Source: Paenibacillus endoradicis
Lineage (GTDB): Bacteria > Bacillota > Bacilli > Paenibacillales > Paenibacillaceae
DNA: 64,000 nucleotides
Assembly (NCBI RefSeq): GCF_024721975.1
Contig: NZ_JANQBB010000003.1
Span: forward strand, 248,001 to 312,000
Direction: 5' to 3'
Positions 1 to 64,000 of the stretch are shown here, in pieces. Made by a program: the position numbers and the translations under genes. How positions within the stretch are numbered: the stretch's first letter is position 1; each line of letters starts with the position of its first letter. The notes under the pieces are model-generated. The model saw only the letters and a program-made list of their open reading frames with translations, was not told where the DNA came from and made no database searches.

Positions 1-1
1 G

Positions 2-772
2 CCGGATAAGCTATTACTAAAGCCTGCCTTCGCAAAAATTGTTTGCGAACCAGGTTGGAGATGGGCAAGACGAGAAAAACCTATGCCGAATTTTGATCTA
101 TTCTACGTTTGGAGTGGAGAAGGCGACGTTGAAGTTAACGGTGTACATCATGAAGTAGGTCCAGGAAGTTGTTTCTTATTCCGTCCTGGTGATTATACAA
201 GCGCTACACATAATCCACAAAAGCCGTTAGTGCTAACATATATTCACTTCGCGACTGAAGAAGCTGTCGAGGTAATTCCAAAGCGCTATCGCTTGTTGAA
301 GGATACGATAGATTTTGAATTTTTATTATCGCGATATGTTAGACTATTTCTAATTCAGACCTTTGCTGCTGAAGAGGAAGCTAAGCTTGTATTGAAACAA
401 ATTATGATTCATTTGCTCCGTGCTGATTTCCAGACGCCAACAGAGAAAAAGGCAAGTAATCAGCTAACTGAATCGATTCATGAAGTGGCTAACTTCATTC
501 GTCAAAATCCGAGTGTTGCTCACCGAGTGGAAGATCTTGCGATGCGCGCTCAATTGTCACCACGTTATTTTTCAATGAAGTTTAGAGAAGTGCTTGGTAT
601 GTCCGTTCAAACCTATATGATTCGTACAAGAATTGATAGAGCTCAATACTTGTTAACTCATGCAGGGATGAATGTAACTGAAGTTGCCGATGCACTAGGC
701 TACAGAGATATTTTCTTCTTTAGTAGACAATTTAAGCAATACACAGGAAAAAATCCATCTGAGATAAGATAA
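2..772 (+). CDS. AraC-family transcriptional regulator (5' end outside window)
   Basis: The frame is open from base 2 with no stop, and the residues before the first ATG at 83 (KPAFAKIVCEPGWRW) already look like the cupin-type sensing domain, so the true start lies upstream of the window. The N-terminal part has the AraC cupin signature (FDLFYVWSGEGDVEVNG, then FRPGD). The C-terminal ~100 residues form two helix-turn-helix motifs (VEDLAMRAQLSPRYFSMKF and VTEVADALGYRDIFFFSRQF) ending in the usual KNPSEIR. Family knowledge: such proteins bind a small ligand, often a sugar, and activate nearby catabolic genes. The target is not visible here. It is convergent with psd and shares a terminator with it. 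Confidence 0.9.
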   Translation, partial: PDKLLLKPAFAKIVCEPGWRWARREKPMPNFDLFYVWSGEGDVEVNGVHHEVGPGSCFLFRPGDYTSATHNPQKPLVLTYIHFATEEAVEVIPKRYRLLKDTIDFEFLLSRYVRLFLIQTFAAEEEAKLVLKQIMIHLLRADFQTPTEKKASNQLTESIHEVANFIRQNPSVAHRVEDLAMRAQLSPRYFSMKFREVLGMSVQTYMIRTRIDRAQYLLTHAGMNVTEVADALGYRDIFFFSRQFKQYTGKNPSEIR

Positions 773-778
773 GAAAAA

Positions 779-823
779 AGTGTAGCTAGCTGAATGTGGA
801 ATTCAGCTAGCTACGCTTTTTTT
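779..823. terminator. Bidirectional intrinsic terminator between the AraC gene and psd
   Basis: A perfect 14-bp inverted repeat (782-795 with 801-814) has a 5-nt loop. It is flanked by an A-run on the left and a T-run on the right, so it can stop transcription from both convergent genes. Confidence 0.85.
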
Positions 824-832
824 GATGAATAA

Positions 833-1624
833 TTAAGTTTTTGTAATCATTGTACCGAGTTTTTGACCCATATATACTTTACTATTTAATTGAATAATAG
901 GATCGGGCTCATATGAATTGGTCTCTGTCAGTAATACTACGGTAGAACCGAATGCGAAATAAGCTAGCTCTTCACCACGTTCTACTTGATCTTTATCACG
1001 CTGTACATAGTGAATACTACTTACATTCATCGCACCAACTTTTACGGCTGCTACAGTATGGTCATGGTTATTAATATAAGTAATTAAACGTTCATTCCTA
1101 CTTAGTACACGCTTCATATGAGTCAGTCCGAAATTATTTACAGGGTAAACTTTACCTGGAAGGTGTACTCGTCCAATAATAGTTCCCCCAATTGGAGTAT
1201 GAATACGATGGTAGTCTGTTGGACTTAAGTACAAGACATAATAATATCCGTTAAGAAACTTCTTGGATTGGACTTCGTCTGCTAGCAATTCTGAGACGGA
1301 ATAATCTTGGCCCTTCACATTAAGAATTGTACCGTTACGAATGACTCCACAACCAGTGATAAGAGCATCGACAGGTGATACAAGTGCAGATGCTGTAGCG
1401 TCAACTTGACGAAGGCCATCTTTCAGACGTCTTGTGAAAAACTCGTTCAACGTTCCATACTGATCGATTGGTTTTGCAGCTTCTTCTACTTTTATCCCAT
1501 ATGCTGATGCGAATTTTTTAATGAAAAGGCGACTTCCACGGGACTGTGCGAATGCACCTGTAATACGAGAAATCCATTTCTGAGAGGTTAGCTCTGTCAT
1601 TGCGCGTAATAGCCACTTCAACAT
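833..1624 (-). CDS. psd: Phosphatidylserine decarboxylase proenzyme
   Basis: Converts phosphatidylserine to phosphatidylethanolamine at the membrane. The 263-residue length fits the short bacterial form. Visible family motifs are the NEFFTRRLK region near residue 65, the SPTDYHRIHTPIGG segment around 133-146, and FGST near residue 226, where the family self-cleaves before Ser to create the pyruvoyl cofactor. The ATG at 1624 is preceded by AAAGGAG. No pssA neighbour is present in the window; the upstream gene on the same strand side is unrelated. Clear identity. Confidence 0.96.
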   Translation of the reverse strand: MLKWLLRAMTELTSQKWISRITGAFAQSRGSRLFIKKFASAYGIKVEEAAKPIDQYGTLNEFFTRRLKDGLRQVDATASALVSPVDALITGCGVIRNGTILNVKGQDYSVSELLADEVQSKKFLNGYYYVLYLSPTDYHRIHTPIGGTIIGRVHLPGKVYPVNNFGLTHMKRVLSRNERLITYINNHDHTVAAVKVGAMNVSSIHYVQRDKDQVERGEELAYFAFGSTVVLLTETNSYEPDPIIQLNSKVYMGQKLGTMITKT

Positions 1625-1750
1625 AATAATTTATATCTCCTTTAATCATGATCTCTAATACAATATGATCAAACCTTATACTATACGAGCAGGTTATAAT
1701 GATGCAACTATTATTTCCTGTTTTCTAGAGATAAGCTAGATATTCACAGA

Positions 1751-1788
1751 AAAAGCGGATCAGCAAATGGATATGCTGATCCGCTTTT
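1751..1788 (-). terminator. Terminator of the cellulase operon
   Basis: A perfect 15-bp stem (1751-1765 with 1774-1788) has an 8-nt loop. On the minus strand it is followed by a short T-run. It sits about 75 bp past the GH48 stop codon. Confidence 0.85.
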
Positions 1789-1862
1789 TACTACAAGTTC
1801 CAAGTTCGTTTCCTATTCGATATCAATTAAGCTACCTGAATCACTTGGTTATCAAAGTCTAC

Positions 1863-4853
1863 TTATGGTTGAAGTCCCCACACAAGAGTACCACCCAAGT
1901 AAAGTGGTGTACGTTCCCACTCTGAATATGATGTTTTTGTTGCATCATAAGAGTAATCATTCGTTTCATTGAAGTTAGACCAATCGGTTTTGTTAATACG
2001 AATTTGAATTTCTCCACTGCTTGCACCTGGAGCAAGAGAGCCTGCACCTGAGCCAAAGGAGATTTCTAGATAATAGTCGGCTCCGCTAACAGCAGGATTC
2101 AATTTCACAAAACTACCTGAGATATTACTGCTACCAACAACAGCGTAGTCAGCGTTGAATTGTTGAGTTTGCTCACCGTCAATCGTGTAGTAATAGCGAA
2201 GTTTAACGTCACTAAGCGCTACGCTTTGAGTTCCCGTATTCACGATCTGAAATTGTGGTCGGAATTGATTGTCATTAGGATTAGTGTCATTCGTTCGATA
2301 CAATACTTTAAGATCTCCAGTTACAGCAACTGGAACATCGGTAGGTGTTGCGCTCACTACTAATGAGTTAGGGCTCGTTCCTACAGTATTTGTCGCTGTA
2401 ATGACATAGTAATAGGTTGTGTTATTAGTTACGGCTGAATCAGCGTAAGATAAGGAGCTTGTTGTAGCGATTTGTGTGAAAGGACCAACTGCGTTAGTTG
2501 AACGGTGGATAGCGTATTGATCAGCGGAAGTAACTTTCTTCCAAGTAAGAGTAACCTCAGCATCACCAGCAGTTGCAGTTACATTCGTAGGTGCCAAAGG
2601 AGCAACTGGTGTAACAGGCCCGCTGTTACCACCTTGAATTAAGCGATCATACTCTGCATAAGCAGTTGCGATATCAACTTGTGACCAGAAACGGTGATAC
2701 GTAAATTCTGGAGCTCCATCATCCCATTGTTTTGTTTGTGGATTCCAAGAAGTATTGTATTTATCTACTAGGTATTGCCAATCTGGATCACTTGTGATGT
2801 TGGGTCTAATATCTGTGTAGCCTGCATAGACACCATTTCCACCTTTTGCAGGGTCAGAAGGAATCGTTTGGTTACCTGGAATAGTGTTGCCTTGTCCAAA
2901 TGTACCACTCCAGCCGATTGGGAAGAAGACTTCTTTTGTGAAATAACGGTTGTAGTCGGCACGAGCTTCGATAGTTGTAATACCAACACCGTCATTGTAA
3001 CCCCATGCAGCATCAAGTAGAGATTTTGCTAATTGATGAGCTTCGACACCAAGTGAGCTATAGTTTCCTAGTTCAGCTTTTGTTCCTGCAGAGAAGAATG
3101 TAAGTGCTTTTACATAACTTCCAAGTACACCAGCATCTTGACCAGGGTTTCTTGTTACAACCGTTAAGCCGGCATTTGGTGTAGCGTTGCTATAGCCATT
3201 CCAAGTGTTTGGTTGACCATCCCATTCAAGGTTACTAGGAATCCAGTATTCGCCTGGAGCAGATACTGTAGCAACTTGTGGGTTGATTCCACCAAGAATA
3301 CGATTTTGTTGGCTATCTAGGTAATAACCATCCGAATCTGTTACTGGTCTTTCATTAGCAAAAGAGTAGTCCACAGACCAGTCAATCCAGTTTTCAATAA
3401 CTTGTTTTGCCATTTGGAAGTTTTCTGATGAAGTATCGCCGTTCGAAGCTAGAATATAGTATAACTCTGCGATACGTTCAATACCCCACGCTTGCATACC
3501 GAACCAGTTGTTGGAAGGAGGATCATGATATACAGGAGCATCTTGATATGCCATATCATAGAAAGTACTTGTGCCAGCTGGGTAAGCATTATACGCACCA
3601 TCCCAGCTATTTGTAGCTCCTCCAGCAATAGCTCCTTCTGTGGATTGTAGCCAAGTATAGAACTCAAGTTGTCTAGTTAAAGAAGTTTCCCAATCTTGTT
3701 GGGCAGTTGGTGACGATGGAATTAGACCGCCTTCTTGTTCAGAAAGTGCATATGCTGCAACAACGTTCTGATATCCTTGGTGCGCATGGCTAGCGCCAAT
3801 ACGCCAAGCCCAATTACCAGTTTGTCCAAGTCCACCGCCCCAAGAAGTATACCAAGAAAGTAAGTAATGACTTGCATTTTTTCCATTACCCGCACTTGGA
3901 CTTCCATCAGCAGCGCTACCAATTTGTTGGAAATATTTATCGTACATTGTATAACGCAAATAGTCACCCATTTTTTCTGCTTTGTTTAGATAGACATCGT
4001 TATCATAGCCTAAAGATTTTGCCCAGTACATTGCTTGTACAACACGCGCATCAGCATCACTTGCGCTTGTATATCTCCATTGCGCAGCTGGAGTATTTGT
4101 TTCTTTTGTGAATAATGACATAAAGCCTTCATTAGCTTTTCCGAATGTTTTGTCATCCTGAGATGGATGTGGAATTGCTTCCCAAACGGATTCTTGCTCA
4201 CCACGTTGGAACGTATTCACATAAGTTGCAGTATGGTTGCTATTTAGAAGATTTCCATAGCCATACCAGTTATCAACATCCAGTAACCAATGCATTTGAT
4301 AAGTTTGGTTAGTTCCGTAGGTTTGTTTCAATTCAGCATCTAGTGGATCCTTTCCAGTTGCATATTGCCCTGAAAGTAGACTTGGATATTGGTCAGGTTG
4401 TGATTTTTCAGCAGCATAAGTAGCGGGACTGTTAGGATTATAGTAGCTCATCGTTGGTTGTTCTTCTTTCCCATCTCCTTCATTGATAGGGATAATATAT
4501 TTCTCCATATTGTCCCAAGCGTCTTCCAAACTGCTCCAATCGTTAGTATAATATCCATATAATGCCTCTAGCCAAATCCAATAGCTATAAGCTTCAGAGG
4601 TAGTCATATGTCCGTAGTCAGGTGCTTCACTAATAAGTGTTTCCACGGAGTGATAAGGAATTCCCTCAGGTGAGTAGTAACCGTTGGCAGGATCTTTCAG
4701 TTGATTGTACAATTGTAAAAATCGTGTTTGTTCCACACTTGCAGCTGAAGCAGTGTCATTAGAAACAGTGTAAGTGCTTGTTACAAGGGCAAACATAAGT
4801 GCAACGCTTACAATAGTCGATATTGCTTTCTTTAACACCATGGGTTTCGTCAT
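1863..4853 (-). CDS. Secreted GH48 exoglucanase (cellobiohydrolase) with FnIII and CBM3
   Basis: Processive reducing-end cellobiohydrolase, 996 residues. Order: signal peptide (about 1-38, ending in an ASA-type site), GH48 catalytic domain (about 41-735), fibronectin type III linker domain (about 749-845), family 3 carbohydrate-binding module (846-996). The GH48 signature YGHMTTSEAYSYW is present; by family knowledge the Glu of TTSE, here residue 87, is the acid catalyst. The CBM3 is nearly the same as that of the neighbouring GH9 enzyme. The start ATG follows AGGAGG. It is the second gene of a two-gene operon, 23 bp after the GH9 gene, so the two synergistic cellulases are made together. There is no dockerin, so this is a free enzyme rather than a cellulosome subunit. 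Confidence 0.95.
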   Translation of the reverse strand: MTKPMVLKKAISTIVSVALMFALVTSTYTVSNDTASAASVEQTRFLQLYNQLKDPANGYYSPEGIPYHSVETLISEAPDYGHMTTSEAYSYWIWLEALYGYYTNDWSSLEDAWDNMEKYIIPINEGDGKEEQPTMSYYNPNSPATYAAEKSQPDQYPSLLSGQYATGKDPLDAELKQTYGTNQTYQMHWLLDVDNWYGYGNLLNSNHTATYVNTFQRGEQESVWEAIPHPSQDDKTFGKANEGFMSLFTKETNTPAAQWRYTSASDADARVVQAMYWAKSLGYDNDVYLNKAEKMGDYLRYTMYDKYFQQIGSAADGSPSAGNGKNASHYLLSWYTSWGGGLGQTGNWAWRIGASHAHQGYQNVVAAYALSEQEGGLIPSSPTAQQDWETSLTRQLEFYTWLQSTEGAIAGGATNSWDGAYNAYPAGTSTFYDMAYQDAPVYHDPPSNNWFGMQAWGIERIAELYYILASNGDTSSENFQMAKQVIENWIDWSVDYSFANERPVTDSDGYYLDSQQNRILGGINPQVATVSAPGEYWIPSNLEWDGQPNTWNGYSNATPNAGLTVVTRNPGQDAGVLGSYVKALTFFSAGTKAELGNYSSLGVEAHQLAKSLLDAAWGYNDGVGITTIEARADYNRYFTKEVFFPIGWSGTFGQGNTIPGNQTIPSDPAKGGNGVYAGYTDIRPNITSDPDWQYLVDKYNTSWNPQTKQWDDGAPEFTYHRFWSQVDIATAYAEYDRLIQGGNSGPVTPVAPLAPTNVTATAGDAEVTLTWKKVTSADQYAIHRSTNAVGPFTQIATTSSLSYADSAVTNNTTYYYVITATNTVGTSPNSLVVSATPTDVPVAVTGDLKVLYRTNDTNPNDNQFRPQFQIVNTGTQSVALSDVKLRYYYTIDGEQTQQFNADYAVVGSSNISGSFVKLNPAVSGADYYLEISFGSGAGSLAPGASSGEIQIRINKTDWSNFNETNDYSYDATKTSYSEWERTPLYLGGTLVWGLQP

Positions 4854-4876
4854 GAATATATCCTCCTAATTTTCAT

Positions 4877-7606
4877 TTAAGGTTCCATACCAAATACGAG
4901 TAAACCATTTTGATGAAGAGATACTTTATTCCATAATGCAAAGCTTGTTTGCGTGCTAGAGTAGGAATAATCATCGCTTTCGTTATAATTACTCCAATTG
5001 GATTTGTTGAATCTCAGTTGAATTTCTCCTGTACTTGCTCCTGGAGCAAGACTGCCTGCACCAGATGAGAAGGAAACCTCAAGGTAGTAATCAGCACCTA
5101 AAGCAGTAGGATTCATTTTAACGAATGCACCGCTAATGTTGCTGCCTCCGATGACTGCATAATCGGTATTGAACTGTTGCGAGATTTCGCCGTCTATGGT
5201 GAAGTAATAGCGTAATTTTAATTGGCTTAATGGTACCGCAGTCGTCCCATTGTTGATAATGCGGAAGTGAGGTCTAATTTGATTATCGCTAGAGTTATTG
5301 TCATTGTTGCGGTATTCTACGAGGAGATCACCTTGAACTGGAATGGGAGTCTGACGTGGTTTTGCATTAACTTGAGCAGATGCAGGTCCATCTCCGACAC
5401 TATTTTGAGCCACTATGACATAATAGTAGGGCGTATCATTAACAAGTCCCGTATCTTGGAATGAAGCTGTTGTTACCGTTGCTACGATGGAGTAGGGTCC
5501 ACCGCTTGTAACTGAACGCTTAATCAAGTAACTTGTCGCATTACTTACTTGATTCCAAGTTAATGTAACGGATTGATCTAGAGGTGTGGCTTGAACATTG
5601 TGTGGAGTTGAAGGTAAGACTGGTTGTCCTGTATTTCCTCCTGTAGGTACCTGACCAAAGACAAGTGTGCCACCATCATAGACTGGGATGTAAAGATTTT
5701 TGATCGGAGAGGTGCCTGTTGAAGGCATTCCTTGGAAGGAGAAGTCGTTGTCATTGTTCCAAAATGATGTGTTGAGAGGTGCTGAAATTCTAAATTGAAT
5801 TTCTTTGCGATAAGCTGACTGACCACCAGGATAAATACTCGTTCCTGTGAAGTCAATTGTTGTGTAATAAATATGATTATTAACATCGTAAGGCAGTAAC
5901 TGACTTACGGTACCTCCTTGATTGTATCCTCCAGCAGTCACCGTAATATCCTCTGGACCATAGCCAGCTGAAATGACTTCACTTAAATCCATGAAATAGT
6001 TGAAAGAAAGCGCACTACTTTCACGAGCGGGCCAACCACTTCTGTTGTTGAGCAGAGCACGAATTTCGATAAAATTGCTTCCTTTAGCATTAATAGCTGC
6101 TTCTACAAACATTTCATCTTCACGTACTTCAGGTTGAGGGAAGTTGGCGAGTGGTTGTTGACCATTTCCATGAAGGATCATCATTTTAGCTAATGCACCT
6201 GTGAAACCAGCATTATAATCTGTAGCTACTTCGTTAGAAACATAATCAGAAATGGAGTCAGTATAAGTGTCGGTTTTTGTAGGTCCACCAACTAATGCTC
6301 CGTATAAGATGTGTCGATGATTAGCGGGTGTAGTTTGGCTATCCGCCCATGATCCATGGGAGGTACGGTGGTGAGGGTGCTCGGGTGAGTTATCCCCATA
6401 CCCGATTACATAACTACTATTGCGTGGATTATCGCCGAGCATATACAACAGCTGTTGTTCAGCGAAAGCTTTAGAGGATGATTTACTTTGAGGGTCGCTT
6501 GTCCAATCTGAGTAAACAAATGCTAGAAAGGCTTGATTAGCTGAATAGCGTAATGCACCCCATTGATCAAGATAAGCAAGACCGCCAGGTGTGTATGTTA
6601 TACGTTCTCCGGTTCCTGTTACTCCTGTCGTCCAATATTCCATATTACGCTTAGTTGATTCTACAAATTTCGTTTGTCCTGTAATACGAGCTAAGAGCAG
6701 TTGTGCTCCATATTGCTTATCATCCCAGGCATGAGTCCATTTGTATCCCCAATTTCCTTGTTGATCAGTACCCCATAGATTACTAGCTGCGATTGCTTTA
6801 TCAAGATAAGTTTGTTCATCTGTTGCTAGGTAAAGCCAAACAGCTCCCCAGCTTAATTCATCAGCATAGCCACTCCAAGAATTATAATATTGCTTAGCAT
6901 CTGTAATACTATCAGAGTACTTACCACGATATTGATCAGCAAATTGGTATAACTCTTTAGCATGTTGCAAAAGTTCATCAGAATAATCAGGATCACTGTC
7001 TCTGAAAATAATCGAAGCTGATGCAAGTGCAGCTGCGGTTTCTCCCGCTAGGTCTGAGCCCGGATGAGTAGCATCGATCTTATATGCGGGTCTTTGCATC
7101 GGCATAACTTCCGCAGGTCCCCACCAATTATGATCGGCAGTTCCATTACCAACTTGACCCCATAATTCATTGGGTGCGGTATGCGCTTTCATAAAATAGT
7201 CTGTCGCCCAGCGAATGTTGTCAAGAATTTCATCTAGTTGCCCTGATAATTCATATCCCTCTTGATATTCATAGACCGACCATGCCAGCATCGTTGCTGT
7301 TGAAGCCATCGGCAAACCGAACTTCACGTGATCTCCTGCATCATACCATCCTCCGGTTAGATCAATACCTACATCTGCACCATCTAGTATTCCAGAATCT
7401 CCACGCCATTCCACACGGTTGTTGTCAGGAAGTATCCCAGAACGTTGAGTCTCATAGAAGTAGATAGATTTTTGTAAAGCCTGTGCATAATTGTATTCAC
7501 TTGCTGTTGCGCTGACTGTAGTGTGAGGAGTCCAAGCGACACTTGAAGAAAGCGCTATCAAAACACATAAAGATAAAACCTTTGGCTTTAATAATGACAG
7601 CTTCAT
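4877..7606 (-). CDS. Secreted GH9 processive endoglucanase with CBM3c, FnIII and CBM3
   Basis: Hydrolyses internal beta-1,4-glucan bonds, 909 residues. Order: signal peptide (about 1-35), GH9 (alpha/alpha)6 catalytic domain (about 37-480), CBM3c-type module (about 495-650), FnIII (about 662-750), CBM3 (759-909). Seen: GGWYDAGDHVKFGLP (Asp89 and Asp92 are the usual catalytic base region), HHRTSHGSW, and the C-terminal SNEVATDYNAGF with the acid Glu. A GH9 catalytic domain directly followed by CBM3c is the theme-B processive arrangement. The start ATG is preceded by AAAGGAGG. It is the first gene of the operon with GH48. A long AT-rich leader region lies upstream. Confidence 0.95.
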   Translation of the reverse strand: MKLSLLKPKVLSLCVLIALSSSVAWTPHTTVSATASEYNYAQALQKSIYFYETQRSGILPDNNRVEWRGDSGILDGADVGIDLTGGWYDAGDHVKFGLPMASTATMLAWSVYEYQEGYELSGQLDEILDNIRWATDYFMKAHTAPNELWGQVGNGTADHNWWGPAEVMPMQRPAYKIDATHPGSDLAGETAAALASASIIFRDSDPDYSDELLQHAKELYQFADQYRGKYSDSITDAKQYYNSWSGYADELSWGAVWLYLATDEQTYLDKAIAASNLWGTDQQGNWGYKWTHAWDDKQYGAQLLLARITGQTKFVESTKRNMEYWTTGVTGTGERITYTPGGLAYLDQWGALRYSANQAFLAFVYSDWTSDPQSKSSSKAFAEQQLLYMLGDNPRNSSYVIGYGDNSPEHPHHRTSHGSWADSQTTPANHRHILYGALVGGPTKTDTYTDSISDYVSNEVATDYNAGFTGALAKMMILHGNGQQPLANFPQPEVREDEMFVEAAINAKGSNFIEIRALLNNRSGWPARESSALSFNYFMDLSEVISAGYGPEDITVTAGGYNQGGTVSQLLPYDVNNHIYYTTIDFTGTSIYPGGQSAYRKEIQFRISAPLNTSFWNNDNDFSFQGMPSTGTSPIKNLYIPVYDGGTLVFGQVPTGGNTGQPVLPSTPHNVQATPLDQSVTLTWNQVSNATSYLIKRSVTSGGPYSIVATVTTASFQDTGLVNDTPYYYVIVAQNSVGDGPASAQVNAKPRQTPIPVQGDLLVEYRNNDNNSSDNQIRPHFRIINNGTTAVPLSQLKLRYYFTIDGEISQQFNTDYAVIGGSNISGAFVKMNPTALGADYYLEVSFSSGAGSLAPGASTGEIQLRFNKSNWSNYNESDDYSYSSTQTSFALWNKVSLHQNGLLVFGMEP

Positions 7607-8055
7607 AGCGATTAAATCCTCCTTTGAAAGATTTGACTAGAAGAGCAATGAAAATTGAACTTCTGCGTTCGCTATGTCTTACACATTTTTAACATTTAGC
7701 TCACCTCACTTCTTACAAAGTAGAGGACTAGCTGTAGAAGCAGAATGTATATATCCCGTCCTTCCCATAATATAACAAATAATAACTTAAATTACCATAC
7801 TTATTTTGAAGGTTTTTTCGATGCAACAAGAAGCTCCGAAAAAAATATTAATAATTATTAATTATGTTTTTATATGGTAAAATTTGGTGTAATAATATAG
7901 GACTATCTTAGTGCTTAATCGGTTAATATGGGATGAAAGACTGTAGTTTACGGCGCGATATGTTTAGTAAAGTGAGTAGTTATATACATAATCTTTAACG
8001 ACAAAATGTTGTGTTGTTTTACGATTTATTGCGTACTGGAGACAGCAACAATAAA
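7607..8055. other. AT-rich intergenic region upstream of the cellulase operon
   Basis: About 450 bp without a credible gene. It must hold the promoter and regulatory sites of the GH9-GH48 operon, which reads leftwards from it. A short inverted repeat (TTTTTTCG near 7814 with CGAAAAAA near 7838) is visible. I saw no good catabolite-response (cre) match and no confident -35/-10 pair. Confidence 0.4.
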
Positions 8056-8104
8056 CAGAGCATTTTCAAGAGGTAGCAACAAGCTACTTTTTGAAAATAC
8101 TCTG
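8056..8104 (-). terminator. Large hairpin after the ATP-grasp cluster
   Basis: Imperfect long hairpin: CAGAG/CTCTG outer arms, CATTTTCAA/TTGAAAAT middle arms and a GTAGC/GCTAC tip. It lies just past the last gene of the minus-strand ATP-grasp cluster. The T-run on the minus strand is weak, so termination is likely but not certain. Confidence 0.6.
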
Positions 8105-8117
8105 CGCAAATTTAATT

Positions 8118-9218
8118 TTAATTTTCTATTTTCAAATATCGATATTTTGCATATTCCAGTGGTCTGCGAATAGCCGTTTTGTACACTTCAAGATTGCCTA
8201 TTTCTTTAAAAACTTCTCGTGCAGGTTTAGGGTTTATTTCGATTATCCATATTTGACCTTCACGATCGATCGCAATATCGATCGCTAATTCACATAAAGC
8301 AGAAATATAACTGTCTAGATATGAAGCGATTTCGATGGAAAGGTAGTTAACCTCAGCTTGAACAGCTGAAAGGTTAACATTGCTGTTAATAAAGTTTCTC
8401 ATTAACTTTTCCATCGGCACCGCTGAACCTCCACCATGGAGATTTGCTGTAATGCTGCGTTTAGCACCTATTCGCCCCGCACATCCAGTTACGTTCCATT
8501 CCCCAGTTCCATCTTTTTGGACGAGTACACGATAATCATGAACTCTGCCATTAGAAAGTTGTAAGGGAATACCTTGCTGCACCAAGTAGTTAGCATTAAG
8601 AACATTCCATTTCTGTAAGAAAGTACTTAATGATGAGATGCTCATTTTTCGAGGAGAAATAATATTACGGTTATGATCTCTTCCTTCGATATAGAACATT
8701 TGATTAGATGACCTTTCGATACGTAGAATGCCACGTCCACCAGTACCATTTACAGGTTTAAGATAGATCACTTTGTATATATTTAACATTTGCACAATAT
8801 CCGATACGTTAGAGTAGTGGATCGTATGAGGGAGGTAGGGGCGAATAGGGTGATGCTCTTCTAGTTTTTGATGAACATTCCATTTATGACCTATAGGTTT
8901 ATTTAAATAATTTATTTGGGGATATTGCGCTTTAAATGTTTGTAGCAATTTCATGCGATGTGACTTTTGCACTCGACAACGGTCAAATACATATTTAGGA
9001 ATAGGTCCCCATTTACGAGTCCAACGTTTCTGAGTTAAATCGTAATAATGGGCTCTAACCTTTGCTTGATGCGTTGACACATCTTCAGGAGTAAAGACAA
9101 TGACCTGGATGCCGAGCTCGGCGCCTTCGATTGTCATTTGCTCATATATTTTTCTTTCTTCTAATATTCTGCCGTCATTGAGATATAGTGTTAGAATTCC
9201 TAACAGTAGCCGCGCCAT
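8118..9218 (-). CDS. YheC/YheD-family ATP-grasp protein, paralogue 1
   Basis: Predicted ATP-grasp ligase of the YheC/YheD endospore coat-associated family; the product is unknown. 366 residues from the ATG at 9218, chosen because AAAGGAG lies 8 nt before it; an in-frame codon at 9320 would lie deep inside the upstream GNAT gene. Seen: an N-terminal YheC/D domain (LLLGILTLYLNDG), the ATP-binding lysine and glycine loop YLKPVNGTGGRG (about 152-163), and the metal-binding E-x-N-x-K in IIEINPKPARE near the C-terminus. It lacks the extra N-terminal barrel-like domain of paralogues 3 and 5. Last gene of the cluster, overlapping the GNAT gene by 44 bp. Confidence 0.88.
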   Translation of the reverse strand: MARLLLGILTLYLNDGRILEERKIYEQMTIEGAELGIQVIVFTPEDVSTHQAKVRAHYYDLTQKRWTRKWGPIPKYVFDRCRVQKSHRMKLLQTFKAQYPQINYLNKPIGHKWNVHQKLEEHHPIRPYLPHTIHYSNVSDIVQMLNIYKVIYLKPVNGTGGRGILRIERSSNQMFYIEGRDHNRNIISPRKMSISSLSTFLQKWNVLNANYLVQQGIPLQLSNGRVHDYRVLVQKDGTGEWNVTGCAGRIGAKRSITANLHGGGSAVPMEKLMRNFINSNVNLSAVQAEVNYLSIEIASYLDSYISALCELAIDIAIDREGQIWIIEINPKPAREVFKEIGNLEVYKTAIRRPLEYAKYRYLKIEN

Positions 9219-9672
9219 GAACTGAACTCCTTTCAAACCGTAAGGTTGCTTTTCCAGTAGGGCCTTTGAACATGGATACAGCATGTAGCCCGTTTTTGAA
9301 ACAAAGTGCCAAACTAGCAACGTTATCTATAGCAACCTGACATGTAAAATTGTCCAGAGTATTGATAAGCTCTTTCATGATTTGAAAGCCGACACCACTT
9401 CTTCGAGCCTCTGGTCGCACAACAATTAGACAATGCCCACTACCATCACCTATTGCGTAACCCACTCCCATTAGTTTACCTTGGTCACTGAAAGTAACAA
9501 CAGAAGCTGGAACGATGCTAGATGAAGGTTGATAATTTAGTTGTTCATCAGAGAGTTCGCGTAGACTATGAAGTGTAGCAAGTGTAATTCTTTTTTCACC
9601 ATAGTGGCTAATAAAATTCAGAATTTTAGCTCTCTGCTTATTCCATGTTCGAGAATTATGACGAAGTAGCAA
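9175..9672 (-). CDS. GNAT-family N-acetyltransferase within the ATP-grasp cluster
   Basis: Predicted acetyl-CoA-dependent acyltransferase of about 165 residues. The GNAT core is visible: LMGVGYAIGDGSGHCLIVVRP (strands 3-4) followed by the acetyl-CoA pyrophosphate loop ARRSGVGFQIMKELI (the Q/RxxGxG/A type). I place the start at the TTG at 9672, because GGAGGT lies 9 nt before it; the open frame itself runs back to 9696, next to the preceding stop. It sits between two ATP-grasp genes, 24 bp after one and overlapping the other, so it is co-transcribed with them. The substrate is unknown; an amino group on whatever the ATP-grasp enzymes make or modify is an inference. Confidence 0.8.
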   Translation of the reverse strand: MLLRHNSRTWNKQRAKILNFISHYGEKRITLATLHSLRELSDEQLNYQPSSSIVPASVVTFSDQGKLMGVGYAIGDGSGHCLIVVRPEARRSGVGFQIMKELINTLDNFTCQVAIDNVASLALCFKNGLHAVSMFKGPTGKATLRFERSSVHGAATVRNSNTISQ

Positions 9673-9696
9673 GAATGTTGCACCTCCTGTTTTCAA

Positions 9697-10824
9697 CTAA
9701 GGTTTGAGTAGATGCTGACTATATTGGAAAATACGTTGTAATGATTTTTTGCGAATATGAGGCTCATCGAATTTCATCGGTTTTGAATTCGCTTCAAAAA
9801 ACCAAATAGCTCCAGTTTCATCTACACCTATATCCATAGACATTTCACCTAGTCGGTAATTCGCACTGCGCTCAATTTGCGTAGCTATTTTAATAGCTAC
9901 TTTAGATGCTTTATCAATAATATTATGTGCTTCTTTGGTATTGAATGCATGAGTAAGCAATTTAAGCGGTTCATCTATACTGCCTCCACGAGGTACGTGA
10001 GTTGTAATACTTGTACTTCCTGCGATTCGTGCTCCAAGACCTGTAATTTCCCAGTTTCCACTTCCGTTTTTCTGGATAAGTGTGCGTAAATCGAATTTTC
10101 TATTATGAAATGTTGCTAATGGAATCCCTTGTTGCACAATATATGGGACAGTACCACATTCTTGTTGTATACGTGCCCAAAGTTTTTTGAAATTTGAGCA
10201 GTTGAAAGTAGTACTGTAAGTTTTCTCTTGAATGTTCAAACGATAGGGTAAATTATTATTGTTTTTTTTCACGATCGTCATAATACCTTTACCGGCTTTT
10301 CCACTCTCTGGCTTCAAGTACAAATAAGAATGTTGTTGTAATATTTCCTCAAGTGTAGAGGCACTACCTAGTTTACGAGTTAGTGGAATATAGGCCTTCG
10401 TAACTTTTGAACGGCGTAACCAACGATTTAGTTCCCATTTATTAAAAAAAGTTGGATTAAACAAAATGAGATCTGAATTTTTCTGACAAGCCGCCAACTT
10501 CGCTTTCACGGCATCAGTTTCTTCATCAGAACGCAACGGAATTCGGTTGTAAATAATGTTTGGGAAGGGCATCAACTTTTGTGCCCAACGTTTCGTACTA
10601 GTATGATACACATAGCCTCGTAATTGCTTGCGGGTCAAAGTGAGATGCTCCACTGGCAGTACATAAACAGTAAAACCCATTTCCTGTCCCGCTTGAATAA
10701 TATCGATAAAATTATTTTTATTGCCTCGCATTTTTCCTTGTTCATCATTCGATGTTAATATCGCAAAAATATTACTTACATATTGGTTAAGCTCAGCGGT
10801 TTCTTCTACTAAGGAACTATTCAA
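9697..10824 (-). CDS. YheC/YheD-family ATP-grasp protein, paralogue 2
   Basis: ATP-grasp protein of the YheC/YheD family, 375 residues, short form without the extra N-terminal domain. Seen: SNIFAILTSN at the start of the YheC/D region, the lysine and glycine loop YLKPESGKAGKG, the basic R-x-L-I-Q-K strand, and the metal site WFFEANSKPMK. It starts with TTG, whose TG is shared with the TGA stop of the gene before it (TTGA overlap), which suggests translational coupling; a G-rich ribosome site precedes it. The function in the spore coat is known only by family association. Confidence 0.87.
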   Translation of the reverse strand: MNSSLVEETAELNQYVSNIFAILTSNDEQGKMRGNKNNFIDIIQAGQEMGFTVYVLPVEHLTLTRKQLRGYVYHTSTKRWAQKLMPFPNIIYNRIPLRSDEETDAVKAKLAACQKNSDLILFNPTFFNKWELNRWLRRSKVTKAYIPLTRKLGSASTLEEILQQHSYLYLKPESGKAGKGIMTIVKKNNNNLPYRLNIQEKTYSTTFNCSNFKKLWARIQQECGTVPYIVQQGIPLATFHNRKFDLRTLIQKNGSGNWEITGLGARIAGSTSITTHVPRGGSIDEPLKLLTHAFNTKEAHNIIDKASKVAIKIATQIERSANYRLGEMSMDIGVDETGAIWFFEANSKPMKFDEPHIRKKSLQRIFQYSQHLLKP

Positions 10825-12197
10825 GATACTCCGCCCCCTTGAAACTGACTAAGATATAAGCAATGTTCAACAATATGATTCAATGATTCTTTACCCTCGA
10901 TTCGAAGTGCAGGATGCTTAAAGATAGATCTGCCAGGTTTTGCATTTGCTTCGAACATCCACACATCTCCACTTTGGTCTATCCCTATATCTAATCCAAG
11001 TTCACCGAGTCGATGTGAATAGTTCCGCTCAATCGCTTCGGAAATTTTAATGGAGACAAGTTTTGCTTTTTCTAGAATGTCAGGTGCCCGATTGCCGAAA
11101 GTTTGTTGGAGCGCTTGCTCTGGGGTTAGCAATGTTCCTCCGCTTTTCATATGAGTCGTTACACTACCACGACCTGCTTTTTTCGCACCGATACCTACAG
11201 GTTGCCATTCGTTGTTGATATCTTTATGCATATGAAATCTGAAATCTACAGGACATTTATCTAATTCAATTAGGCGAATGCCTTGTTGAGCAACGTAGTT
11301 TTTTAATCCTTCACCATGCTTTAACGAAAGTGCACGATACATTTTTTCGAAGTTTGCAAATTTCAATAAAGTATTTGTACCATTGTTACGATATCTAACG
11401 AAGTAGCCGTTTTGTTTATGATACGTAATTCTGTAGATACCATAACCTAGGCTGCCAGTACCAGGTTTAAAGTAGATAAATTGATATTGATGAAGCATCT
11501 TTTTCATTTTTTCTTGAGAAGGATTCGTCACGGATTCAGGCAAATGAAGTAGCGCCTCAGGGTCATTGTCGAGAAATTCATAGACATCGGCCTTGTTTAA
11601 GAAACTCCAATTGAAAAACGGAATACCGATCTTGACAAAGCGTTCTCTTAATGCAGTCATCGAAGGTCCAATCTCAGTTTTTCTATTGGGTAATCTATTG
11701 TAGATCACATCAGGAAAAGCTACCTCTCGACGATACCAAGTACCTTGTGCATTGAGGAAGTAACCGTGTACGGTTTTGTTCTGCCAATTAATATCAGCAG
11801 GTGTAAAGCCAAATGTATATGCTTTGTTATGGCCTGCTTTGATTACTTGCTTCACAAAAGAAGAGCGCGAATTGAAGGGTGAGCCTTCACCAGGTTTTAT
11901 TACGTCTGTTAATATGCCGATAAGAGGTCCTAACTGAATATCATTAGAGCCACGTGGTAACAGATGAATCGTACCACTACTTGGTATTTTTATACTTTGA
12001 CGAATTCCAGATGAAAGATAGAGATGTTTACCTGAACGTTTTAAAGGCTTTATTAATGCTTTTATTTGCTCTTGCCCAAGTCGTATAACAAGGGGTTTTG
12101 AAGTTTTAAGTTGCAGCTCTTGGATGAGCGATTTAGAAGCGTATACGACCTGCTCAGGCTGCTGTGAGAAGTGTATGTTACAAATGGTAAGACTCAT
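10821..12197 (-). CDS. YheC/YheD-family ATP-grasp protein, paralogue 3 (long form)
   Basis: 458-residue long form. Residues 1 to about 105 form an extra beta-rich domain (V-I-R-L-G-Q-E and L-G-P-L-I-G-I-L at its ends) that resembles the N-terminal part of paralogue 5. The ATP-grasp part follows, with YFKPGTGSLGYG and the metal site WMFEANAKPGRS. The ATG at 12197 is preferred over the TTG one codon earlier, because GGAGGT is 6 nt from it. It overlaps the next gene by 4 bp and is separated from paralogue 4 by 70 bp. By family knowledge these are endospore coat-associated proteins; no reaction is established. Confidence 0.88.
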   Translation of the reverse strand: MSLTICNIHFSQQPEQVVYASKSLIQELQLKTSKPLVIRLGQEQIKALIKPLKRSGKHLYLSSGIRQSIKIPSSGTIHLLPRGSNDIQLGPLIGILTDVIKPGEGSPFNSRSSFVKQVIKAGHNKAYTFGFTPADINWQNKTVHGYFLNAQGTWYRREVAFPDVIYNRLPNRKTEIGPSMTALRERFVKIGIPFFNWSFLNKADVYEFLDNDPEALLHLPESVTNPSQEKMKKMLHQYQFIYFKPGTGSLGYGIYRITYHKQNGYFVRYRNNGTNTLLKFANFEKMYRALSLKHGEGLKNYVAQQGIRLIELDKCPVDFRFHMHKDINNEWQPVGIGAKKAGRGSVTTHMKSGGTLLTPEQALQQTFGNRAPDILEKAKLVSIKISEAIERNYSHRLGELGLDIGIDQSGDVWMFEANAKPGRSIFKHPALRIEGKESLNHIVEHCLYLSQFQGGGVS

Positions 12198-12267
12198 CAA
12201 TGTACCTCCTGATTGTTAGAGCAACGCGATACTACAGCGCGTAGATGCTTGCTCTCAATTACTTAAC

Positions 12268-13410
12268 TTACATGACGACATGTTGCCTATAACGATAATG
12301 TTGATACAAAAACTTGGCGTATTGGAGTGGACGTTCTATCGCAAGTTGAGAATGATTACGATCTAAGCCGTTAGTGAATGCTTGACGGCCTGGTTTGCTA
12401 TTACATTCTAACAGCCATATGCGTCCTTGAGGGGTGACACCAAAGTCTAGTGCAAGCTCTCCAAATCGACCAAAATGTTGCTCAATTGCAATTGCTGTTT
12501 GCCCACTTATCTTATGGATTTCTTGTAGCAAACGTTCTGCTTTATAGCTGCCCAAATTTTGTGATAGTAGAGGAAACGGGATCTCTGCCTCACCACCGCC
12601 ATGTAAATTTGATGTTAATCCATCATGTTTACCTATCCTTGCAATACTGCCTGTCTGTTGCCACTGACCGTTATCATCTTTTTGTAATAATACTCGGATA
12701 TCGAATGGCTGCCCTTTATCATTTCGCAAATAGAAATAAGGTTGAACAACATAGTGTAATTGTTTTTTGAATTTATACAGCCATTTCAGTAATGAGAGTT
12801 CACGAGAAAAGCTAGTTTCAAAACTATCGTTGCGAAGATTACGTCCATTAATTTGATAGAGTTTCAAGTCTGGATTGTAGTAGATATGAATAACGCCTTT
12901 CCCGTGCATACCTGCAGCGGGCTTGAGAATGATGCCTTGAGGATATAGTTCTAGCCATTGTGAGATCTCAGAAATAGATTGAATAGAGTCAGTATGAGGA
13001 AGATAAGGGATCAATGTTTCTTCTGTATTAAGTTGATCATATACCTGTATTTTCGTAGGCAAATTATTATTAATGAGTTGGTAAGGTTTTTGACGTCGAA
13101 TATAGATGAGTGCGGACTCCGTCTGGATTCGCTCTTTGGAACTTGCGTAAAAGCATCGATCGAATACAACGTCTGGAAAAGGTACGGGTTGGCGTTTCCA
13201 GCCTCTTTCTGTATAGCGAAAACCAAATAGAGACTGGTTACTTTGATCTAACTCATTTGCAGAAAAAATAAAAACATGTATATTATGTTGCTTACCTAAT
13301 ATACTTAATTCTTTATAAAACTTAGGTTCTGGCAGTAACACATCGCTTCTATTGTTATCTTCAAAGTACTCAATTTTTGCGACGGCGACTCCTAACTCTA
13401 TGACTTCCAT
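12268..13410 (-). CDS. YheC/YheD-family ATP-grasp protein, paralogue 4
   Basis: 380-residue short-form ATP-grasp protein. Seen: ILKPAAGMHGKGVIHI (ATP lysine and glycine loop), DIRVLLQKDDNGQWQQTG, and WLLECNSKPGRQ, in which the metal-site E-x-N-x-K is intact. The ATG at 13410 follows AAGGAAGGGAG. Its first 41 bp overlap the 3' end of paralogue 5, which supports one transcript. Compared with the others it has a distinct N-terminus (VAVAKIEYFEDNN) and may be the YheC-like partner of paralogue 5; this is inference. Confidence 0.87.
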   Translation of the reverse strand: MEVIELGVAVAKIEYFEDNNRSDVLLPEPKFYKELSILGKQHNIHVFIFSANELDQSNQSLFGFRYTERGWKRQPVPFPDVVFDRCFYASSKERIQTESALIYIRRQKPYQLINNNLPTKIQVYDQLNTEETLIPYLPHTDSIQSISEISQWLELYPQGIILKPAAGMHGKGVIHIYYNPDLKLYQINGRNLRNDSFETSFSRELSLLKWLYKFKKQLHYVVQPYFYLRNDKGQPFDIRVLLQKDDNGQWQQTGSIARIGKHDGLTSNLHGGGEAEIPFPLLSQNLGSYKAERLLQEIHKISGQTAIAIEQHFGRFGELALDFGVTPQGRIWLLECNSKPGRQAFTNGLDRNHSQLAIERPLQYAKFLYQHYRYRQHVVM

Positions 13411-14812
13411 GGGGATTTCTCCCTTCCTTAAAACCTGTTAGATATTTTGCATAAGACACAACCTTTCTTACGGAAGGTCGGATCTTATTTTCACGCAAGG
13501 GGGTATTATCATTTTTAGATGGTTTGGAATTAACTTCTATAAGCCATACTTTTCCTTGCACATCTATAGCCAAATCTACACCTAACTCACCAAAATGAGC
13601 ATCAATATTACTATCGATCGCTTCTGATATCGCAATGGCTGCACGTTTTAATGCGAGTAGCATATCTTCAGCATTAAAATGTTGCGGCAGATTTGTCCGG
13701 GGTAACGTATTAGTGACTGTATCAATTGATCCGCCGCGTGCCAAATTAGCTACAAAACGTTCATTCCCCGCTGTTCTTGCAACGATAGAGGTAATACTCC
13801 AAGCGCCAGTAGAATTTTTTTGCACAAGTGCTCTGAAATCAACGGGGCTACGACCTACTTGAATAACAGATAAACCCTGTTGAATTTGGTATTGTTTTCG
13901 AGATAGTTTGGATTTGAATGTTCGATATAAGCTTGATATAGAGGAGAATTTCATGGGCTTTTGATTAGTTGAACTAGCCTTTTCTAACGTTAATATTTTG
14001 GGGTTTTCAAGTGATATAATACGATAAATCCCTCTACCTAAGCTACCTTGTACGGGCTTCACATAAACAACATAATATTTGTTGATCATATATTTCAAAG
14101 TTGAAAAATCTTCTAACAGTAAAGATTCAGGTAAATAGTGCTTGACGCTTTCATCATCTTGAAGTGCATGAAAGACATCATGTTTATCTAGAAAACGCTC
14201 ATTAAAAATAAATATATTATGTTTCTTAGCGGTCTGAGTGAATAGTCTCTGTACATGAGCTTGGTTCTCGATCTGACGAGTAGGTAACCGATTGTAGATG
14301 ATTTCAGCTAATGGCATAGGTCTTTTCTTCCATTCGCCATCCAATATCCAGCCATTTATGAACGTTCCGTTCAAAGGAATGGAGGATGGGGTGAAAAAAT
14401 AAACGGTAGCCCCAACGGCATGACAAGTTTCGGCTAATTCACGACAAAAAGAACTAATAACACCAAAAGGCTTATTCATATCCTCCGGTGTTTCTTTGTT
14501 AATGAGGACTGAAAGTAGTGGCCCTAGTTTAATCGTGGAAAGCTTACTCATATACTGAATATCAAATTGCAAAGATTTACTTGATAATGGTGGAATACCT
14601 AGTTGTTGTGCTAGCCTAGGATGAATAAAGATCCCTTGGTTTTTCTGATTTGGCAATACTTTGACAGCATGGGTATGAACTCCAAATTGAATCGTAATAT
14701 GCTGTGCTTTTGGAATTTTCTGTTCCTTCATAATCATTTCACTAATATATATACTGTCTTGAGCGATGCTGTCGACAATATGAATAGGAACGATAAATTT
14801 GGATTTCAACAT
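13370..14812 (-). CDS. YheC/YheD-family ATP-grasp protein, paralogue 5 (long form, first in operon)
   Basis: 480-residue long form and first gene of the cluster. The N-terminal ~110 residues are a beta-rich domain ending in IKLGPLLSVLI, matching the design of paralogue 3. The ATP-grasp core shows YVKPVQGSLGRGIYRI, DFRALVQKNSTGAW and the metal site WLIEVNSKPSKN. The C-terminus is basic (GSHRVRSRRRKN), which the other four lack. The ATG at 14812 has AAAGGAG upstream. A sigma-K-like promoter candidate lies 70-100 bp upstream on the same strand, in line with late mother-cell expression. Confidence 0.88.
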   Translation of the reverse strand: MLKSKFIVPIHIVDSIAQDSIYISEMIMKEQKIPKAQHITIQFGVHTHAVKVLPNQKNQGIFIHPRLAQQLGIPPLSSKSLQFDIQYMSKLSTIKLGPLLSVLINKETPEDMNKPFGVISSFCRELAETCHAVGATVYFFTPSSIPLNGTFINGWILDGEWKKRPMPLAEIIYNRLPTRQIENQAHVQRLFTQTAKKHNIFIFNERFLDKHDVFHALQDDESVKHYLPESLLLEDFSTLKYMINKYYVVYVKPVQGSLGRGIYRIISLENPKILTLEKASSTNQKPMKFSSISSLYRTFKSKLSRKQYQIQQGLSVIQVGRSPVDFRALVQKNSTGAWSITSIVARTAGNERFVANLARGGSIDTVTNTLPRTNLPQHFNAEDMLLALKRAAIAISEAIDSNIDAHFGELGVDLAIDVQGKVWLIEVNSKPSKNDNTPLRENKIRPSVRKVVSYAKYLTGFKEGRNPHGSHRVRSRRRKN

Positions 14813-14882
14813 ACTTGCGCTCCTTTCAGACTTCCTTTAGAACATTTTAACAATGAAGACATATTTAAGTAATAGGTTAGAG

Positions 14883-14910
14883 TATAGTATGTAGGCAAAG
14901 AGTTGTTGGT
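14883..14910 (-). promoter_or_regulatory. Candidate sigma-K promoter for the ATP-grasp cluster
   Basis: On the minus strand CATACTATA (14891-14883) matches the sigma-K -10 pattern CATAnnnTA. An ACC (14910-14908) lies 16 nt before it, as expected for the weak AC -35. The same -10 also contains CATACTA, typical of sigma-G, but no good sigma-G -35 is present. Confidence 0.45.
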
Positions 14911-14993
14911 GATTCGCAAAAGATAGCATACAAGCCGCATCTTTCTCATATGCTCTAGTAAGTGATTAATATTAAGAGAGAGGAAGATCATAT

Positions 14994-15302
14994 ATGAAGC
15001 AGAAATTATTTCCATTTATAAATTTGGGACTAGCTGTCGTTATGTTGTTTTTTGCATTACCTAAGATGGGCATGTCGGCTGATCCTTTAGCAAACGCATT
15101 TTGGATCGTATGGGTTGGATTTTCTGCAATTGTTATAGCTGCCAATGGCAACATCATTCTAATGAGTGAAGAAAAGCGAGATAGACTTAAGCAGATTAAA
15201 CGACAACGTTCGCTACGTTTTGAGAAAAAACTTGCTGCTATGATGAAAAATAAAGTTGATAGTGAAGCAAATAAGAAAAAAGTTAAAGGAACTGCATCTT
15301 AA
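14994..15302 (+). CDS. Small two-helix membrane protein, unknown function
   Basis: 102 residues. Two hydrophobic segments are visible (about 7-24, FINLGLAVVMLFFALP, and about 35-56, AFWIVWVGFSAIVIAANGNIIL). A strongly basic C-terminal tail (about 57-102) is rich in Lys/Arg and is probably cytoplasmic and helical. The ATG follows AGAGAGGAAG. It is divergent from the ATP-grasp cluster and followed by its own terminator, so it is probably monocistronic. I do not recognise a family. Confidence 0.7.
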   Translation: MKQKLFPFINLGLAVVMLFFALPKMGMSADPLANAFWIVWVGFSAIVIAANGNIILMSEEKRDRLKQIKRQRSLRFEKKLAAMMKNKVDSEANKKKVKGTAS

Positions 15303-15362
15303 CTTAGCTTTATAAGCGAATGTATATCCAGTTAGATTGTGACTAATCTATCAATTAGCTCT

Positions 15363-15408
15363 AATAAAAATCCCCATTTAGAGAGTATTCTAATTGGGGA
15401 TTTTTATT
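15363..15408. terminator. Terminator after the small membrane protein gene
   Basis: A perfect 14-bp inverted repeat (15363-15376 and 15395-15408) has a GC core (TCCCCA/TGGGGA) and T-rich flanks on both strands. Confidence 0.85.
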
Positions 15409-15508
15409 ATGTTTTTTTATCCAAATAGCGTGAAATTTGGTTTTACAAGATAATGAGTCATAGGTAGCTTATTTGAGTGGAGATAGCTACAATAGTAATG
15501 AAAGGGTG

Positions 15509-16891
15509 ATGATGATGACCACCAAACATTATGGATTAACTGAAGATCAGAACAATCAACTAGCAACAATGACGAAGCATGAACTAATCATGAATTATAT
15601 ACAAAGTCTAACTGTAGGCACTCGCATTTCAGTAAGAGCAATTGCTAAAGAATTGAATGTAAGTGAAGGAACAGCATATAAAGCATTCAAAGATGCCGAG
15701 ATTAATGGGCTAGTTTCAACGAAAGAAAGAATTGGAACTGTTCGTATAGACCGCAAGCGAAGAGAGGCACTCGATCAATTAACGTTTCGTGAAGTAGCTG
15801 AAATCGTTGAAGGACGACTTCATGGTGGATTTGAAGGACTAGAAAAAACACTTCAAAAGTTTGTTATTGGTGCGATGGAGTTAGAGGCGATGCTGCGATA
15901 TATAAATGAGGCATCACTTCTAATTGTAGGTAACCGAAAAAATGTGCATAGACGAGCGTTAGAGCAAGGGGCAGGAATATTGTTAACAGGTGGTTTTGAA
16001 CCTGAGCAAGAAGTTATTGATCTAGCTAATGAGCTAGCGCTTCCAATACTATCTACCCGTCATGATACTTTTACCGTTGCTTCAATGATTAATAGGGCGA
16101 TGTATGATCGCTTGATTCGAAGAAAAATTATACTATTGGAAGATATTGTGACATTTACTAAACCAGCTGATGTGATGCATACAGGACAAACTATTGCCCA
16201 ATATCATGAACTATTCAAAACTACAGGTTCTGCAAGATTTCCCGTACTCGATGATCGAGGAAGAGTTGTAGGGATGATGACTGCTAAAGATGCTGCTGGA
16301 GCAGAGGATAGTACACAACTAGATAAGGTTATGTCTAAGCATCCGATTACAGCAGCTCCTAATATAACAGTCACTTCAGCGGTACATACGATGGCATTAG
16401 AGGGGATCGATTTGCTTCCAATTGTCGATCGTCATCGGAAGTTATTAGCTGTCGTCACTAGAAAAGAAGTACTTGATGCTATGCGCTTTGCAGGGAAACA
16501 ACCTGTAACAGGGGAGACGTTTGAGGATCTAATATGGACGGGATTTGTACTTGAATCAGATATTATTAATGAGGATGCAAGTATGGTGTTTAGAGGTAAG
16601 ATCACACCTCAAATGTCAGGTGCACTCGGAATGGCCTCAGAAGGTTTGCTTAGTACATTGATGGCACAAGCTGCACGTAATATGATTCGGGAAACGAGCA
16701 AAAGAGATTTTTTATTAGACAGTGTAAATACGTATTTCTTTCGCCCATTACCGATCGAAACAGATATTTCGATTTCAGCTAAACCATTAGAGCTTAGCCG
16801 TATGGTTACGAAAATAGAGATAACGATTATGGATAAACAAGGCTTAGCCGCCAAAGCAATTTTGGCGGCTCAAATGATAGACCCATATTAA
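15509..16891 (+). CDS. ytoI: YtoI-type HTH / DRTGG / CBS-pair / hotdog protein
   Basis: Putative regulatory protein of about 460 residues. Order: N-terminal helix-turn-helix (ISVRAIAKELNVSEGTAYKA), DRTGG domain (centre LLTGGFEPEQEVIDLA), two CBS domains that usually bind adenine nucleotides (VLDDRGRVVGMMTAKD; ILDRHRK-like LPIVDRHRKLLAVVTRKE), and a C-terminal hotdog-like thioesterase fold. I place the start in the ATG triplet at 15509-15517, because AAAGGG lies just before it; the frame opens earlier at a TTG at 15473 without a good ribosome site. It is convergent with ytpI with only 4 bp between the stops. In Bacillus ytoI lies in this same neighbourhood. The ligand and target are unknown. 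Confidence 0.88.
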   Translation: MMMTTKHYGLTEDQNNQLATMTKHELIMNYIQSLTVGTRISVRAIAKELNVSEGTAYKAFKDAEINGLVSTKERIGTVRIDRKRREALDQLTFREVAEIVEGRLHGGFEGLEKTLQKFVIGAMELEAMLRYINEASLLIVGNRKNVHRRALEQGAGILLTGGFEPEQEVIDLANELALPILSTRHDTFTVASMINRAMYDRLIRRKIILLEDIVTFTKPADVMHTGQTIAQYHELFKTTGSARFPVLDDRGRVVGMMTAKDAAGAEDSTQLDKVMSKHPITAAPNITVTSAVHTMALEGIDLLPIVDRHRKLLAVVTRKEVLDAMRFAGKQPVTGETFEDLIWTGFVLESDIINEDASMVFRGKITPQMSGALGMASEGLLSTLMAQAARNMIRETSKRDFLLDSVNTYFFRPLPIETDISISAKPLELSRMVTKIEITIMDKQGLAAKAILAAQMIDPY

Positions 16892-16895
16892 TATA

Positions 16896-17201
16896 TTACT
16901 GTTTGACTGCTTTTCTTTGGAAATAGCTTATATTTCGTAATCCAGCGAAAAGGTTGAAAATACCGAGTACTAAAAATATCGCACCTAGTACAATTCGTAG
17001 TGTGGACTCATTCGATAGAAAAAGCTGCACGAATGAAATGAATATAAGCATAATACCCATACTTATATTAAGTTTTCCTCCAAGGATACCTTTCTTAATT
17101 GGATCTTTCGCTTGTCTAGATTTTATGCTGTAGTAAATAGCGAATAATACACTTAGAAAGATGACTGGGGAGAGGAACCACTGGATGAACTGAGTCACCA
17201 T
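16896..17201 (-). CDS. ytpI: YtpI-family membrane protein
   Basis: About 101 residues with three hydrophobic segments (FLSPVIFLSVLFAIYYSI; NISMGIMLIFISFVQLFL; LRIVLGAIFLVLGIFNLFAG), typical of YtpI. The open frame reaches back to 17360, but that part lies inside a non-coding repeat element. A strong AGAAAGGAG at 17208-17216 sets the start at the ATG at 17201 (or the adjacent ATG at 17204). The role is unknown; it is placed next to ytoI and the dnaE region as in Bacillus. Confidence 0.83.
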   Translation of the reverse strand: MVTQFIQWFLSPVIFLSVLFAIYYSIKSRQAKDPIKKGILGGKLNISMGIMLIFISFVQLFLSNESTLRIVLGAIFLVLGIFNLFAGLRNISYFQRKAVKQ

Positions 17202-17223
17202 CATCAACTCCTTTCTTAGATGT

Positions 17224-17393
17224 AGTTCAAAATCGTGGACTGTGATCACGCTGTAGCGCGCTGCAGCGTAGTCGACGTCGAATATGCCCTCCATCGAAAG
17301 CCTGCGTGTGCTCGTGTACCAATAACGTACACTGTGCGCCTCGTTTCCGCTGTAGGTCATCTTCTTGGTGCTGACAGCCCACGATTTTGAACT
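17224..17393. repeat. Dispersed terminal-inverted-repeat element, copy R1
   Basis: A 170-bp element bounded by a perfect 15-bp inverted repeat (17224-17238 and 17379-17393, AGTTCAAAATCGTGG). It shares blocks with R2 (30546) and R3 (33824): TGTGATCACG near the left end, CGAATATG, a core hairpin GTGTAC-CAATAAC-GTACAC (17314-17332), CATCTTCTTGG and GCTGACA near the right end. It has no coding capacity. It could be a MITE-like or REP-like sequence, or a structured RNA; no transposase is nearby. Confidence 0.8.
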
Positions 17394-17722
17394 TTCATTT
17401 AAAGCCTCGTGCTAGACATCGACCGCTTGTGTACTCAAGCGTACACGTTGCTGAGGTGTTGTTCTAGAGCGATTTTGAACTTTCATTTAAAGCCTCGTGC
17501 TAGAGATTGACCGCTTGTGTACTCAAGCGTACACGTTGCTGAGTGTTGTTCTAGAGCGATTTTGAACCTTCATTTAAAGCCTCGTGCTAGAGATTGACCG
17601 CTTTTGTGCACAGGCGTACACGTTGCTGAGTGTTGTTCTAGAGCGATTTTGAACTTTCATTTAAAGCCTCGTGCTAGACATCGACCGCTCGTGTACACAG
17701 GTGTACACGTTGTTGGGTAATG
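17382..17722. repeat. Tandem array of four 87-88 bp units
   Basis: Units begin at about 17383, 17471, 17558 and 17645 with GATTTTGAAC, giving periods of 88, 87 and 87 bp; the fourth is partial and diverges after GTACACGTTG. The first unit starts at the right terminal repeat of element R1. Each unit carries a small hairpin (GTGTAC with GTACAC) and CTAGA/TCTAG near its ends. No protein frame is shared by the units, and there are no unique spacers between them. Confidence 0.9.
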
Positions 17723-17758
17723 CAGGAACTAAGTCGGCAGAGATTATGTATTTCAATA

Positions 17759-17788
17759 AAAATGAGCTATCCTAGGATAGCTCATTTT
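17759..17788 (-). terminator. Palindromic terminator of the ytrH-ytrI operon
   Basis: A 30-bp perfect palindrome centred on CCTAGG, with A-run and T-run ends. It is downstream of ytrI on the minus strand. Confidence 0.7.
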
Positions 17789-17840
17789 CCATATGTTGCT
17801 TATTGTATCATATTTAGTTCTAGTTTTCGCTAATAGTCCA

Positions 17841-17865
17841 AGTTCAAAAAGTGGGCTTTTTGAAC
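17841..17865. repeat. Short TTCAAAAAG hairpin, companion of the R elements
   Basis: A 10-bp perfect inverted repeat (GTTCAAAAAG/CTTTTTGAAC) with a 4-nt loop. Similar TTCAAAA-type hairpins follow R2 (about 30731) and R3 (about 34036), so it seems to be a second module of the same family. Confidence 0.6.
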
Positions 17866-17900
17866 CTCATCTAATGAATAATGAGTTGAGTTATCTATTT

Positions 17901-18413
17901 CTATGAAGGCGAAGGGGTGTATTTCCTTACAATCATCCAAACTTGAAGCGTATTATCGACGAGTAATACGGTTTTCATTTCAATTGTGTAATCGTTATTT
18001 AGCACACCAGAGTACACTTTCTTTTCTAGTAATTTCCGTGCGAATTGCGCGTTGGAATCGATGTCGTATATGCTTTGACCAATAAATATTGAGAGATCTT
18101 CCCGTACTTGTTTGAGGATCTCGTTTTGAGTTAATGTATCCAGCTTTGGCTTTTCAGTAGAGTTATTCTCATCCTCTATTCTTAGTTTTAAGCTTTTTAT
18201 GACGGTATGATGTGACTTATATTGTGATAGATTGTGAATATCCTTTTCATACTGAATTAACTTTTCCTCTAGTTCAGATTTTGAGTTGTAGAAGGCTTCA
18301 AATTGTGCAGTATGTAATGTATTCAATAGAATAGCCCCGACTAACCCACCGATAATGAATACGCCTATCAGCTGGAGTAAATGAAAGTAACGTTCAAAAG
18401 GCGGTAAACGCAT
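17901..18413 (-). CDS. ytrI: Sporulation membrane protein YtrI
   Basis: 170 residues: one N-terminal transmembrane segment (about 14-32, LIGVFIIGGLVGAILLN), a coiled-coil-like charged stretch (about 40-80), and a C-terminal soluble domain with beta-rich ending (VLLVDNTLQVWMIV). By family knowledge YtrI is a sigma-E-dependent mother-cell membrane protein needed for normal sporulation in Bacillus. Its ATG overlaps the TAA of ytrH by one base, indicating coupled translation. Confidence 0.85.
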   Translation of the reverse strand: MRLPPFERYFHLLQLIGVFIIGGLVGAILLNTLHTAQFEAFYNSKSELEEKLIQYEKDIHNLSQYKSHHTVIKSLKLRIEDENNSTEKPKLDTLTQNEILKQVREDLSIFIGQSIYDIDSNAQFARKLLEKKVYSGVLNNDYTIEMKTVLLVDNTLQVWMIVRKYTPSPS

Positions 18414-18742
18414 TACGTGATCGCCCCTTTACAAGCTAGCTTAATAAGCTCGGTAGCAGTATGTGCCCCGAGAAAAGCGAACAGGATAAAGCAAATTTGC
18501 TGAATTGCAGGCGATATCTGTCCAGCACTAATATTACTTTCGATAACACGTACTGGATCAATTGATCCCCCTATTGCTGCAACAATTGCCCATATCTTAA
18601 GGCGTGAAGCAGTATCTAGTATGACTGTTGCTGGAGGCATTAGCATAAATACTGCTCCGACACCTGCAATTAGTGACCCACCTAATACAACACCAAAAGC
18701 GACAAAGAAATCAAGTCCAGCTTTTGAAAGAAAATCATTCAA
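18413..18742 (-). CDS. ytrH: Sporulation membrane protein YtrH
   Basis: 109 residues, hydrophobic, with three probable membrane helices (FFVAFGVVLGGSLIAGVGAVF; LKIWAIVAAIGG; QQICFILFAFLGAH). Sequence and position beside ytrI and dnaE match Bacillus YtrH. An AGGAGG lies 12 nt before the ATG. The upstream promoter candidate is an excellent sigma-E match. The molecular role is unknown. Confidence 0.88.
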   Translation of the reverse strand: MNDFLSKAGLDFFVAFGVVLGGSLIAGVGAVFMLMPPATVILDTASRLKIWAIVAAIGGSIDPVRVIESNISAGQISPAIQQICFILFAFLGAHTATELIKLACKGAIT

Positions 18743-18847
18743 TTGAAATACCTCCTAAAACTTTTTTGTTTGCTTCTCGAATTACTACATGTAAACAAAA
18801 AGTAGCTTCGGAAGCATAAACTTCTATCACGCAAATGCCTATATATC

Positions 18848-18877
18848 ATTGTATGGGCGTGTCCATGCGGAATATGA
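18848..18877 (-). promoter_or_regulatory. Sigma-E promoter of ytrH-ytrI
   Basis: On the minus strand TCATATT (18877-18871) and CATACAAT (18855-18848) are separated by 15 nt. This fits the Bacillus sigma-E consensus (-35 KMATATT, spacer 14-15, -10 CATACAHT). It lies about 106 bp before the ytrH start. Confidence 0.75.
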
Positions 18878-18878
18878 T
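18849..18878 (+). promoter_or_regulatory. Candidate sigma-A promoter of dnaE
   Basis: TTGTAT (18849-18854) and TATGAT (18873-18878) are separated by 18 nt and followed by A-rich sequence. It lies 48 bp before the dnaE ATG and occupies the same bases as the opposing sigma-E promoter. Confidence 0.5.
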
Positions 18879-18926
18879 AAAATGAAAGGAATAAACATTT
18901 ACTTGTAGTAGAGGGAGTGAGAATTA

Positions 18927-21900
18927 ATGAGCACAACAACGGCAGAGCAATTTGTTCATCTTCACGTTCATAGTGAATATAGCTTGTTAGATGGCGCAGC
19001 CAGAATTAAAGAGCTCGTTAAGGCTGCTGCAAGCAAAGGGATGAAAGCACTAGCACTTACTGACCATGGCGTTATGTATGGGGCTGTTGCCTTCTATAAA
19101 GCATGTCTTGAATATAATATTAAGCCGATTATCGGCTGTGAAATATATTTTACTGCGGGCTCTCGTTTTGAAAAAGGCAATCGTAAAGAGAATCCAATCT
19201 ATCATCTCATCCTATTAGCTGCTAATGAACAAGGATATCGTAACTTGATGAAAATTGTTTCTACTGCACAAGTTGAAGGGATGCATTATAAACCTCGCGC
19301 TGACTATGAGCTGTTGCGTCAACATTCAGAAGGAATTATATGTTTGAGTGCATGTCTTGGTGGAGAGGTTAATCAGCATTTACTGCATCAACGAATGGAT
19401 GAAGCAAGAGCTGCAGCACTTCGCCACAAAGAAATATTTGGAGATCGATATTATCTTGAGATTCAAAATCATGGTATGTTGGAGCAGAAGCAAGCAGAAA
19501 CGCTTATGATTCAATTGGCACAAGAACTAAATATACCGTTAGTTGCGACCAATGATGTTCATTACATTGAACCGCGTGATGCAGCAATGCAAGAAGTATT
19601 GATCTGTATTGGTACTGGGAAATCACTGCAAGATGAAGATCGACTTAAGATGGAAACAGATCAGTTGTATTTGAGAACAGGTGCTGAAATGGCTGAGCGC
19701 TTTCAGCATGTACCAGAAGCTATTTGTAATACAGCGGAAATTGCAGCACGATGCAATGTTGAATTACAGCTAGGGAGAGCGAACTTACCCCAATTTTGGC
19801 CAATTCCACAAAAGCAAACATCAAATTCATTTCTGCGAGAATTATGTCTTGACGGTATGAATTTAAGATATGGTGATAGCGAGCAATGGCTTAATGATAC
19901 GCAGTTCCGTCAGACGGTTACGGACCGACTCCATTTCGAACTCTCTGTCATTGAGAAGATGGGGTACGAGGATTATTTTCTAATTGTCTGGGATTTCATT
20001 CGTTTTGCGAAAGAGAGACATATCGCAGTAGGACCTGGTCGTGGATCTAGTGCCGGAAGTCTTGTTGCATATACACTTCAAATTACTGACGTAGACCCTA
20101 TTAAATATAAGTTGCTATTTGAGCGTTTTCTTAATCCGGAACGGGTCAGCATGCCTGATATCGATATTGACTTTGATGATGAACGACGTGATGAAGTTAT
20201 ACAATATGTAGCAGCAAAGTACGGCGATGAACATGTTGCTCAAATTATTACATTCGGTACGATGGCTGCAAAAGCAGCGATCCGAGATGTTGGTAGAGCT
20301 ATGAATATCTCATTCCAAGAAGTTGATCGAGCAGCCAAGCTTATTCCTAATCAGCTTGGAATTACGCTTGAGCAAGCATTAATTCAAAGCAAGGAACTAC
20401 GTGCTGCTTACGATGGTAGTGCAAGCACTAGAAGGTTAATCGATATGGCAATTAAGGTAGAAGGCATGCCACGTCATTCTTCTACGCATGCTGCAGGGGT
20501 TGTCATTGCTGCTTCACCATTAACTGAATACACACCGCTCCAAGTAGGTAGTGAGGATATGTTGCTTACTCAATATTCTATGGAGCATCTTGAATCAATC
20601 GGGTTGTTAAAGATGGACTTTCTTGGACTTCGAACGTTGTCGATTCTAGGGAGGGCACATCGTTGGGTTGAAGAAATTAATAAAAAACAGGTGAATTTCC
20701 AGCATATTTCAGATGATGATCCCTTAACTTATGAAATGTTAGGTAAAGGGGAGACTACAGGGATATTTCAGTTAGAGTCCCCAGGAGTAAGACGTGTACT
20801 ACGCGACATGAAGCCATCTGATTTCGAAGATATTGTCTCTGTACTAGCTCTCTACAGACCAGGACCAATGGAATTTATTCCAAAGTATATCGAAGGCAAG
20901 CACGGTAAAATTGTTGTCGAATATCCACACGACTCACTTCGCCATATTTTGCAAGATACTTACGGTATAATTGTTTATCAAGAGCAAATTATGCAAATTG
21001 CTTCTCACATGGCAGGCTTTTCACTTGGAGAAGCAGATTTGTTAAGACGAGCTGTTTCTAAGAAGAAACGTGAAGTTCTTGATGAAGAGCGAGCACATTT
21101 TGTGCAAGGTAGTATAGGGATGGGATACGATGAGCTAACTGCCAATCAAGTGTACGATATGATTGTTCGATTTGCTGATTATGGTTTCCCACGAGCCCAT
21201 GCTGTTGCATATGGTGTTCTAGCTTTTCGTACAGCTTGGTTCAAAGCGCATTATCCTATTATTTTTATGGCTTCTATGCTTGCATCAGTCGCTGGCAACA
21301 TGAGAAAGGCTGCACAATATGTGGACGAATGTTCTCGTATGGGCATTGCAGTACTACCACCTTGTATAAATAATAGTGGACTGAACTTTGCTCCGACGAA
21401 AGATGGTATTCGTTTCGGGCTAGCTGCAATTAAAAATGTAGGAACACAAGCTATTGAATCTATTGTGTCAGGTAGAAGCGAGAAACCTTATATCTCAATG
21501 CTGGATTTCTGTAAACGAGTAGATTTGCGAGTTGTGAACAAGCGAGTACTAGAATCACTTATTTTGGCAGGAGCCTTCGATCAATTTGAAGGACATCGTG
21601 CACAATTATTAGCAGCGCTAGATGATACGTTAGAAGCTGTAATGAAGTGGAAGAAAGAACGAGATGATTTGCAAATTGAACTATTCGGCTTTGAAGAAAT
21701 TCAGAACTGGGACGTAGAACTACCTAACATAAGAAGTTTTACTATGACAGAGCAGTTAGAACATGAATATGAGTTAATGGGAATGTATTTGTCTGGTCAC
21801 CCACTAGACGAATTATTAAATGTACTACAAGGCCAAAATATCAATTCCTTAATTGAACTTTATGATCGTGAAGAAGGTTACAAGGCAGTCGTTCCAGTCC

Positions 21901-22481
21901 GTATCGCATCCATTCGTCCTTATATGAGTAAAAATGGGCAAGCGATGGCTTTCGCGGAAGTTGAGGATCGAATTGTACGTATCGAAGCAGTTGTATTCGC
22001 AAGTACATGGCGTAAATGTAGCGCTTCATTAGTTAAGGACAGTTTAGTGCTTATGCTTGCCTCTGTGCAAAAGCAAGAGGATGAGATTAAATTAATCGTG
22101 GATGATGTTGTTATTGTTGGTGATGAACCAATTGAAGAAATGGCTAAACATGTAGACCGATTAAGAGGACAAGCTGAAAGATGGCAACGAAATAAGGGAG
22201 CTACGAAGTCTTCTTCAGCCCCGAGACGAGAAGTTACGAATACACAACCTACAACTAAAAAAATATTTATTAAAATTAACGAACAGCTTGAACAGCCTAC
22301 AATATTAGCTATTCTTAAAAATAAAATATTGCAGTATCAAGGTGATTTAGTTATCGTATTATTCTATGAACGAACTGGTCAAATTGTCGCATTAAGTGAG
22401 CAATACCGTGGAAATTCAAGCGAGGAATTTATACTAGAGGTAGAGCACTTACTTGGAAAAGGTTCCATTGTAATTAAGTAA
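18927..22481 (+). CDS. dnaE: DNA polymerase III alpha subunit DnaE
   Basis: Replicative C-family polymerase, 1184 residues; in Gram-positive bacteria it works beside PolC in lagging-strand initiation. Order: N-terminal PHP domain (LHVHSEYSLLDGA, LTDHGVMYG), palm with GPGRGSSAGSLVAY and the catalytic aspartates in PDIDIDFDDERRDEV (about 408-422), fingers, tandem helix-hairpin-helix region (YGFPRAHAVAYGVLAF), OB-fold (about 990-1070, VRIASIRPYMSKNGQAMAF). The PHP metal ligands look intact. The ATG follows GAGGGAG. The gene is first of a rightward run and divergent from ytrH. Confidence 0.97.
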   Translation: MSTTTAEQFVHLHVHSEYSLLDGAARIKELVKAAASKGMKALALTDHGVMYGAVAFYKACLEYNIKPIIGCEIYFTAGSRFEKGNRKENPIYHLILLAANEQGYRNLMKIVSTAQVEGMHYKPRADYELLRQHSEGIICLSACLGGEVNQHLLHQRMDEARAAALRHKEIFGDRYYLEIQNHGMLEQKQAETLMIQLAQELNIPLVATNDVHYIEPRDAAMQEVLICIGTGKSLQDEDRLKMETDQLYLRTGAEMAERFQHVPEAICNTAEIAARCNVELQLGRANLPQFWPIPQKQTSNSFLRELCLDGMNLRYGDSEQWLNDTQFRQTVTDRLHFELSVIEKMGYEDYFLIVWDFIRFAKERHIAVGPGRGSSAGSLVAYTLQITDVDPIKYKLLFERFLNPERVSMPDIDIDFDDERRDEVIQYVAAKYGDEHVAQIITFGTMAAKAAIRDVGRAMNISFQEVDRAAKLIPNQLGITLEQALIQSKELRAAYDGSASTRRLIDMAIKVEGMPRHSSTHAAGVVIAASPLTEYTPLQVGSEDMLLTQYSMEHLESIGLLKMDFLGLRTLSILGRAHRWVEEINKKQVNFQHISDDDPLTYEMLGKGETTGIFQLESPGVRRVLRDMKPSDFEDIVSVLALYRPGPMEFIPKYIEGKHGKIVVEYPHDSLRHILQDTYGIIVYQEQIMQIASHMAGFSLGEADLLRRAVSKKKREVLDEERAHFVQGSIGMGYDELTANQVYDMIVRFADYGFPRAHAVAYGVLAFRTAWFKAHYPIIFMASMLASVAGNMRKAAQYVDECSRMGIAVLPPCINNSGLNFAPTKDGIRFGLAAIKNVGTQAIESIVSGRSEKPYISMLDFCKRVDLRVVNKRVLESLILAGAFDQFEGHRAQLLAALDDTLEAVMKWKKERDDLQIELFGFEEIQNWDVELPNIRSFTMTEQLEHEYELMGMYLSGHPLDELLNVLQGQNINSLIELYDREEGYKAVVPVRIASIRPYMSKNGQAMAFAEVEDRIVRIEAVVFASTWRKCSASLVKDSLVLMLASVQKQEDEIKLIVDDVVIVGDEPIEEMAKHVDRLRGQAERWQRNKGATKSSSAPRREVTNTQPTTKKIFIKINEQLEQPTILAILKNKILQYQGDLVIVLFYERTGQIVALSEQYRGNSSEEFILEVEHLLGKGSIVIK

Positions 22482-22549
22482 CAATAGGCACATTTACGAC
22501 TCTGAGCGCATATGCATATCGGTACAGCATAATGTGAGGAGTGGATAGT

Positions 22550-23038
22550 ATGATCCCTATTGAAAAATTACTTTTACAACGAGGAGTCAAGATTTCTGAT
22601 ATTGCAGAAATCGCATTTTTATTGCAAGCACAATATAATCCGATTTTGACAATGGATGAATGTATTGTTAGTGTACGTGCAGTACTATCGAAGCGGGAAG
22701 TCCAATACGCGCTTTATACAGGCATTGCTTTGGATGATCTAGCAGAGAGAAAGCTATTGCCAGAACCACTTCAGTCCATTATGGAGAAAGATGAACCTCT
22801 TTTTGGAGTTGATGAAACTCTTGCACTAGGGATTACAAATGTGTACGGTATGATCGGCTTAACAAGTTTCGGTTACTTAGATAAAGTTAAGCCGGGGATC
22901 TTACAGAAGTTAAATAATAAAGCAAATGGTATACATGTTTTTCTTGATGATCTTGTAGCCGGACTAGCGGCTGCTGCGTCTGCAAGGATTGCACATGGTG
23001 ATGCCAAAGCGAATCAATATGATTTGCCCGATTGTTAG
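22550..23038 (+). CDS. Phosphatidylglycerophosphatase A-like protein (YutG type)
   Basis: 162 residues from the ATG at 22550, which has GAGGAG 8 nt upstream (an in-frame GTG at 22541 has no spacing for a ribosome site). The sequence matches the soluble YutG branch of the PgpA family: the IAEIAFLLQAQYNPILTMDEC start, SKREVQYALYTGIALD, and the D-D-L-V-A-G-L-A-A end that carries acidic ligands. By family, it would remove phosphate from phosphatidylglycerophosphate, but the YutG branch is not well characterised. A clear paralogue lies at 46686-47225. Confidence 0.75.
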   Translation: MIPIEKLLLQRGVKISDIAEIAFLLQAQYNPILTMDECIVSVRAVLSKREVQYALYTGIALDDLAERKLLPEPLQSIMEKDEPLFGVDETLALGITNVYGMIGLTSFGYLDKVKPGILQKLNNKANGIHVFLDDLVAGLAAAASARIAHGDAKANQYDLPDC

Positions 23039-23136
23039 TAGTTATGTTATCATTGGTTCATCATACGGCCTTTGACGGGAATAGTAGCTGTATAGTGATA
23101 TACACTTGCTAACGTGGAGTTGTAGGAGGTATTCCC

Positions 23137-23325
23137 ATGTGGACGGTATTCTATATTGCACCTACTGAGAGAGCAGCAGAAAACATTAAAAATAAACTTA
23201 CACAAGAAGGATTTCTAGTTAAGATCCGTCCTGTCAATTTGTCCAAACAGCAATTTGAAATTCTTGTCCCATCTGGTGAAGTAGAAGAAATTCGTGAAGT
23301 TTTTGACACCATTATTCGCCCGTAA
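23137..23325 (+). CDS. Small DUF2007-like protein upstream of accD
   Basis: 62 residues, one alpha/beta signal-transducing-protein-like domain: VFYIAPTERAAENIKNKL, then VKIRPV, then a final helix EVEEIREVFDTII. It resembles short proteins found before accD in many Firmicutes, sometimes misnamed glutamate decarboxylase. TAGGAGG precedes the ATG. It is 38 bp from accD and probably co-transcribed with it. The role is unknown. Confidence 0.7.
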   Translation: MWTVFYIAPTERAAENIKNKLTQEGFLVKIRPVNLSKQQFEILVPSGEVEEIREVFDTIIRP

Positions 23326-23363
23326 GATTCGTAGTTTCAATTGCCCCCAAAGAGGTGTGAAAC

Positions 23364-24230
23364 GTGCAAATTAAAGATTTATTTTCAAAGAAAAAATATG
23401 CCACAATACCAACTGAGCGTCCTAAGCGTGAGGTGCCAGAAGGTTTAATGAACAAGTGTTCAAAATGTGGAAACATTCAGTACAGTAAAGAATTAGAAAA
23501 GAACTTAAAGGTATGCTCATCTTGCGGTCATCATGGTCGATTAAATGCGAGAGAGCGTATTGCCATGACTTTAGATGAAGGCATTATCGTTGAATACGAT
23601 GAAACAATGGAGTCTGTTGACCCGTTGGATTTCCCAGGTTACAAAGTCAAGTTAGAGCAGCAAAAAGCGAAAACTAACTTACATGATTCTGTTATTACTG
23701 GTGAAGGCACAATTGGTGGATTCCCTGTTGTTGTCGCTGCTATGAGCTTTGACTTCTTTACAGGAAGTATGGGTTCAGTTGCGGGAGAGAAAATAACGAG
23801 AGCCATTGAAAGCGCACACTTGAAAAAGCTTCCGATTATCATCTTCTCCACATCAAGTGGAGCAAGAATGCAAGAGAGTATTCTAAGTTTGATGCAGATG
23901 GCGAAAACAAGCGCTGCACTTGCAAAATTCCAAGGTGACGGTGGTTTGTACATATCTGTATTTACAGATCCTACAACTGGCGGCGTATCTGCTAGCTTTG
24001 CAAGTCTTGGAGATTATAATTTAGCTGAACCAGGTGCGTTAATTGGATTTGCAGGACGTATTGTTATTGAACAGACGATTCGTCAAAAGTTACCCGATAA
24101 CTTCCAAACTGCTGAGTTCAATTTGCAACATGGTCAATTAGACAAAGTTGTTCATCGTAAAGATATGCGTTCGATGATCACTAAGTTACTTGATATGCAT
24201 TGCGTTAAGGAGGTTACTACTGGTGAGTGA
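23364..24230 (+). CDS. accD: Acetyl-CoA carboxylase carboxyltransferase subunit beta
   Basis: With AccA it transfers CO2 from carboxybiotin to acetyl-CoA, the first step of fatty acid synthesis. 288 residues. The N-terminal four-cysteine zinc ribbon is intact (CSKCG at about 32-36 and CSSCG at about 51-55). The crotonase-fold core has [10 protein letters not shown] and [16 protein letters not shown] start at 23364 with AGAGGTG upstream. Its 3' end overlaps accA by 8 bp. Confidence 0.97.
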
Positions 24231-25203
24231 GTTGCCTTTTGAGAAACCGTTAAATGATATGCGTAATAAAATTAAAGAATTGAAAAGTTTGAGTGATGGA
24301 AAAGGCATTGATTTCTCGGAAGAGATTGCAAGGCTTGAAGATCGTTGTAAGGAAATTGAAGATACAATGTATCGGGAGTTAACAGCTGCACAAAAAATGC
24401 AGCTTGCTCGTCATCATCAACGTCCTACTTCGCTTGATTTCATTCAGGCTATTTTTACTGATTTTATTGAGCTACATGGTGATCGTCTATTTGCCGATGA
24501 TTTAGCGATTGTTGGTGGACTAGCTAAGTTCAATGGAATTCCAGTAACGGTTGTTGGTCATCAACGTGGTAAAGATACACGTGATAATATTGCAAGATTT
24601 TTCGGAAGTCCTCACCCAGAAGGCTTTCGTAAAGCACTTCGCTTTATGCAACAGGCTAACAAATTCAAACGTCCGATTATAACATTTATCGATACAAAGG
24701 GTGCCTATCCTGGTAATACTGCTGAAGAGCGCGGTCAATCCGAAGCTATTGCACGCAATCTAAGAGAAATGGCGGGCTTTGGTGTGCCAATTATTTGTGT
24801 CGTAATCGGAGAAGGCGGTAGTGGTGGTGCTTTAGCTCTAGGCGTTGGCAATCGTGTTCTAATGCTAGAGAATGCAATCTACTCTGCCATTTCACCAAAT
24901 GGTGCTGCATCTATACTTTGGAAAGATGCAACCCGAGCAGATGAAGCAGCTGAAGCAATGAAAATTACTGCAAAAGACTTGTTGGAACTTGAGATTATCG
25001 AAGATATTATTAGTGAACCGCAAGGCGGAGCTCATCGTGATATGGACGTTCAAGTAGAGTCTATAAGGATAGCAATCGATAAACATTTAACAGAGTTATT
25101 ACAGATGACATCAGATGAATTAATCGAAGATCGTTATTTGAAATTCCGTAAAATTGGTTACTATACTATGGCTCAGCAAGAGGCTGGTCAAGCTGTAGAA
25201 TAG
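24223..25203 (+). CDS. accA: Acetyl-CoA carboxylase carboxyltransferase subunit alpha
   Basis: 326 residues from the GTG at 24223, which follows AAGGAGG inside the accD 3' end; a longer open frame from 24190 has no ribosome site. Seen: [30 protein letters not shown], and the oxyanion-hole [14 protein letters not shown]. It forms the alpha2beta2 carboxyltransferase with AccD. In Bacillus pfkA follows accA; here pyk follows instead. Confidence 0.97.
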
Positions 25204-25307
25204 CTACTGTTGTAACTACCCAATATATGTAGGTTGCAAACAAAGTAGAAATTAGATAAGATAATAGACCGTAAGAAAAGATTAAGATATTATGAATGTG
25301 TTATATG

Positions 25308-25337
25308 GTGTCATAATTTGTATTGGAATTATGACAC
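25308..25337 (+). terminator. Hairpin between accA and pyk
   Basis: An 11-bp perfect inverted repeat (25308-25318 and 25327-25337) with an 8-nt loop, followed by a short T-rich stretch. It is probably a weak terminator of accDA or an attenuator before pyk. Confidence 0.5.
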
Positions 25338-25390
25338 TTTGGTGATACTATTAATAATGAATTTCAGGCAATATATCGGAGGAACCTATC

Positions 25391-27145
25391 ATGCGTAAAA
25401 CTAAAATCGTTTGTACCATTGGACCATCCAGCGAATCGTTGGAAAATACTAAGAAACTAATCAAAGCAGGAATGAACGTAGGCCGTCTTAACTTCTCTCA
25501 TGGAGATTTTGAAGAACATGGAAACCGTATTAAAAACATTCGTGCTGCGAATCTAGAACTTGGTACATCAGTAGCAATCTTGTTAGATACAAAAGGTCCA
25601 GAAATCCGTCTTGGTAAGCTTAAGGAAGAACCTATCGAGCTTATTCAAGGTGATGCAATAACACTTACAACAGAAGAAATACTTGGAGATATTAATCGTA
25701 TTCCAGTAACATATGATAATCTTCCTAATGATTTGTCTGTTGGTTCAACAGTTCTAATCGATGATGGTTTGATTGGCTTGAAGGTTGAAAGTATTGAAGG
25801 TACAGAAGTACACTGTCGTATCGTTAACAGTGGTCCTATTAAAGGGAAAAAAGGTGTTAACGTTCCAGGAGTGAAAATTTCACTTCCAGGTATTACTGAA
25901 AAAGATAGAAATGATATCATTTTCGGTATTGAACAAGGTGTTGATTTCGTAGCTGCTTCATTCGTTCGCAAAGCTAGTGATGTTTTAGAAATTCGTGAAT
26001 TACTAGAACAACATAATGCTAGTCACATTCAAATTATTTCTAAAATCGAAAACCAAGAGGGCGTTGATAACCTAGATTCAATTCTAGAAGTATCTGACGG
26101 ACTTATGGTTGCTCGTGGTGATCTTGGCGTAGAAATTCCTGCTGAAGAAGTACCACTAGTTCAAAAAATGATGATTAAAAAATGTAATGTAGCTGGTAAA
26201 CCAGTTATTACAGCAACACAAATGCTTGATTCCATGCAACGTAATCCTCGTCCAACTCGCGCTGAAGCAAGTGACGTAGCGAATGCGATTTTTGATGGAA
26301 CTGATGCAATTATGCTTTCTGGTGAAACAGCTGCTGGTAAATATCCAACAGAATCTGTTGAGACAATGTCTCGTATTGCTGAGCGCGCTGAGCAAGCTCT
26401 TGAATATCGTGAGATTTTCATGAAACAAGCAAGTGCTCAACAAAATTCAGTAACAGAAGCAATTAGCCAAGCAGTTGCTAACTCAGCTCTTGATCTTAAT
26501 GCTAAAGCGATTGTAACTTCTACACAAAGTGGATTCACTGCTCGTGTAGTTTCTAAATATCGTCCAAAAGCGCTTATCATTGCAGTTACTCCTACTGAAC
26601 AAGTTATGTGTGGACTAGCACTAAATTGGGGGGTATTCCCTGTTAGAGGTATTGAGGCTGATACAACGGATGAAATGTTCGAAAACGCTGTTAAAGGCGC
26701 TATGAACACAGGTCTATTGTCTGCTGGAGATACAGTTGTTATTACTGCTGGTGTTCCTGTTGGACGTGCTGGTACAACTAATCTGATGAAAATTCATCAT
26801 ATTGGCGAACTATTAGCTACTGGACAAGGTATCGGTAGTCAAAATGTAACAGGTAAAATTGTTGTTGCACGTACGCCTGCTGAAGCTAACGCTAAAATGC
26901 AAAAAGGTGATGTACTTGTAACAGTTTCTACTGATAAAGATTTCATTCCTGCTTTTGAATTAGCTAGTGCAGTAATTACAGAGCAAGGCGGTATCACTAG
27001 TCATGCAGCAGTTTGCGGCATTAACTTAACTACACCAGTTGTTATCGGTGTTACAAATGCAACTGAAATCTTGAAAGATGGAATGGAAGTTACGATTTAT
27101 TCTGAAACAGGATATATCTACTCCGGACAATCAAAAGTACTATAA
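25391..27145 (+). CDS. pyk: Pyruvate kinase with C-terminal PEP-utiliser domain
   Basis: Makes pyruvate and ATP from phosphoenolpyruvate and ADP. 584 residues, the long Bacillus form. Seen: [13 protein letters not shown] at the N-terminus, the [12 protein letters not shown] and [10 protein letters not shown] active-site segments, and about 110 extra C-terminal residues of the PEP-synthase phosphohistidine type ([13 protein letters not shown], about 530-542). The ATG follows TCGGAGG. Its usual partner pfkA is not next to it. A strong terminator follows. Confidence 0.97.
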
Positions 27146-27169
27146 TTCAAACTATTTGATAAAAATAAG

Positions 27170-27199
27170 AGCGATGGTGATTTTCACCGTCGCTTTTTG
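27170..27199 (+). terminator. Terminator of pyk
   Basis: An 11-bp stem (AGCGATGGTGA/TCACCGTCGCT, one T-G pair) with a 3-nt loop, followed by five T residues. Confidence 0.9.
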
Positions 27200-27207
27200 T
27201 CTACCAC

Positions 27208-27253
27208 AATAGAATTTATAAATTTCCGAGCGCAGCGCTGGGCAAATTCTATT
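27208..27253. repeat. Short inverted-repeat element after pyk
   Basis: 10-bp perfect end repeats (AATAGAATTT/AAATTCTATT) enclose a GC-rich inner palindrome, GCGCAGCGC. It lies behind the pyk terminator; no T-run, so not an obvious terminator. Confidence 0.45.
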
Positions 27254-27336
27254 TGGCGATAAAAGCTACCTTATAAACACGGTCGCTCATCCACGAATTG
27301 CTTCGATAAAGGTTTTCTCATAAATAAATAATAGCC

Positions 27337-27397
27337 ATGCTTACGATGCTATTTTTCAATTACGAAGATGTATTGCAAGAAGCAATTGAAAAATATT
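27337..27397 (+). promoter_or_regulatory. Leader hairpin motif, copy A
   Basis: CTTACG (27340), then a perfect 10-bp stem (ATTTTTCAAT at 27351-27360 with ATTGAAAAAT at 27385-27394) around a 24-nt loop. It is the same layout as copies B, C and D but lacks a good Shine-Dalgarno after it. It stands directly before copy B. Confidence 0.65.
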
Positions 27398-27401
27398 AGA
27401 G

Positions 27402-27473
27402 TATACTTACGAAGTTACTTTTCAATTACAAGTAGTGTTACTGGAAAGTATTGAAAAGTTTGAGGAGATGAAA
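27402..27473 (+). promoter_or_regulatory. Leader hairpin motif, copy B, before the thioesterase gene
   Basis: CTTACG (27406), stem ACTTTTCAAT (27417-27426) with ATTGAAAAGT (27450-27459), then GAGGAG (27462-27467) and the ATG at 27475. The second base pair of the stem is C-G here and T-A in copy A, so the pairing is kept while the bases change. Confidence 0.7.
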
Positions 27474-27474
27474 T

Positions 27475-27936
27475 ATGAAGGATTTCTGGTATACTCATCC
27501 AATTAGAGTAAGATATCAAGAAACAGATCAAATGAGTGTAGTATTTCATGGAAATTATGTAACCTGGTTCGAAATTGGACGTACAGAATGGATAAGAAGT
27601 ATGGGGTATCATTATCGTGATATAGAAGATAAAGGGTTATTACTACCTGTTATCGATCTTGCTGTGAAATACGTCTCTCCTGCGAAGTATGATGATATGG
27701 TCATTGTGTGTACGCGCATGAAAGAATGTACACCATTGCGAATAGAGTTCGAATCACAAGTACGTAAAGTGACAAATGATAATTTCTTATCTTCCGAGTA
27801 TGCTAATGAAAACGAACTGCCAGGTGATTTACTCGTTACTGGTGGTACGAAACATGTATGGGTGAATTCGAACTTTCAACCTACTCGTATATCTAAAGTG
27901 ATGCCCGAATTATATGAAGTGATAGCCAATAGTTAA
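27475..27936 (+). CDS. YbgC/4-hydroxybenzoyl-CoA-type acyl-CoA thioesterase
   Basis: 153-residue hotdog-fold hydrolase that would cleave an acyl-CoA thioester. The signature RVRYQETDQMSVVFHGNYVTW with the catalytic Asp/Glu region and EIGRTEWIR helix is clear near the N-terminus. The substrate cannot be read from the sequence. The ATG has GAGGAG 7 nt upstream, right behind leader copy B. fxsA follows after 14 bp, likely in the same transcript. Confidence 0.87.
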   Translation: MKDFWYTHPIRVRYQETDQMSVVFHGNYVTWFEIGRTEWIRSMGYHYRDIEDKGLLLPVIDLAVKYVSPAKYDDMVIVCTRMKECTPLRIEFESQVRKVTNDNFLSSEYANENELPGDLLVTGGTKHVWVNSNFQPTRISKVMPELYEVIANS

Positions 27937-27950
27937 CGGGGGTGAGTTAC

Positions 27951-28343
27951 ATGAGGAAATGGATTTTAGTGCTAGTTATTTTGTTACCCATTATTGAAAT
28001 TTGGGGCATATTACAAGTAGGAGATTGGATTGGTGGCTGGAATACATTTGTTCTTCTATTGTGTATGAGTCTTTTTGGAGCATTCGCGACGCTGATGGAA
28101 GGTAAGAAAGTTTTATTAGAGGCGCAACGTCAGATGAGCTCGGGACAAATTCCAGGTCGTTCATTTATTAATGGAGTATGTGTGTTAGTGGGAGGTATTT
28201 TACTTCTTATCCCAGGATTTTTGAGTGATATTGTTGGTTTGATTTTACTATTACCTTTTACACGTCCGATCCTTGAAGGATTTATATTGAAATGGATAGA
28301 AAAAAGTATGAGAAATGGTAAATTCACTATAAATAGGTTTTAA
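27951..28343 (+). CDS. fxsA: FxsA-family membrane protein
   Basis: 130 residues from the ATG at 27951 (GGGGGTG lies 7 nt before it; the frame opens at the upstream GTG at 27942). Three hydrophobic segments, with the FxsA-typical LLPIIEIWGILQVGDWIGG start and LLLIPGFLSDIVGLILLLP segment. The FxsA name comes from suppression of phage F exclusion in E. coli; the cellular role is unknown. Bacillus has this gene (ytzA) near pyk and citZ too. Confidence 0.9.
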   Translation: MRKWILVLVILLPIIEIWGILQVGDWIGGWNTFVLLLCMSLFGAFATLMEGKKVLLEAQRQMSSGQIPGRSFINGVCVLVGGILLLIPGFLSDIVGLILLLPFTRPILEGFILKWIEKSMRNGKFTINRF

Positions 28344-28345
28344 AT

Positions 28346-28384
28346 TTAACAATTGCTTTACAATTGTTTGCATTAATTTTAACG
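28346..28384 (+). promoter_or_regulatory. Pho-box-like direct repeats before ppk1
   Basis: TTAACA (28346), TTTACA (28357) and TTAACG (28379) are in phase at 11 and 22 bp, with a weaker TTTGCA at 28367 filling the gap. The Bacillus PhoP site is TT(A/C/T)ACA repeated every 11 bp. A TATAGT (28394) follows at -10-like distance. Confidence 0.6.
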
Positions 28385-28460
28385 ATCATATCATATAGTT
28401 AAGCTATTGCAGTATTGCTGAATCATCAGTAACTAACATTACTGCATAGGGGGAAGACTC

Positions 28461-30539
28461 ATGTCAAAGCAATTGTCAGCTTATCTCAATCGAGATCTTA
28501 GTTGGATTGAATTTAATCGTCGTGTACTACAAGAGGCACAAGATTCAACCAATCCATTATTAGAAAGAGCTAAATTTCTAGCTATAGTTACATCCAATTT
28601 AGATGAGTTTATGAGTGTAAGAGTTGCAGGAATTCATGAACAGATTAGAGCAGGATTAACGAAAATGGACTTTACAGGCTATTCACCTTCTGGTCTATGG
28701 AAAAGATTGCAAAAGAGAACGAAAGATATCGTACATGATCAATATCGTACTTATCGTGATATAGTGAAATGCATGAACAAGGAAGGCATTTTCATTCGCA
28801 ATATGGCGGATTTGAATAGTACACAACAGAAGTTAGTAGAGGATTATTTTTACGATATTGTGTTTCCTGTATTAACACCAATGGCTGTAGATCAAAGTAG
28901 ACCATTCCCACATGTGCATACTAAAGAGTTGTATCTGGCTGTTTCTTTGAGGCTTGAAAATCAAGTAAATCAAGATGAACCTTTATTTGCTATTATTCAA
29001 GTTCCAAGTATTTTACCGCGTTTTGTAACGATTCCTGGTCGTGGAAATAGTAAAAAGCAAGAATTTATATTACTTGAAGATTTATTAAAATCTTATATTC
29101 ATACTTTATTTAATGGTTACACACCGTTTGCAGTTAGTACATTCCGATTAACACGTAATGCGGACCTAACACTTGATGAAGAAGGCGCAGAGGATTTGTT
29201 AGAGGAAATAGAAAAGGAGCTTCGTCGTCGAAAATGGGGAGTTGCTGTTCGTCTTGAAATAGAGCATGATATTGAACCGTTTGCTCTAGAAATGTTGAAG
29301 GATGAACTTGAAATTAATGATGGTCTGTTTATGATAGATGGTCCACTTGACCTCAGCTTCTTGATGAAATTTTCTAACTCTATTCCTGGTCGTGATCAGC
29401 TTCGTAATGAGAAGTTTGAACCTGAATATGCTAAGGAATTTGAAGATGCAGATAATATTATGAGTGTCATCGCGCAGAGAGATGTGCTCTTATATCATCC
29501 TTATGAATCGTTCGAACCAGTGAATGAATTTGTTTGGCAAGCTGCACAAGATCCAGAAGTATTGGCGATTAAGATGACGATGTATCGTGTAAATGGACAT
29601 TCTTCGCTTGTCAAAGCATTGGAGTATGCGGCAGCAGAAGGTAAGCAAGTTACTGTAGTCGTAGAGCTAAAGGCAAGGTTTGATGAAGAGCGAAATATTG
29701 CTTGGGCAAAGCAATTAGAAAAAGCTGGTTGTCACGTTGTATATGGATTAGTCGGTTTGAAAATTCATGCAAAGATATTATTGGTCGTACGTCGTGAGCA
29801 ACATGGATTGAAGCGATATGTTCATGTTGGAACAGGTAATTATAATGAAAATACAGCAAAAACATATACAGATATTGGATTAATGACAAGTAATGATACG
29901 ATTGGAACTGATGCTTCTGCGCTCTTTAACGAGGTCACAGGATATTCTGTTCCTCGCAATTGGGAAGCATTTGCCGTTGCACCTAGTGGTATGAAACAGA
30001 AACTAATTAGATTAATTGATCGTGAAATTGAAAATGCACATGCAGGTAAAGAAGCGAAAATCATTGCAAAGATGAACAGTTTATCAAACCAAGAAATGAT
30101 TAATAAGTTATATGAAGCTTCGATTGCGGGCGTCAAAATCGAATTAATTATTCGTGGCGTTTGTTGTTTAAAACCTGAAGTACCAGGTTTAAGTGAAAAT
30201 ATAAAAGTAATAAGTATTGTAGATCGTTATCTTGAACATTCTCGAATTGTTTATTTCTTTAACGATGGTGCCGAAGAAGTTTACTTATCCAGCGCTGATT
30301 GGATGACTAGAAATCTTGAGAAACGTGTAGAGTTATTATGTCCGGTGTTTGACAATGAGTTGAAAAATACGCTAATCGTACTGTTAAACATGAGCCTTGG
30401 CGATAATACGAAAGCTAGACAACTGAAAATGACTGGTCAGTATGAAGCTGTTAATCGTGAGCACGAAGTTCCATTCCGCAGTCAATATGTTGCACAGCGA
30501 GTTGATAAGTGGAAGGGGACTCAATATCCCGTTACTTGA
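28461..30539 (+). CDS. ppk: Polyphosphate kinase 1
   Basis: Reversibly polymerises the gamma-phosphate of ATP into polyphosphate. 692 residues with the four PPK1 parts: N-terminal helical domain starting LNRDLSWIEFNRRVL, head domain, and two phospholipase-D-like C-terminal domains. VGLKIHAKILLVVR carries the histidine that is autophosphorylated in the family, followed by HVGTGNYNENTAKTYTD. The ATG follows GGGGGAAG. It is convergent with ppx, and the upstream sequence has a Pho-box-like array, suggesting induction when phosphate is low. Confidence 0.97.
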   Translation: MSKQLSAYLNRDLSWIEFNRRVLQEAQDSTNPLLERAKFLAIVTSNLDEFMSVRVAGIHEQIRAGLTKMDFTGYSPSGLWKRLQKRTKDIVHDQYRTYRDIVKCMNKEGIFIRNMADLNSTQQKLVEDYFYDIVFPVLTPMAVDQSRPFPHVHTKELYLAVSLRLENQVNQDEPLFAIIQVPSILPRFVTIPGRGNSKKQEFILLEDLLKSYIHTLFNGYTPFAVSTFRLTRNADLTLDEEGAEDLLEEIEKELRRRKWGVAVRLEIEHDIEPFALEMLKDELEINDGLFMIDGPLDLSFLMKFSNSIPGRDQLRNEKFEPEYAKEFEDADNIMSVIAQRDVLLYHPYESFEPVNEFVWQAAQDPEVLAIKMTMYRVNGHSSLVKALEYAAAEGKQVTVVVELKARFDEERNIAWAKQLEKAGCHVVYGLVGLKIHAKILLVVRREQHGLKRYVHVGTGNYNENTAKTYTDIGLMTSNDTIGTDASALFNEVTGYSVPRNWEAFAVAPSGMKQKLIRLIDREIENAHAGKEAKIIAKMNSLSNQEMINKLYEASIAGVKIELIIRGVCCLKPEVPGLSENIKVISIVDRYLEHSRIVYFFNDGAEEVYLSSADWMTRNLEKRVELLCPVFDNELKNTLIVLLNMSLGDNTKARQLKMTGQYEAVNREHEVPFRSQYVAQRVDKWKGTQYPVT

Positions 30540-30545
30540 GAGGAT

Positions 30546-30715
30546 GTTCAAAACGTCCACTTGTGATCACGACGGGTAGCTACGAAGTGTATTCGACGGC
30601 GAATATGACATGAAGTCGGAGAATGTGATACGCGCGTACCAATTACGTACGCTGTGTTTCTCGCTACCTAGACTTCAAGCCATCTTCTTGGAGCTGACAA
30701 GCTAACGTTTTGAAC
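30546..30715. repeat. Dispersed terminal-inverted-repeat element, copy R2
   Basis: 170 bp, exactly the length of R1, with 11-bp end repeats (GTTCAAAACGT/ACGTTTTGAAC). Inner hairpins: TGAAGTC (30611) with GACTTCA (30671), and GCGTAC-CAATTAC-like core with GTACGC (30634-30652). It begins 7 bp after the ppk1 stop codon. A TTCAAAAAG half-motif follows at about 30731. Confidence 0.8.
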
Positions 30716-30801
30716 TTCGATTAAAAGTAGATGTTCAAAAAGCAGACTTTGATAACGATGATTATGCTAAAGTAGTATAATCGAAATCAAATGTGAAGCG
30801 A

Positions 30802-30851
30802 AAAAGCTGTACAAGTTCACTGAGTGTAAGTTGTGAACTTGTACAGCTTTT
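30802..30851. terminator. Terminator between ppk1 and ppx
   Basis: A perfect 19-bp stem (30802-30820 and 30833-30851) with a 12-nt loop and A/T runs at both ends. It can serve both convergent genes. Confidence 0.9.
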
Positions 30852-30874
30852 GTTATGGTTGAAAACTTCAAATG

Positions 30875-32401
30875 TTAATAGATAGACGAAACCTTCAAAA
30901 CAGGCTTCACGTTCCATTGTTTTTTGAAATCATTGGCTAGCTCTTTAATTTTAAGTTGTTCGATCGATAACTCTGATTTATCAGCATGCGCTTGAATAAT
31001 CATCTTTTCATCCGCTATTGTTAGATCTAATTGATTAATGCTCTGGGTTTCGCTATGGTCTAGTGCAGCAGCAAGTTGAAGGATCATGCCTAATTTACAA
31101 ATTAATTCGATATCCTCCGCGCTTATTAGCTCGTTATAATCCTTCAGCTCATTACGTGTTTTGTTTTTGCTTCGGTATGACGCGATCGCCGCAACTAGTA
31201 ATATCTCTTTATGAGACAACCCGTTTAAATGGGAATGGATGATAAGATAGAAGGTATGCTTACTATAATCATAGTAGTCGATTGTAGCACCGATGCGATA
31301 TAGATTTGCAGCAGTTTTGAGATACAATGACAGTTGAGCTAGGTACTCGCTATCACTGTGCAATTGCTGCAATAACTGAACTGCTACAGTACTCACATGT
31401 TCTACATGCGCACGAGGGACAGCTGTGTGTAAGGCAAGCAAGTTTTGTACACTATATTGTAGAGGATGCTGTAATAGTGGTTGTTCAGGGAAAAATAGTT
31501 TGTGAAATAGACCATCTCTCAAACCAGCACCGCAAATAATGTAATGTGTACCTTGTATATATTGAAAGATCGTAGACATAACAGCAATTCCAGGGACAAT
31601 TACATCGACTCGATCCTTACTCAATCCAGCTTCTTTCTTACGTTTGTCTTGCGGAAGTTGACGTAAATGTTGAAATAGAGTCAGCACTTGTTCCGATTGA
31701 ATTGGATAATTATGTGTCTGAGAGAACGGATACTGAATTGCTGCTTGATGAATCTTGCCTAATGAACGTGCTGTTCCGCCAACTGCAATAAGTGGTAGAT
31801 GCATATATTTTGTAATCCATTCGTGCTTATTCAATTCTGTAATAACATCATGTTGCAACGATTGCAGTTGTTGATCAGTCAAACCTTGATGACTATCATA
31901 TTTTTTATTGAAGCTTACGCAACCGAATGAAAAGGAGAACGAGTGAACGATTTTTCGATTAAGAAACAATGTGAGTTCAGATGAACCGCCTCCAATATCA
32001 AGTAAAAAGCCATTTTGTATGGATAGAGAATTGACCATTCCTAAGAAACCGAATTCTGCTTCTTCTGCACCTGTAAGAACTCTGATCATTAGTCCAGTTG
32101 CTTCATATACACGCTCTATGATTGTCTGTTGATTTGTAGCATTACGAATAGCTGCAGTTGCAATTGGAACTAGTGTTACGAGTTTATGTTGTGAGGCAAA
32201 TAAAGTGAAAATTTGTAATGTTTCAATGAGATCATTGATGCCATTATCATTAAGTTCACCTTGTTCATTCACTTTACCGCTTAGCCTTGCGGAACGCTTA
32301 TTACCATCAACGACGCGATGAGCACCATTTTCAGTTTTTTCGTATATTACAAGTCGAATGGAATTCGACCCGATGTCAATAATGCCATAACGTTTCGTCA
32401 T
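30875..32401 (-). CDS. ppx: Exopolyphosphatase (Ppx/GppA family)
   Basis: Releases phosphate from the ends of polyphosphate chains. 508 residues from the ATG at 32401, with AGGAGG upstream. The ASKHA ATPase-like fold is clear: IIDIGSNSIRLVIYE at the N-terminus, FLLDIGGGSSELTLF near 140, and VGGTARSLGKIH near 220. The C-terminal ~200 residues are the HD-like helical domain of long Ppx proteins. It faces ppk1, giving synthesis and breakdown genes side by side. Confidence 0.93.
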   Translation of the reverse strand: MTKRYGIIDIGSNSIRLVIYEKTENGAHRVVDGNKRSARLSGKVNEQGELNDNGINDLIETLQIFTLFASQHKLVTLVPIATAAIRNATNQQTIIERVYEATGLMIRVLTGAEEAEFGFLGMVNSLSIQNGFLLDIGGGSSELTLFLNRKIVHSFSFSFGCVSFNKKYDSHQGLTDQQLQSLQHDVITELNKHEWITKYMHLPLIAVGGTARSLGKIHQAAIQYPFSQTHNYPIQSEQVLTLFQHLRQLPQDKRKKEAGLSKDRVDVIVPGIAVMSTIFQYIQGTHYIICGAGLRDGLFHKLFFPEQPLLQHPLQYSVQNLLALHTAVPRAHVEHVSTVAVQLLQQLHSDSEYLAQLSLYLKTAANLYRIGATIDYYDYSKHTFYLIIHSHLNGLSHKEILLVAAIASYRSKNKTRNELKDYNELISAEDIELICKLGMILQLAAALDHSETQSINQLDLTIADEKMIIQAHADKSELSIEQLKIKELANDFKKQWNVKPVLKVSSIY

Positions 32402-32575
32402 TATTATCCTCCTGCGTGACAATCATTAATACTCGTACATTATTTTATCATAATATGGAGAGGCTTATCATTATCTACTGTATAAATATTCACAATTCTT
32501 TAGGAATTAATTCGAAATGTGATATAATGTACAAGTTATGTAAATACATACTGATTCAATATATCAATGACTGCG

Positions 32576-32590
32576 ATAAAGCATTTTTAT
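32576..32590 (+). promoter_or_regulatory. CcpC-like operator upstream of citZ
   Basis: ATAA (32576-32579), seven bases, TTAT (32587-32590): an exact match to the ATAA-N7-TTAT dyad bound by CcpC at citZ and citB in Bacillus. A TTGACA (32611-32616) that could be the -35 lies 20 bp downstream; no convincing -10 was found. citZ starts at 32700. Confidence 0.5.
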
Positions 32591-32699
32591 CCTTGTTATT
32601 GTTCACTTTTTTGACAAAATCCTATATCATTGAAATTAGTGGTAAAGGTTAGTCCGATTTTCAAGTACTCATTCATTCAATAATAAAGGAGAGGGAACG

Positions 32700-33812
32700 A
32701 TGACAGCAACAAAAGGTCTTGAAGGTATTGTAGCAGCACAATCATCCATCAGTTCTATTATTGATGGAATTTTGACATACCGTGGAATTAATATCGATGA
32801 TCTCGCTGAGCATGCATCATTTGAAGAAGTTGCATATTTACTATGGTATGGTAAATTACCAAATCGTGCAGAACTTGCAGATTTGCAACAAAATCTTGAT
32901 ACGTATGCAGTTATTCCATCGGAAGTCATTGAAGGAATTAAGTTATATCCTAAAGATACCAATTCAATGGCAGCACTTCGTACAGCAGTTTCAAGTCTTG
33001 CGCTTTATGATACGTCAAGTAATGAAATGTCACAATCAGCGAATATACTGAAAGCGATTAAATTACAAGCACAGCTACCTACAATTGTAGCGGCTTTTGC
33101 TCGTATTCGTGAAGGAAAAGAACCAATTGCTCCTAAGCAAGGTGTTTCTATCGCACACAATTTCTTGTATATGTTAACTGGTGAAGAGCCTGCTGATGTT
33201 GCCGTGAAAGCACTAGACCAAGCGCTAGTCCTTCATGCTGATCATGAATTGAATGCTTCTACCTTTGCTGCACGTGTAACTGTTGCGACTCTATCTGATA
33301 TATATTCTGGTGTTACTTCTGCTATTGGAGCTTTGAAAGGGCCACTTCATGGTGGTGCAAATGAGGCTGTAATGGTTATGCTAGAGGAAATCGGTTCCAA
33401 AGAAAATGTGAATGCTTATATTGAAAAGGCATTAGCAAATAAAGTGAAAATTATGGGCTTTGGTCATCGTGTATATAAAAATGGTGATCCTCGTGCAAAG
33501 CACTTACAAAAAATGTCTCTTGAACTTGGTAAGCTTACGGGTAATATGGAACTTTATGAAATGTCAGTACAAATCGAAGATCTTGTTACAGGTCAAAAAG
33601 GCTTAAAACCGAATGTAGACTTCTATTCTGCTTCTGTTTATACTGCATTACAAATTCCTCGCGATTTGTTCACGCCAATATTTGCAATTAGCCGTGTTTC
33701 TGGTTGGAGTGCTCATATTCTTGAACAATACGAGAATAATCGTTTAATTCGTCCTCGTGCTGAATATGTTGGACCTGTAGGTGCAACATATGTTGGTATC
33801 GATGAAAGATAA
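32700..33812 (+). CDS. citZ: Citrate synthase
   Basis: Condenses acetyl-CoA and oxaloacetate to citrate. 370 residues, the short Gram-positive type. Catalytic segments are visible: GPLHGGANEAV (His), MGFGHRVYKNGDPRAKHL (His) and PNVDFYSASVYTALQIP (Asp). GGAGAGG precedes the ATG. It begins the citZ-icd-mdh block, but a repeat element and an intrinsic terminator split the three genes. Confidence 0.97.
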   Translation: MTATKGLEGIVAAQSSISSIIDGILTYRGINIDDLAEHASFEEVAYLLWYGKLPNRAELADLQQNLDTYAVIPSEVIEGIKLYPKDTNSMAALRTAVSSLALYDTSSNEMSQSANILKAIKLQAQLPTIVAAFARIREGKEPIAPKQGVSIAHNFLYMLTGEEPADVAVKALDQALVLHADHELNASTFAARVTVATLSDIYSGVTSAIGALKGPLHGGANEAVMVMLEEIGSKENVNAYIEKALANKVKIMGFGHRVYKNGDPRAKHLQKMSLELGKLTGNMELYEMSVQIEDLVTGQKGLKPNVDFYSASVYTALQIPRDLFTPIFAISRVSGWSAHILEQYENNRLIRPRAEYVGPVGATYVGIDER

Positions 33813-33823
33813 AAAGTAGATGT

Positions 33824-34026
33824 AATTCAAACATTCTCTTGTAATCACGATGACTCTGCTAACGGGGCATATTCGGCGGTGAAGATGCCATTCATCGGTC
33901 GTAAGTCTAGGCTTCCGTTGAATGTTTCTTGCAGAAACATTGTAACCAATAACGTACGCTGTGCGCTTCACATCCCCAGCATCATGGCATCGTCTGTGCG
34001 CTGACAAGCAAATGTTTTGAATTTTT
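33824..34026. repeat. Dispersed terminal-inverted-repeat element, copy R3
   Basis: About 200 bp with end repeats close to AATTCAAACATT/AATGTTTTGAATT. It shares TTGTAATCACGA, CCAATAACGTACGCTGTGCGC and GCTGACAAGC with R1 and R2. It has an 8-bp inner stem (GATGCCAT at 33884 with ATGGCATC at 33984) and an extra hairpin AATGTTTCT/AGAAACATT that makes it longer. A TTCAAAA/TTTTGAA hairpin follows at about 34036-34060. Confidence 0.75.
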
Positions 34027-34110
34027 ATTTTATGGTAGTTCAAAATTTATTTTTTGAACACGCTCTAACAATACTAAATATTTAACCAATTTTAAGGAGG
34101 ATTTTATTAC

Positions 34111-35406
34111 ATGTCATTATTTGAACAATTCGCAATGCCTACTGAAGGCGAGAAAATTACTATCGAGAACGGTACACTTCAAGTTCCAAACCAACCAATT
34201 ATTCCATTCATCGAAGGTGACGGAACGGGTCGTGACATTTGGGCAGCATCTAAACGTGTTCTTGATGCAGCTGTTGAAAAAGCTTATAACGGCGACAAAA
34301 AAATCGCTTGGTATGAAGTTTTTGCTGGTGAAAAAGCATTCAATGGTTACGGCGAATGGTTGCCTGCTGATACTCTTTCTGCAATTCGTGAATATATCGT
34401 AGCAATTAAAGGTCCTCTTACTACTCCAATCGGTGGTGGTATTCGTTCATTGAACGTTGCACTTCGTCAAGAACTTGACCTATATACTTGTATCCGTCCT
34501 GTTCGTTATTTCGACGGTGTTCCTTCACCAGTTAAACGTCCTGAACTAGTAGACATGGTTATCTTCCGTGAAAATACAGAAGATATCTATGCAGGAATCG
34601 AGTATCAAGAAGGTTCAGATGCAGTTAAAAAAGTAATCGAATTTCTTCAAAATGAAATGAATGTTAAAAATATTCGTTTCCCTGAAACTTCTGGTATTGG
34701 TATTAAACCAGTTTCATCTGAAGGTTCAAAACGTCTTGTACGTGCTGCGATTGAATATGCAATCAAACATGACCGTAAATCAGTAACACTAGTTCACAAA
34801 GGTAACATCATGAAATTCACTGAGGGTGCTTTCAAAAACTGGGGCTACGAAGTGGCTGAACAAGAATTTGCAGAGCAAACTTTCACTTGGGATCAATATG
34901 ATCGCATTAAAGCAGCTGAAGGCGTAGATGCAGCTAACGCGGCTCAAGCAGCAGCTGAAGCAGCTGGCAAAATTATTGTTAAAGATGCAATTGCTGATAT
35001 TGCGCTTCAACAAGTTCTAACTCGTCCAACTGACTTTGATGTTATTGCAACACTTAACTTGAATGGTGACTACTTATCCGATGCACTTGCTGCACAAGTT
35101 GGTGGTATTGGTATCGCTCCAGGAGCGAACATTAACTACTTGACAGGTCATGCGATTTTCGAAGCAACTCATGGTACTGCTCCGAAATATGCTGACAAAG
35201 ACGTAGTTAACCCAGGATCTGTTATTCTTTCTGGCGTAATGCTTCTTGAGCACCTAGGCTGGCAAGAAGCTGCTGACCTTATCTACAAAGGTATGGAAAC
35301 AGCAATTAACAATAAAACAGTAACTTATGACTTCGCACGTCTAATGGAAGGCGCTACAGAAGTTAAATGTTCTGAATTCGCTAACCAAATCATCAACAAC
35401 TTATAA
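34111..35406 (+). CDS. icd: Isocitrate dehydrogenase (NADP type)
   Basis: Oxidative decarboxylation of isocitrate to 2-oxoglutarate. 431 residues. Seen: [12 protein letters not shown], the phosphorylation/substrate loop [29 protein letters not shown], and [20 protein letters not shown], the cofactor region whose basic/tyrosine layout is that of the NADP-dependent Bacillus enzyme. The ATG is preceded by AAGGAGG. Codon use is strongly biased, as expected for high expression. A terminator lies between icd and mdh. Confidence 0.97.
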
Positions 35407-35427
35407 TATATTGCTTGAATAGAATTC

Positions 35428-35460
35428 AAACAAAGAGAGCCCTGTTGGCTCTCTTTGTTT
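35428..35460 (+). terminator. Terminator between icd and mdh
   Basis: A perfect 14-bp stem (AAACAAAGAGAGCC at 35428-35441 with its complement at 35447-35460), 5-nt loop, T-rich right arm. Confidence 0.85.
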
Positions 35461-35490
35461 ACATAAATCTTTACATATGAAAAATTAAGC

Positions 35491-35568
35491 AAATGCTTAC
35501 GGTGACATTTTTCAATTACATAGTAGTCTATCAAGAAAAATATGGAAAATTTTAGGAGGTTTAATAAT
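35491..35568 (+). promoter_or_regulatory. Leader hairpin motif, copy C, before mdh
   Basis: CTTACG (35496), TTTTTCAATTAC (35508), stem ATTTTTC (35507-35513) with GGAAAAT (35544-35550), then AGGAGG (35554-35559) and the mdh ATG at 35569. Loop bases AGTAGT and CAAGAA are shared with copies A or B. It lies after the icd terminator, so mdh needs its own promoter or readthrough. Confidence 0.7.
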
Positions 35569-36522
35569 ATGGCAATTACACGTAAAAAAATCTCGATTGT
35601 TGGTGCTGGTTTTACAGGGGCAACGACAGCATTAATGATTGCTCAAAAAGAGCTTGGTGATGTAGTATTAGTTGATATTGCGCCTCTTGAAAATCCGACT
35701 AAAGGTAAAGCGCTAGATATGCTTGAAGCGACTCCTGTTATGGGTGTTGATGCTAATATTATCGGTACTTCTAACTATGACGATACGAAAGATTCTGATA
35801 TCGTTATTATTACTGCTGGTATTGCTCGTAAGCCTGGGATGAGTCGCGATGATCTAGTGAACACTAATGCAGGTATTGTGAAGTCTGTATGTGAGCACAT
35901 TAAAGTGACAAGCCCGAATGCTTACGTAATAATTTTAAGTAACCCAGTTGATGCAATGACATATACAGCTTATCAAACACTTGGATTCTCTAAAAACCGT
36001 GTAATCGGTCAATCTGGTGTTCTTGATACCGCTCGTTATTGCACATTTATCGCACAGGAACTTAACGTTTCTGTAGAAGATGTTCGTGGATTCGTGCTTG
36101 GTGGTCATGGTGATGATATGGTACCGCTAGTTCGTTATTCCAACGTCGCAGGCATTCCCATTGAGAAATTGATCCCTGCAGACCGTATCGAAGCAATCGT
36201 TCAACGTGCCCGTGTTGGTGGTGGCGAGATCGTTAACCTTCTTGGTAACGGTAGTGCGTACTATGCACCAGCAGCTTCAATCGTTCAAATGACGGAAGCT
36301 ATACTGAAAGATAAGAAACGAATCATCCCTGTTATTGCTTACCTTGAAGGCGAATATGGATATAATAACTTATTTATCGGAGTTCCAGCAGTTCTTGGAG
36401 GCGACGGAATTGAGCGAATTATTGAGCTTGATCTTACTGAGGAAGAACAAGTTGCACTTGATAAATCTGCAAGTTCTGTAACGAGTGTTATTGAAGTTGT
36501 TAAAGCAGGTCTAGGTATCTAG
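35569..36522 (+). CDS. mdh: Malate dehydrogenase
   Basis: NAD-dependent oxidation of malate to oxaloacetate. 317 residues from the ATG at 35569, set by AGGAGG 9 nt upstream; the frame opens earlier at 35542 inside the leader hairpin. Seen: [12 protein letters not shown] nucleotide loop, the Asp at the end of VVLVDI for [29 protein letters not shown], and the catalytic His in [14 protein letters not shown]. It belongs to the lactate-dehydrogenase-like MDH group usual in Bacillus. Confidence 0.97.
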
Positions 36523-36536
36523 TCTCTGCCTTAAAT

Positions 36537-36606
36537 AAGGTCCTATCGATGGTATAGAAAACATAGAGAAAGAATCTCTATCATTTCTACATCGGCAGGA
36601 CCTTTT
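36537..36606 (+). terminator. Terminator of mdh
   Basis: Outer arms AAGGTCCT/AGGACCTT, inner arms around TAGAGA/TCTCTA and TAGAAA/TTTCTA, then TTTTG. A long composite hairpin. Confidence 0.8.
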
Positions 36607-36653
36607 GTTATGTTACTATAGATAAATAGTATTTAATTAGAGGTGAACTATTA

Positions 36654-38795
36654 ATGAAGCAAGCTCAAGCTATGCTTAAAAAAGTATATGGTTATGATGA
36701 ATTTCGACCTGGACAAGAAGATATTTTAAATAGCATATTGAATGGACAAGATACATTAGCTATCCTTCCTACAGGTGGAGGTAAATCGATTTGTTATCAA
36801 ATCCCTGCGATGATATTACCAGGGACAACGCTTGTTATTTCCCCTTTAATATCATTAATGAAAGACCAAGTAGATGCGCTGAAACGACTAGGTGTACCAG
36901 CCGCATATTTGAATAGTTCATTAAGTGCTGAGCAATATCGGAACACATTGCGTAACGCATTTGACGGAGAATATCAGTTATTATATATTGCGCCAGAGCG
37001 CTTTGATGCTCCAATGTTTCAACAGTTAACAGAACATCTTACAATTCCTTTAATTGCTATCGATGAAGCTCACTGTGTCTCCCAATGGGGACATGATTTC
37101 AGGCCCAGTTATCGTCAGCTAGCGTTAGCGATTTCGAGTATGAAAGATCGACCTATTGTAGCTGGATTTACGGCAACGGCGACAACTGAAGTTGCGGAAG
37201 ATATCGTTCATATGTTAGCCCTGCAAAATCCTGCACAGTACGTTACAGGATTTGCTAGACCCAATCTATCATTATCTGTCGTTACAGGCGTGAATAAATA
37301 TAGTTTTTTGAGTGAATTTCTGAAAGAGCGAGAACAGCAATCAGGAATTGTCTATACGGCGACACGTAAAGAAGCTGAGGCTGTCCATGATCGTCTCATT
37401 GAGACAGGTTTTAGTGCTGAATTGTATCATGGAGGCTTATCTGACCAAGCTCGAATGCAAGCACAGGAGAAATACCGTTTTGATGATAGTAAAATTATCG
37501 TGGCTACGAACGCATTTGGGATGGGAATAGATAAGCCAAATGTTCGATATGTGCTTCATTGGCAGATGCCCGGCGATGTAGAATCCTATTATCAAGAGGC
37601 TGGAAGAGCTGGACGTGATGGAGAAGAAAGTGAGTGCATCTTACTTTTTGAAGCTAGTGATCTTCATATTCAACGTTTCTTAATTGAACAAGGTATGGGC
37701 GATGAATCAAGAAAAGCTGTACAAGCTGCCAAACTTCATACGATTATGAACTACTGTCGTACCGATCAATGTTTACAACAATATATTGTTGACTATTTCG
37801 GTGAAAGATCAGTTACTCCATGCGGTAAATGTAGTAGTTGTCTAGATACGAGTGAGAAAATTGATCGTTCATTAGATGCTAGAATGGCATTGTCATGTGT
37901 TGGACGAATGAAGGGCCGTTTTGGTGTAACGATGGCTGCGAAAGTACTAAAAGGGTCGCAAGATAAACGACTACTTGCTTCAAGGCTAGATCAATTATCT
38001 ACGTATGGGCTAATGCGACAATATTCAGAGAAGGATATTGCGGATTGGTTGAACTGGTTAGTTGCTGAGCAATATCTTGTACTTAGTGACGGACAGTATC
38101 CAGTTGTTAATGTAACGGAAAGAGCATTGCCCGTTCTTAATGGTTCAGAAGAGGTATGGCAGCGTCGTAGAGGTAAAGTGAAGCAATTACTTACGAACTC
38201 TTCTCAAGATGCCTCACCTATCTTTGAGAAGCTTAAGGCTTGGCGTAAAGTGCAAGCAACAACTGAGAATATTCCACCGTTTATGATTTTCTCTGATGCA
38301 ACACTTCGTCTTATTGCAGAAGCACAACCAACGAATTTTGATCAATTATTAGAAGTAAAAGGTATTGGACAAGCAAAAGCGGCGAAATATGGTGAGGCTG
38401 TAATGGCGGAGTATGCTAAGGAAGATTCAGAAGTAGTTGAGGAGCTTGACCTTGCTGAGCTTGCTTTGCAGCATCAACGAGCAGCCCGTCCATCTTTAAC
38501 GGAGTCTAGTCATCTTATTAGTTATGAGAATTATGTGGCTGGTAGCTCAATTGAACAAATTGCTAGTGATCGTCAGCTCTCTCAGCAGACGGTTGAGAAG
38601 CATATATTACGTGCTGCTGAGGAAGGGAATCCATTGGAGTGGGAAACATTGCTTTCAGCAGAAGATGAATCTTTAATTATGGCAGTTCTTCCTGAAGTAG
38701 ATGCAAGTTTACTGAGAAACATTAAGGAAGCGCTACCTGATCATATTAGTTATTTCCAGATCCAAGTTGCTCTAACGAAACGTAGTTTACAATAG
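36654..38795 (+). CDS. recQ: ATP-dependent DNA helicase RecQ
   Basis: 3'-5' helicase for recombination and fork repair. 713 residues. Order: helicase core with Walker A LPTGGGKSICYQIP (about 39-52), DEAH box IDEAHCVSQWGHDFRPSY, motif VI QEAGRAGRDG; zinc-binding RQC cysteines (about 365-400, CGKCSSCLD); winged-helix RQC; HRDC domain (about 510-590, FDQLLEVKGIGQAKAAKYG); C-terminal HTH_40-like domain. RBS AGAGGTG before the ATG. In Bacillus phoPR follows mdh; here recQ takes that place. Confidence 0.95.
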   Translation: MKQAQAMLKKVYGYDEFRPGQEDILNSILNGQDTLAILPTGGGKSICYQIPAMILPGTTLVISPLISLMKDQVDALKRLGVPAAYLNSSLSAEQYRNTLRNAFDGEYQLLYIAPERFDAPMFQQLTEHLTIPLIAIDEAHCVSQWGHDFRPSYRQLALAISSMKDRPIVAGFTATATTEVAEDIVHMLALQNPAQYVTGFARPNLSLSVVTGVNKYSFLSEFLKEREQQSGIVYTATRKEAEAVHDRLIETGFSAELYHGGLSDQARMQAQEKYRFDDSKIIVATNAFGMGIDKPNVRYVLHWQMPGDVESYYQEAGRAGRDGEESECILLFEASDLHIQRFLIEQGMGDESRKAVQAAKLHTIMNYCRTDQCLQQYIVDYFGERSVTPCGKCSSCLDTSEKIDRSLDARMALSCVGRMKGRFGVTMAAKVLKGSQDKRLLASRLDQLSTYGLMRQYSEKDIADWLNWLVAEQYLVLSDGQYPVVNVTERALPVLNGSEEVWQRRRGKVKQLLTNSSQDASPIFEKLKAWRKVQATTENIPPFMIFSDATLRLIAEAQPTNFDQLLEVKGIGQAKAAKYGEAVMAEYAKEDSEVVEELDLAELALQHQRAARPSLTESSHLISYENYVAGSSIEQIASDRQLSQQTVEKHILRAAEEGNPLEWETLLSAEDESLIMAVLPEVDASLLRNIKEALPDHISYFQIQVALTKRSLQ

Positions 38796-38914
38796 CAATA
38801 TGGAAATATAGGGATATGAAAGCGTCGGTCATTTTGATACACTATTATTATATGATCACTGCAAAGTGATCCCAAAAATACTATACGCAACGATTAGATT
38901 CGGAGGCAACGATT

Positions 38915-39871
38915 ATGATTGGACGTAAACCGCAGATCATTACATTTGGAGAGACGATGGCATTATTCATGCCAGACCAGAATCATTCAATTGAAAGAGC
39001 CGAGAAGTTACAGCAAGGCTTCGGTGGTGCTGAAAGTAATGTTGCAATTGGACTAGCTAGATTAGGTGTAGATGTAGGTTGGTTTAGTAAGCTGGGTGAA
39101 GACCCTTTTGCAGCGCGTATTGTGAAAACAATTCGAGGTGAAGGTGTCGACGTATCCCGTGTAACTTACACTGATCAAGCATCAACGGGTATGATGCTTC
39201 GTGAATTAGTATGTGGTAAAGTAGCAGTTCATTACTTCCGTAAGCACTCGGCTGCAAGCATAATAACTGTTGATGATCTGGACGAAGAGTATATTGGTAG
39301 TGCTCAAATTCTCCACATTACAGGTATTACACCTGCACTTAGCCAGAGTTGTAAGCAAACGATATTCCGTGCTGTAGAAATAGCAAAACAAGCAGGAGTG
39401 AAAGTAAGTTTTGATCCAAATTTACGATTGAAACTGTGGACTATTGAAGAAGCAAGAGAAATCATTCTACCTTTAGCAGAGCAAGCAGATTATTTCTTGC
39501 CTGGTTGGGATGAGTTGAAGCTACTATATAACACAGCTGATGCTGCTGTGATTGATAAGAAACTACATGATTTGAATGCTGTCAGTATCGTAAAAGGTAA
39601 AGGTGATAGCAATGTTATTTATGAGAATGGGCAGGAAGTTCATGTGCCATTCTATCCTGCTGAGCAGGTTGTTGATACCGTAGGAGCAGGAGACGCATTC
39701 TGCGCAGGTTTCTTGGCTGGTATAGCTAAAGGTCTTTCCCCATTAGAAGCGGTTCGTATTGCAAGTGTCACTGGGTCAATTGTTGTTCAAACCCATGGAG
39801 ATTGGGAAGCACTTCCGACTTGGAAAGATGTAGAGCGCCGTCTTTCTGCACAGGAATGGATAGAAAGATAA
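38915..39871 (+). CDS. PfkB-family sugar kinase, probably 2-keto-3-deoxygluconate kinase
   Basis: 318 residues. The ribokinase fold is clear: ITFGETMALFMPD and the GGAESNVAIGLARLG substrate region at the N-terminus, and the anion-hole/catalytic motif DTVGAGDAFCAGF near 250 with the base Asp. Overall layout is closest to KDG kinases (pectin/uronate catabolism), but fructokinase-like roles cannot be excluded. AGGC-AACG upstream gives a modest ribosome site. It stands alone, with a strong terminator after it and no kdgA aldolase beside it. Confidence 0.75.
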   Translation: MIGRKPQIITFGETMALFMPDQNHSIERAEKLQQGFGGAESNVAIGLARLGVDVGWFSKLGEDPFAARIVKTIRGEGVDVSRVTYTDQASTGMMLRELVCGKVAVHYFRKHSAASIITVDDLDEEYIGSAQILHITGITPALSQSCKQTIFRAVEIAKQAGVKVSFDPNLRLKLWTIEEAREIILPLAEQADYFLPGWDELKLLYNTADAAVIDKKLHDLNAVSIVKGKGDSNVIYENGQEVHVPFYPAEQVVDTVGAGDAFCAGFLAGIAKGLSPLEAVRIASVTGSIVVQTHGDWEALPTWKDVERRLSAQEWIER

Positions 39872-39919
39872 AAATTATTAGTATTGGATAGTAATTCATC
39901 ATAGAATGGTGCATTAATA

Positions 39920-39960
39920 CAAACAGGAATAATTCCATATATTGGAATTATTCCTGTTTG
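39920..39960. terminator. Long palindromic terminator after the PfkB kinase gene
   Basis: An 18-bp perfect stem (39920-39937 with 39943-39960) with a 5-nt loop. Symmetrical enough to act from both sides. Confidence 0.8.
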
Positions 39961-39970
39961 ACTTGTACAT

Positions 39971-40746
39971 TTAGCCGCGACTAGCACGTTCTTTATCGAT
40001 TTTTTCGAGCAATAAAGTATGATCGCTAGATCGAATAACTTCTATTAAACGGTCAAGTTGGCTCACCTTTAATGGAGAAAGACTTGCTCCGTATTTCATA
40101 ACAAGTAGATCAAATTTATCGATATTGTAATAGTCTATATTCCAAGCTAGAACACGAAATGCAGTTTGAATAACTGGAATTTTTGACGAAGGATCAGGTG
40201 GCTGTGATATAGCATAAAAATGAATAATTGATACTCATCTGAAATGAAGACAGATTCAGTCGTAATACCATTAGGATCTGCACCGTAACCAAGTAGCATA
40301 TCAAGGTGTGCTATATTAGCATCGGGATAACTTATGATAGGCCTTAATAAATCGTATGAAATGGGTCTGAATCCATAATTGTAGAGCATCGCTGCGATTT
40401 CAGCTGAGCCCGTCTGCACATATTTATAAAGTTTACTATTTACATCTGTTTTGTATATAGTATGTGTTATCGTTGTTGCGGGAAGAGAAAGACCAAAATA
40501 TGTGTAGACTCCATAGAATTGACCTGAATTTAGAGGATATACAAGTTTGTTGTCTAGAATATAGGCAACTACTTCTTTTGATTCTCGAATAACTGTATAT
40601 GAAAGTGCTAATTGGAGATCTGCGCCAGCATTAAGTGCTACCTTAGTCCACTCTAATCCTTTATTAGCATAGATCACATGCTCAGCTACATCTTGAGCAA
40701 TTGGTACATAAGTATAACCATTGATAATAGTGGGAGGCTGTGACTT
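39971..40746 (-). pseudogene. Decayed stalk-domain / ankyrin-repeat protein gene
   Basis: The minus strand reads PPTIINGYTYVPIAQDVAEH, typical of the copper-amine-oxidase-like stalk domain, then ankyrin-like repeats (ALNAGADLQLALSY; LLGYGADPNGITT). The signal peptide part is absent: a stop lies just upstream (40747-40749). Near 40230 the frame must shift by one base: after FISDEY the good continuation (SIIHFYAISQPPDP, then FDLLVMKYGASLSPL, ending ERASRG) is in another frame down to the stop at 39971. A single lost T would explain it. The shorter open frame 40147-40677 is only the middle part. Confidence 0.75.
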
Positions 40747-40848
40747 TCAATCTATAGTCGTTTCATATATAGTATAGTGTAGCTTGTAGCTGATAGTTAC
40801 GAAGCAAATAACAAGCGGTACAGATAACTTTAAAGGAGGCGAAATCCC

Positions 40849-41931
40849 ATGGGGAATGAACATACTAAGACATCAAAGAGAAAAGACGAGCATATATCAA
40901 TCTGTCTACAAGAAGATGTAAAAGCAGATGGAATTAGTACTGGACTGGAGCGATGGAGATTCAAGCATAATCCGCTTCCTAATATAGATTTTCAAGACAT
41001 TGATCTATCTACAATGATATTCAACAAAAAAGTCTCAACTCCGTTATTAATAAGTTCGATGACAGGCGGAACTGAACTTGCCTCTCGAATTAATCAACAG
41101 TTAGCACTCGCTGCACAAGAGCGAGGTTGGTCACTTGCATTAGGATCGATGCGTGCGGCGATTGAGAATGAGGAGCTTGCTTATAGCTTTCAAATGCGAA
41201 GATTTGCACCGACGATTCCAATTATTGCGAATGTTGGTTTAGTTCAATTGAATTATGGAGTTACAAATGATCAGTGTCTACGACTTGTAAAACTTGCTGA
41301 AGCAGATGCGTTAGTTTTTCATATGAATAGTATGCAAGAAGTATTTCAGCCTGAAGGTGATACGAATTTCTCTGATCTCTTACGTAAGTTGGAGACATTA
41401 ATTAAGCAAACGGACATTCCAATTGGTGTGAAAGAAGTGGGCTGGGGAATAGACGGAGAAACAGCTAGAGCACTGAGAAATATTGGTATACAATTTATTG
41501 ATGTAGCTGGAGCGGGTGGTACATCATGGAGTCAAGTTGAGCGATATCGCACATCATCGAAAATCCAATATGCCGCGGCAAGTAGCTTTGCCGACTGGGG
41601 CTTAAGTACGGCAGACAGTATTAGAGAAGTATCAGCGGAAGTAAGTGAATGCCTTATCATCGGGAGTGGTGGCTTACATACTGGAGTTGATGCTGCCAAG
41701 GCAATCGGTTTAGGTGCACATGTAGCAGGTTTTGGACGGTCCTTGCTTCAACATGCAGTACAATCCATTGACGATGAGTCATTATCAATACAGCAATTTA
41801 TGAGTCCCAAAGAGTTATCATTGCTGCAACAGATGGAGAAGATTGAGTATGAATTAAAGGTAGCAATGTTTGGCATTGGTGCGCCAACAATAGCACAATT
41901 AGAAAAGCATGATCGACTTATTGATAGATAA
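40849..41931 (+). CDS. fni: Type 2 isopentenyl-diphosphate delta-isomerase
   Basis: FMN-dependent interconversion of IPP and DMAPP for isoprenoids. 360 residues. Seen: SSMTGGTELA, ALGSMRAAIEN, IANVGLVQLNYG, KEVGWGIDGETAR, and VAGAGGTSWSQVE, the FMN- and substrate-contact segments of the family. The ATG follows AAAGGAGG. The gene is monocistronic; its last codons form the left arm of its own terminator. Confidence 0.95.
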   Translation: MGNEHTKTSKRKDEHISICLQEDVKADGISTGLERWRFKHNPLPNIDFQDIDLSTMIFNKKVSTPLLISSMTGGTELASRINQQLALAAQERGWSLALGSMRAAIENEELAYSFQMRRFAPTIPIIANVGLVQLNYGVTNDQCLRLVKLAEADALVFHMNSMQEVFQPEGDTNFSDLLRKLETLIKQTDIPIGVKEVGWGIDGETARALRNIGIQFIDVAGAGGTSWSQVERYRTSSKIQYAAASSFADWGLSTADSIREVSAEVSECLIIGSGGLHTGVDAAKAIGLGAHVAGFGRSLLQHAVQSIDDESLSIQQFMSPKELSLLQQMEKIEYELKVAMFGIGAPTIAQLEKHDRLIDR

Positions 41932-41946
41932 GTCGATCATGCTTTT
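41903..41946 (+). terminator. Terminator overlapping the end of fni
   Basis: A perfect 19-bp stem: left arm 41903-41921 inside the coding region, right arm 41928-41946 containing the stop codon, then T residues. Confidence 0.9.
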
Positions 41947-41958
41947 TTGTGGTGGCTG

Positions 41959-43056
41959 TTAACGTAATAACCCCGATCCTCGAGTTATCATTTTCGTATT
42001 AACTTTGAATTTCATACTTTTATAAATGTCTGGCCAATTCTCATCAAAATCGGCGAGATCGTATTCAGCTCTGTATCTTAAACCAAAACCCAATGGGTCT
42101 ACACCTGCCTCTTGAATTTTCACAAGTAACTGCTGAGTTTTTTCAGAATATGCATTTTGCAAGTCGATAAGCACTTTATGTTGGTCTTCAGATGTTTCAT
42201 TAACAGGTTCTTCTTCAAAAGTAACTGCTTGCTTAATGTTCATATTAACGGTGGGTTGTTCCTCATTAGGAATTGAATATTTAGTTTTGATACTACTTAT
42301 TGCTACGACATAAGGTGGATTTGGAAATGAGCCGTATACATTTGTAATTGCTAGATGCCCTGATATTTGATTAAATAGTTGTGTTTCTTCAGGGTTTAGA
42401 ATTAGGGTAATTTTTTCTTTGTTTAGTAAGGCAACACGATTTACAACATAGGTGGTATCGTTCTGAATTTCAACCATAGGAAGTATAGGGTCAAGACCTT
42501 TCTCATTAACTCTTCGGAAAAGATCGGTCAAAAGCTCTACATACGTGAATGATGATTCAGTGGCATCATTACTGAAAAATAGATTCAAAGAATTACCTGG
42601 GAAGCGTTCAACGGTTGGTTGTTTGGAAATGACTTCTTCAGCGCTAGGCGTCCCAACACCAAGTGCTGCAATGTTTTGAATATCTCTTCTTCTTGACATC
42701 CAATACACAATATCTTGAATATTACGATTAGCCAATTCTTCGCCGATCAAAAATACATTGCAATGGCCGAAGTCGATCTCCTTATCTACTTGTGCTTTCA
42801 GCATGCGCACACCTTCAGCAATAGTTGCACTGTTTATCGCTTCGATTTGAGTTTTTGAATTACCAGGATCTATGCTGACTGAGGGGACAGCTAATTTAAT
42901 CGTTATTCGAAATGGCTTCTCATCATCACCGGAATAGTCAATACCTGTACCAACAACAAAGTAGCGTTTATCAATATCTTTGAATCCACATCCACTGAGT
43001 AGTAAAATAAAAATAATATTTAGAAAAATAGTACTAAGAAGTAGCTTTTTTCTCAT
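41959..43056 (-). CDS. GerC-type spore germination lipoprotein
   Basis: Third subunit of a nutrient germinant receptor, anchored in the spore inner membrane. 365 residues. A lipoprotein signal is clear (ILLLSGCG, lipobox Cys near 23), followed by VVGTGIDYSGD and the three-domain Ger(x)C fold; ISSIKTKY and LVKIQEAGVDPLGFG are typical late segments. It overlaps the gerB-type gene by 23 bp. Confidence 0.93.
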   Translation of the reverse strand: MRKKLLLSTIFLNIIFILLLSGCGFKDIDKRYFVVGTGIDYSGDDEKPFRITIKLAVPSVSIDPGNSKTQIEAINSATIAEGVRMLKAQVDKEIDFGHCNVFLIGEELANRNIQDIVYWMSRRRDIQNIAALGVGTPSAEEVISKQPTVERFPGNSLNLFFSNDATESSFTYVELLTDLFRRVNEKGLDPILPMVEIQNDTTYVVNRVALLNKEKITLILNPEETQLFNQISGHLAITNVYGSFPNPPYVVAISSIKTKYSIPNEEQPTVNMNIKQAVTFEEEPVNETSEDQHKVLIDLQNAYSEKTQQLLVKIQEAGVDPLGFGLRYRAEYDLADFDENWPDIYKSMKFKVNTKMITRGSGLLR

Positions 43057-44152
43057 ACTTTCTCACCTTTTTTCTACTTAAAATAAAGATCCATGTCGTT
43101 GTTATCGTTTCGGAGAACAGCCTGAATATTAGAAAATAAGCTGAGAATTTTAACATTACGTCGTCAGTAACCGTTAACATTGTGACAAACGTTATCATAA
43201 TAATGCAACCCGCTATAATATAGCTTCGAAGAGGTGGTCTCTTCTCATCAGGATTAACGACATTTTTCGGAAAGATTGTTCTAATATATTCAATAACCAT
43301 ATGCCATCCAACCATTGTAAACGTTAATGAAAGGTTGATGAGCACGATAAGGAAAACAAATAACATTCGCTCAATAAAGCCATACATCATACGAGTGGAA
43401 TCAGCAGTTGCACTCCATAGAAAAATATATTGAGCTACCGTTTCAGTTCCATGTATCCCAATGGGTACAAAGAATGTAATTATTAATACGATAAAAGCAA
43501 TTATTGGATATAACCATATGTATTTGAATTTGAAATTTGGTGGTAAAATTCGGTTGAAAAGTCCCATATTCAAATAGCCTGTAAATACAAAACTGGCACA
43601 AGCAAATGAGAGTAGGGTTGGCATGTGATTAATATGATTAGCAATTACATGTACAGCATCCCAATTCATCAATGGATTTTTGATTGTTTTATACATAACG
43701 AAAGCGATAACAGGAAGGCTCAGAAGCAATGATATTTCTAAGATGAAAGCAATACTGACCGTTGAACGAGTCGCCGCATAAGCACAAATTAATAACAGTA
43801 ACATAAGCATCATATACTGATTAGCATTAGGGTTCAAAAAGCTAGTAATGATCACTGCATAGGTAGAAATAACTAATGCACCAGCTATACCAATAAGTAC
43901 AGCTTTATAGACCATTACCATGCTTACTATCCATTTCGGGTAGAACAGGCTAAATATTTCTGGTAATCCTTTACCCGGAAATTTGGATAAACTTGAAGTA
44001 AACATATATAGAAATATATATCCGAAAATCGGACTAAGAGCAATCGACATAACTGCACCACCGTATCGCTCAGATGTCAGAAAGTAGGGGATGAGTAACA
44101 TCATATTGGTAAAGCAAACAATAAAGTAGTTGTAGAAGAAGTAACGATTCAT
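43034..44152 (-). CDS. GerB-type germination permease
   Basis: 372 residues, about ten hydrophobic segments, of the amino-acid/polyamine transporter superfamily (spore germination permease, GerAB type). It is thought to bind the germinant in the inner membrane. Its ATG overlaps the TGA of the upstream gerA-type gene by 4 bp (ATGA), and its own end overlaps gerC, so the three are translated together. Confidence 0.92.
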   Translation of the reverse strand: MNRYFFYNYFIVCFTNMMLLIPYFLTSERYGGAVMSIALSPIFGYIFLYMFTSSLSKFPGKGLPEIFSLFYPKWIVSMVMVYKAVLIGIAGALVISTYAVIITSFLNPNANQYMMLMLLLLICAYAATRSTVSIAFILEISLLLSLPVIAFVMYKTIKNPLMNWDAVHVIANHINHMPTLLSFACASFVFTGYLNMGLFNRILPPNFKFKYIWLYPIIAFIVLIITFFVPIGIHGTETVAQYIFLWSATADSTRMMYGFIERMLFVFLIVLINLSLTFTMVGWHMVIEYIRTIFPKNVVNPDEKRPPLRSYIIAGCIIMITFVTMLTVTDDVMLKFSAYFLIFRLFSETITTTWIFILSRKKVRKYEKKATS

Positions 44153-45495
44153 CTTGCACCTGCCTGTCCAATATCTCCTTCTTGCGGAGTGAATTTACCA
44201 CGGATTCTGAAATAATACTCACCAAAACTTCTCATATTACACAAATACACGATATAGAAGTATAACCCGACGCATACGCCAGATAAGCCGAAGAAAATGG
44301 CAATAATGATAATCGGGTACTTCAAAAATCGTACTGCCAATGTCATCGAATAGACAGGAAGCACAAAATTACTAATGGCCATAAGTGAAGTCACAATGAT
44401 CATTACACTACTAACTAATCCTGCTTGTTGAATGGCACTGCCAAGAATTAGACCACCAACGGTTGTGGATGCTGGCCCGATAAATCTCGGAATACGAATA
44501 CTTGATTCGAGTAGCATCTCAATCATAACGAGCATGATGAATACTTCAATGAACGATGGATAGGGAACAACAGATCGACTCGCGACTAGAGAGAAGGCGA
44601 GCTGGAGTCGGAAAATTTCAGGATTATAGGATAAGACCGCAATATATAGCCCCGGCAAAGACACGGTTATGAACAGTGCGATATACCGTACCACAATAAG
44701 GAGTCTAGTCATCCAGAATGATTCATAGTGATCCTCGACAGCATGGATAAAATCAAAGAAGGTAACAGGTAGAATAAGCGCGTATTGAGAACCTTTAAGG
44801 ACAAGCACAATTTTCCCAAGTGACAAAGCTCTCGAAATACGATCGACGCGTTCAGTCATAAGTAAAGTAGGGAATAATTGATATTTTTTGCTAGAAAGTA
44901 ATCGCTCGAGCTCTCCTGTTGAATTAATCAAATCCAAATGAATTGCATCAATCTTATTTATAACAAGTTTCAATGTATCTAGATTGGCTTTTCTTTGGTC
45001 ATACAAAATATAAAGACTAGTCTGCGAAATTGTACCTACTTGTGTTTGATCAATGGTAAGTTCAGGAGACATATATGCATTGCGAATTAGATTGAGTGCA
45101 ATTGTCGGATCTTCACTGATGGAATGTTGTGGACCTCGGATGGTACTTTCAACTTGTGTTACAGGTGCGTCGTTATATTTATAATGCATCGCATCGAATG
45201 CATAGATAACGTTTTGATGCTCTATTAATGCTTGGCCACGTAATATTAGATCTACCCAGCTAGCGGGGTCTGAAACGACATAAAAGTTAGAATTAGATTG
45301 AAACAAGCTTGAAATGGGATATTCGTTTTTGGAAAAAGGAACGGTAACAAATTTATGAACCTTTGCTTCATCAACCAATGGCAAGTAGAAAGCAAGTTCA
45401 ATCGTTTGTTTACTCATCGGATGCGTTAGCTCTTTTTGAATTAGATCTTCTGATGGTGATAAGATAATTTTTAATCTTTCAAGCATAGTAGCCAC
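44149..45495 (-). CDS. GerA-type spore germination protein
   Basis: 448 residues. The N-terminal soluble half carries the GerA signature (STIRGPQHSISEDPTIALNL) and the C-terminal half has about five membrane helices (ESSIRIPRFIGPASTTVGGL is typical). First gene of a gerA-gerB-gerC operon for one nutrient receptor; the germinant cannot be predicted. The ATG follows AAAGGGTGG. A sigma-G-like promoter lies 20-50 bp upstream. Confidence 0.94.
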   Translation of the reverse strand: MATMLERLKIILSPSEDLIQKELTHPMSKQTIELAFYLPLVDEAKVHKFVTVPFSKNEYPISSLFQSNSNFYVVSDPASWVDLILRGQALIEHQNVIYAFDAMHYKYNDAPVTQVESTIRGPQHSISEDPTIALNLIRNAYMSPELTIDQTQVGTISQTSLYILYDQRKANLDTLKLVINKIDAIHLDLINSTGELERLLSSKKYQLFPTLLMTERVDRISRALSLGKIVLVLKGSQYALILPVTFFDFIHAVEDHYESFWMTRLLIVVRYIALFITVSLPGLYIAVLSYNPEIFRLQLAFSLVASRSVVPYPSFIEVFIMLVMIEMLLESSIRIPRFIGPASTTVGGLILGSAIQQAGLVSSVMIIVTSLMAISNFVLPVYSMTLAVRFLKYPIIIIAIFFGLSGVCVGLYFYIVYLCNMRSFGEYYFRIRGKFTPQEGDIGQAGAR

Positions 45496-45516
45496 CCTTT
45501 TCCAAATAATTAAAGG

Positions 45517-45546
45517 TAGTATGCGCTATTTTTCCTAAACTATGCT
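45517..45546 (-). promoter_or_regulatory. Sigma-G-like promoter of the gerA-B-C operon
   Basis: On the minus strand AGCATA (45546-45541) and CATACTA (45523-45517) are 17 nt apart. The -10 is the Bacillus forespore sigma-G consensus and the -35 fits GCATA/GNATA loosely. Known gerA-type operons are sigma-G dependent. Confidence 0.6.
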
Positions 45547-45606
45547 AAAATGACCGTGATTATATATGACGGATCAAGACCATTACAGAAGGTTGGGGAG
45601 AGCAAG

Positions 45607-46593
45607 ATGGAACAGTTATGGCAACGGCAAATTGAAAATATAATTCAAGTAAAAGTGCCTGTACCATTTTCATTGAAATGGGTAAATAGTTATCTCATAT
45701 TCGAACAAAGAGGCTACACGATTATAGATCCTGGCTTAAAAACAGAAGAGAGTATTGCGGTATGGGAGCAGGTGCTATCAGAGTTGCAGTTGGTGTGGGA
45801 ACAATGTGAGCAAATTATTATAACTCATCAACATCCTGATCATTTTGGATTAGCAGGTTTTGTGCAGCAACTAAGTGGAGCACCTGTCTTTATGACGGAA
45901 GAAGCACATCAATATACAATGAATTTATGGGGCGAGGATAGTGGAAATTATGAGCGTAATATGTCAGAGCTACTACAATTGCATCATGTTCCTGTAGATG
46001 TTAATCAAGCAATATTACATAATCTTCAAGAGTTCCAGTCTAGAGTTGAACCTTTTCCTAATGTTACATACATTAAGGCAGGAAATCCGATTGATATTGG
46101 GGATTGCACATGGGAGATCATAGAAACAAAAGGTCATGCCTATGGACAAATTATGTTCTACGAACCCAAACAACACATCTTAATTTGTGCTGATCAAGTG
46201 TTACCACGTATTACACCACATGTAGGTGTCATTCCTGGTGAGGACAGAGACGTTCTTCATGATTTCATCGTAAATTTGCATCAACTGGCTGAGCTAGAAG
46301 TGAAGCTGGCATTACCAGGGCATCGTGAGCCATTTGAACATTTTTCGAAGCGGGCTTATGAGATTATAGCTCATCATGAACGTCGTCTTGAAAGAATAGA
46401 ACAGTATGTAATCGAACAACATGAAGTAGATGCTTTTTCATGTTGCGAGTGGATATTTGGCACTCATCTTCGTCTTAATGCTCATAATATGCGTTTTGCT
46501 TTGACTGAAATCATAGCTCATCTGGAAGAGTTGGTTAGACAAGGTCGCATCAATTCTGTACGGAAAGATGATGGCATAATATTTACGGGCTAA
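45607..46593 (+). CDS. MBL-fold metallohydrolase
   Basis: 328 residues from the ATG at 45607 (GGGGAG 6 nt upstream; the frame opens at 45550). Metallo-beta-lactamase fold with the metal motif THQHPDHFG (H-x-H-x-D-H) near residue 80, a further Asp in ILICADQVLP, and His in LALPGHREPFE. The C-terminal ~100 residues are the helical winged region seen in glyoxalase-II-like or YflN-like proteins. The substrate is unknown. It is divergent from the ger operon. Confidence 0.85.
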   Translation: MEQLWQRQIENIIQVKVPVPFSLKWVNSYLIFEQRGYTIIDPGLKTEESIAVWEQVLSELQLVWEQCEQIIITHQHPDHFGLAGFVQQLSGAPVFMTEEAHQYTMNLWGEDSGNYERNMSELLQLHHVPVDVNQAILHNLQEFQSRVEPFPNVTYIKAGNPIDIGDCTWEIIETKGHAYGQIMFYEPKQHILICADQVLPRITPHVGVIPGEDRDVLHDFIVNLHQLAELEVKLALPGHREPFEHFSKRAYEIIAHHERRLERIEQYVIEQHEVDAFSCCEWIFGTHLRLNAHNMRFALTEIIAHLEELVRQGRINSVRKDDGIIFTG

Positions 46594-46594
46594 G

Positions 46595-46654
46595 GCTCTC
46601 AATAACGACAAAAAGCAAGGGAATATTCCCTTGCTTTTTGTCGTTATTGAGAGC
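46595..46654. terminator. 60-bp perfect palindrome, terminator between the MBL gene and the PgpA-like gene
   Basis: Every base from 46595 to 46654 pairs with its mirror base (centre GAATATTC), giving a stem of nearly 30 bp. It contains AAAAAGC/GCTTTTT segments, starts one base after the MBL stop codon, and lies between two convergent genes. Confidence 0.85.
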
Positions 46655-46685
46655 TATATGATATGCCTTCGTAAGTTGTTAAGCA

Positions 46686-47225
46686 TTAGTCTAGCGGAGG
46701 AGTTGTTACTCCTTCACGCTCAGCTTGTCTTCTATGTGCATAGCGACTAGCTGCAGAAGCTGCAATTGCACCAACTATATCATCAAGGAAGGTATGTATA
46801 TCTTTATCATTTTTTTCATTAAGCTTCTTCAAAATTCCAGGTTTTAATTTATCCACATAGCCGAAGTTAGTGAATCCAATACTTCCATATACATTAACAA
46901 TGGATAAGGCTAATATTTCATCACAACCATAAAGACCTTCATCATTTTCAATCATTTCTTGAAGAGGAGCAATTAATTGACCTTGTTCAGCAAGAATATC
47001 TAATTGAATACCCGTCAAGATAGCATTCTGCACTTCACGTTTGGAAAGCACGGCTTCTACATGAACAATACAATCTTCCACTTGTAAGTCAGCCGAATAT
47101 TCTTTTTGAAGAAAATGGACAAGCTCAGCAATATGGGTTGTCGTAACCCCACGTTCTTCTAATAGTTTATATGTCGCTTGAGCAACAGCATTGCTATTCA
47201 AACTATATTTACCTGTGTGTGACAT
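46686..47225 (-). CDS. Phosphatidylglycerophosphatase A-like protein (YutG type), second copy
   Basis: 179 residues, clearly paralogous to 22550-23038: HFLQKEYSADLQVEDC, SKREVQNAILTGIQLD, NVYGSIGFTNFGYVDKLKPG and a C-terminal acidic HTFLDDIVGAIAASAASRYAH. It has an extra N-terminal piece and a charged tail. AGGAGG lies upstream of the ATG. Same function inference and same caution as the first copy. It is divergent from gerM. Confidence 0.75.
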   Translation of the reverse strand: MSHTGKYSLNSNAVAQATYKLLEERGVTTTHIAELVHFLQKEYSADLQVEDCIVHVEAVLSKREVQNAILTGIQLDILAEQGQLIAPLQEMIENDEGLYGCDEILALSIVNVYGSIGFTNFGYVDKLKPGILKKLNEKNDKDIHTFLDDIVGAIAASAASRYAHRRQAEREGVTTPPLD

Positions 47226-47405
47226 ATCAAAAACCTCCTAAAACTTTCGTTTATTACTTGATTGACCTCACTTTAAAGAAAAATACTTGAATGCAAATGT
47301 TTTTTTGGACAATATAGGTCTAAAAACTGGAAGGGCTCGTATACATATTACTACAAAAGACAAGTTGTACAAAGTTTTTGATGAAAATAGGGGAGGATTT
47401 ATACA

Positions 47406-48458
47406 ATGGAAATGAAAAAATGGTTGCGTTCAACAGCGCTAGTAAGTTTGATGGTGGTACCGATGCTAGTTACAGGATGTGGGTTATTCTCGAAATCTGC
47501 GTCTGAGGCGATAGATCCTCCACAGACAGAAGTCATTGAAGGTCAAGACGAGCAGACAAGCAGTTGGTTCAATGATGTTGAGGGAGCAACACAATATACG
47601 GTCTATTTGCAAGATAAGAATGGTTACCTTGCTCCGATCTCATTACCAATGGCATTAGCTGAAGACGAAGTTGTAGGTAGCAAGTTACTTGAGGTAATGG
47701 TAGACCAAGGAATGTACTCAACCGCTTTACCAGTAGATTTTCGTGCATTAGTTCCACAAGGGACTGAAGTGTTGTCCTACGAATTGAATGCAGAGACAGG
47801 TATCGCGACGGTTAACTTCTCTGAACCATTTGTGGATTATAACGCTGCAGACGAGCGTGCAATTGTCGAGGCTATTACTTGGACATTGACTTCACTTGAA
47901 GGAGTGGAAGGTGTTACGATACAAGTAGCTGGCGAAACGCTAGGTGAAATGCCTATAGCACAATATCCACTTGCAACGGTACTAGATCGTTCTATCGGAA
48001 TTAATATCGAGCTTGCTGAAGGTGTGAATTACTCACAAGCATCTCCAGTAACAATATACTTCTCAGCAGAAACAATGAATGAAGAACAGTATTTTGTTCC
48101 AGTTACTCGTATGATTAATCGTGAAGATTCTCAAGCAGTGGCAGCGATTGAACAACTAATTGTAGGTCCGAAGAACACGAAAACATTAACTTCAGTAATT
48201 CTTCCGGATGTAGAAGTAACGTCAATTGAAGAGTATGACGGAGTCGTCCATATTGATCTACAAGACGAAGCATATGAGCCAGGATTATTTGTACCTTCTC
48301 AAATGTTGCAAGCTGTTATTCTATCAGTAGCTGAAAACACCGGAGTAGCATCAGTTCAAGTACGTGTAAATGGTGACATCAACATCTTTGATGAAAATAA
48401 CAACTCATACAGTGAACCAGTAAGTATTCCAATGAATGTGAATGCTTTGAAAATGTAA
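47406..48458 (+). CDS. gerM: GerM-type sporulation lipoprotein
   Basis: 350 residues: lipoprotein signal (MLVTGCGLFSK, lipobox Cys near 27), then two GerMN domains (about 58-190 and 205-345), shown by TVYLQDKNGYLAPI and TIYFSAETMNEEQYFVPVTR as their starts. Known role in Bacillus: needed for sporulation and germination, acting at the engulfing membranes. GGGGAGG precedes the ATG. In Bacillus gerM is followed at once by rph and the rdgB homologue; here about 8.7 kb intervene. Confidence 0.9.
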   Translation: MEMKKWLRSTALVSLMVVPMLVTGCGLFSKSASEAIDPPQTEVIEGQDEQTSSWFNDVEGATQYTVYLQDKNGYLAPISLPMALAEDEVVGSKLLEVMVDQGMYSTALPVDFRALVPQGTEVLSYELNAETGIATVNFSEPFVDYNAADERAIVEAITWTLTSLEGVEGVTIQVAGETLGEMPIAQYPLATVLDRSIGINIELAEGVNYSQASPVTIYFSAETMNEEQYFVPVTRMINREDSQAVAAIEQLIVGPKNTKTLTSVILPDVEVTSIEEYDGVVHIDLQDEAYEPGLFVPSQMLQAVILSVAENTGVASVQVRVNGDINIFDENNNSYSEPVSIPMNVNALKM

Positions 48459-48547
48459 TTTGCTCGCAATGTACTGTGAGCTGGCGCGCCCTTACAAGTT
48501 CTAGCCTTTAACATCAAGCTACGACAATTAACGTATAAAGAATGGTG

Positions 48548-48632
48548 AAATCCTCTCTATTGTACTTAATGTAATTATTCCATGAGAAATTATGGGTAGT
48601 ACATTATTACATAGCGGGGATTTTTGTTTTTC
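48548..48632 (+). terminator. Weak composite hairpin after gerM
   Basis: AAATCC/GGATTT outer arms, GTAC-type and ATGTAA/TTACAT inner pieces and CCAT/ATGG at the tip, followed by T-rich sequence. The rest of 48459-48772 shows no gene; a TTGACT near 48645 may belong to the promoter of the sugar operon. Confidence 0.45.
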
Positions 48633-48772
48633 TAACAAATTAAGGTTGACTATGTGATGTCATTCCATACAGGTTAAAAATTTATAAAAACAAGTCAATT
48701 TATTCAAAAGACGCTGGGCACTTCAAACTCTACACTTAAGAGGTAAGTAAATAGTGAGAGGGGCTCAGAGAA

Positions 48773-49846
48773 ATGAAAAAAGGTTTAATGTTTATTGTAC
48801 TTTCACTCATCGTTATGTCACTTGCAGCATGTTCAAGTAATAGTGGAGGTTCCAAAAGTGACAAAGGAAGTGTAGGTCTTTCCATGCCCACAAAATCTTC
48901 TGAACGTTGGGTTGCTGATGGAGGAAATATGAAAAAGGAATTTGAAGCACTTGGATACGATGTAGATCTTCAATATGCAGAAGATGTTATTGAAAACCAA
49001 GTATCTCAAATCGAGAACATGATTACAAAAGGAGTCAAAGTACTTATTATCGCTGCGATAGATGGTGAATCATTAACGGACGTATTACAAAAAGCGGCTG
49101 ATGAGAACATTTCAGTTATCGCATATGATCGGTTAATTAGAAATACAGAACATTTAAGTTATTATGCAACGTTTGATAATTTCAAAGTTGGTGTACTTCA
49201 AGCTTCTTACATTGAAGATAAGTTAGGGCTGAAAGAGGGGAAGGGACCGTTCAATATTGAACTATTCGGTGGTTCACCCGATGACAACAATGCTTATTTC
49301 TTCTTCGATGGTGCGATGAGTGTACTACAACCATATATCGATAATGGTAAATTAGTTGTGAAAAGTGGTCAGACAAAAATGGAGCAAGTTGCAACATTAC
49401 GATGGGATGGCGCAACAGCACAGTCTCGTATGGACAACTTACTAAGTGCGAACTACACATCTGATCAAGTGGATGCAGTTCTTTCTCCATATGATGGTAT
49501 TAGTATCGGTATTATCTCATCATTAAAAGGTGTAGGTTACGGTTCAGGAGATAAAGCAATGCCGATCATTAGTGGTCAAGATGCTGAACTGGCTTCTGTC
49601 AAATCGATTATTGCAGGTGAACAAACATCTACGATCTTCAAAGATACACGCGAACTTGCGAAAGTAGCCGTATCTATGGCTGAAGCTGTTCTTGAGGGGA
49701 AAGAAGCTACTATTAATGATACGACAACTTACGATAATGGAGTGAAGGTTGTTCCTTCCTTCTTATTAGAACCAGTAAGTGTAGATATTATGAATTACAA
49801 AGAAATACTGATCGATTCAGGTTACTACGCTGATAGCGATTTTTAA
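48773..49846 (+). CDS. Sugar ABC transporter substrate-binding lipoprotein (ChvE/XylF type)
   Basis: 357 residues. Lipobox LAACSS (Cys near 20), then a periplasmic-binding-protein type 1 fold: [56 protein letters not shown]. The pattern (Tyr-Asp-Arg-Leu and Ser-Pro-Tyr/Asn-Asp) is that of ChvE-like multiple-sugar and xylose binding proteins for pentoses or galactose-like sugars. It delivers its ligand to the permease and ATPase encoded downstream. A hairpin between it and the ATPase gene may keep the binding protein in excess. Confidence 0.9.
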
Positions 49847-49867
49847 GTTAGTTATAGGTTATCAAAG

Positions 49868-49903
49868 ATAGAAATGATTTGGTAATTACCGAATCATTTC
49901 TAT
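49868..49903 (+). terminator. Partial terminator between binding-protein and ATPase genes
   Basis: A 16-bp stem with one mismatch-like G-T pair (49868-49883 and 49888-49903) and 4-nt loop. Partial termination would give more binding protein than transporter. Confidence 0.7.
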
Positions 49904-49941
49904 TCATTTCTAAAAGTGAGTGAAGGAGAGGAAGTGGCAAT

Positions 49942-51477
49942 TTGTCAGAAGTAATCTTGGCGATGAATGGTATTACTAAAACATTTCCTGGAGTAAAAGC
50001 ACTCGAAAATGTGAATTTACGAGTACTAGAAGGAGAAATTCATGCCTTAATGGGTGAGAATGGTGCTGGAAAATCTACTTTAATGAAAGTGTTATCTGGC
50101 GTGTATCCCTTTGGTTCTTACGAAGGTGAAATCTACTTTGAAGATGTTCTATGTCAGTTTCAAGATATTTCACAAAGTGAACAAAAGGGAATTGTAATTA
50201 TTCATCAAGAACTTGCGTTAATTCCTCAGTTATCTATAGCAGAAAATATATTTCTCGGCAATGAACGTAGTCATCGAGGTGTTATTAATTGGTACGAAAC
50301 AGATTTAGCGACAAAAGAGCTATTAGCCAAAGTTGGACTTGTGGAAGCTCCGACTACTTTAGCTAGCATGATAGGTGTTGGAAAGCAGCAATTAGTGGAA
50401 ATTGCAAAAGCATTATCTAAAAAAGTAAAACTGTTAATTCTAGATGAACCAACGGCAGCACTCAATGAAGAAGATAGTGAGAACCTTCTTCAACTACTTC
50501 TTCAGTTCAAAGAAGAAGGGATTACATCTATTATTATTTCTCATAAATTGAATGAAATTATGAAAGTAGCAGATGCGATTACGATATTACGAGATGGTCA
50601 AACAATAGAAACTTTGTATATGACACAAGATGATATTTCTGAAGAACGGATAATTAAAGGAATGGTTGGTCGTGATCTAACGCATCGATATCCAGAGAGG
50701 ACGCCCAATATTGCTGAAACATTTTTTGAAATAAAAAATTGGACGGTATATCATCCGACTCAAAGTCAGCGCTGCATAATTGATAATGTCCAATTGCATA
50801 TTAGGCGAGGTGAAATTGTAGGAGTAGCTGGCTTAATGGGAGCAGGTCGAACTGAACTTGCGATGAGTATCTTTGGAGAGAGCTACGGTCGTAAAGTAAG
50901 TGGTGAAGCTTTTAAGAATGGTAAGCTCATTAAACTAAACAACATTCGAGCGGCAATAGATTATGGAATTGCATACGTAACTGAAGACCGTAAAGAGTAT
51001 GGACTTATTCTTATTGATGATATTAAGCACAATATTACACTAGCAAATTTGAAAAGAATATCTTCAAAAAATATTGTGAATGATCACCAAGAATTAATGG
51101 ATGCTGAAGATTTTAGAACACGACTTAATATTAAGACACCAAGTGTACACCAGAAAACAGGTAACTTATCTGGTGGTAATCAACAAAAGGTTGTCTTAAG
51201 TAAGTGGATTTACACTGAGCCTGATTTGCTCATATTAGATGAACCAACAAGAGGGATAGACGTCGGTGCGAAGTATGAAATATATAAGATTATTAATGAA
51301 TTAGCAGATGAAGGTAAAGGAATTATGTTGATATCTTCAGAATTACCAGAATTGCTAGGTATGTGCGATCGCATCTATGTAATGAATGAGGGGTTGTTTA
51401 CAGGCGAAGTAATACGCTCAGAAGCAAATCAAGAATTGCTTATGAAATTTATGACGAAAGGGCGAAATAACCAATGA
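49942..51477 (+). CDS. Sugar ABC transporter ATP-binding protein (MmsA/XylG type)
   Basis: 511 residues with two ABC domains, as usual for the CUT2 family. First domain: Walker [17 protein letters not shown], degenerate signature [15 protein letters not shown], Walker [12 protein letters not shown]. Second domain: [15 protein letters not shown] (degenerate A), signature [28 protein letters not shown]. It probably starts at TTG 49942 behind GGAGAGGAAG. It overlaps the permease gene by 4 bp. Confidence 0.92.
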
Positions 51478-52640
51478 TTGAAGCACTCAAAAAGATGTTT
51501 CGCAGCAATATAAGACAATATGGAATGTTTATTGCACTTATATTAATTATGCTATTTTTTCAAGTTCTTACGGATGGTACATTATTAAAACCACTGAATA
51601 TTACGAATCTCATACTACAAAATAGTTATATTCTTATTCTCGCAATTGGGATGTTACTTGTTATCATTACTGGTCATATTGATCTATCCGTTGGTTCTGT
51701 TGCTGCTTTTGTTGGAGCTGTATCCGCTATAATGATGGTTAATTATGATATTCCATTCGTATTAGCCGTTATTCTCTCTCTTCTTATTGGAGCATTAGTA
51801 GGTGCATGGCAAGGATTCTGGATTGCTTATGTACGCATACCCGCATTCATTGTGACATTAGCAGGGATGTTACTTTTTCGAGGCTTAACGATGCTTGTAC
51901 TCAATGGGAAGTCGGTATCGCCCTTTCCTGATGGATTTCGTGCGATAAGTACTGGCTTTATTCCAGATTTCGCTCATGCTAGTAGCACACATATGGTAAC
52001 GATCATAATAGGGATTGCCTTATCATTATTACTTGTATATTCAGAGTGGAGACAGCGCTTAATAGAGAAGCGATACAATCTAGAATTGCTGCCATTACCT
52101 ATAATTATCTTTAAAATGGTCTTCATTACTGCGATTATTAACTACTTTACGTTGATTACAGCATCATATAAAGGCTTACCTAATATTTTTATTTTACTAT
52201 TTGTATTAGTTCTATTTTATTCCTTTGTAATGAAGCGTACAGTGGTTGGTAGACATATCTATGCACTAGGTGGTAATGAAAAAGCTGCAAGACTATCTGG
52301 TGTGAAGACGAAGAAAATGACGTTTTGGGTATTTGTTAATATGGGAGTATTAGCAGCACTTGCAGGACTCGTATTTGCTGCACGTTTAAATGCGGCTACA
52401 CCAAAAGCTGGAGTCAACTTTGAACTAGATGCGATTGCAGCTGCATTTATTGGTGGAGCATCAGCAACAGGTGGCGTGGGAACAGTTATTGGAGCAATTA
52501 TAGGCGGATTAGTGATGGGTGTTATGAACAATGGAATGTCGCTTATTGGGCTTGGAATAGACTATCAACAAGGGATCAAGGGGTTAGTATTACTGTTAGC
52601 GGTAGCGTTTGATATCTATAATAAAAACAAATCAGCATAA
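51474..52640 (+). CDS. Sugar ABC transporter permease (MmsB/XylH type)
   Basis: 388 residues, about ten membrane segments; the [18 protein letters not shown] and [16 protein letters not shown] motifs are typical of CUT2 permeases for monosaccharides. The ATG overlaps the TGA of the ATPase gene. It completes the transporter with the two preceding genes. Confidence 0.93.
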
Positions 52641-52694
52641 GTTCTAAATATGCTATAATTTTGAATATTATGGATGAAATTGGAGGTGATAATC

Positions 52695-53708
52695 GTGAAG
52701 AAGCTCATATTCATGTATCTAGTCCTAATCTTAACCTTGTCGACCTATTTATTCGCCATTTATTATCGAGGCGATAGTACCGAAGCAATCGAACAAGAAG
52801 CAGGACTTCATGGAAGCATGGATGAGAAGTATGTCATGGTAAATTTCCTCACTGGTATTGATTATTGGAAAAATATATTAAAAGGATTTGAGGATGCTGC
52901 CGCTAATCTAGGAGTATCTATAGAATATAAAGGCTCGACGCAATACGATGTACAAGAGCAAATTATTGTGCTGGAACAGGTTATTGCAAGAAAACCTGCG
53001 GGGATTGCTTTATCAGCGATGGATTCAGAAGCGCTTAATGATGCAATTAACAAGGCAGTAGAAGCGGGTATACCTGTCGTTATGTTTGATGCTAACGCAC
53101 CGGATAGCGCTGCGTATTCCTTTATCGGAACAAACAATTATGAGGCAGGAGTAACTGCTGCTAGAGAGATGGCTAATTTAGTCGGAAACAAAGGGCAGAT
53201 TGGTATTATCACTCACCCGAATCAGTTGAATCATAAGCAACGAACACAAGGGTTTCAAGATACTTTACGTAATGAATATCCAGAACTAGAAGTCGTTGCT
53301 ATTGAAGATGGTAAAGGTGATCAACTTATCACTGAGCAGAAAGCAAAGATGTTAATAGGTGAATACGACAAGTTATTGGGGATCTTTGTAACCGAAGCAA
53401 GTGGTGGAGTAGGTGTAGGTAATGCACTTATTGCAGAAGATGCCTATAAGAGAGTTAAAGTAATCGGCTTTGATACAGATAAAGGTACGTTAGATATGAT
53501 AAAGAGTGGTGTACTATCAGCCACAATTGTTCAAGGGACATGGAATATGGGGTACTGGTCATTAATCCAATTATTCCATCTACACCATGAAATATTAGAG
53601 CCAATACCTGATTGGAAGAATACTAATATCGCACCGCTACCAACTTATGTAGATACAGGAGTTTCGGTTGTATGCAAAGAAAATGTCGATCATTTCTATG
53701 CAAAATAG
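52695..53708 (+). CDS. Second sugar-binding protein (RbsB-like), coupled to the two-component system
   Basis: 337 residues from the GTG at 52695, which has GGAGGTG 6 nt upstream. The N-terminal hydrophobic segment (about 4-22) has no lipobox Cys, so it is a signal anchor or peptide. The rest is a type 1 binding-protein fold: GIALSAMDSEALNDAI, VVMFDANAPDS, KVIGFDTDKGTLD. It lies 54 bp after the permease and 27 bp before the histidine kinase gene. It probably presents the sugar to the kinase rather than to the transporter; this is inference from position. Confidence 0.83.
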   Translation: MKKLIFMYLVLILTLSTYLFAIYYRGDSTEAIEQEAGLHGSMDEKYVMVNFLTGIDYWKNILKGFEDAAANLGVSIEYKGSTQYDVQEQIIVLEQVIARKPAGIALSAMDSEALNDAINKAVEAGIPVVMFDANAPDSAAYSFIGTNNYEAGVTAAREMANLVGNKGQIGIITHPNQLNHKQRTQGFQDTLRNEYPELEVVAIEDGKGDQLITEQKAKMLIGEYDKLLGIFVTEASGGVGVGNALIAEDAYKRVKVIGFDTDKGTLDMIKSGVLSATIVQGTWNMGYWSLIQLFHLHHEILEPIPDWKNTNIAPLPTYVDTGVSVVCKENVDHFYAK

Positions 53709-53735
53709 AGAGAGTCATAGGAAGGAGAGTAGGAG

Positions 53736-55601
53736 ATGTTTTCTAAATGGCTACAATTCAATAACTTATCTATACGTAATAAATTGATATTGCATTTTAT
53801 TCTCATTAGTATTCTTCCTTCTCTCGTTATTACATTATTAATATCTTGGACAGTAAGTAATATGCTGGAAAAACAATCTAATACACAAATATTGCAGCTG
53901 ATTGGGAATGTAAGTAAGTCGCTTGATGCCCAAGCAGCAAATATACAAAATATCTCTTATTTCATCTCAATGGATCCAGATATTCAAACATATCTTAATG
54001 ACGGATCAATCTCCATTGCCAAAGATGAAGATCGTTATCGTCTATATCGGTTTTTGCAAAGCTTTACAACGTTATATTCAGAGATCGCAGGTATCATGAT
54101 TGTACGTGCGGATGGTCAATATTTCAGTAATGATATGTACGCAAGATCGGAACGGAATCTAACGGAAGAATATTGGTATCATGAGGCAATGGCAGCTAGA
54201 GGTATCTACAAAATGATAGGTCATCCTTCTGAACGTAATGTTACGACTCATGTCAATTACAAAGATAGTGAAATCGTATCTGTCGTTAGAGCGATACAAG
54301 ACCCAGATACTGGAACAACGAAAGGTGTTGTTCTCATTGATCTAAAGTTAAGAGTGATTGCTGAAATGCTTGGCGATGTGAAATTAGGAAAAAGTGGCTA
54401 TCTCATCGTAGTAGATAATAACAACGATTTGATCTATTCTCCCAAGAACGGAATTACTTTAGATCGTGAAGCGATTGTTCAACTTTTAGAACAATCTGCT
54501 ACGGGAAGTTTCGCTATTGATACTAAGGATGAACAGCTTCAAATTTTATATCAAAAATCTAATTTTACGAATTGGACGACGGTTGGTGTATTTCCTATGC
54601 GGGATACTTTACAAGCGATTAAAGATGTTAATTTGTACTTAGTTATCTTTCTTTTTGTTGTTTGCATGCTAGGAATTACTGCATCTTATTATTTGTCGTT
54701 CTCTATATCAAGACCGATTGCTCAACTGGCATCTTCAATGCGTAAAGTAGAAGAAGGTAATATGAATATTCGCTTTTCGGGAGTACGTCAAGATGAGGTA
54801 GGTAGATTAGGTAATAGTTTTAATAAGATGTTAACGCAGATGAAGAAATTGTTAATGCAGGTTGAACAAGAACAAAACATGAAACGAGAAGCCGAACTGA
54901 GAAGTCTGCAGGCACATATTCAACCTCATTTTCTCTATAACACATTAGATACAATTCAATGGCTTGCGCGAAAAGATGGCGCCAAAGAAGCAACAGAAAT
55001 GGTTGAGGCTTTATCAAAATTATTTCGTCTTGGACTGAGTAAAGGACAAGAGTTAATTCCGATGCATGATGAGATTGAGCATATCACAAGTTATCTTGTC
55101 ATTCAAAAGACACGCTACAAAGATAAATTAAACTATTCCGTCGATATTGAAGACGGTATTACAACGTTATTTGTTATCAAATTAATATTACAGCCACTTG
55201 TTGAGAATGCGATCTATCATGGTATTAAGGAGCGCAGAGGGCCTGGGAATATTACTATACGTGCTAGTGTTAGTCATGGGTTTCTACGTATTACTGTAGC
55301 AGATGATGGAGCAGGTATGAATGAGGCGAGATTACTACAGTTACGTCATGTGTTGCAATCTCTTGCTGAATCAACCTCTGAAGAGCTACCTACACTTGAG
55401 TTAACTCGTAACGGTCAAAGTGTCGGTTATGGCTTAAGAAATGTTCAAGAGCGACTACAACTTAGTTTCGGGGGACTATATGGAATCAGTGTAGATAGTT
55501 CAGTCGGAAAAGGCACAATGGTAACGATCAGTCACCCGATCATAAAGCAGAAAGGGAGAGAAGCAAATGTTGAAAACTTGGAAAGTTATCATAGCGGATG
55601 A
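53736..55601 (+). CDS. YesM-type sensor histidine kinase
   Basis: 621 residues: membrane helix (about 20-40), extracellular Cache-like sensing domain (about 45-295), second helix (about 300-322), HAMP (about 325-375), His_kinase domain with the phosphoacceptor His in LQAHIQPHFLYNTLDTIQW, and HATPase (QPLVENAIYHGI, VADDGAGM, GYGLRNVQERL). It pairs with the downstream regulator, whose gene it overlaps by 35 bp. AGGAGAG precedes the ATG. Confidence 0.93.
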   Translation: MFSKWLQFNNLSIRNKLILHFILISILPSLVITLLISWTVSNMLEKQSNTQILQLIGNVSKSLDAQAANIQNISYFISMDPDIQTYLNDGSISIAKDEDRYRLYRFLQSFTTLYSEIAGIMIVRADGQYFSNDMYARSERNLTEEYWYHEAMAARGIYKMIGHPSERNVTTHVNYKDSEIVSVVRAIQDPDTGTTKGVVLIDLKLRVIAEMLGDVKLGKSGYLIVVDNNNDLIYSPKNGITLDREAIVQLLEQSATGSFAIDTKDEQLQILYQKSNFTNWTTVGVFPMRDTLQAIKDVNLYLVIFLFVVCMLGITASYYLSFSISRPIAQLASSMRKVEEGNMNIRFSGVRQDEVGRLGNSFNKMLTQMKKLLMQVEQEQNMKREAELRSLQAHIQPHFLYNTLDTIQWLARKDGAKEATEMVEALSKLFRLGLSKGQELIPMHDEIEHITSYLVIQKTRYKDKLNYSVDIEDGITTLFVIKLILQPLVENAIYHGIKERRGPGNITIRASVSHGFLRITVADDGAGMNEARLLQLRHVLQSLAESTSEELPTLELTRNGQSVGYGLRNVQERLQLSFGGLYGISVDSSVGKGTMVTISHPIIKQKGREANVENLESYHSG

Positions 55602-56772
55602 TGAAGCCATTATCCGTGAAGGTATTAGAGCTTCGATCCCTTGGCAAAATATTCAACTGGAAGTAGTAGCTGAAGCTGAAGATGGTGAAGAAGCACTTGA
55701 ACTTGCATTAGAATATGAAGTAGATATTATCCTTGTTGATTTGAGTATGCCGATAATGAATGGATTAACGCTAATCCGACAGTTGCGAGAGAAACTACCG
55801 AATTGTTTGGTTAGTATTATTACAGGTCATGATGAATTTAGCTATGCACAACAAGCTATTAAGCTTAATGTACATGATTACATATTAAAACCTATTAACC
55901 CTGAATTACTAAGTGAGATGTTACGTAAAATGGTTATTAAATTAGAGAAAAATGAAGTTCAATCCTCCCTTATGATTCAAGCTTCCAAGCAAATTGATAA
56001 AAATATTGATGCTTTACGAGAACGCTTTTGTCAAGAGTGGGTAAAGGGTGAAATTGAACAAGATGAAATAATCGTTCAACTGAAATTTCTTCGCTTAGCA
56101 GTTATTGCTCCGAAAGCAATTGCTATTGTTAGATGGCAAGATCAAGTCAATTTTCGTAGTATGCATGGCGAACGTGATCGTCAACTTATACTATATGCGA
56201 TTGAGAATATTGCTAAGGAATGTATTGCAGAGCATTGTCAACATATATTTCGTGATGAGAAGCAAGACATTATTATAATGCTTGCTGGTTCTCTTCCTCA
56301 ATGGAAAGAATTGCAGATCATTGAGTCGATTAAGCGATATTTGAACATTGATATACGCTGGTGCGAGTATGCTAATCTTAACGGTTATACAGGTGTTTCT
56401 CACTCCTATATGGAAGCAAAGCAACAGCTGAATCGTGAAATTATGCTAACTCCATTAATTAAACAAGCTAAAGATCAGATTGATGAGCGATATTGGGATG
56501 GCTCTCTGTCGCTTGAGAAGATCGCTTGTCACTTAAATGTGACTCCAGTGTATTTAAGTAGAGCATTTAAGCAGGAGTTAGGATATTCCTTTATCCATTA
56601 TGTAACATTTATTAGAATGAAGCGGGCTATACATCTACTTCAAGATCAGCGTCTTAGCATATTAGAAATAGCAGAAAAGACTGGTTACGATACGCAGCAT
56701 TACTTCAGTACTGCTTTCAAGAAACTTATAGGGATGTCCCCTAATCAATATCGAAAAGCAGATCGAACATAA
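55567..56772 (+). CDS. YesN-type response regulator with AraC DNA-binding domain
   Basis: 401 residues. Receiver domain 1-125: acidic pocket Asp11-Asp12, phospho-acceptor Asp58 (ILVDLSMPIMNG), Lys in DYILKPINPE. Middle region of unknown role; C-terminal AraC HTH (about 300-400: LNVTPVYLSRAFKQELGY and ILEIAEKTGYDTQHYFSTAF). It starts at the ATG at 55567 with AAGGGAGAG upstream. It probably controls the adjacent sugar transporter operon. A terminator follows. Confidence 0.93.
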   Translation: MLKTWKVIIADDEAIIREGIRASIPWQNIQLEVVAEAEDGEEALELALEYEVDIILVDLSMPIMNGLTLIRQLREKLPNCLVSIITGHDEFSYAQQAIKLNVHDYILKPINPELLSEMLRKMVIKLEKNEVQSSLMIQASKQIDKNIDALRERFCQEWVKGEIEQDEIIVQLKFLRLAVIAPKAIAIVRWQDQVNFRSMHGERDRQLILYAIENIAKECIAEHCQHIFRDEKQDIIIMLAGSLPQWKELQIIESIKRYLNIDIRWCEYANLNGYTGVSHSYMEAKQQLNREIMLTPLIKQAKDQIDERYWDGSLSLEKIACHLNVTPVYLSRAFKQELGYSFIHYVTFIRMKRAIHLLQDQRLSILEIAEKTGYDTQHYFSTAFKKLIGMSPNQYRKADRT

Positions 56773-56817
56773 GTTAACGTTTTAACAGTTCGATGGGTTT
56801 ATTATCGTATAGATGTG

Positions 56818-56862
56818 AGCTATTGTAATTAGTAGACGAAGTAACTACTAATTACAATGGCT
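56818..56862 (+). terminator. Terminator of the sugar transport/sensing operon
   Basis: A 14-bp perfect stem (56822-56835 and 56845-56858) extended by AGCT/GGCT, with T residues after it. Confidence 0.85.
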
Positions 56863-57116
56863 TTTGTTAATTAATGGATGTAAAAGTGTGATTTGATGAA
56901 ATCAAAATTAGATGAAATATCCTCTGACATACGCAAATTGCAGATAGCACAAGACAATTCTCTAATATAATGCTAGTTAACATTGGTTAACGAGGTAGGT
57001 TAAAGGAGCGAATTGTAGGCAAACATGAATAGCTAGATACAATTTACTGGTGCATTTACATAAATGCTTTGTTACAATAAGAAATGTTGTACATAAATAT
57101 ATTACAATTAGATGCA
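56863..57116. other. Intergenic region before rph
   Basis: No credible gene. It holds a 24-codon frame at 56896 without a ribosome site. AT-rich; the rph promoter should lie here but no clear -35/-10 pair was found. Confidence 0.4.
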
Positions 57117-57191
57117 ATTTTCTTATCCAATACTTTTCAACTATGAGATGTATTACGGGAGAAAATGAAAAGTTTTGGGAGGCATATTAAT
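57117..57191 (+). promoter_or_regulatory. Leader hairpin motif, copy D, before rph
   Basis: Stem ACTTTTCA (57132-57139) with TGAAAAGT (57166-57173), then GGGAGG (57177-57182) and the ATG at 57192. The CTTACG box is degraded to CTTATC. The loop GATGTATTAC resembles copy A. Confidence 0.6.
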
Positions 57192-57932
57192 ATGAGAAAT
57201 GACAGTCGTCAGCCTAATGAGCTTCGGCCCGTTATAATAACAACAAACGTTAACAAGCATGCTGAAGGTTCAGTGCTAATTCAATTTGGTGATACTAAGG
57301 TGCTTTGCACAGCTTCTGTTGAAGAGCGCGTACCGCCATTTATGAAAGGTCAAGGCAAAGGCTGGGTTACAGCAGAATACTCAATGCTTCCAAGAGCAAC
57401 AAATACAAGAAATCATCGTGAAGCGAATCGTGGTAAATTAACAGGACGTACGATGGAAATTCAACGTCTAATCGGAAGAGCACTTCGTTCCGTTGTTAAT
57501 TTACAAGCATTAGGTGAACGTACAATTACATTAGATTGTGATGTACTACAAGCTGATGGTGGTACGAGAACAACTTCAATTACGGGTGCGTTTGTTGCCC
57601 TTTGCTTAGCAATTGAACATCTAGCGAAACAGCATAATTTTGCAGTATATCCAATTAATGATTTTCTAGCTTCAGTAAGTGTTGGCGTTATTAATGAAAT
57701 CCCGATGCTTGATTTGAACTATGAAGAAGATTCAAAAGCAAAAGTAGATATGAATGTTGTTATGACGGGTAGTGGTAAATTTGTTGAAGTTCAAGGCACA
57801 GGTGAAGAAGCTCCGTTCACTAGACTAGAACTTAATGAATTGTTAGCGTTAGCAGAAGTAGGCATTGAAAGTCTAATTGAAAAGCAGAAAGAAGCACTAG
57901 GTGCTGCTGCTGACAAAATTAGAGGTGAGTAG
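57192..57932 (+). CDS. rph: Ribonuclease PH
   Basis: Phosphate-dependent 3' trimming of tRNA precursors. 246 residues from the ATG at 57192, set by GGGAGG 9 nt upstream; an in-frame ATG at 57165 lies in the leader stem. Seen: [13 protein letters not shown] start, [34 protein letters not shown], and the phosphate-site [16 protein letters not shown]. The rdgB-type gene follows with no gap. Confidence 0.96.
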
Positions 57933-58583
57933 ATGAGCGCCCTTACGACAATCGTTATTGCGACGAAAAATGAAGGTAAGGTGAAAGAATTCGCACATGC
58001 TTTTGCCAAATTAGGTATTGAAGTGAAAAGCTTATTCGATTATCCGTCTATTCCCGACATTGTCGAAGATGGGGATACGTTTATAGCTAATGCGAAGATC
58101 AAAGCTAAAGTGACTGGCGATGCTATTGGAGTTCCGGTATTAGCTGATGATTCCGGTCTATCTGTAGATGCATTAGATGGTGCTCCAGGAGTATACTCCG
58201 CGCGTTTTTCCGGAGAAGGAGCGACCGATGCCAGTAACAATGAGAAGCTTATTCAACAACTTCAGCAATTGAATGCAAAGTTAGAACTTGATCCACTCAC
58301 AGACGGCTCCAACTTGTTAAGTCATGCTCAGTTTCGCTGCGCTCTAGCATTGTATATTCCAGACACGGAGCAATTCGTTGTAGCCGAAGGGCTAGTAGCT
58401 GGTATCATTACAGATAAACCACATGGTGCAGGTGGATTTGGTTATGATCCTTACTTTTACGTTCCTCAGCTAGACTGTAGTATGGCTCAGTTAAGCAAAG
58501 AGGAAAAAGGTAAGATCAGTCATAGAGGCGAAGCATTAAAGCAATTAATGCCACAACTTCGTACAACGTTTGATATAAAATAA
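57933..58583 (+). CDS. rdgB: XTP/dITP diphosphatase (RdgB/HAM1 family)
   Basis: Hydrolyses non-canonical purine triphosphates so they are not built into DNA or RNA. 216 residues, about 15-20 longer than usual owing to an insert near 110-128 (KLELDPLTDGSNLLSH). Seen: IATKNEGKVKEF, ADDSGLSVDALDGAPG, GFGYDPYFYVP and SHRGEAL. The ATG directly follows the rph TAG, so translation is coupled. Confidence 0.95.
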   Translation: MSALTTIVIATKNEGKVKEFAHAFAKLGIEVKSLFDYPSIPDIVEDGDTFIANAKIKAKVTGDAIGVPVLADDSGLSVDALDGAPGVYSARFSGEGATDASNNEKLIQQLQQLNAKLELDPLTDGSNLLSHAQFRCALALYIPDTEQFVVAEGLVAGIITDKPHGAGGFGYDPYFYVPQLDCSMAQLSKEEKGKISHRGEALKQLMPQLRTTFDIK

Positions 58584-58594
58584 CTTAAAATATG

Positions 58595-58654
58595 AAAATA
58601 AGGATGATTTCATCTTTACAGGAATGTACTGTAAGATGATTCATCCTTATTTTT
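58595..58654. terminator. Terminator between rdgB and asnB
   Basis: Outer arms AAAATAAGGATGA (58595) and TCATCCTTATTTT (58642) with inner CATCTTTACAG/CTGTAAGATG. Long, AT-flanked, suitable for both convergent genes. Confidence 0.85.
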
Positions 58655-58735
58655 GTAATTTACATCTTTTGAACTTAATCATTAACTCTTTTTTCACTAA
58701 CAGCGATAAGTCCTCGCAGTGTTCATCCAGCGCAC

Positions 58736-60580
58736 TTAAACGATGCTAACTTTGTTCTCCTTCATCCACACATTAATTTGATATAAATAAGCATAGAGCT
58801 GCGGACCAGACATTAGTTGCCCAAACCAAGGTACAAGTGAAGAGGACTGATCGGACTTCAATAAGTTTTCAATAACATCTTTATTAATGAGTTTCAATAA
58901 CGGAGAACTATCGTCATTCAAAATATCTTTCATTAATCCTGTAACTGCTGCTAGATAAGCGGGATTATGCGTCTTAGGATAGGGACTTTTCTTTCTAGTA
59001 ATAATCTCTTCCGGTAATATACCTCTTAGCGATTTACGCAAAATTCCTTTCTCACGATCTCCAGATGTTTTGAATTCCCATGGAATATTGAAGACATAAT
59101 CAACTAAGCGATGATCACAGAAAGGGACCCTCACTTCAAGTCCTGCTGCCATGCTCATCCGATCTTTACGATCTAACAACGTTGGCATAAATCTAGAAAT
59201 ATTCATATATGACATCTGCCTTACTGCTCGTAGATGTTCATCTTCGCCTTGTAAGTGTGGAACTTCATAAGTTGCTTCTTCGAATCTCTGAGCAGCATAT
59301 TGCTGCGGCTTAATCCAATCACTTAGTTCAGGAGAAATAATATTGCTACGGAACTCAGTTGCAAGGGACCAAGGAAATTGTCTTGAATGTAACGTTTCTT
59401 CTTTATGAAACCATGGGTAACCACCAAAAATTTCATCAGCTGCTTCACCAGAAATGGCAACGGTAGCGTTCTTTTTAATTTCACGACAGAATAGTAGTAG
59501 TGATGAATCAATATCAGCCATACCTGGTAAATCTCTTGCGATCGTTGCGTCATACAATGCGGAAATAAGATCAGGAGTATCAAACTGAATATAATGATGA
59601 ACAGTGGATAAGTGAGAGGTCATAAGTTCGATATATGGGGTATCACTATTAGGTTGGAAAGAATGTGCTTTAAAGTGCTTGTCATTGTCAACATAATCGA
59701 CAGAGTACGTATGAAGAGAACTAGCATCTTTGTCTCGATAGAATTGTACTGCCATTGCAGTTAATGCACTTGAATCTAGACCGCCTGATAATAATGTGCA
59801 AATAGGCACATCGCTTATCATTTGCCTGTTCATAGTATCTAGTAGTAGCTCTTGAACATGATCTATCGTTTGCTCCATGGAGTGTTCATGCTCTCTGCTT
59901 TCTAGTTTCCAATACGTTTGTAATCTCGTACCAGACTTGTTAATCGTCATACATTGTCCTGCTTTAAGTTCGGATATTCCTTCATATACGCCGTGACCAG
60001 GTGTACGGGCTGGTCCAACAATAAATATTTCCGCTAATCCTTCTCGACTTACTTCGGGTTTGACTTCAGGGTGAGTTAGCAACGTTTTTAATTCAGAACC
60101 AAAAATGAAGCGAGAACCTTGATCCGCGAAAAATAACGGTTTTACACCAAGTCTATCTCTTGCCAGAAATAACTCTTCTTGCTGAACATCCCATACTGCA
60201 AATGCAAATATTCCATTTAAATGTTCCAAGCAGTCTTTGCCCCAGTGCATATATGCTGTTAACAATACTTCCGTATCACATGTTGTTGTAAATCGCCAAC
60301 CGTAGGAGCGTAATTGCTCGGTAAGCTCTTGTGCATTGTATATTTCACCATTATATACGATGACAAATTGATCATTTTCACGATATCGCACCATGGGTTG
60401 AGCACCGTTACTCGGGTCCATTACTGCAAGTCGTCGATGTCCCAATGCACAATGAACAGATAGCCAAGTTCCAGCGGCGTCTGGACCTCGCGGTGTGAGC
60501 GTATCTGTCATTGCTTCAAGTGTTTCACTGCTATGCAGTAAGTTGTTCTGCCAGTCTATCCATCCTGTCATACCACACAT
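58736..60580 (-). CDS. asnB: Asparagine synthase (glutamine-hydrolysing)
   Basis: ATP-dependent transfer of glutamine nitrogen to aspartate. 614 residues from the ATG at 60580, chosen because the next codon is Cys: the N-terminal nucleophile needed by class II glutaminases (MCGMTGW). An ATG three codons earlier would hide it and lies too close to GAGAGG. Seen: RGPDAAGTW, VIVYNGEIYNAQEL, TTTCDTEVLL, and the synthetase loop LLSGGLDSSALTAM near 255. It is monocistronic. Confidence 0.95.
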   Translation of the reverse strand: MCGMTGWIDWQNNLLHSSETLEAMTDTLTPRGPDAAGTWLSVHCALGHRRLAVMDPSNGAQPMVRYRENDQFVIVYNGEIYNAQELTEQLRSYGWRFTTTCDTEVLLTAYMHWGKDCLEHLNGIFAFAVWDVQQEELFLARDRLGVKPLFFADQGSRFIFGSELKTLLTHPEVKPEVSREGLAEIFIVGPARTPGHGVYEGISELKAGQCMTINKSGTRLQTYWKLESREHEHSMEQTIDHVQELLLDTMNRQMISDVPICTLLSGGLDSSALTAMAVQFYRDKDASSLHTYSVDYVDNDKHFKAHSFQPNSDTPYIELMTSHLSTVHHYIQFDTPDLISALYDATIARDLPGMADIDSSLLLFCREIKKNATVAISGEAADEIFGGYPWFHKEETLHSRQFPWSLATEFRSNIISPELSDWIKPQQYAAQRFEEATYEVPHLQGEDEHLRAVRQMSYMNISRFMPTLLDRKDRMSMAAGLEVRVPFCDHRLVDYVFNIPWEFKTSGDREKGILRKSLRGILPEEIITRKKSPYPKTHNPAYLAAVTGLMKDILNDDSSPLLKLINKDVIENLLKSDQSSSLVPWFGQLMSGPQLYAYLYQINVWMKENKVSIV

Positions 60581-60649
60581 AGGCTTCATTCCTCTCTATC
60601 TTCACACTAACCTCACATACTATAACGTATATGTGCAAATAGAAATAAA

Positions 60650-60882
60650 ATGCATGTCCGTAAAGATGGAAAAGCCTATAACTGTGGGAATTGTGGGGCA
60701 GAGGAGATAGGATTGTTGGTTTCTTGTCTGCCTACAAGCAATGATTGGGCATACTTAAAATAGAACTGAAAAAAGATGAATGTATTTTCAAAAATCTAAA
60801 TTGGCAAGAAGCAAGCGAAAATATAAATACGCCTTTAATAGATATTGAAGTATTTAGTATTCAATATTCTAATAAAGGCTAA
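60650..60882 (+). pseudogene. Frameshifted small gene with a zinc-ribbon-like start
   Basis: From the ATG at 60650 the frame reads MHVRKDGKAYNCGNCGAEE, then LLVSCLPTSNDWAYLK and hits a stop at 60761. Directly there, in an A-run, a second frame carries on with IELKKDECIFKNLNW, then QEASENINTP, to the stop at 60880-60882. One lost A would join them into about 77 residues. CGNCG suggests half of a zinc ribbon. No family recognised. A sequencing error cannot be excluded. Confidence 0.5.
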
Positions 60883-60976
60883 AGGCGAAGGTAATGGTTT
60901 AGTGATAACAATATGGATATAATTTCTATTTAGAGCTACACTATAACTATAGCAGGTCTTATAGGAGGTGTATTAT

Positions 60977-61792
60977 ATGTCAAAATCATTGGTCTGGGAA
61001 GATAAGCAAAAAGGTGGACTGGCAGGGATTGATCCTAAGTATACTGGAGCCTTACAAAGCAAAGAGGAAATCGCTGAGGAAACTGAAAAACTAAGGGAAG
61101 AGTTTCATAAGTTGCAGGAGAAGCTTGTTGCTGTTAAGGACAAGGGAATCGTCTTTATATTCCAAGGTATGGATTGCAGTGGTAAGGACGGTGTCATCAA
61201 GCATGTTTTCTCAGGTCTCAACCCGCAGGGAATATCATCTTATAGCTTCAAGGCTCCTACAGAAGAGGAGAAGCTTCATGACTACCTCTGGAGAGCTCAC
61301 AACAAAGTGCCTGCGCTAGGTTATATCGCCACCTTCAATCGTTCGTACTATGAGGATGTGCTCATTACACGGGTACATGGCATTGTCTCTGACAAGGAAG
61401 CACGTCGCCGTTTTAAGCAAATTAATCATTTTGAAACCTATTTGATGGACAACCAAGTTCACGTAGTCAAAATCTTTTTGCACATATCCAATGATTTTCA
61501 ATTGGAGAAGCTAAGAAGTCGCATTGAGGATCCCTCTAAAAATTGGAAATTCGATGCTTCTGATCTTGCTGAACGCAAGCATTGGAAAAAATATTGGGCG
61601 TATTATGAAGAGGCTTTTGAAAAATGCAGCAAAGCTAGTCCGTGGCATATTATACCAAGTGACAATCGCTGGTACCGTAACTACGCCGTGTTGAAAATTG
61701 TTGTTGATTCAATGAGAAGTCTTAAATTAAACGATCCTGAGCCTAACCCAGAGTTAATCAAGCTACTGGATGAATTTAAGAACACAGAATAG
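60977..61792 (+). CDS. Polyphosphate:nucleotide phosphotransferase (PPK2 family)
   Basis: 271 residues from the ATG at 60977 (GGAGGTG 6 nt upstream; the frame opens at 60968). The P-loop kinase fold uses polyphosphate to phosphorylate nucleotides. Seen: Walker A FQGMDCSGKDG near 63-73, the lid with FNRSYYEDVLITRVHG, RRFKQINHFE, SDNRWYRNYAVLKIV. Single-domain short class, which in the family covers NMP and NDP kinase activities; I cannot tell which. It gives the cell a way to spend the polyphosphate made by PPK1. Confidence 0.92.
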   Translation: MSKSLVWEDKQKGGLAGIDPKYTGALQSKEEIAEETEKLREEFHKLQEKLVAVKDKGIVFIFQGMDCSGKDGVIKHVFSGLNPQGISSYSFKAPTEEEKLHDYLWRAHNKVPALGYIATFNRSYYEDVLITRVHGIVSDKEARRRFKQINHFETYLMDNQVHVVKIFLHISNDFQLEKLRSRIEDPSKNWKFDASDLAERKHWKKYWAYYEEAFEKCSKASPWHIIPSDNRWYRNYAVLKIVVDSMRSLKLNDPEPNPELIKLLDEFKNTE

Positions 61793-61939
61793 TCTGCCCA
61801 TTATTATTGATGATGTGCATCAAATTTCATAACCAATCACCCTCAAGTAAAGCATCCTTAGCTAAAACTAGGAAGACATACTTGGAGGTGATTTTTTGTT
61901 TTCAAAAGGTTGAAGCCACGGAGTAAATGATAAATTGCT

Positions 61940-62224
61940 ATGATTAATAGCCTTAAATGTGTTGTGTTACGCCCAGGAGTTATTTGCTTTGCAAATAACT
62001 CTCACTGGGGTGATAAGCTAGTTGGAAAAAATGCTTCAAAAGAAATAGTAACGTGGATTTATCCTGATGATTTGACACCATGAGTACATGGAGATAAATT
62101 AGCCGAGATGTGTATAGTAGCTTCAACTAATTCTTCTGCGGCAAACCAAATTTATAATGCAGTGGATGGAAATTATACCGAAAATGACTTACTTAATGTA
62201 AAAAAGTCCTTAACAGCAGGATAG
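61940..62224 (+). pseudogene. Small gene interrupted by an in-frame TGA
   Basis: From the ATG at 61940 the frame reads LKCVVLRPGVICFANNSHWG, then IVTWIYPDDLTP, meets TGA at 62081-62083 (codon 48), and continues in the same frame with VHGDKLAEMCIVASTN, then QIYNAVDGNYTEND, to TAG at 62222-62224. Codon content before and after is alike, so this looks like one protein of about 94 residues broken by a nonsense change (CGA to TGA would fit). A GGAGGTG about 55 bp upstream belongs to a frame that stops quickly. No family recognised. Confidence 0.5.
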
Positions 62225-62347
62225 AAAGGGACATAGTAACAAATGAATATAAGAGAAGGGATATGCTTAGCAGGAATAAAATGTCTGTTCATTAGAGAAG
62301 CTATAGATATGTTTTACATCATGTGAAGTTGGAGGATACGTAACCAA

Positions 62348-62680
62348 ATGAACGACATTGATTCTATAGAAGATAACCGTAAAATCTATTACGTAAATGT
62401 GCAATCGAAACAGCTGTATGAGCAACCAGACATTGCTGATTACCATCTGGTCATTACAGCTAATGCTAGAGAGTATGATCGAATTATTGAGCAATTTCTA
62501 GAAGTGGACGATAGTGATGAATGGACGCTTGAAACGATGTTTCAGTTCCATAATAACAGTCCTGACATGAGTATGGTCAATGATGAGCATGATTATCGTC
62601 TGAAGCAACTTTATAAGGAATTGTACAAGTTAGGTACTGATGAAACAAGACGTCATATTGAACAAATGCGTATACTATAA
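62348..62680 (+). CDS. Hypothetical protein, acidic, 110 residues
   Basis: Soluble and acidic, with a C-terminal helical part (HDYRLKQLYKELYKLGTDETRRHIEQM). The N-terminal half reads IYYVNVQSKQLYEQPD, then DYHLVITANAREYDRI, which looks like a beta-alpha domain. No signal or membrane segment. GGAGG lies 12 nt before the ATG, rather far. I do not recognise a family. Confidence 0.6.
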   Translation: MNDIDSIEDNRKIYYVNVQSKQLYEQPDIADYHLVITANAREYDRIIEQFLEVDDSDEWTLETMFQFHNNSPDMSMVNDEHDYRLKQLYKELYKLGTDETRRHIEQMRIL

Positions 62681-62858
62681 ATTGTGAAGTAGCTGTGAAT
62701 GTACATAGACGAGCATGACTCGTTAAGTAATATGACGTTATGGTGAGAAATAAATGTTAAGTAATTCATTGATTACTTAGTAATGCAGTTGACATTTTTC
62801 TATACTTTGTGAGAGATTAAGAATATCATTTTTTCACAACATAATGGAGGATATCATC

Positions 62859-63449
62859 TTGCAAAAATTAGTTTTCTTCGTAGGAGTAGCAGGTACAGGA
62901 AAAACAACCGTAGCAAAAATTTTAAGTAAACATCTACCAGCAGCATTTCTCGATCGCGACACTGTAGGAGGTCGTTTTGTAGAGGCGTTTCTTGCAATGA
63001 AAGGTTTTGATATTAATGATCGTGATTCTCAGTTCTATAAAGAGAATCTACGTGATCTTGAATATGATACAACAAAAGATATTTGTATCGAAAATTTAGC
63101 TGCAGGACAAAACGTCTTTATGATTTCACCATTTACGGCAGAACTTCGTAACGAGCAATGGATTGAGAATGTTATCCAAGCAGCGGGGTTGACGAAAGAG
63201 CAAGTCGATGTGAAGGTTATAGTCGTAACGCTTGAAGATATTGAACTTCAACACAATCGTATTGTTGATCGCCAGACTGAACGTGATCGTTGGAAGCTAG
63301 ATAACTGGAGTGACTTTGAGCAACGTGTTAATTTCATTCCGGAAATCAACTGGGAAATTCCAAAAAGTTCGATATTAATATTCGATAACAGTGGAGAATT
63401 GACTAAGGAAAAACAACAACAAGTTATTGATTTTGTAATGAATGATTGA
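62859..63449 (+). CDS. P-loop kinase-like ATP-binding protein (AAA_33/zeta-like)
   Basis: About 197 residues from the TTG at 62859, which has GGAGG 8 nt upstream; the frame also has an ATG at 62844 that sits on the ribosome site. Walker A GVAGTGKTT is near the N-terminus, followed by AAFLDRDTVGG, the usual substrate Asp-Arg-Asp of small-molecule kinases. Later, VIVVTLEDIELQHNRIVDRQ and RDRWKLDNW are lid-like with several Arg. Substrate unknown; gluconate-kinase-like or zeta-like roles are possible. No antitoxin gene is beside it. Confidence 0.75.
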   Translation: MQKLVFFVGVAGTGKTTVAKILSKHLPAAFLDRDTVGGRFVEAFLAMKGFDINDRDSQFYKENLRDLEYDTTKDICIENLAAGQNVFMISPFTAELRNEQWIENVIQAAGLTKEQVDVKVIVVTLEDIELQHNRIVDRQTERDRWKLDNWSDFEQRVNFIPEINWEIPKSSILIFDNSGELTKEKQQQVIDFVMND

Positions 63450-63464
63450 ATGGAAGACACAAGC

Positions 63465-63499
63465 AAGCCGTAGCGCATCTCGATGACGCTACGGCTTTT
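63465..63499. terminator. Terminator after the P-loop kinase gene
   Basis: A perfect 11-bp GC-rich stem (AAGCCGTAGCG/CGCTACGGCTT) with an 11-nt loop and six or more T residues. Confidence 0.9.
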
Positions 63500-63519
63500 T
63501 TGTTAGTGAGTGGACTTCA

Positions 63520-64000
63520 CTATTCTGTGAGCTCTTCCCAATCGATCTCTAAATCGTCGATTTCTACATTGTTGCGATCTGATTTGAAACTAGTCACCCA
63601 GAATGGTTGACTTGGTAGATCTTTAGATGGCTCTGTTACATTAAGGTACACGCCATAGTCAAGTTCATCCTTTTGTAGTCCATGTAAAGCCCACCACTGT
63701 TCATCTGTAAGACGAGTATCACTTAAAAATTCATAATAAGAATATACCGATCCTCGACTCAGATATAACTTTCCATCGACGGGAACGACCACATAGATCT
63801 GATCAAAAGTACCTGTACCAAGTGATAAATTCCCCTTATCGACGATAGTAGCAACATCGGAGACGAGCATGTCGCTTAGTTCTATTGTGGAATAGTCATT
63901 GGGACCACCTGCAACACCTTGCAAAAAGTAATTCGAAATATACTCCATTTTCCCACCGTACCAGAGTAGATCATCTCTTTCTCCTTCTGTTAATGGTTCA
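63520..64000 (-). CDS. DUF3160-family protein, C-terminal part (5' end outside window)
   Basis: The frame stays open to the window edge: before the internal ATG at 63948 it reads PLTEGERDDLLWYGGK, which is good protein, so the gene starts outside. The visible ~160 residues carry DUF3160-type features: MLVSDVATIVD, FDQIYVVVPVDGKLYLSRG, SVYSYYEFLSD, RLTDEQWW and a PSQPFWVTSF end. Function unknown; members are often secreted lipoproteins with a long N-terminal region. It is convergent with the P-loop kinase gene. Confidence 0.75.
   Translation of the reverse strand, partial: EPLTEGERDDLLWYGGKMEYISNYFLQGVAGGPNDYSTIELSDMLVSDVATIVDKGNLSLGTGTFDQIYVVVPVDGKLYLSRGSVYSYYEFLSDTRLTDEQWWALHGLQKDELDYGVYLNVTEPSKDLPSQPFWVTSFKSDRNNVEIDDLEIDWEELTE

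Follow-up and report, generated by a model that had tools for sequence, protein, structure and literature searches.

Why should one hairpin recur in front of the ribosome-binding sites of genes that have no common pathway? The question is raised by a 64-kb stretch of Paenibacillus DNA (the window), in which a sequence-only reading described four copies (A-D) of a CTTACG box followed by a hairpin, and then by a Shine-Dalgarno (SD) sequence and a start codon. The same reading held the fold to be under selection and offered an RNA thermometer, a protein-binding leader, an RNase site or a translation-enhancer module as possible uses. The four copies do lie where they were reported, with a degraded box in D, but the family to which they belong is far larger.

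Copies in the window and their fold

A covariance model (R1) of seven copies, namely A-D and three from a relative, found five clear copies in the window (A-E) and a decayed sixth, F, which has an orthologous copy in the relative G005; a second model (R2) comprised 89 copies (Table 1). The hairpin arms of A-D are of the type ATTTTTCAAT/ATTGAAAAAT, and the SD follows directly in all but A. Thus, copies A and B do stand in tandem before a thioesterase gene as had been described, but the accompanying claim that every copy directly precedes an SD fails for A, which B separates from the gene. The stem of copy C has 8 bp, including one G.U, and the paired change noted earlier at the second stem position (T-A in A and C, C-G in B and D) was confirmed. 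A search for CTTACG-N7-TTTTCAATTAC that tolerated up to three mismatches gave three matches in the window, all with no mismatch; 100 shuffles gave 0.31 matches on average and never three. An exact search across genomes returned 45 loci, and among the four inspected (L007, L022, L023 and L024) L023 is a true copy. This is the thioesterase locus of the metagenome-assembled genome Candidatus Paenibacillus intestinavium (G043), which also carries two tandem copies. L022 and L024, the latter inside an open reading frame (ORF), look like chance matches. The window's mdh shares 89% identity with the mdh of Paenibacillus sp. GSMTC-2017 (G002) and 70% with that of a Bacillus.

Table 1. Coordinates of the element, of the SD sequences that follow it and of related features. 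Positions without a locus prefix are those of the window.
Feature	Position	Strand	Details
Copy A	27338..27397	+	Distal in tandem pair; box CTTACG 27340-27345; hairpin 27351-27394; R1 80.8 bits (training copy)
Copy B	27404..27462	+	SD-proximal; box CTTACG 27406-27411; hairpin 27417-27459; R1 72.6 bits (training copy)
SD GAGGAG, 4HBT thioesterase gene	27462..27467	+	ATG 27475; Pfam PF03061
Copy C, upstream of mdh	35494..35553	+	Box CTTACG 35496-35501; R1 68.1 bits (training copy)
SD AGGAGG, mdh	35554..35559	+	ATG 35569; Pfam PF00056/PF02866 (Ldh/MDH)
Copy D, upstream of rph	57120..57176	+	Degraded box; hairpin 57132-57173; R1 54.2 bits (training copy)
SD GGGAGG, rph (RNase PH)	57177..57182	+	ATG 57192; Pfam PF01138
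Copy E, upstream of sporulation gene ytrH	18757..18816	-	Box TGCTTCCGAAG; changed stem pairs; R1 56.0 bits (untrained); R2 66.2 bits (in R2 set)
SD AGGAGG, ytrH (YtrH)	18751..18756	-	TTG 18742; PF14034
Copy F, decayed, upstream of pgpA	47239..47295	-	R1 22.9 bits, E 0.0054; R2 27.9 bits, E 0.0015
SD GGAGG, pgpA	47234..47238	-	ATG 47225; PF04608
5S-abutting copies in G121	L214 at 618; L216 at 920 (reversed stretch)	-	L169:1482-1520 (minus) is the same place as L216
Other dispersed repeat in G005	L092:4863; L100:6012; L107:7996	+	Four more places within 1.2 Mb

The element consists of a conserved box of about TTA-TGCTTNCGAWGYNA, apparently single-stranded, which lies 5' of a hairpin that retains its base pairing despite extensive sequence variation; a few nucleotides separate the end of the stem from the SD. 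Conservation is stronger in the box than in the upper stem and loop, and the box persists even where the tip of the hairpin differs. Unit length is about 61-66 nt in the lineage of the window and about 37-44 nt in several other genomes. The short forms mostly have stems of 7-9 bp, which leave the SD free.

Evidence for the predicted fold is comparative rather than energetic. When folded singly, copies A-D are not clearly better than shuffles (z -0.88, -0.53, +0.67 and -1.29, respectively), and the mean hairpin z over 70 leaders is -1.28 against mononucleotide shuffles. In a model-fitted alignment, 117 double-sided changes were counted against 42 in shuffles and the covariation score was 0.239 against 0.111, neither being reached in any of 500 shuffles; pairs showing a double change numbered 8 against 6.3, a count that 21 of 500 shuffles reached. 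An alignment made with MAFFT from 52 SD-proximal copies (one per array, score of at least 45 bits, from 70 arrays) had 92.6% of its cells paired, compared with at most 65.1% when slid, and contained 33 double changes against 11 in shuffles (0 of 500). This alignment showed no excess over shuffles in the number of double-change pairs (4 against 3.2) or of pair types (8 against 8.7); thus, few pairs account for the excess of double changes. RNAalifold, with no structure supplied, predicted eight of the nine named pairs. Taken together, the covariation supports the proposal of a recurring hairpin, maintained by selection, before the ribosome sites of unrelated genes.

Two further pairings were considered and rejected. 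An H-type pseudoknot (TGCTT/AAGYA) was dropped after reading the copies, since AAGYA is missing from many short-form hairpin tips. A mini-hairpin (GCTT-NCG-AAGY) is unsupported, as 32 of 89 rows have T at position 10 with almost no variation on the opposite side.

Position, abundance and spread

The sequence-only reading had looked to further matches of a covariance model, and to a bias of those matches towards start codons on the coding strand, for support. Both were found. Among 40 relatives of G043 scanned with R1 at E<=1, at least 137 matches occur in G043 and at least 138 in G005; the remaining 38 have 0 to 9 matches each (best E 0.012). The position of the element was analysed in a sample of G005 covering 1.2 Mb in 60 stretches (23% of the genome), where R2 gave 129 matches at E<=1. 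These form 84 arrays, of which 51 are single, 24 double and seven triple, with one of four and one of five copies. An array was counted as placed before a gene when an SD, a start codon and an ORF of 50 amino acids or more followed it within 60 nt. This held for 69 of the 84 arrays on their own strand and for none of the 84 on the opposite one; of 2000 random places, 146 qualified. The distance to the start codon is 7-17 nt for 66 of these 69; two arrays overlap the start by 2-3 nt and one is 35 nt off. By a second criterion, 70 of the 84 arrays stand in front of an SD and start. The 15 misses comprise seven instances of another repeat, two reverse reads of true copies, two apparent chance matches and four apparent true copies, three of which have an SD-like stretch and one no clear SD.

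The other repeat in G005 consists of GCTTNCGATGTATGTTTCTTGCAGAAACATTGTAGG followed by a CGTGTACCAATAACGTACAC stretch; it is partly caught by the model and does not stand before SDs. It also occurs at about L023:5022-5110, and its regular expression has no match in the window.

For other species, a script scored 40 of 57 array-final copies as standing ahead of an SD and start. Reading of the 17 exceptions showed that in 12 the script had overrun an SD and start located further downstream. At L174, L175, L184 and L193 an SD and start are present beyond the element, not tightly adjacent to it, and at the rpmJ loci (L174, L184 and L193) the SD lies about 25-30 nt past the hairpin. The remaining exceptions are two misparsed arrays (L164 and L180), one ambiguous locus (L155), one with nothing downstream (L170) and one before a 5S rRNA (L169). 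The 24 loci read from other genomes mostly show a broader form of the element, with the same box, an often shorter and differently worded hairpin and then the SD. At single loci of G004 (L150), G020 (L077) and G051 (L166), the box and hairpin are followed by a shared ATCGCCATACTTTTACCATGTTCCG-like sequence instead of an SD, and these copies are possibly part of a larger repeat.

The element is spread over many relatives, which the window alone could not show. With R2, 32 of 119 relatives have a match at E<=0.01, G027 having 16. An exact pattern for the wider family, comprising the box and first stem arm (TGCTTNCGAWGYNASTTTT), was found in 105 of the 197 relatives of G002 searched, presumably mostly Paenibacillus, with the highest counts in G183 (170), G005 (117), G043 (110) and G169 (65); a reversed control pattern gave two matches in total. 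Of the 92 relatives in which the exact pattern is missing, at least one (G064) carries a variant. Three of 101 relatives of a Bacillus have the exact pattern, with one match each. At gathering score, Rfam 15 had no match in the window, and at E<=1 no Rfam match falls on the element at 12 loci. A literature search, whose coverage mostly excluded subscription papers, found no description of the box-plus-hairpin family. Judging by the titles of the 20 listed among 33 papers that contain a box string, those are probably chance occurrences, e.g. in primers. This class of leader element is therefore apparently undescribed.

In the G005 sample, the element is carried by 66 of 1016 called genes (about 6.5%). 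The 67 downstream ORFs, named by reading, are diverse and include valS, alaS, mutS, uvrA, ndk and flgK. Of 12 G005 genes with an element-carrying relative in another genome (at least 45% identity), four also carry the element against 0.78 expected (p 0.006), in a test that involves small numbers, the 23% sample of G005 and those loci from other genomes that the searches happened to return. The share of genes carrying it and the lack of the exact pattern in 92 of 197 relatives make the element look dispensable. It can also abut a gene that has no SD. In G121, at two rRNA operons that were read, a copy lies between the 23S and 5S rRNA genes and directly adjoins the 5' end of the 5S rRNA as given by Rfam. 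An SD is thus not required for placement of the element, and these copies argue that translation is not its sole use, or else that it sometimes inserts without function.

Tandem arrays, gain and loss

Units repeat with a period of 61-66 nt in G005 and 68 nt in G013; in four other genomes, nine of ten stretches have a period of about 37-44 or 61-64 nt and the tenth has a single copy. Of the 32 SD-adjacent multi-copy arrays of the G005 sample, 27 have an SD-proximal copy that outscores the average of the distal ones, with one tie and four arrays in which it scores lower (p 5e-5), an advantage to which the final model positions beside the SD may contribute slightly. Judged by the stem alone, the SD-proximal copy is better in 13 arrays, equal in 18 and worse in one (p 0.013). 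Identity of 90% or more is seen in 28 of 60 within-array pairs. None of 114 copies has a partner at another locus with that identity, the best being 0.867.

Orthologous sites differ in copy number. The thioesterase site has two copies in each of the window, G005 and G043, and the mdh, rph, ytrH and pgpA sites have one copy each in the window and two each in G005. The fxsA site has one copy in G043 and none in the window or G005. The best other match to this fxsA copy in G043, among the 40 of 97 candidates that were scored, is 90% identical over 68 nt and precedes an unrelated gene. The patterns within arrays and at orthologous sites suggest that new copies arise by duplication in place, that a copy sometimes arrives at a new gene and that copies displaced from the SD seem to decay.

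At ytrH, the orthologous copy is intact in the window, and in G005 (L088:17356-17414) its 5' arm is changed and pairs poorly; a second, intact copy adjoins the SD there. The mdh leader of G002 that was read (L046) contains no hairpin; a TATGCTTA stretch retained immediately ahead of the SD may be what is left of the box.

Candidate functions and related systems

Gaps to upstream genes, based on simple ORF calls, indicate that copies apparently sit both in 5' leaders and inside operons. The upstream gene is co-directional for 52 of 70 G005 arrays, and in 14 of these the first copy begins no more than 20 nt after its end; for the 18 arrays with an oppositely oriented upstream gene, all gaps are at least 64 nt. 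Such short intergenic gaps speak against a DNA-level element, either a promoter box or an operator, and so does the covariation of its pairs, which is that of RNA pairs. We consider a DNA-level element very improbable, despite the resemblance of the box to a weak -10 (TATGCT) in some copies, the persistence of TATGCTTA without a hairpin at mdh of G002 and the lack of a located promoter upstream of elements in general. The best sigmaA-like -10 sites neither cluster at the box nor exceed shuffles (7.82 against 7.66, n 49), and promoter scans at the four window loci (A/B, C, D and E) were at chance level. Promoter-like sites upstream of the elements are likewise not in excess of shuffles, which leaves transcription of the box an inference.

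An intrinsic terminator or attenuator was rejected, as it would need a G+C-rich hairpin with a U run. The mean G+C content of the hairpin is 0.27 (70 copies), the T run after the A-rich arm is mostly three to four with its first T paired (five in one of 70), and short forms mostly have two to four T or a C after the arm. Terminator scans limited to loops of 3-8 nt placed none on the copies at the A/B, C, D and E loci.

The A+U-rich stem just before the SD would suit an RNA thermometer or SD-sequestering switch. That suggestion is not supported and is scarcely credible now, since the SD lies outside the hairpin, the short-form stems leave it free and its predicted accessibility is not below that of controls. 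At 37 C, the only temperature used for the prediction, the mean unpaired probability of the SD is 0.461; shuffling the element gives 0.424 (p 0.08), and 150 other genes average 0.399 (p 0.055). The apparent gain in predicted accessibility is not significant, and since the prediction leaves the SD no less open than in other genes, an SD-hiding thermometer is unlikely. The other earlier suggestions, a protein-binding leader, an RNase site and a translation-enhancer module, are possible.

We favour a cis-acting leader module that works at the RNA level and is dispersed through Paenibacillus and its relatives, with the hairpin as a shield for the RNA behind it that leaves the SD accessible, and the box as a factor site; this reading comes close to an even chance in our estimation. 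A hairpin beside the SD and upstream of the start codon, the arrangement expected of a stabilising leader, is what was found. The hairpin would guard the 5' side of the cistron that follows it from 5'-to-3' decay, and the SD would stay open because the RNA upstream of it is folded on itself. A 5' hairpin, or ribosome binding, can stabilise a long downstream mRNA at a distance in Bacilli (PMC3997798). A purely structural role is insufficient as an explanation of so conserved a box, which might be a recognition or cleavage site for a general RNA factor, e.g. an endoribonuclease. Copies would multiply mainly by local tandem duplication and reach a new gene occasionally, and the SD-proximal copy would be the one kept intact. 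More tentatively, and with greater doubt on our part than confidence, one box with a freely varying hairpin could mark the front of hundreds of cistrons, and of 5S rRNA in one genome, for a single general RNA-handling factor, the element spreading from gene to gene by duplicating into an SD-adjacent position.

Two other readings compete with the leader module. The box and hairpin could be the site of a dedicated trans-acting regulator, either an RNA-binding protein or a small RNA, through which hundreds of unrelated genes are jointly controlled once transcription has been initiated. Such a regulator would fit the greater conservation of the box relative to the upper stem and loop, its upkeep where the hairpin tip differs and the tendency of orthologues to keep the element, and its avidity would rise with tandem copies; however, targets such as valS, alaS, mutS, uvrA, ndk and flgK follow no pathway logic, and we regard a dedicated regulator as rather unlikely. 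The element could also be a selfish or hitch-hiking mobile repeat whose insertion beside SDs is tolerated and whose effect on host genes is incidental. The fxsA copy of G043, with its 90% match before an unrelated gene and its empty sites in the window and G005, the extra G005 copies at rph and pgpA and the arrays of up to five copies are all consistent with mobility. However, no recent burst is seen in the sampled 23% of G005, because no between-locus copies reach 90% identity, and a Y1/RAYT transposase occurs in four of nine copy-rich genomes and two of 11 without the exact pattern. None was found in G005, G182, G093, G024 and G081, which have at least 40 exact copies each (six of the 20 genomes gave a match). 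Moreover, strand bias, SD adjacency and upkeep of the stem near the SD would need selection or an SD-specific insertion mechanism. A purely selfish repeat is, in our judgement, unlikely.

The leader module invites comparison with several known systems. REP/BIME elements, which are associated with RAYT transposases, and pneumococcal BOX elements occur as hundreds of short intergenic hairpin repeats, some of them in tandem; the Paenibacillus element differs in being strictly oriented and SD-adjacent, with no clear RAYT link. RNase Y sites lie beside protective stem-loops, as in B. subtilis cggR-gapA, and resemble the element in placing a single-stranded site by a hairpin between cistrons. To our knowledge, however, known RNase Y sites are individual and do not form a repeated family with one conserved box. 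Single stabilising leaders are likewise known one gene at a time. The Bacillus 5' stabilising hairpins (e.g. aprE) also combine a hairpin and an SD in the leader and are thought to protect mRNA (PMC3997798). Those are single leaders of single genes, whereas here one module stands before many genes, apparently also within operons and before 5S rRNA. The closest system by concept is that of the TAACTGA direct repeats of Beggiatoaceae, which are also abundant, tandem and just upstream of the starts of unrelated genes and for which a post-transcriptional role has been proposed. They are heptamers without predicted structure and canonical ribosome-binding sites are reportedly rare among them, whereas the present element has a 37-66-nt unit, a covarying hairpin and a canonical SD (PMC4679880).

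If the favoured reading is true, one structured element before several percent of the genes of a genome, preserved beside the SD across many related genomes, would amount to a general RNA cassette for cistron stability or translation. It would also offer a ready-made expression part and a natural setting for observing how an RNA regulatory part duplicates, decays and is replaced. At one locus of G071 (L168), a ZMP/ZTP riboswitch (RF01750, 1322-1404) lies about 100 nt upstream of the element (1501), before an rpiB-like gene.
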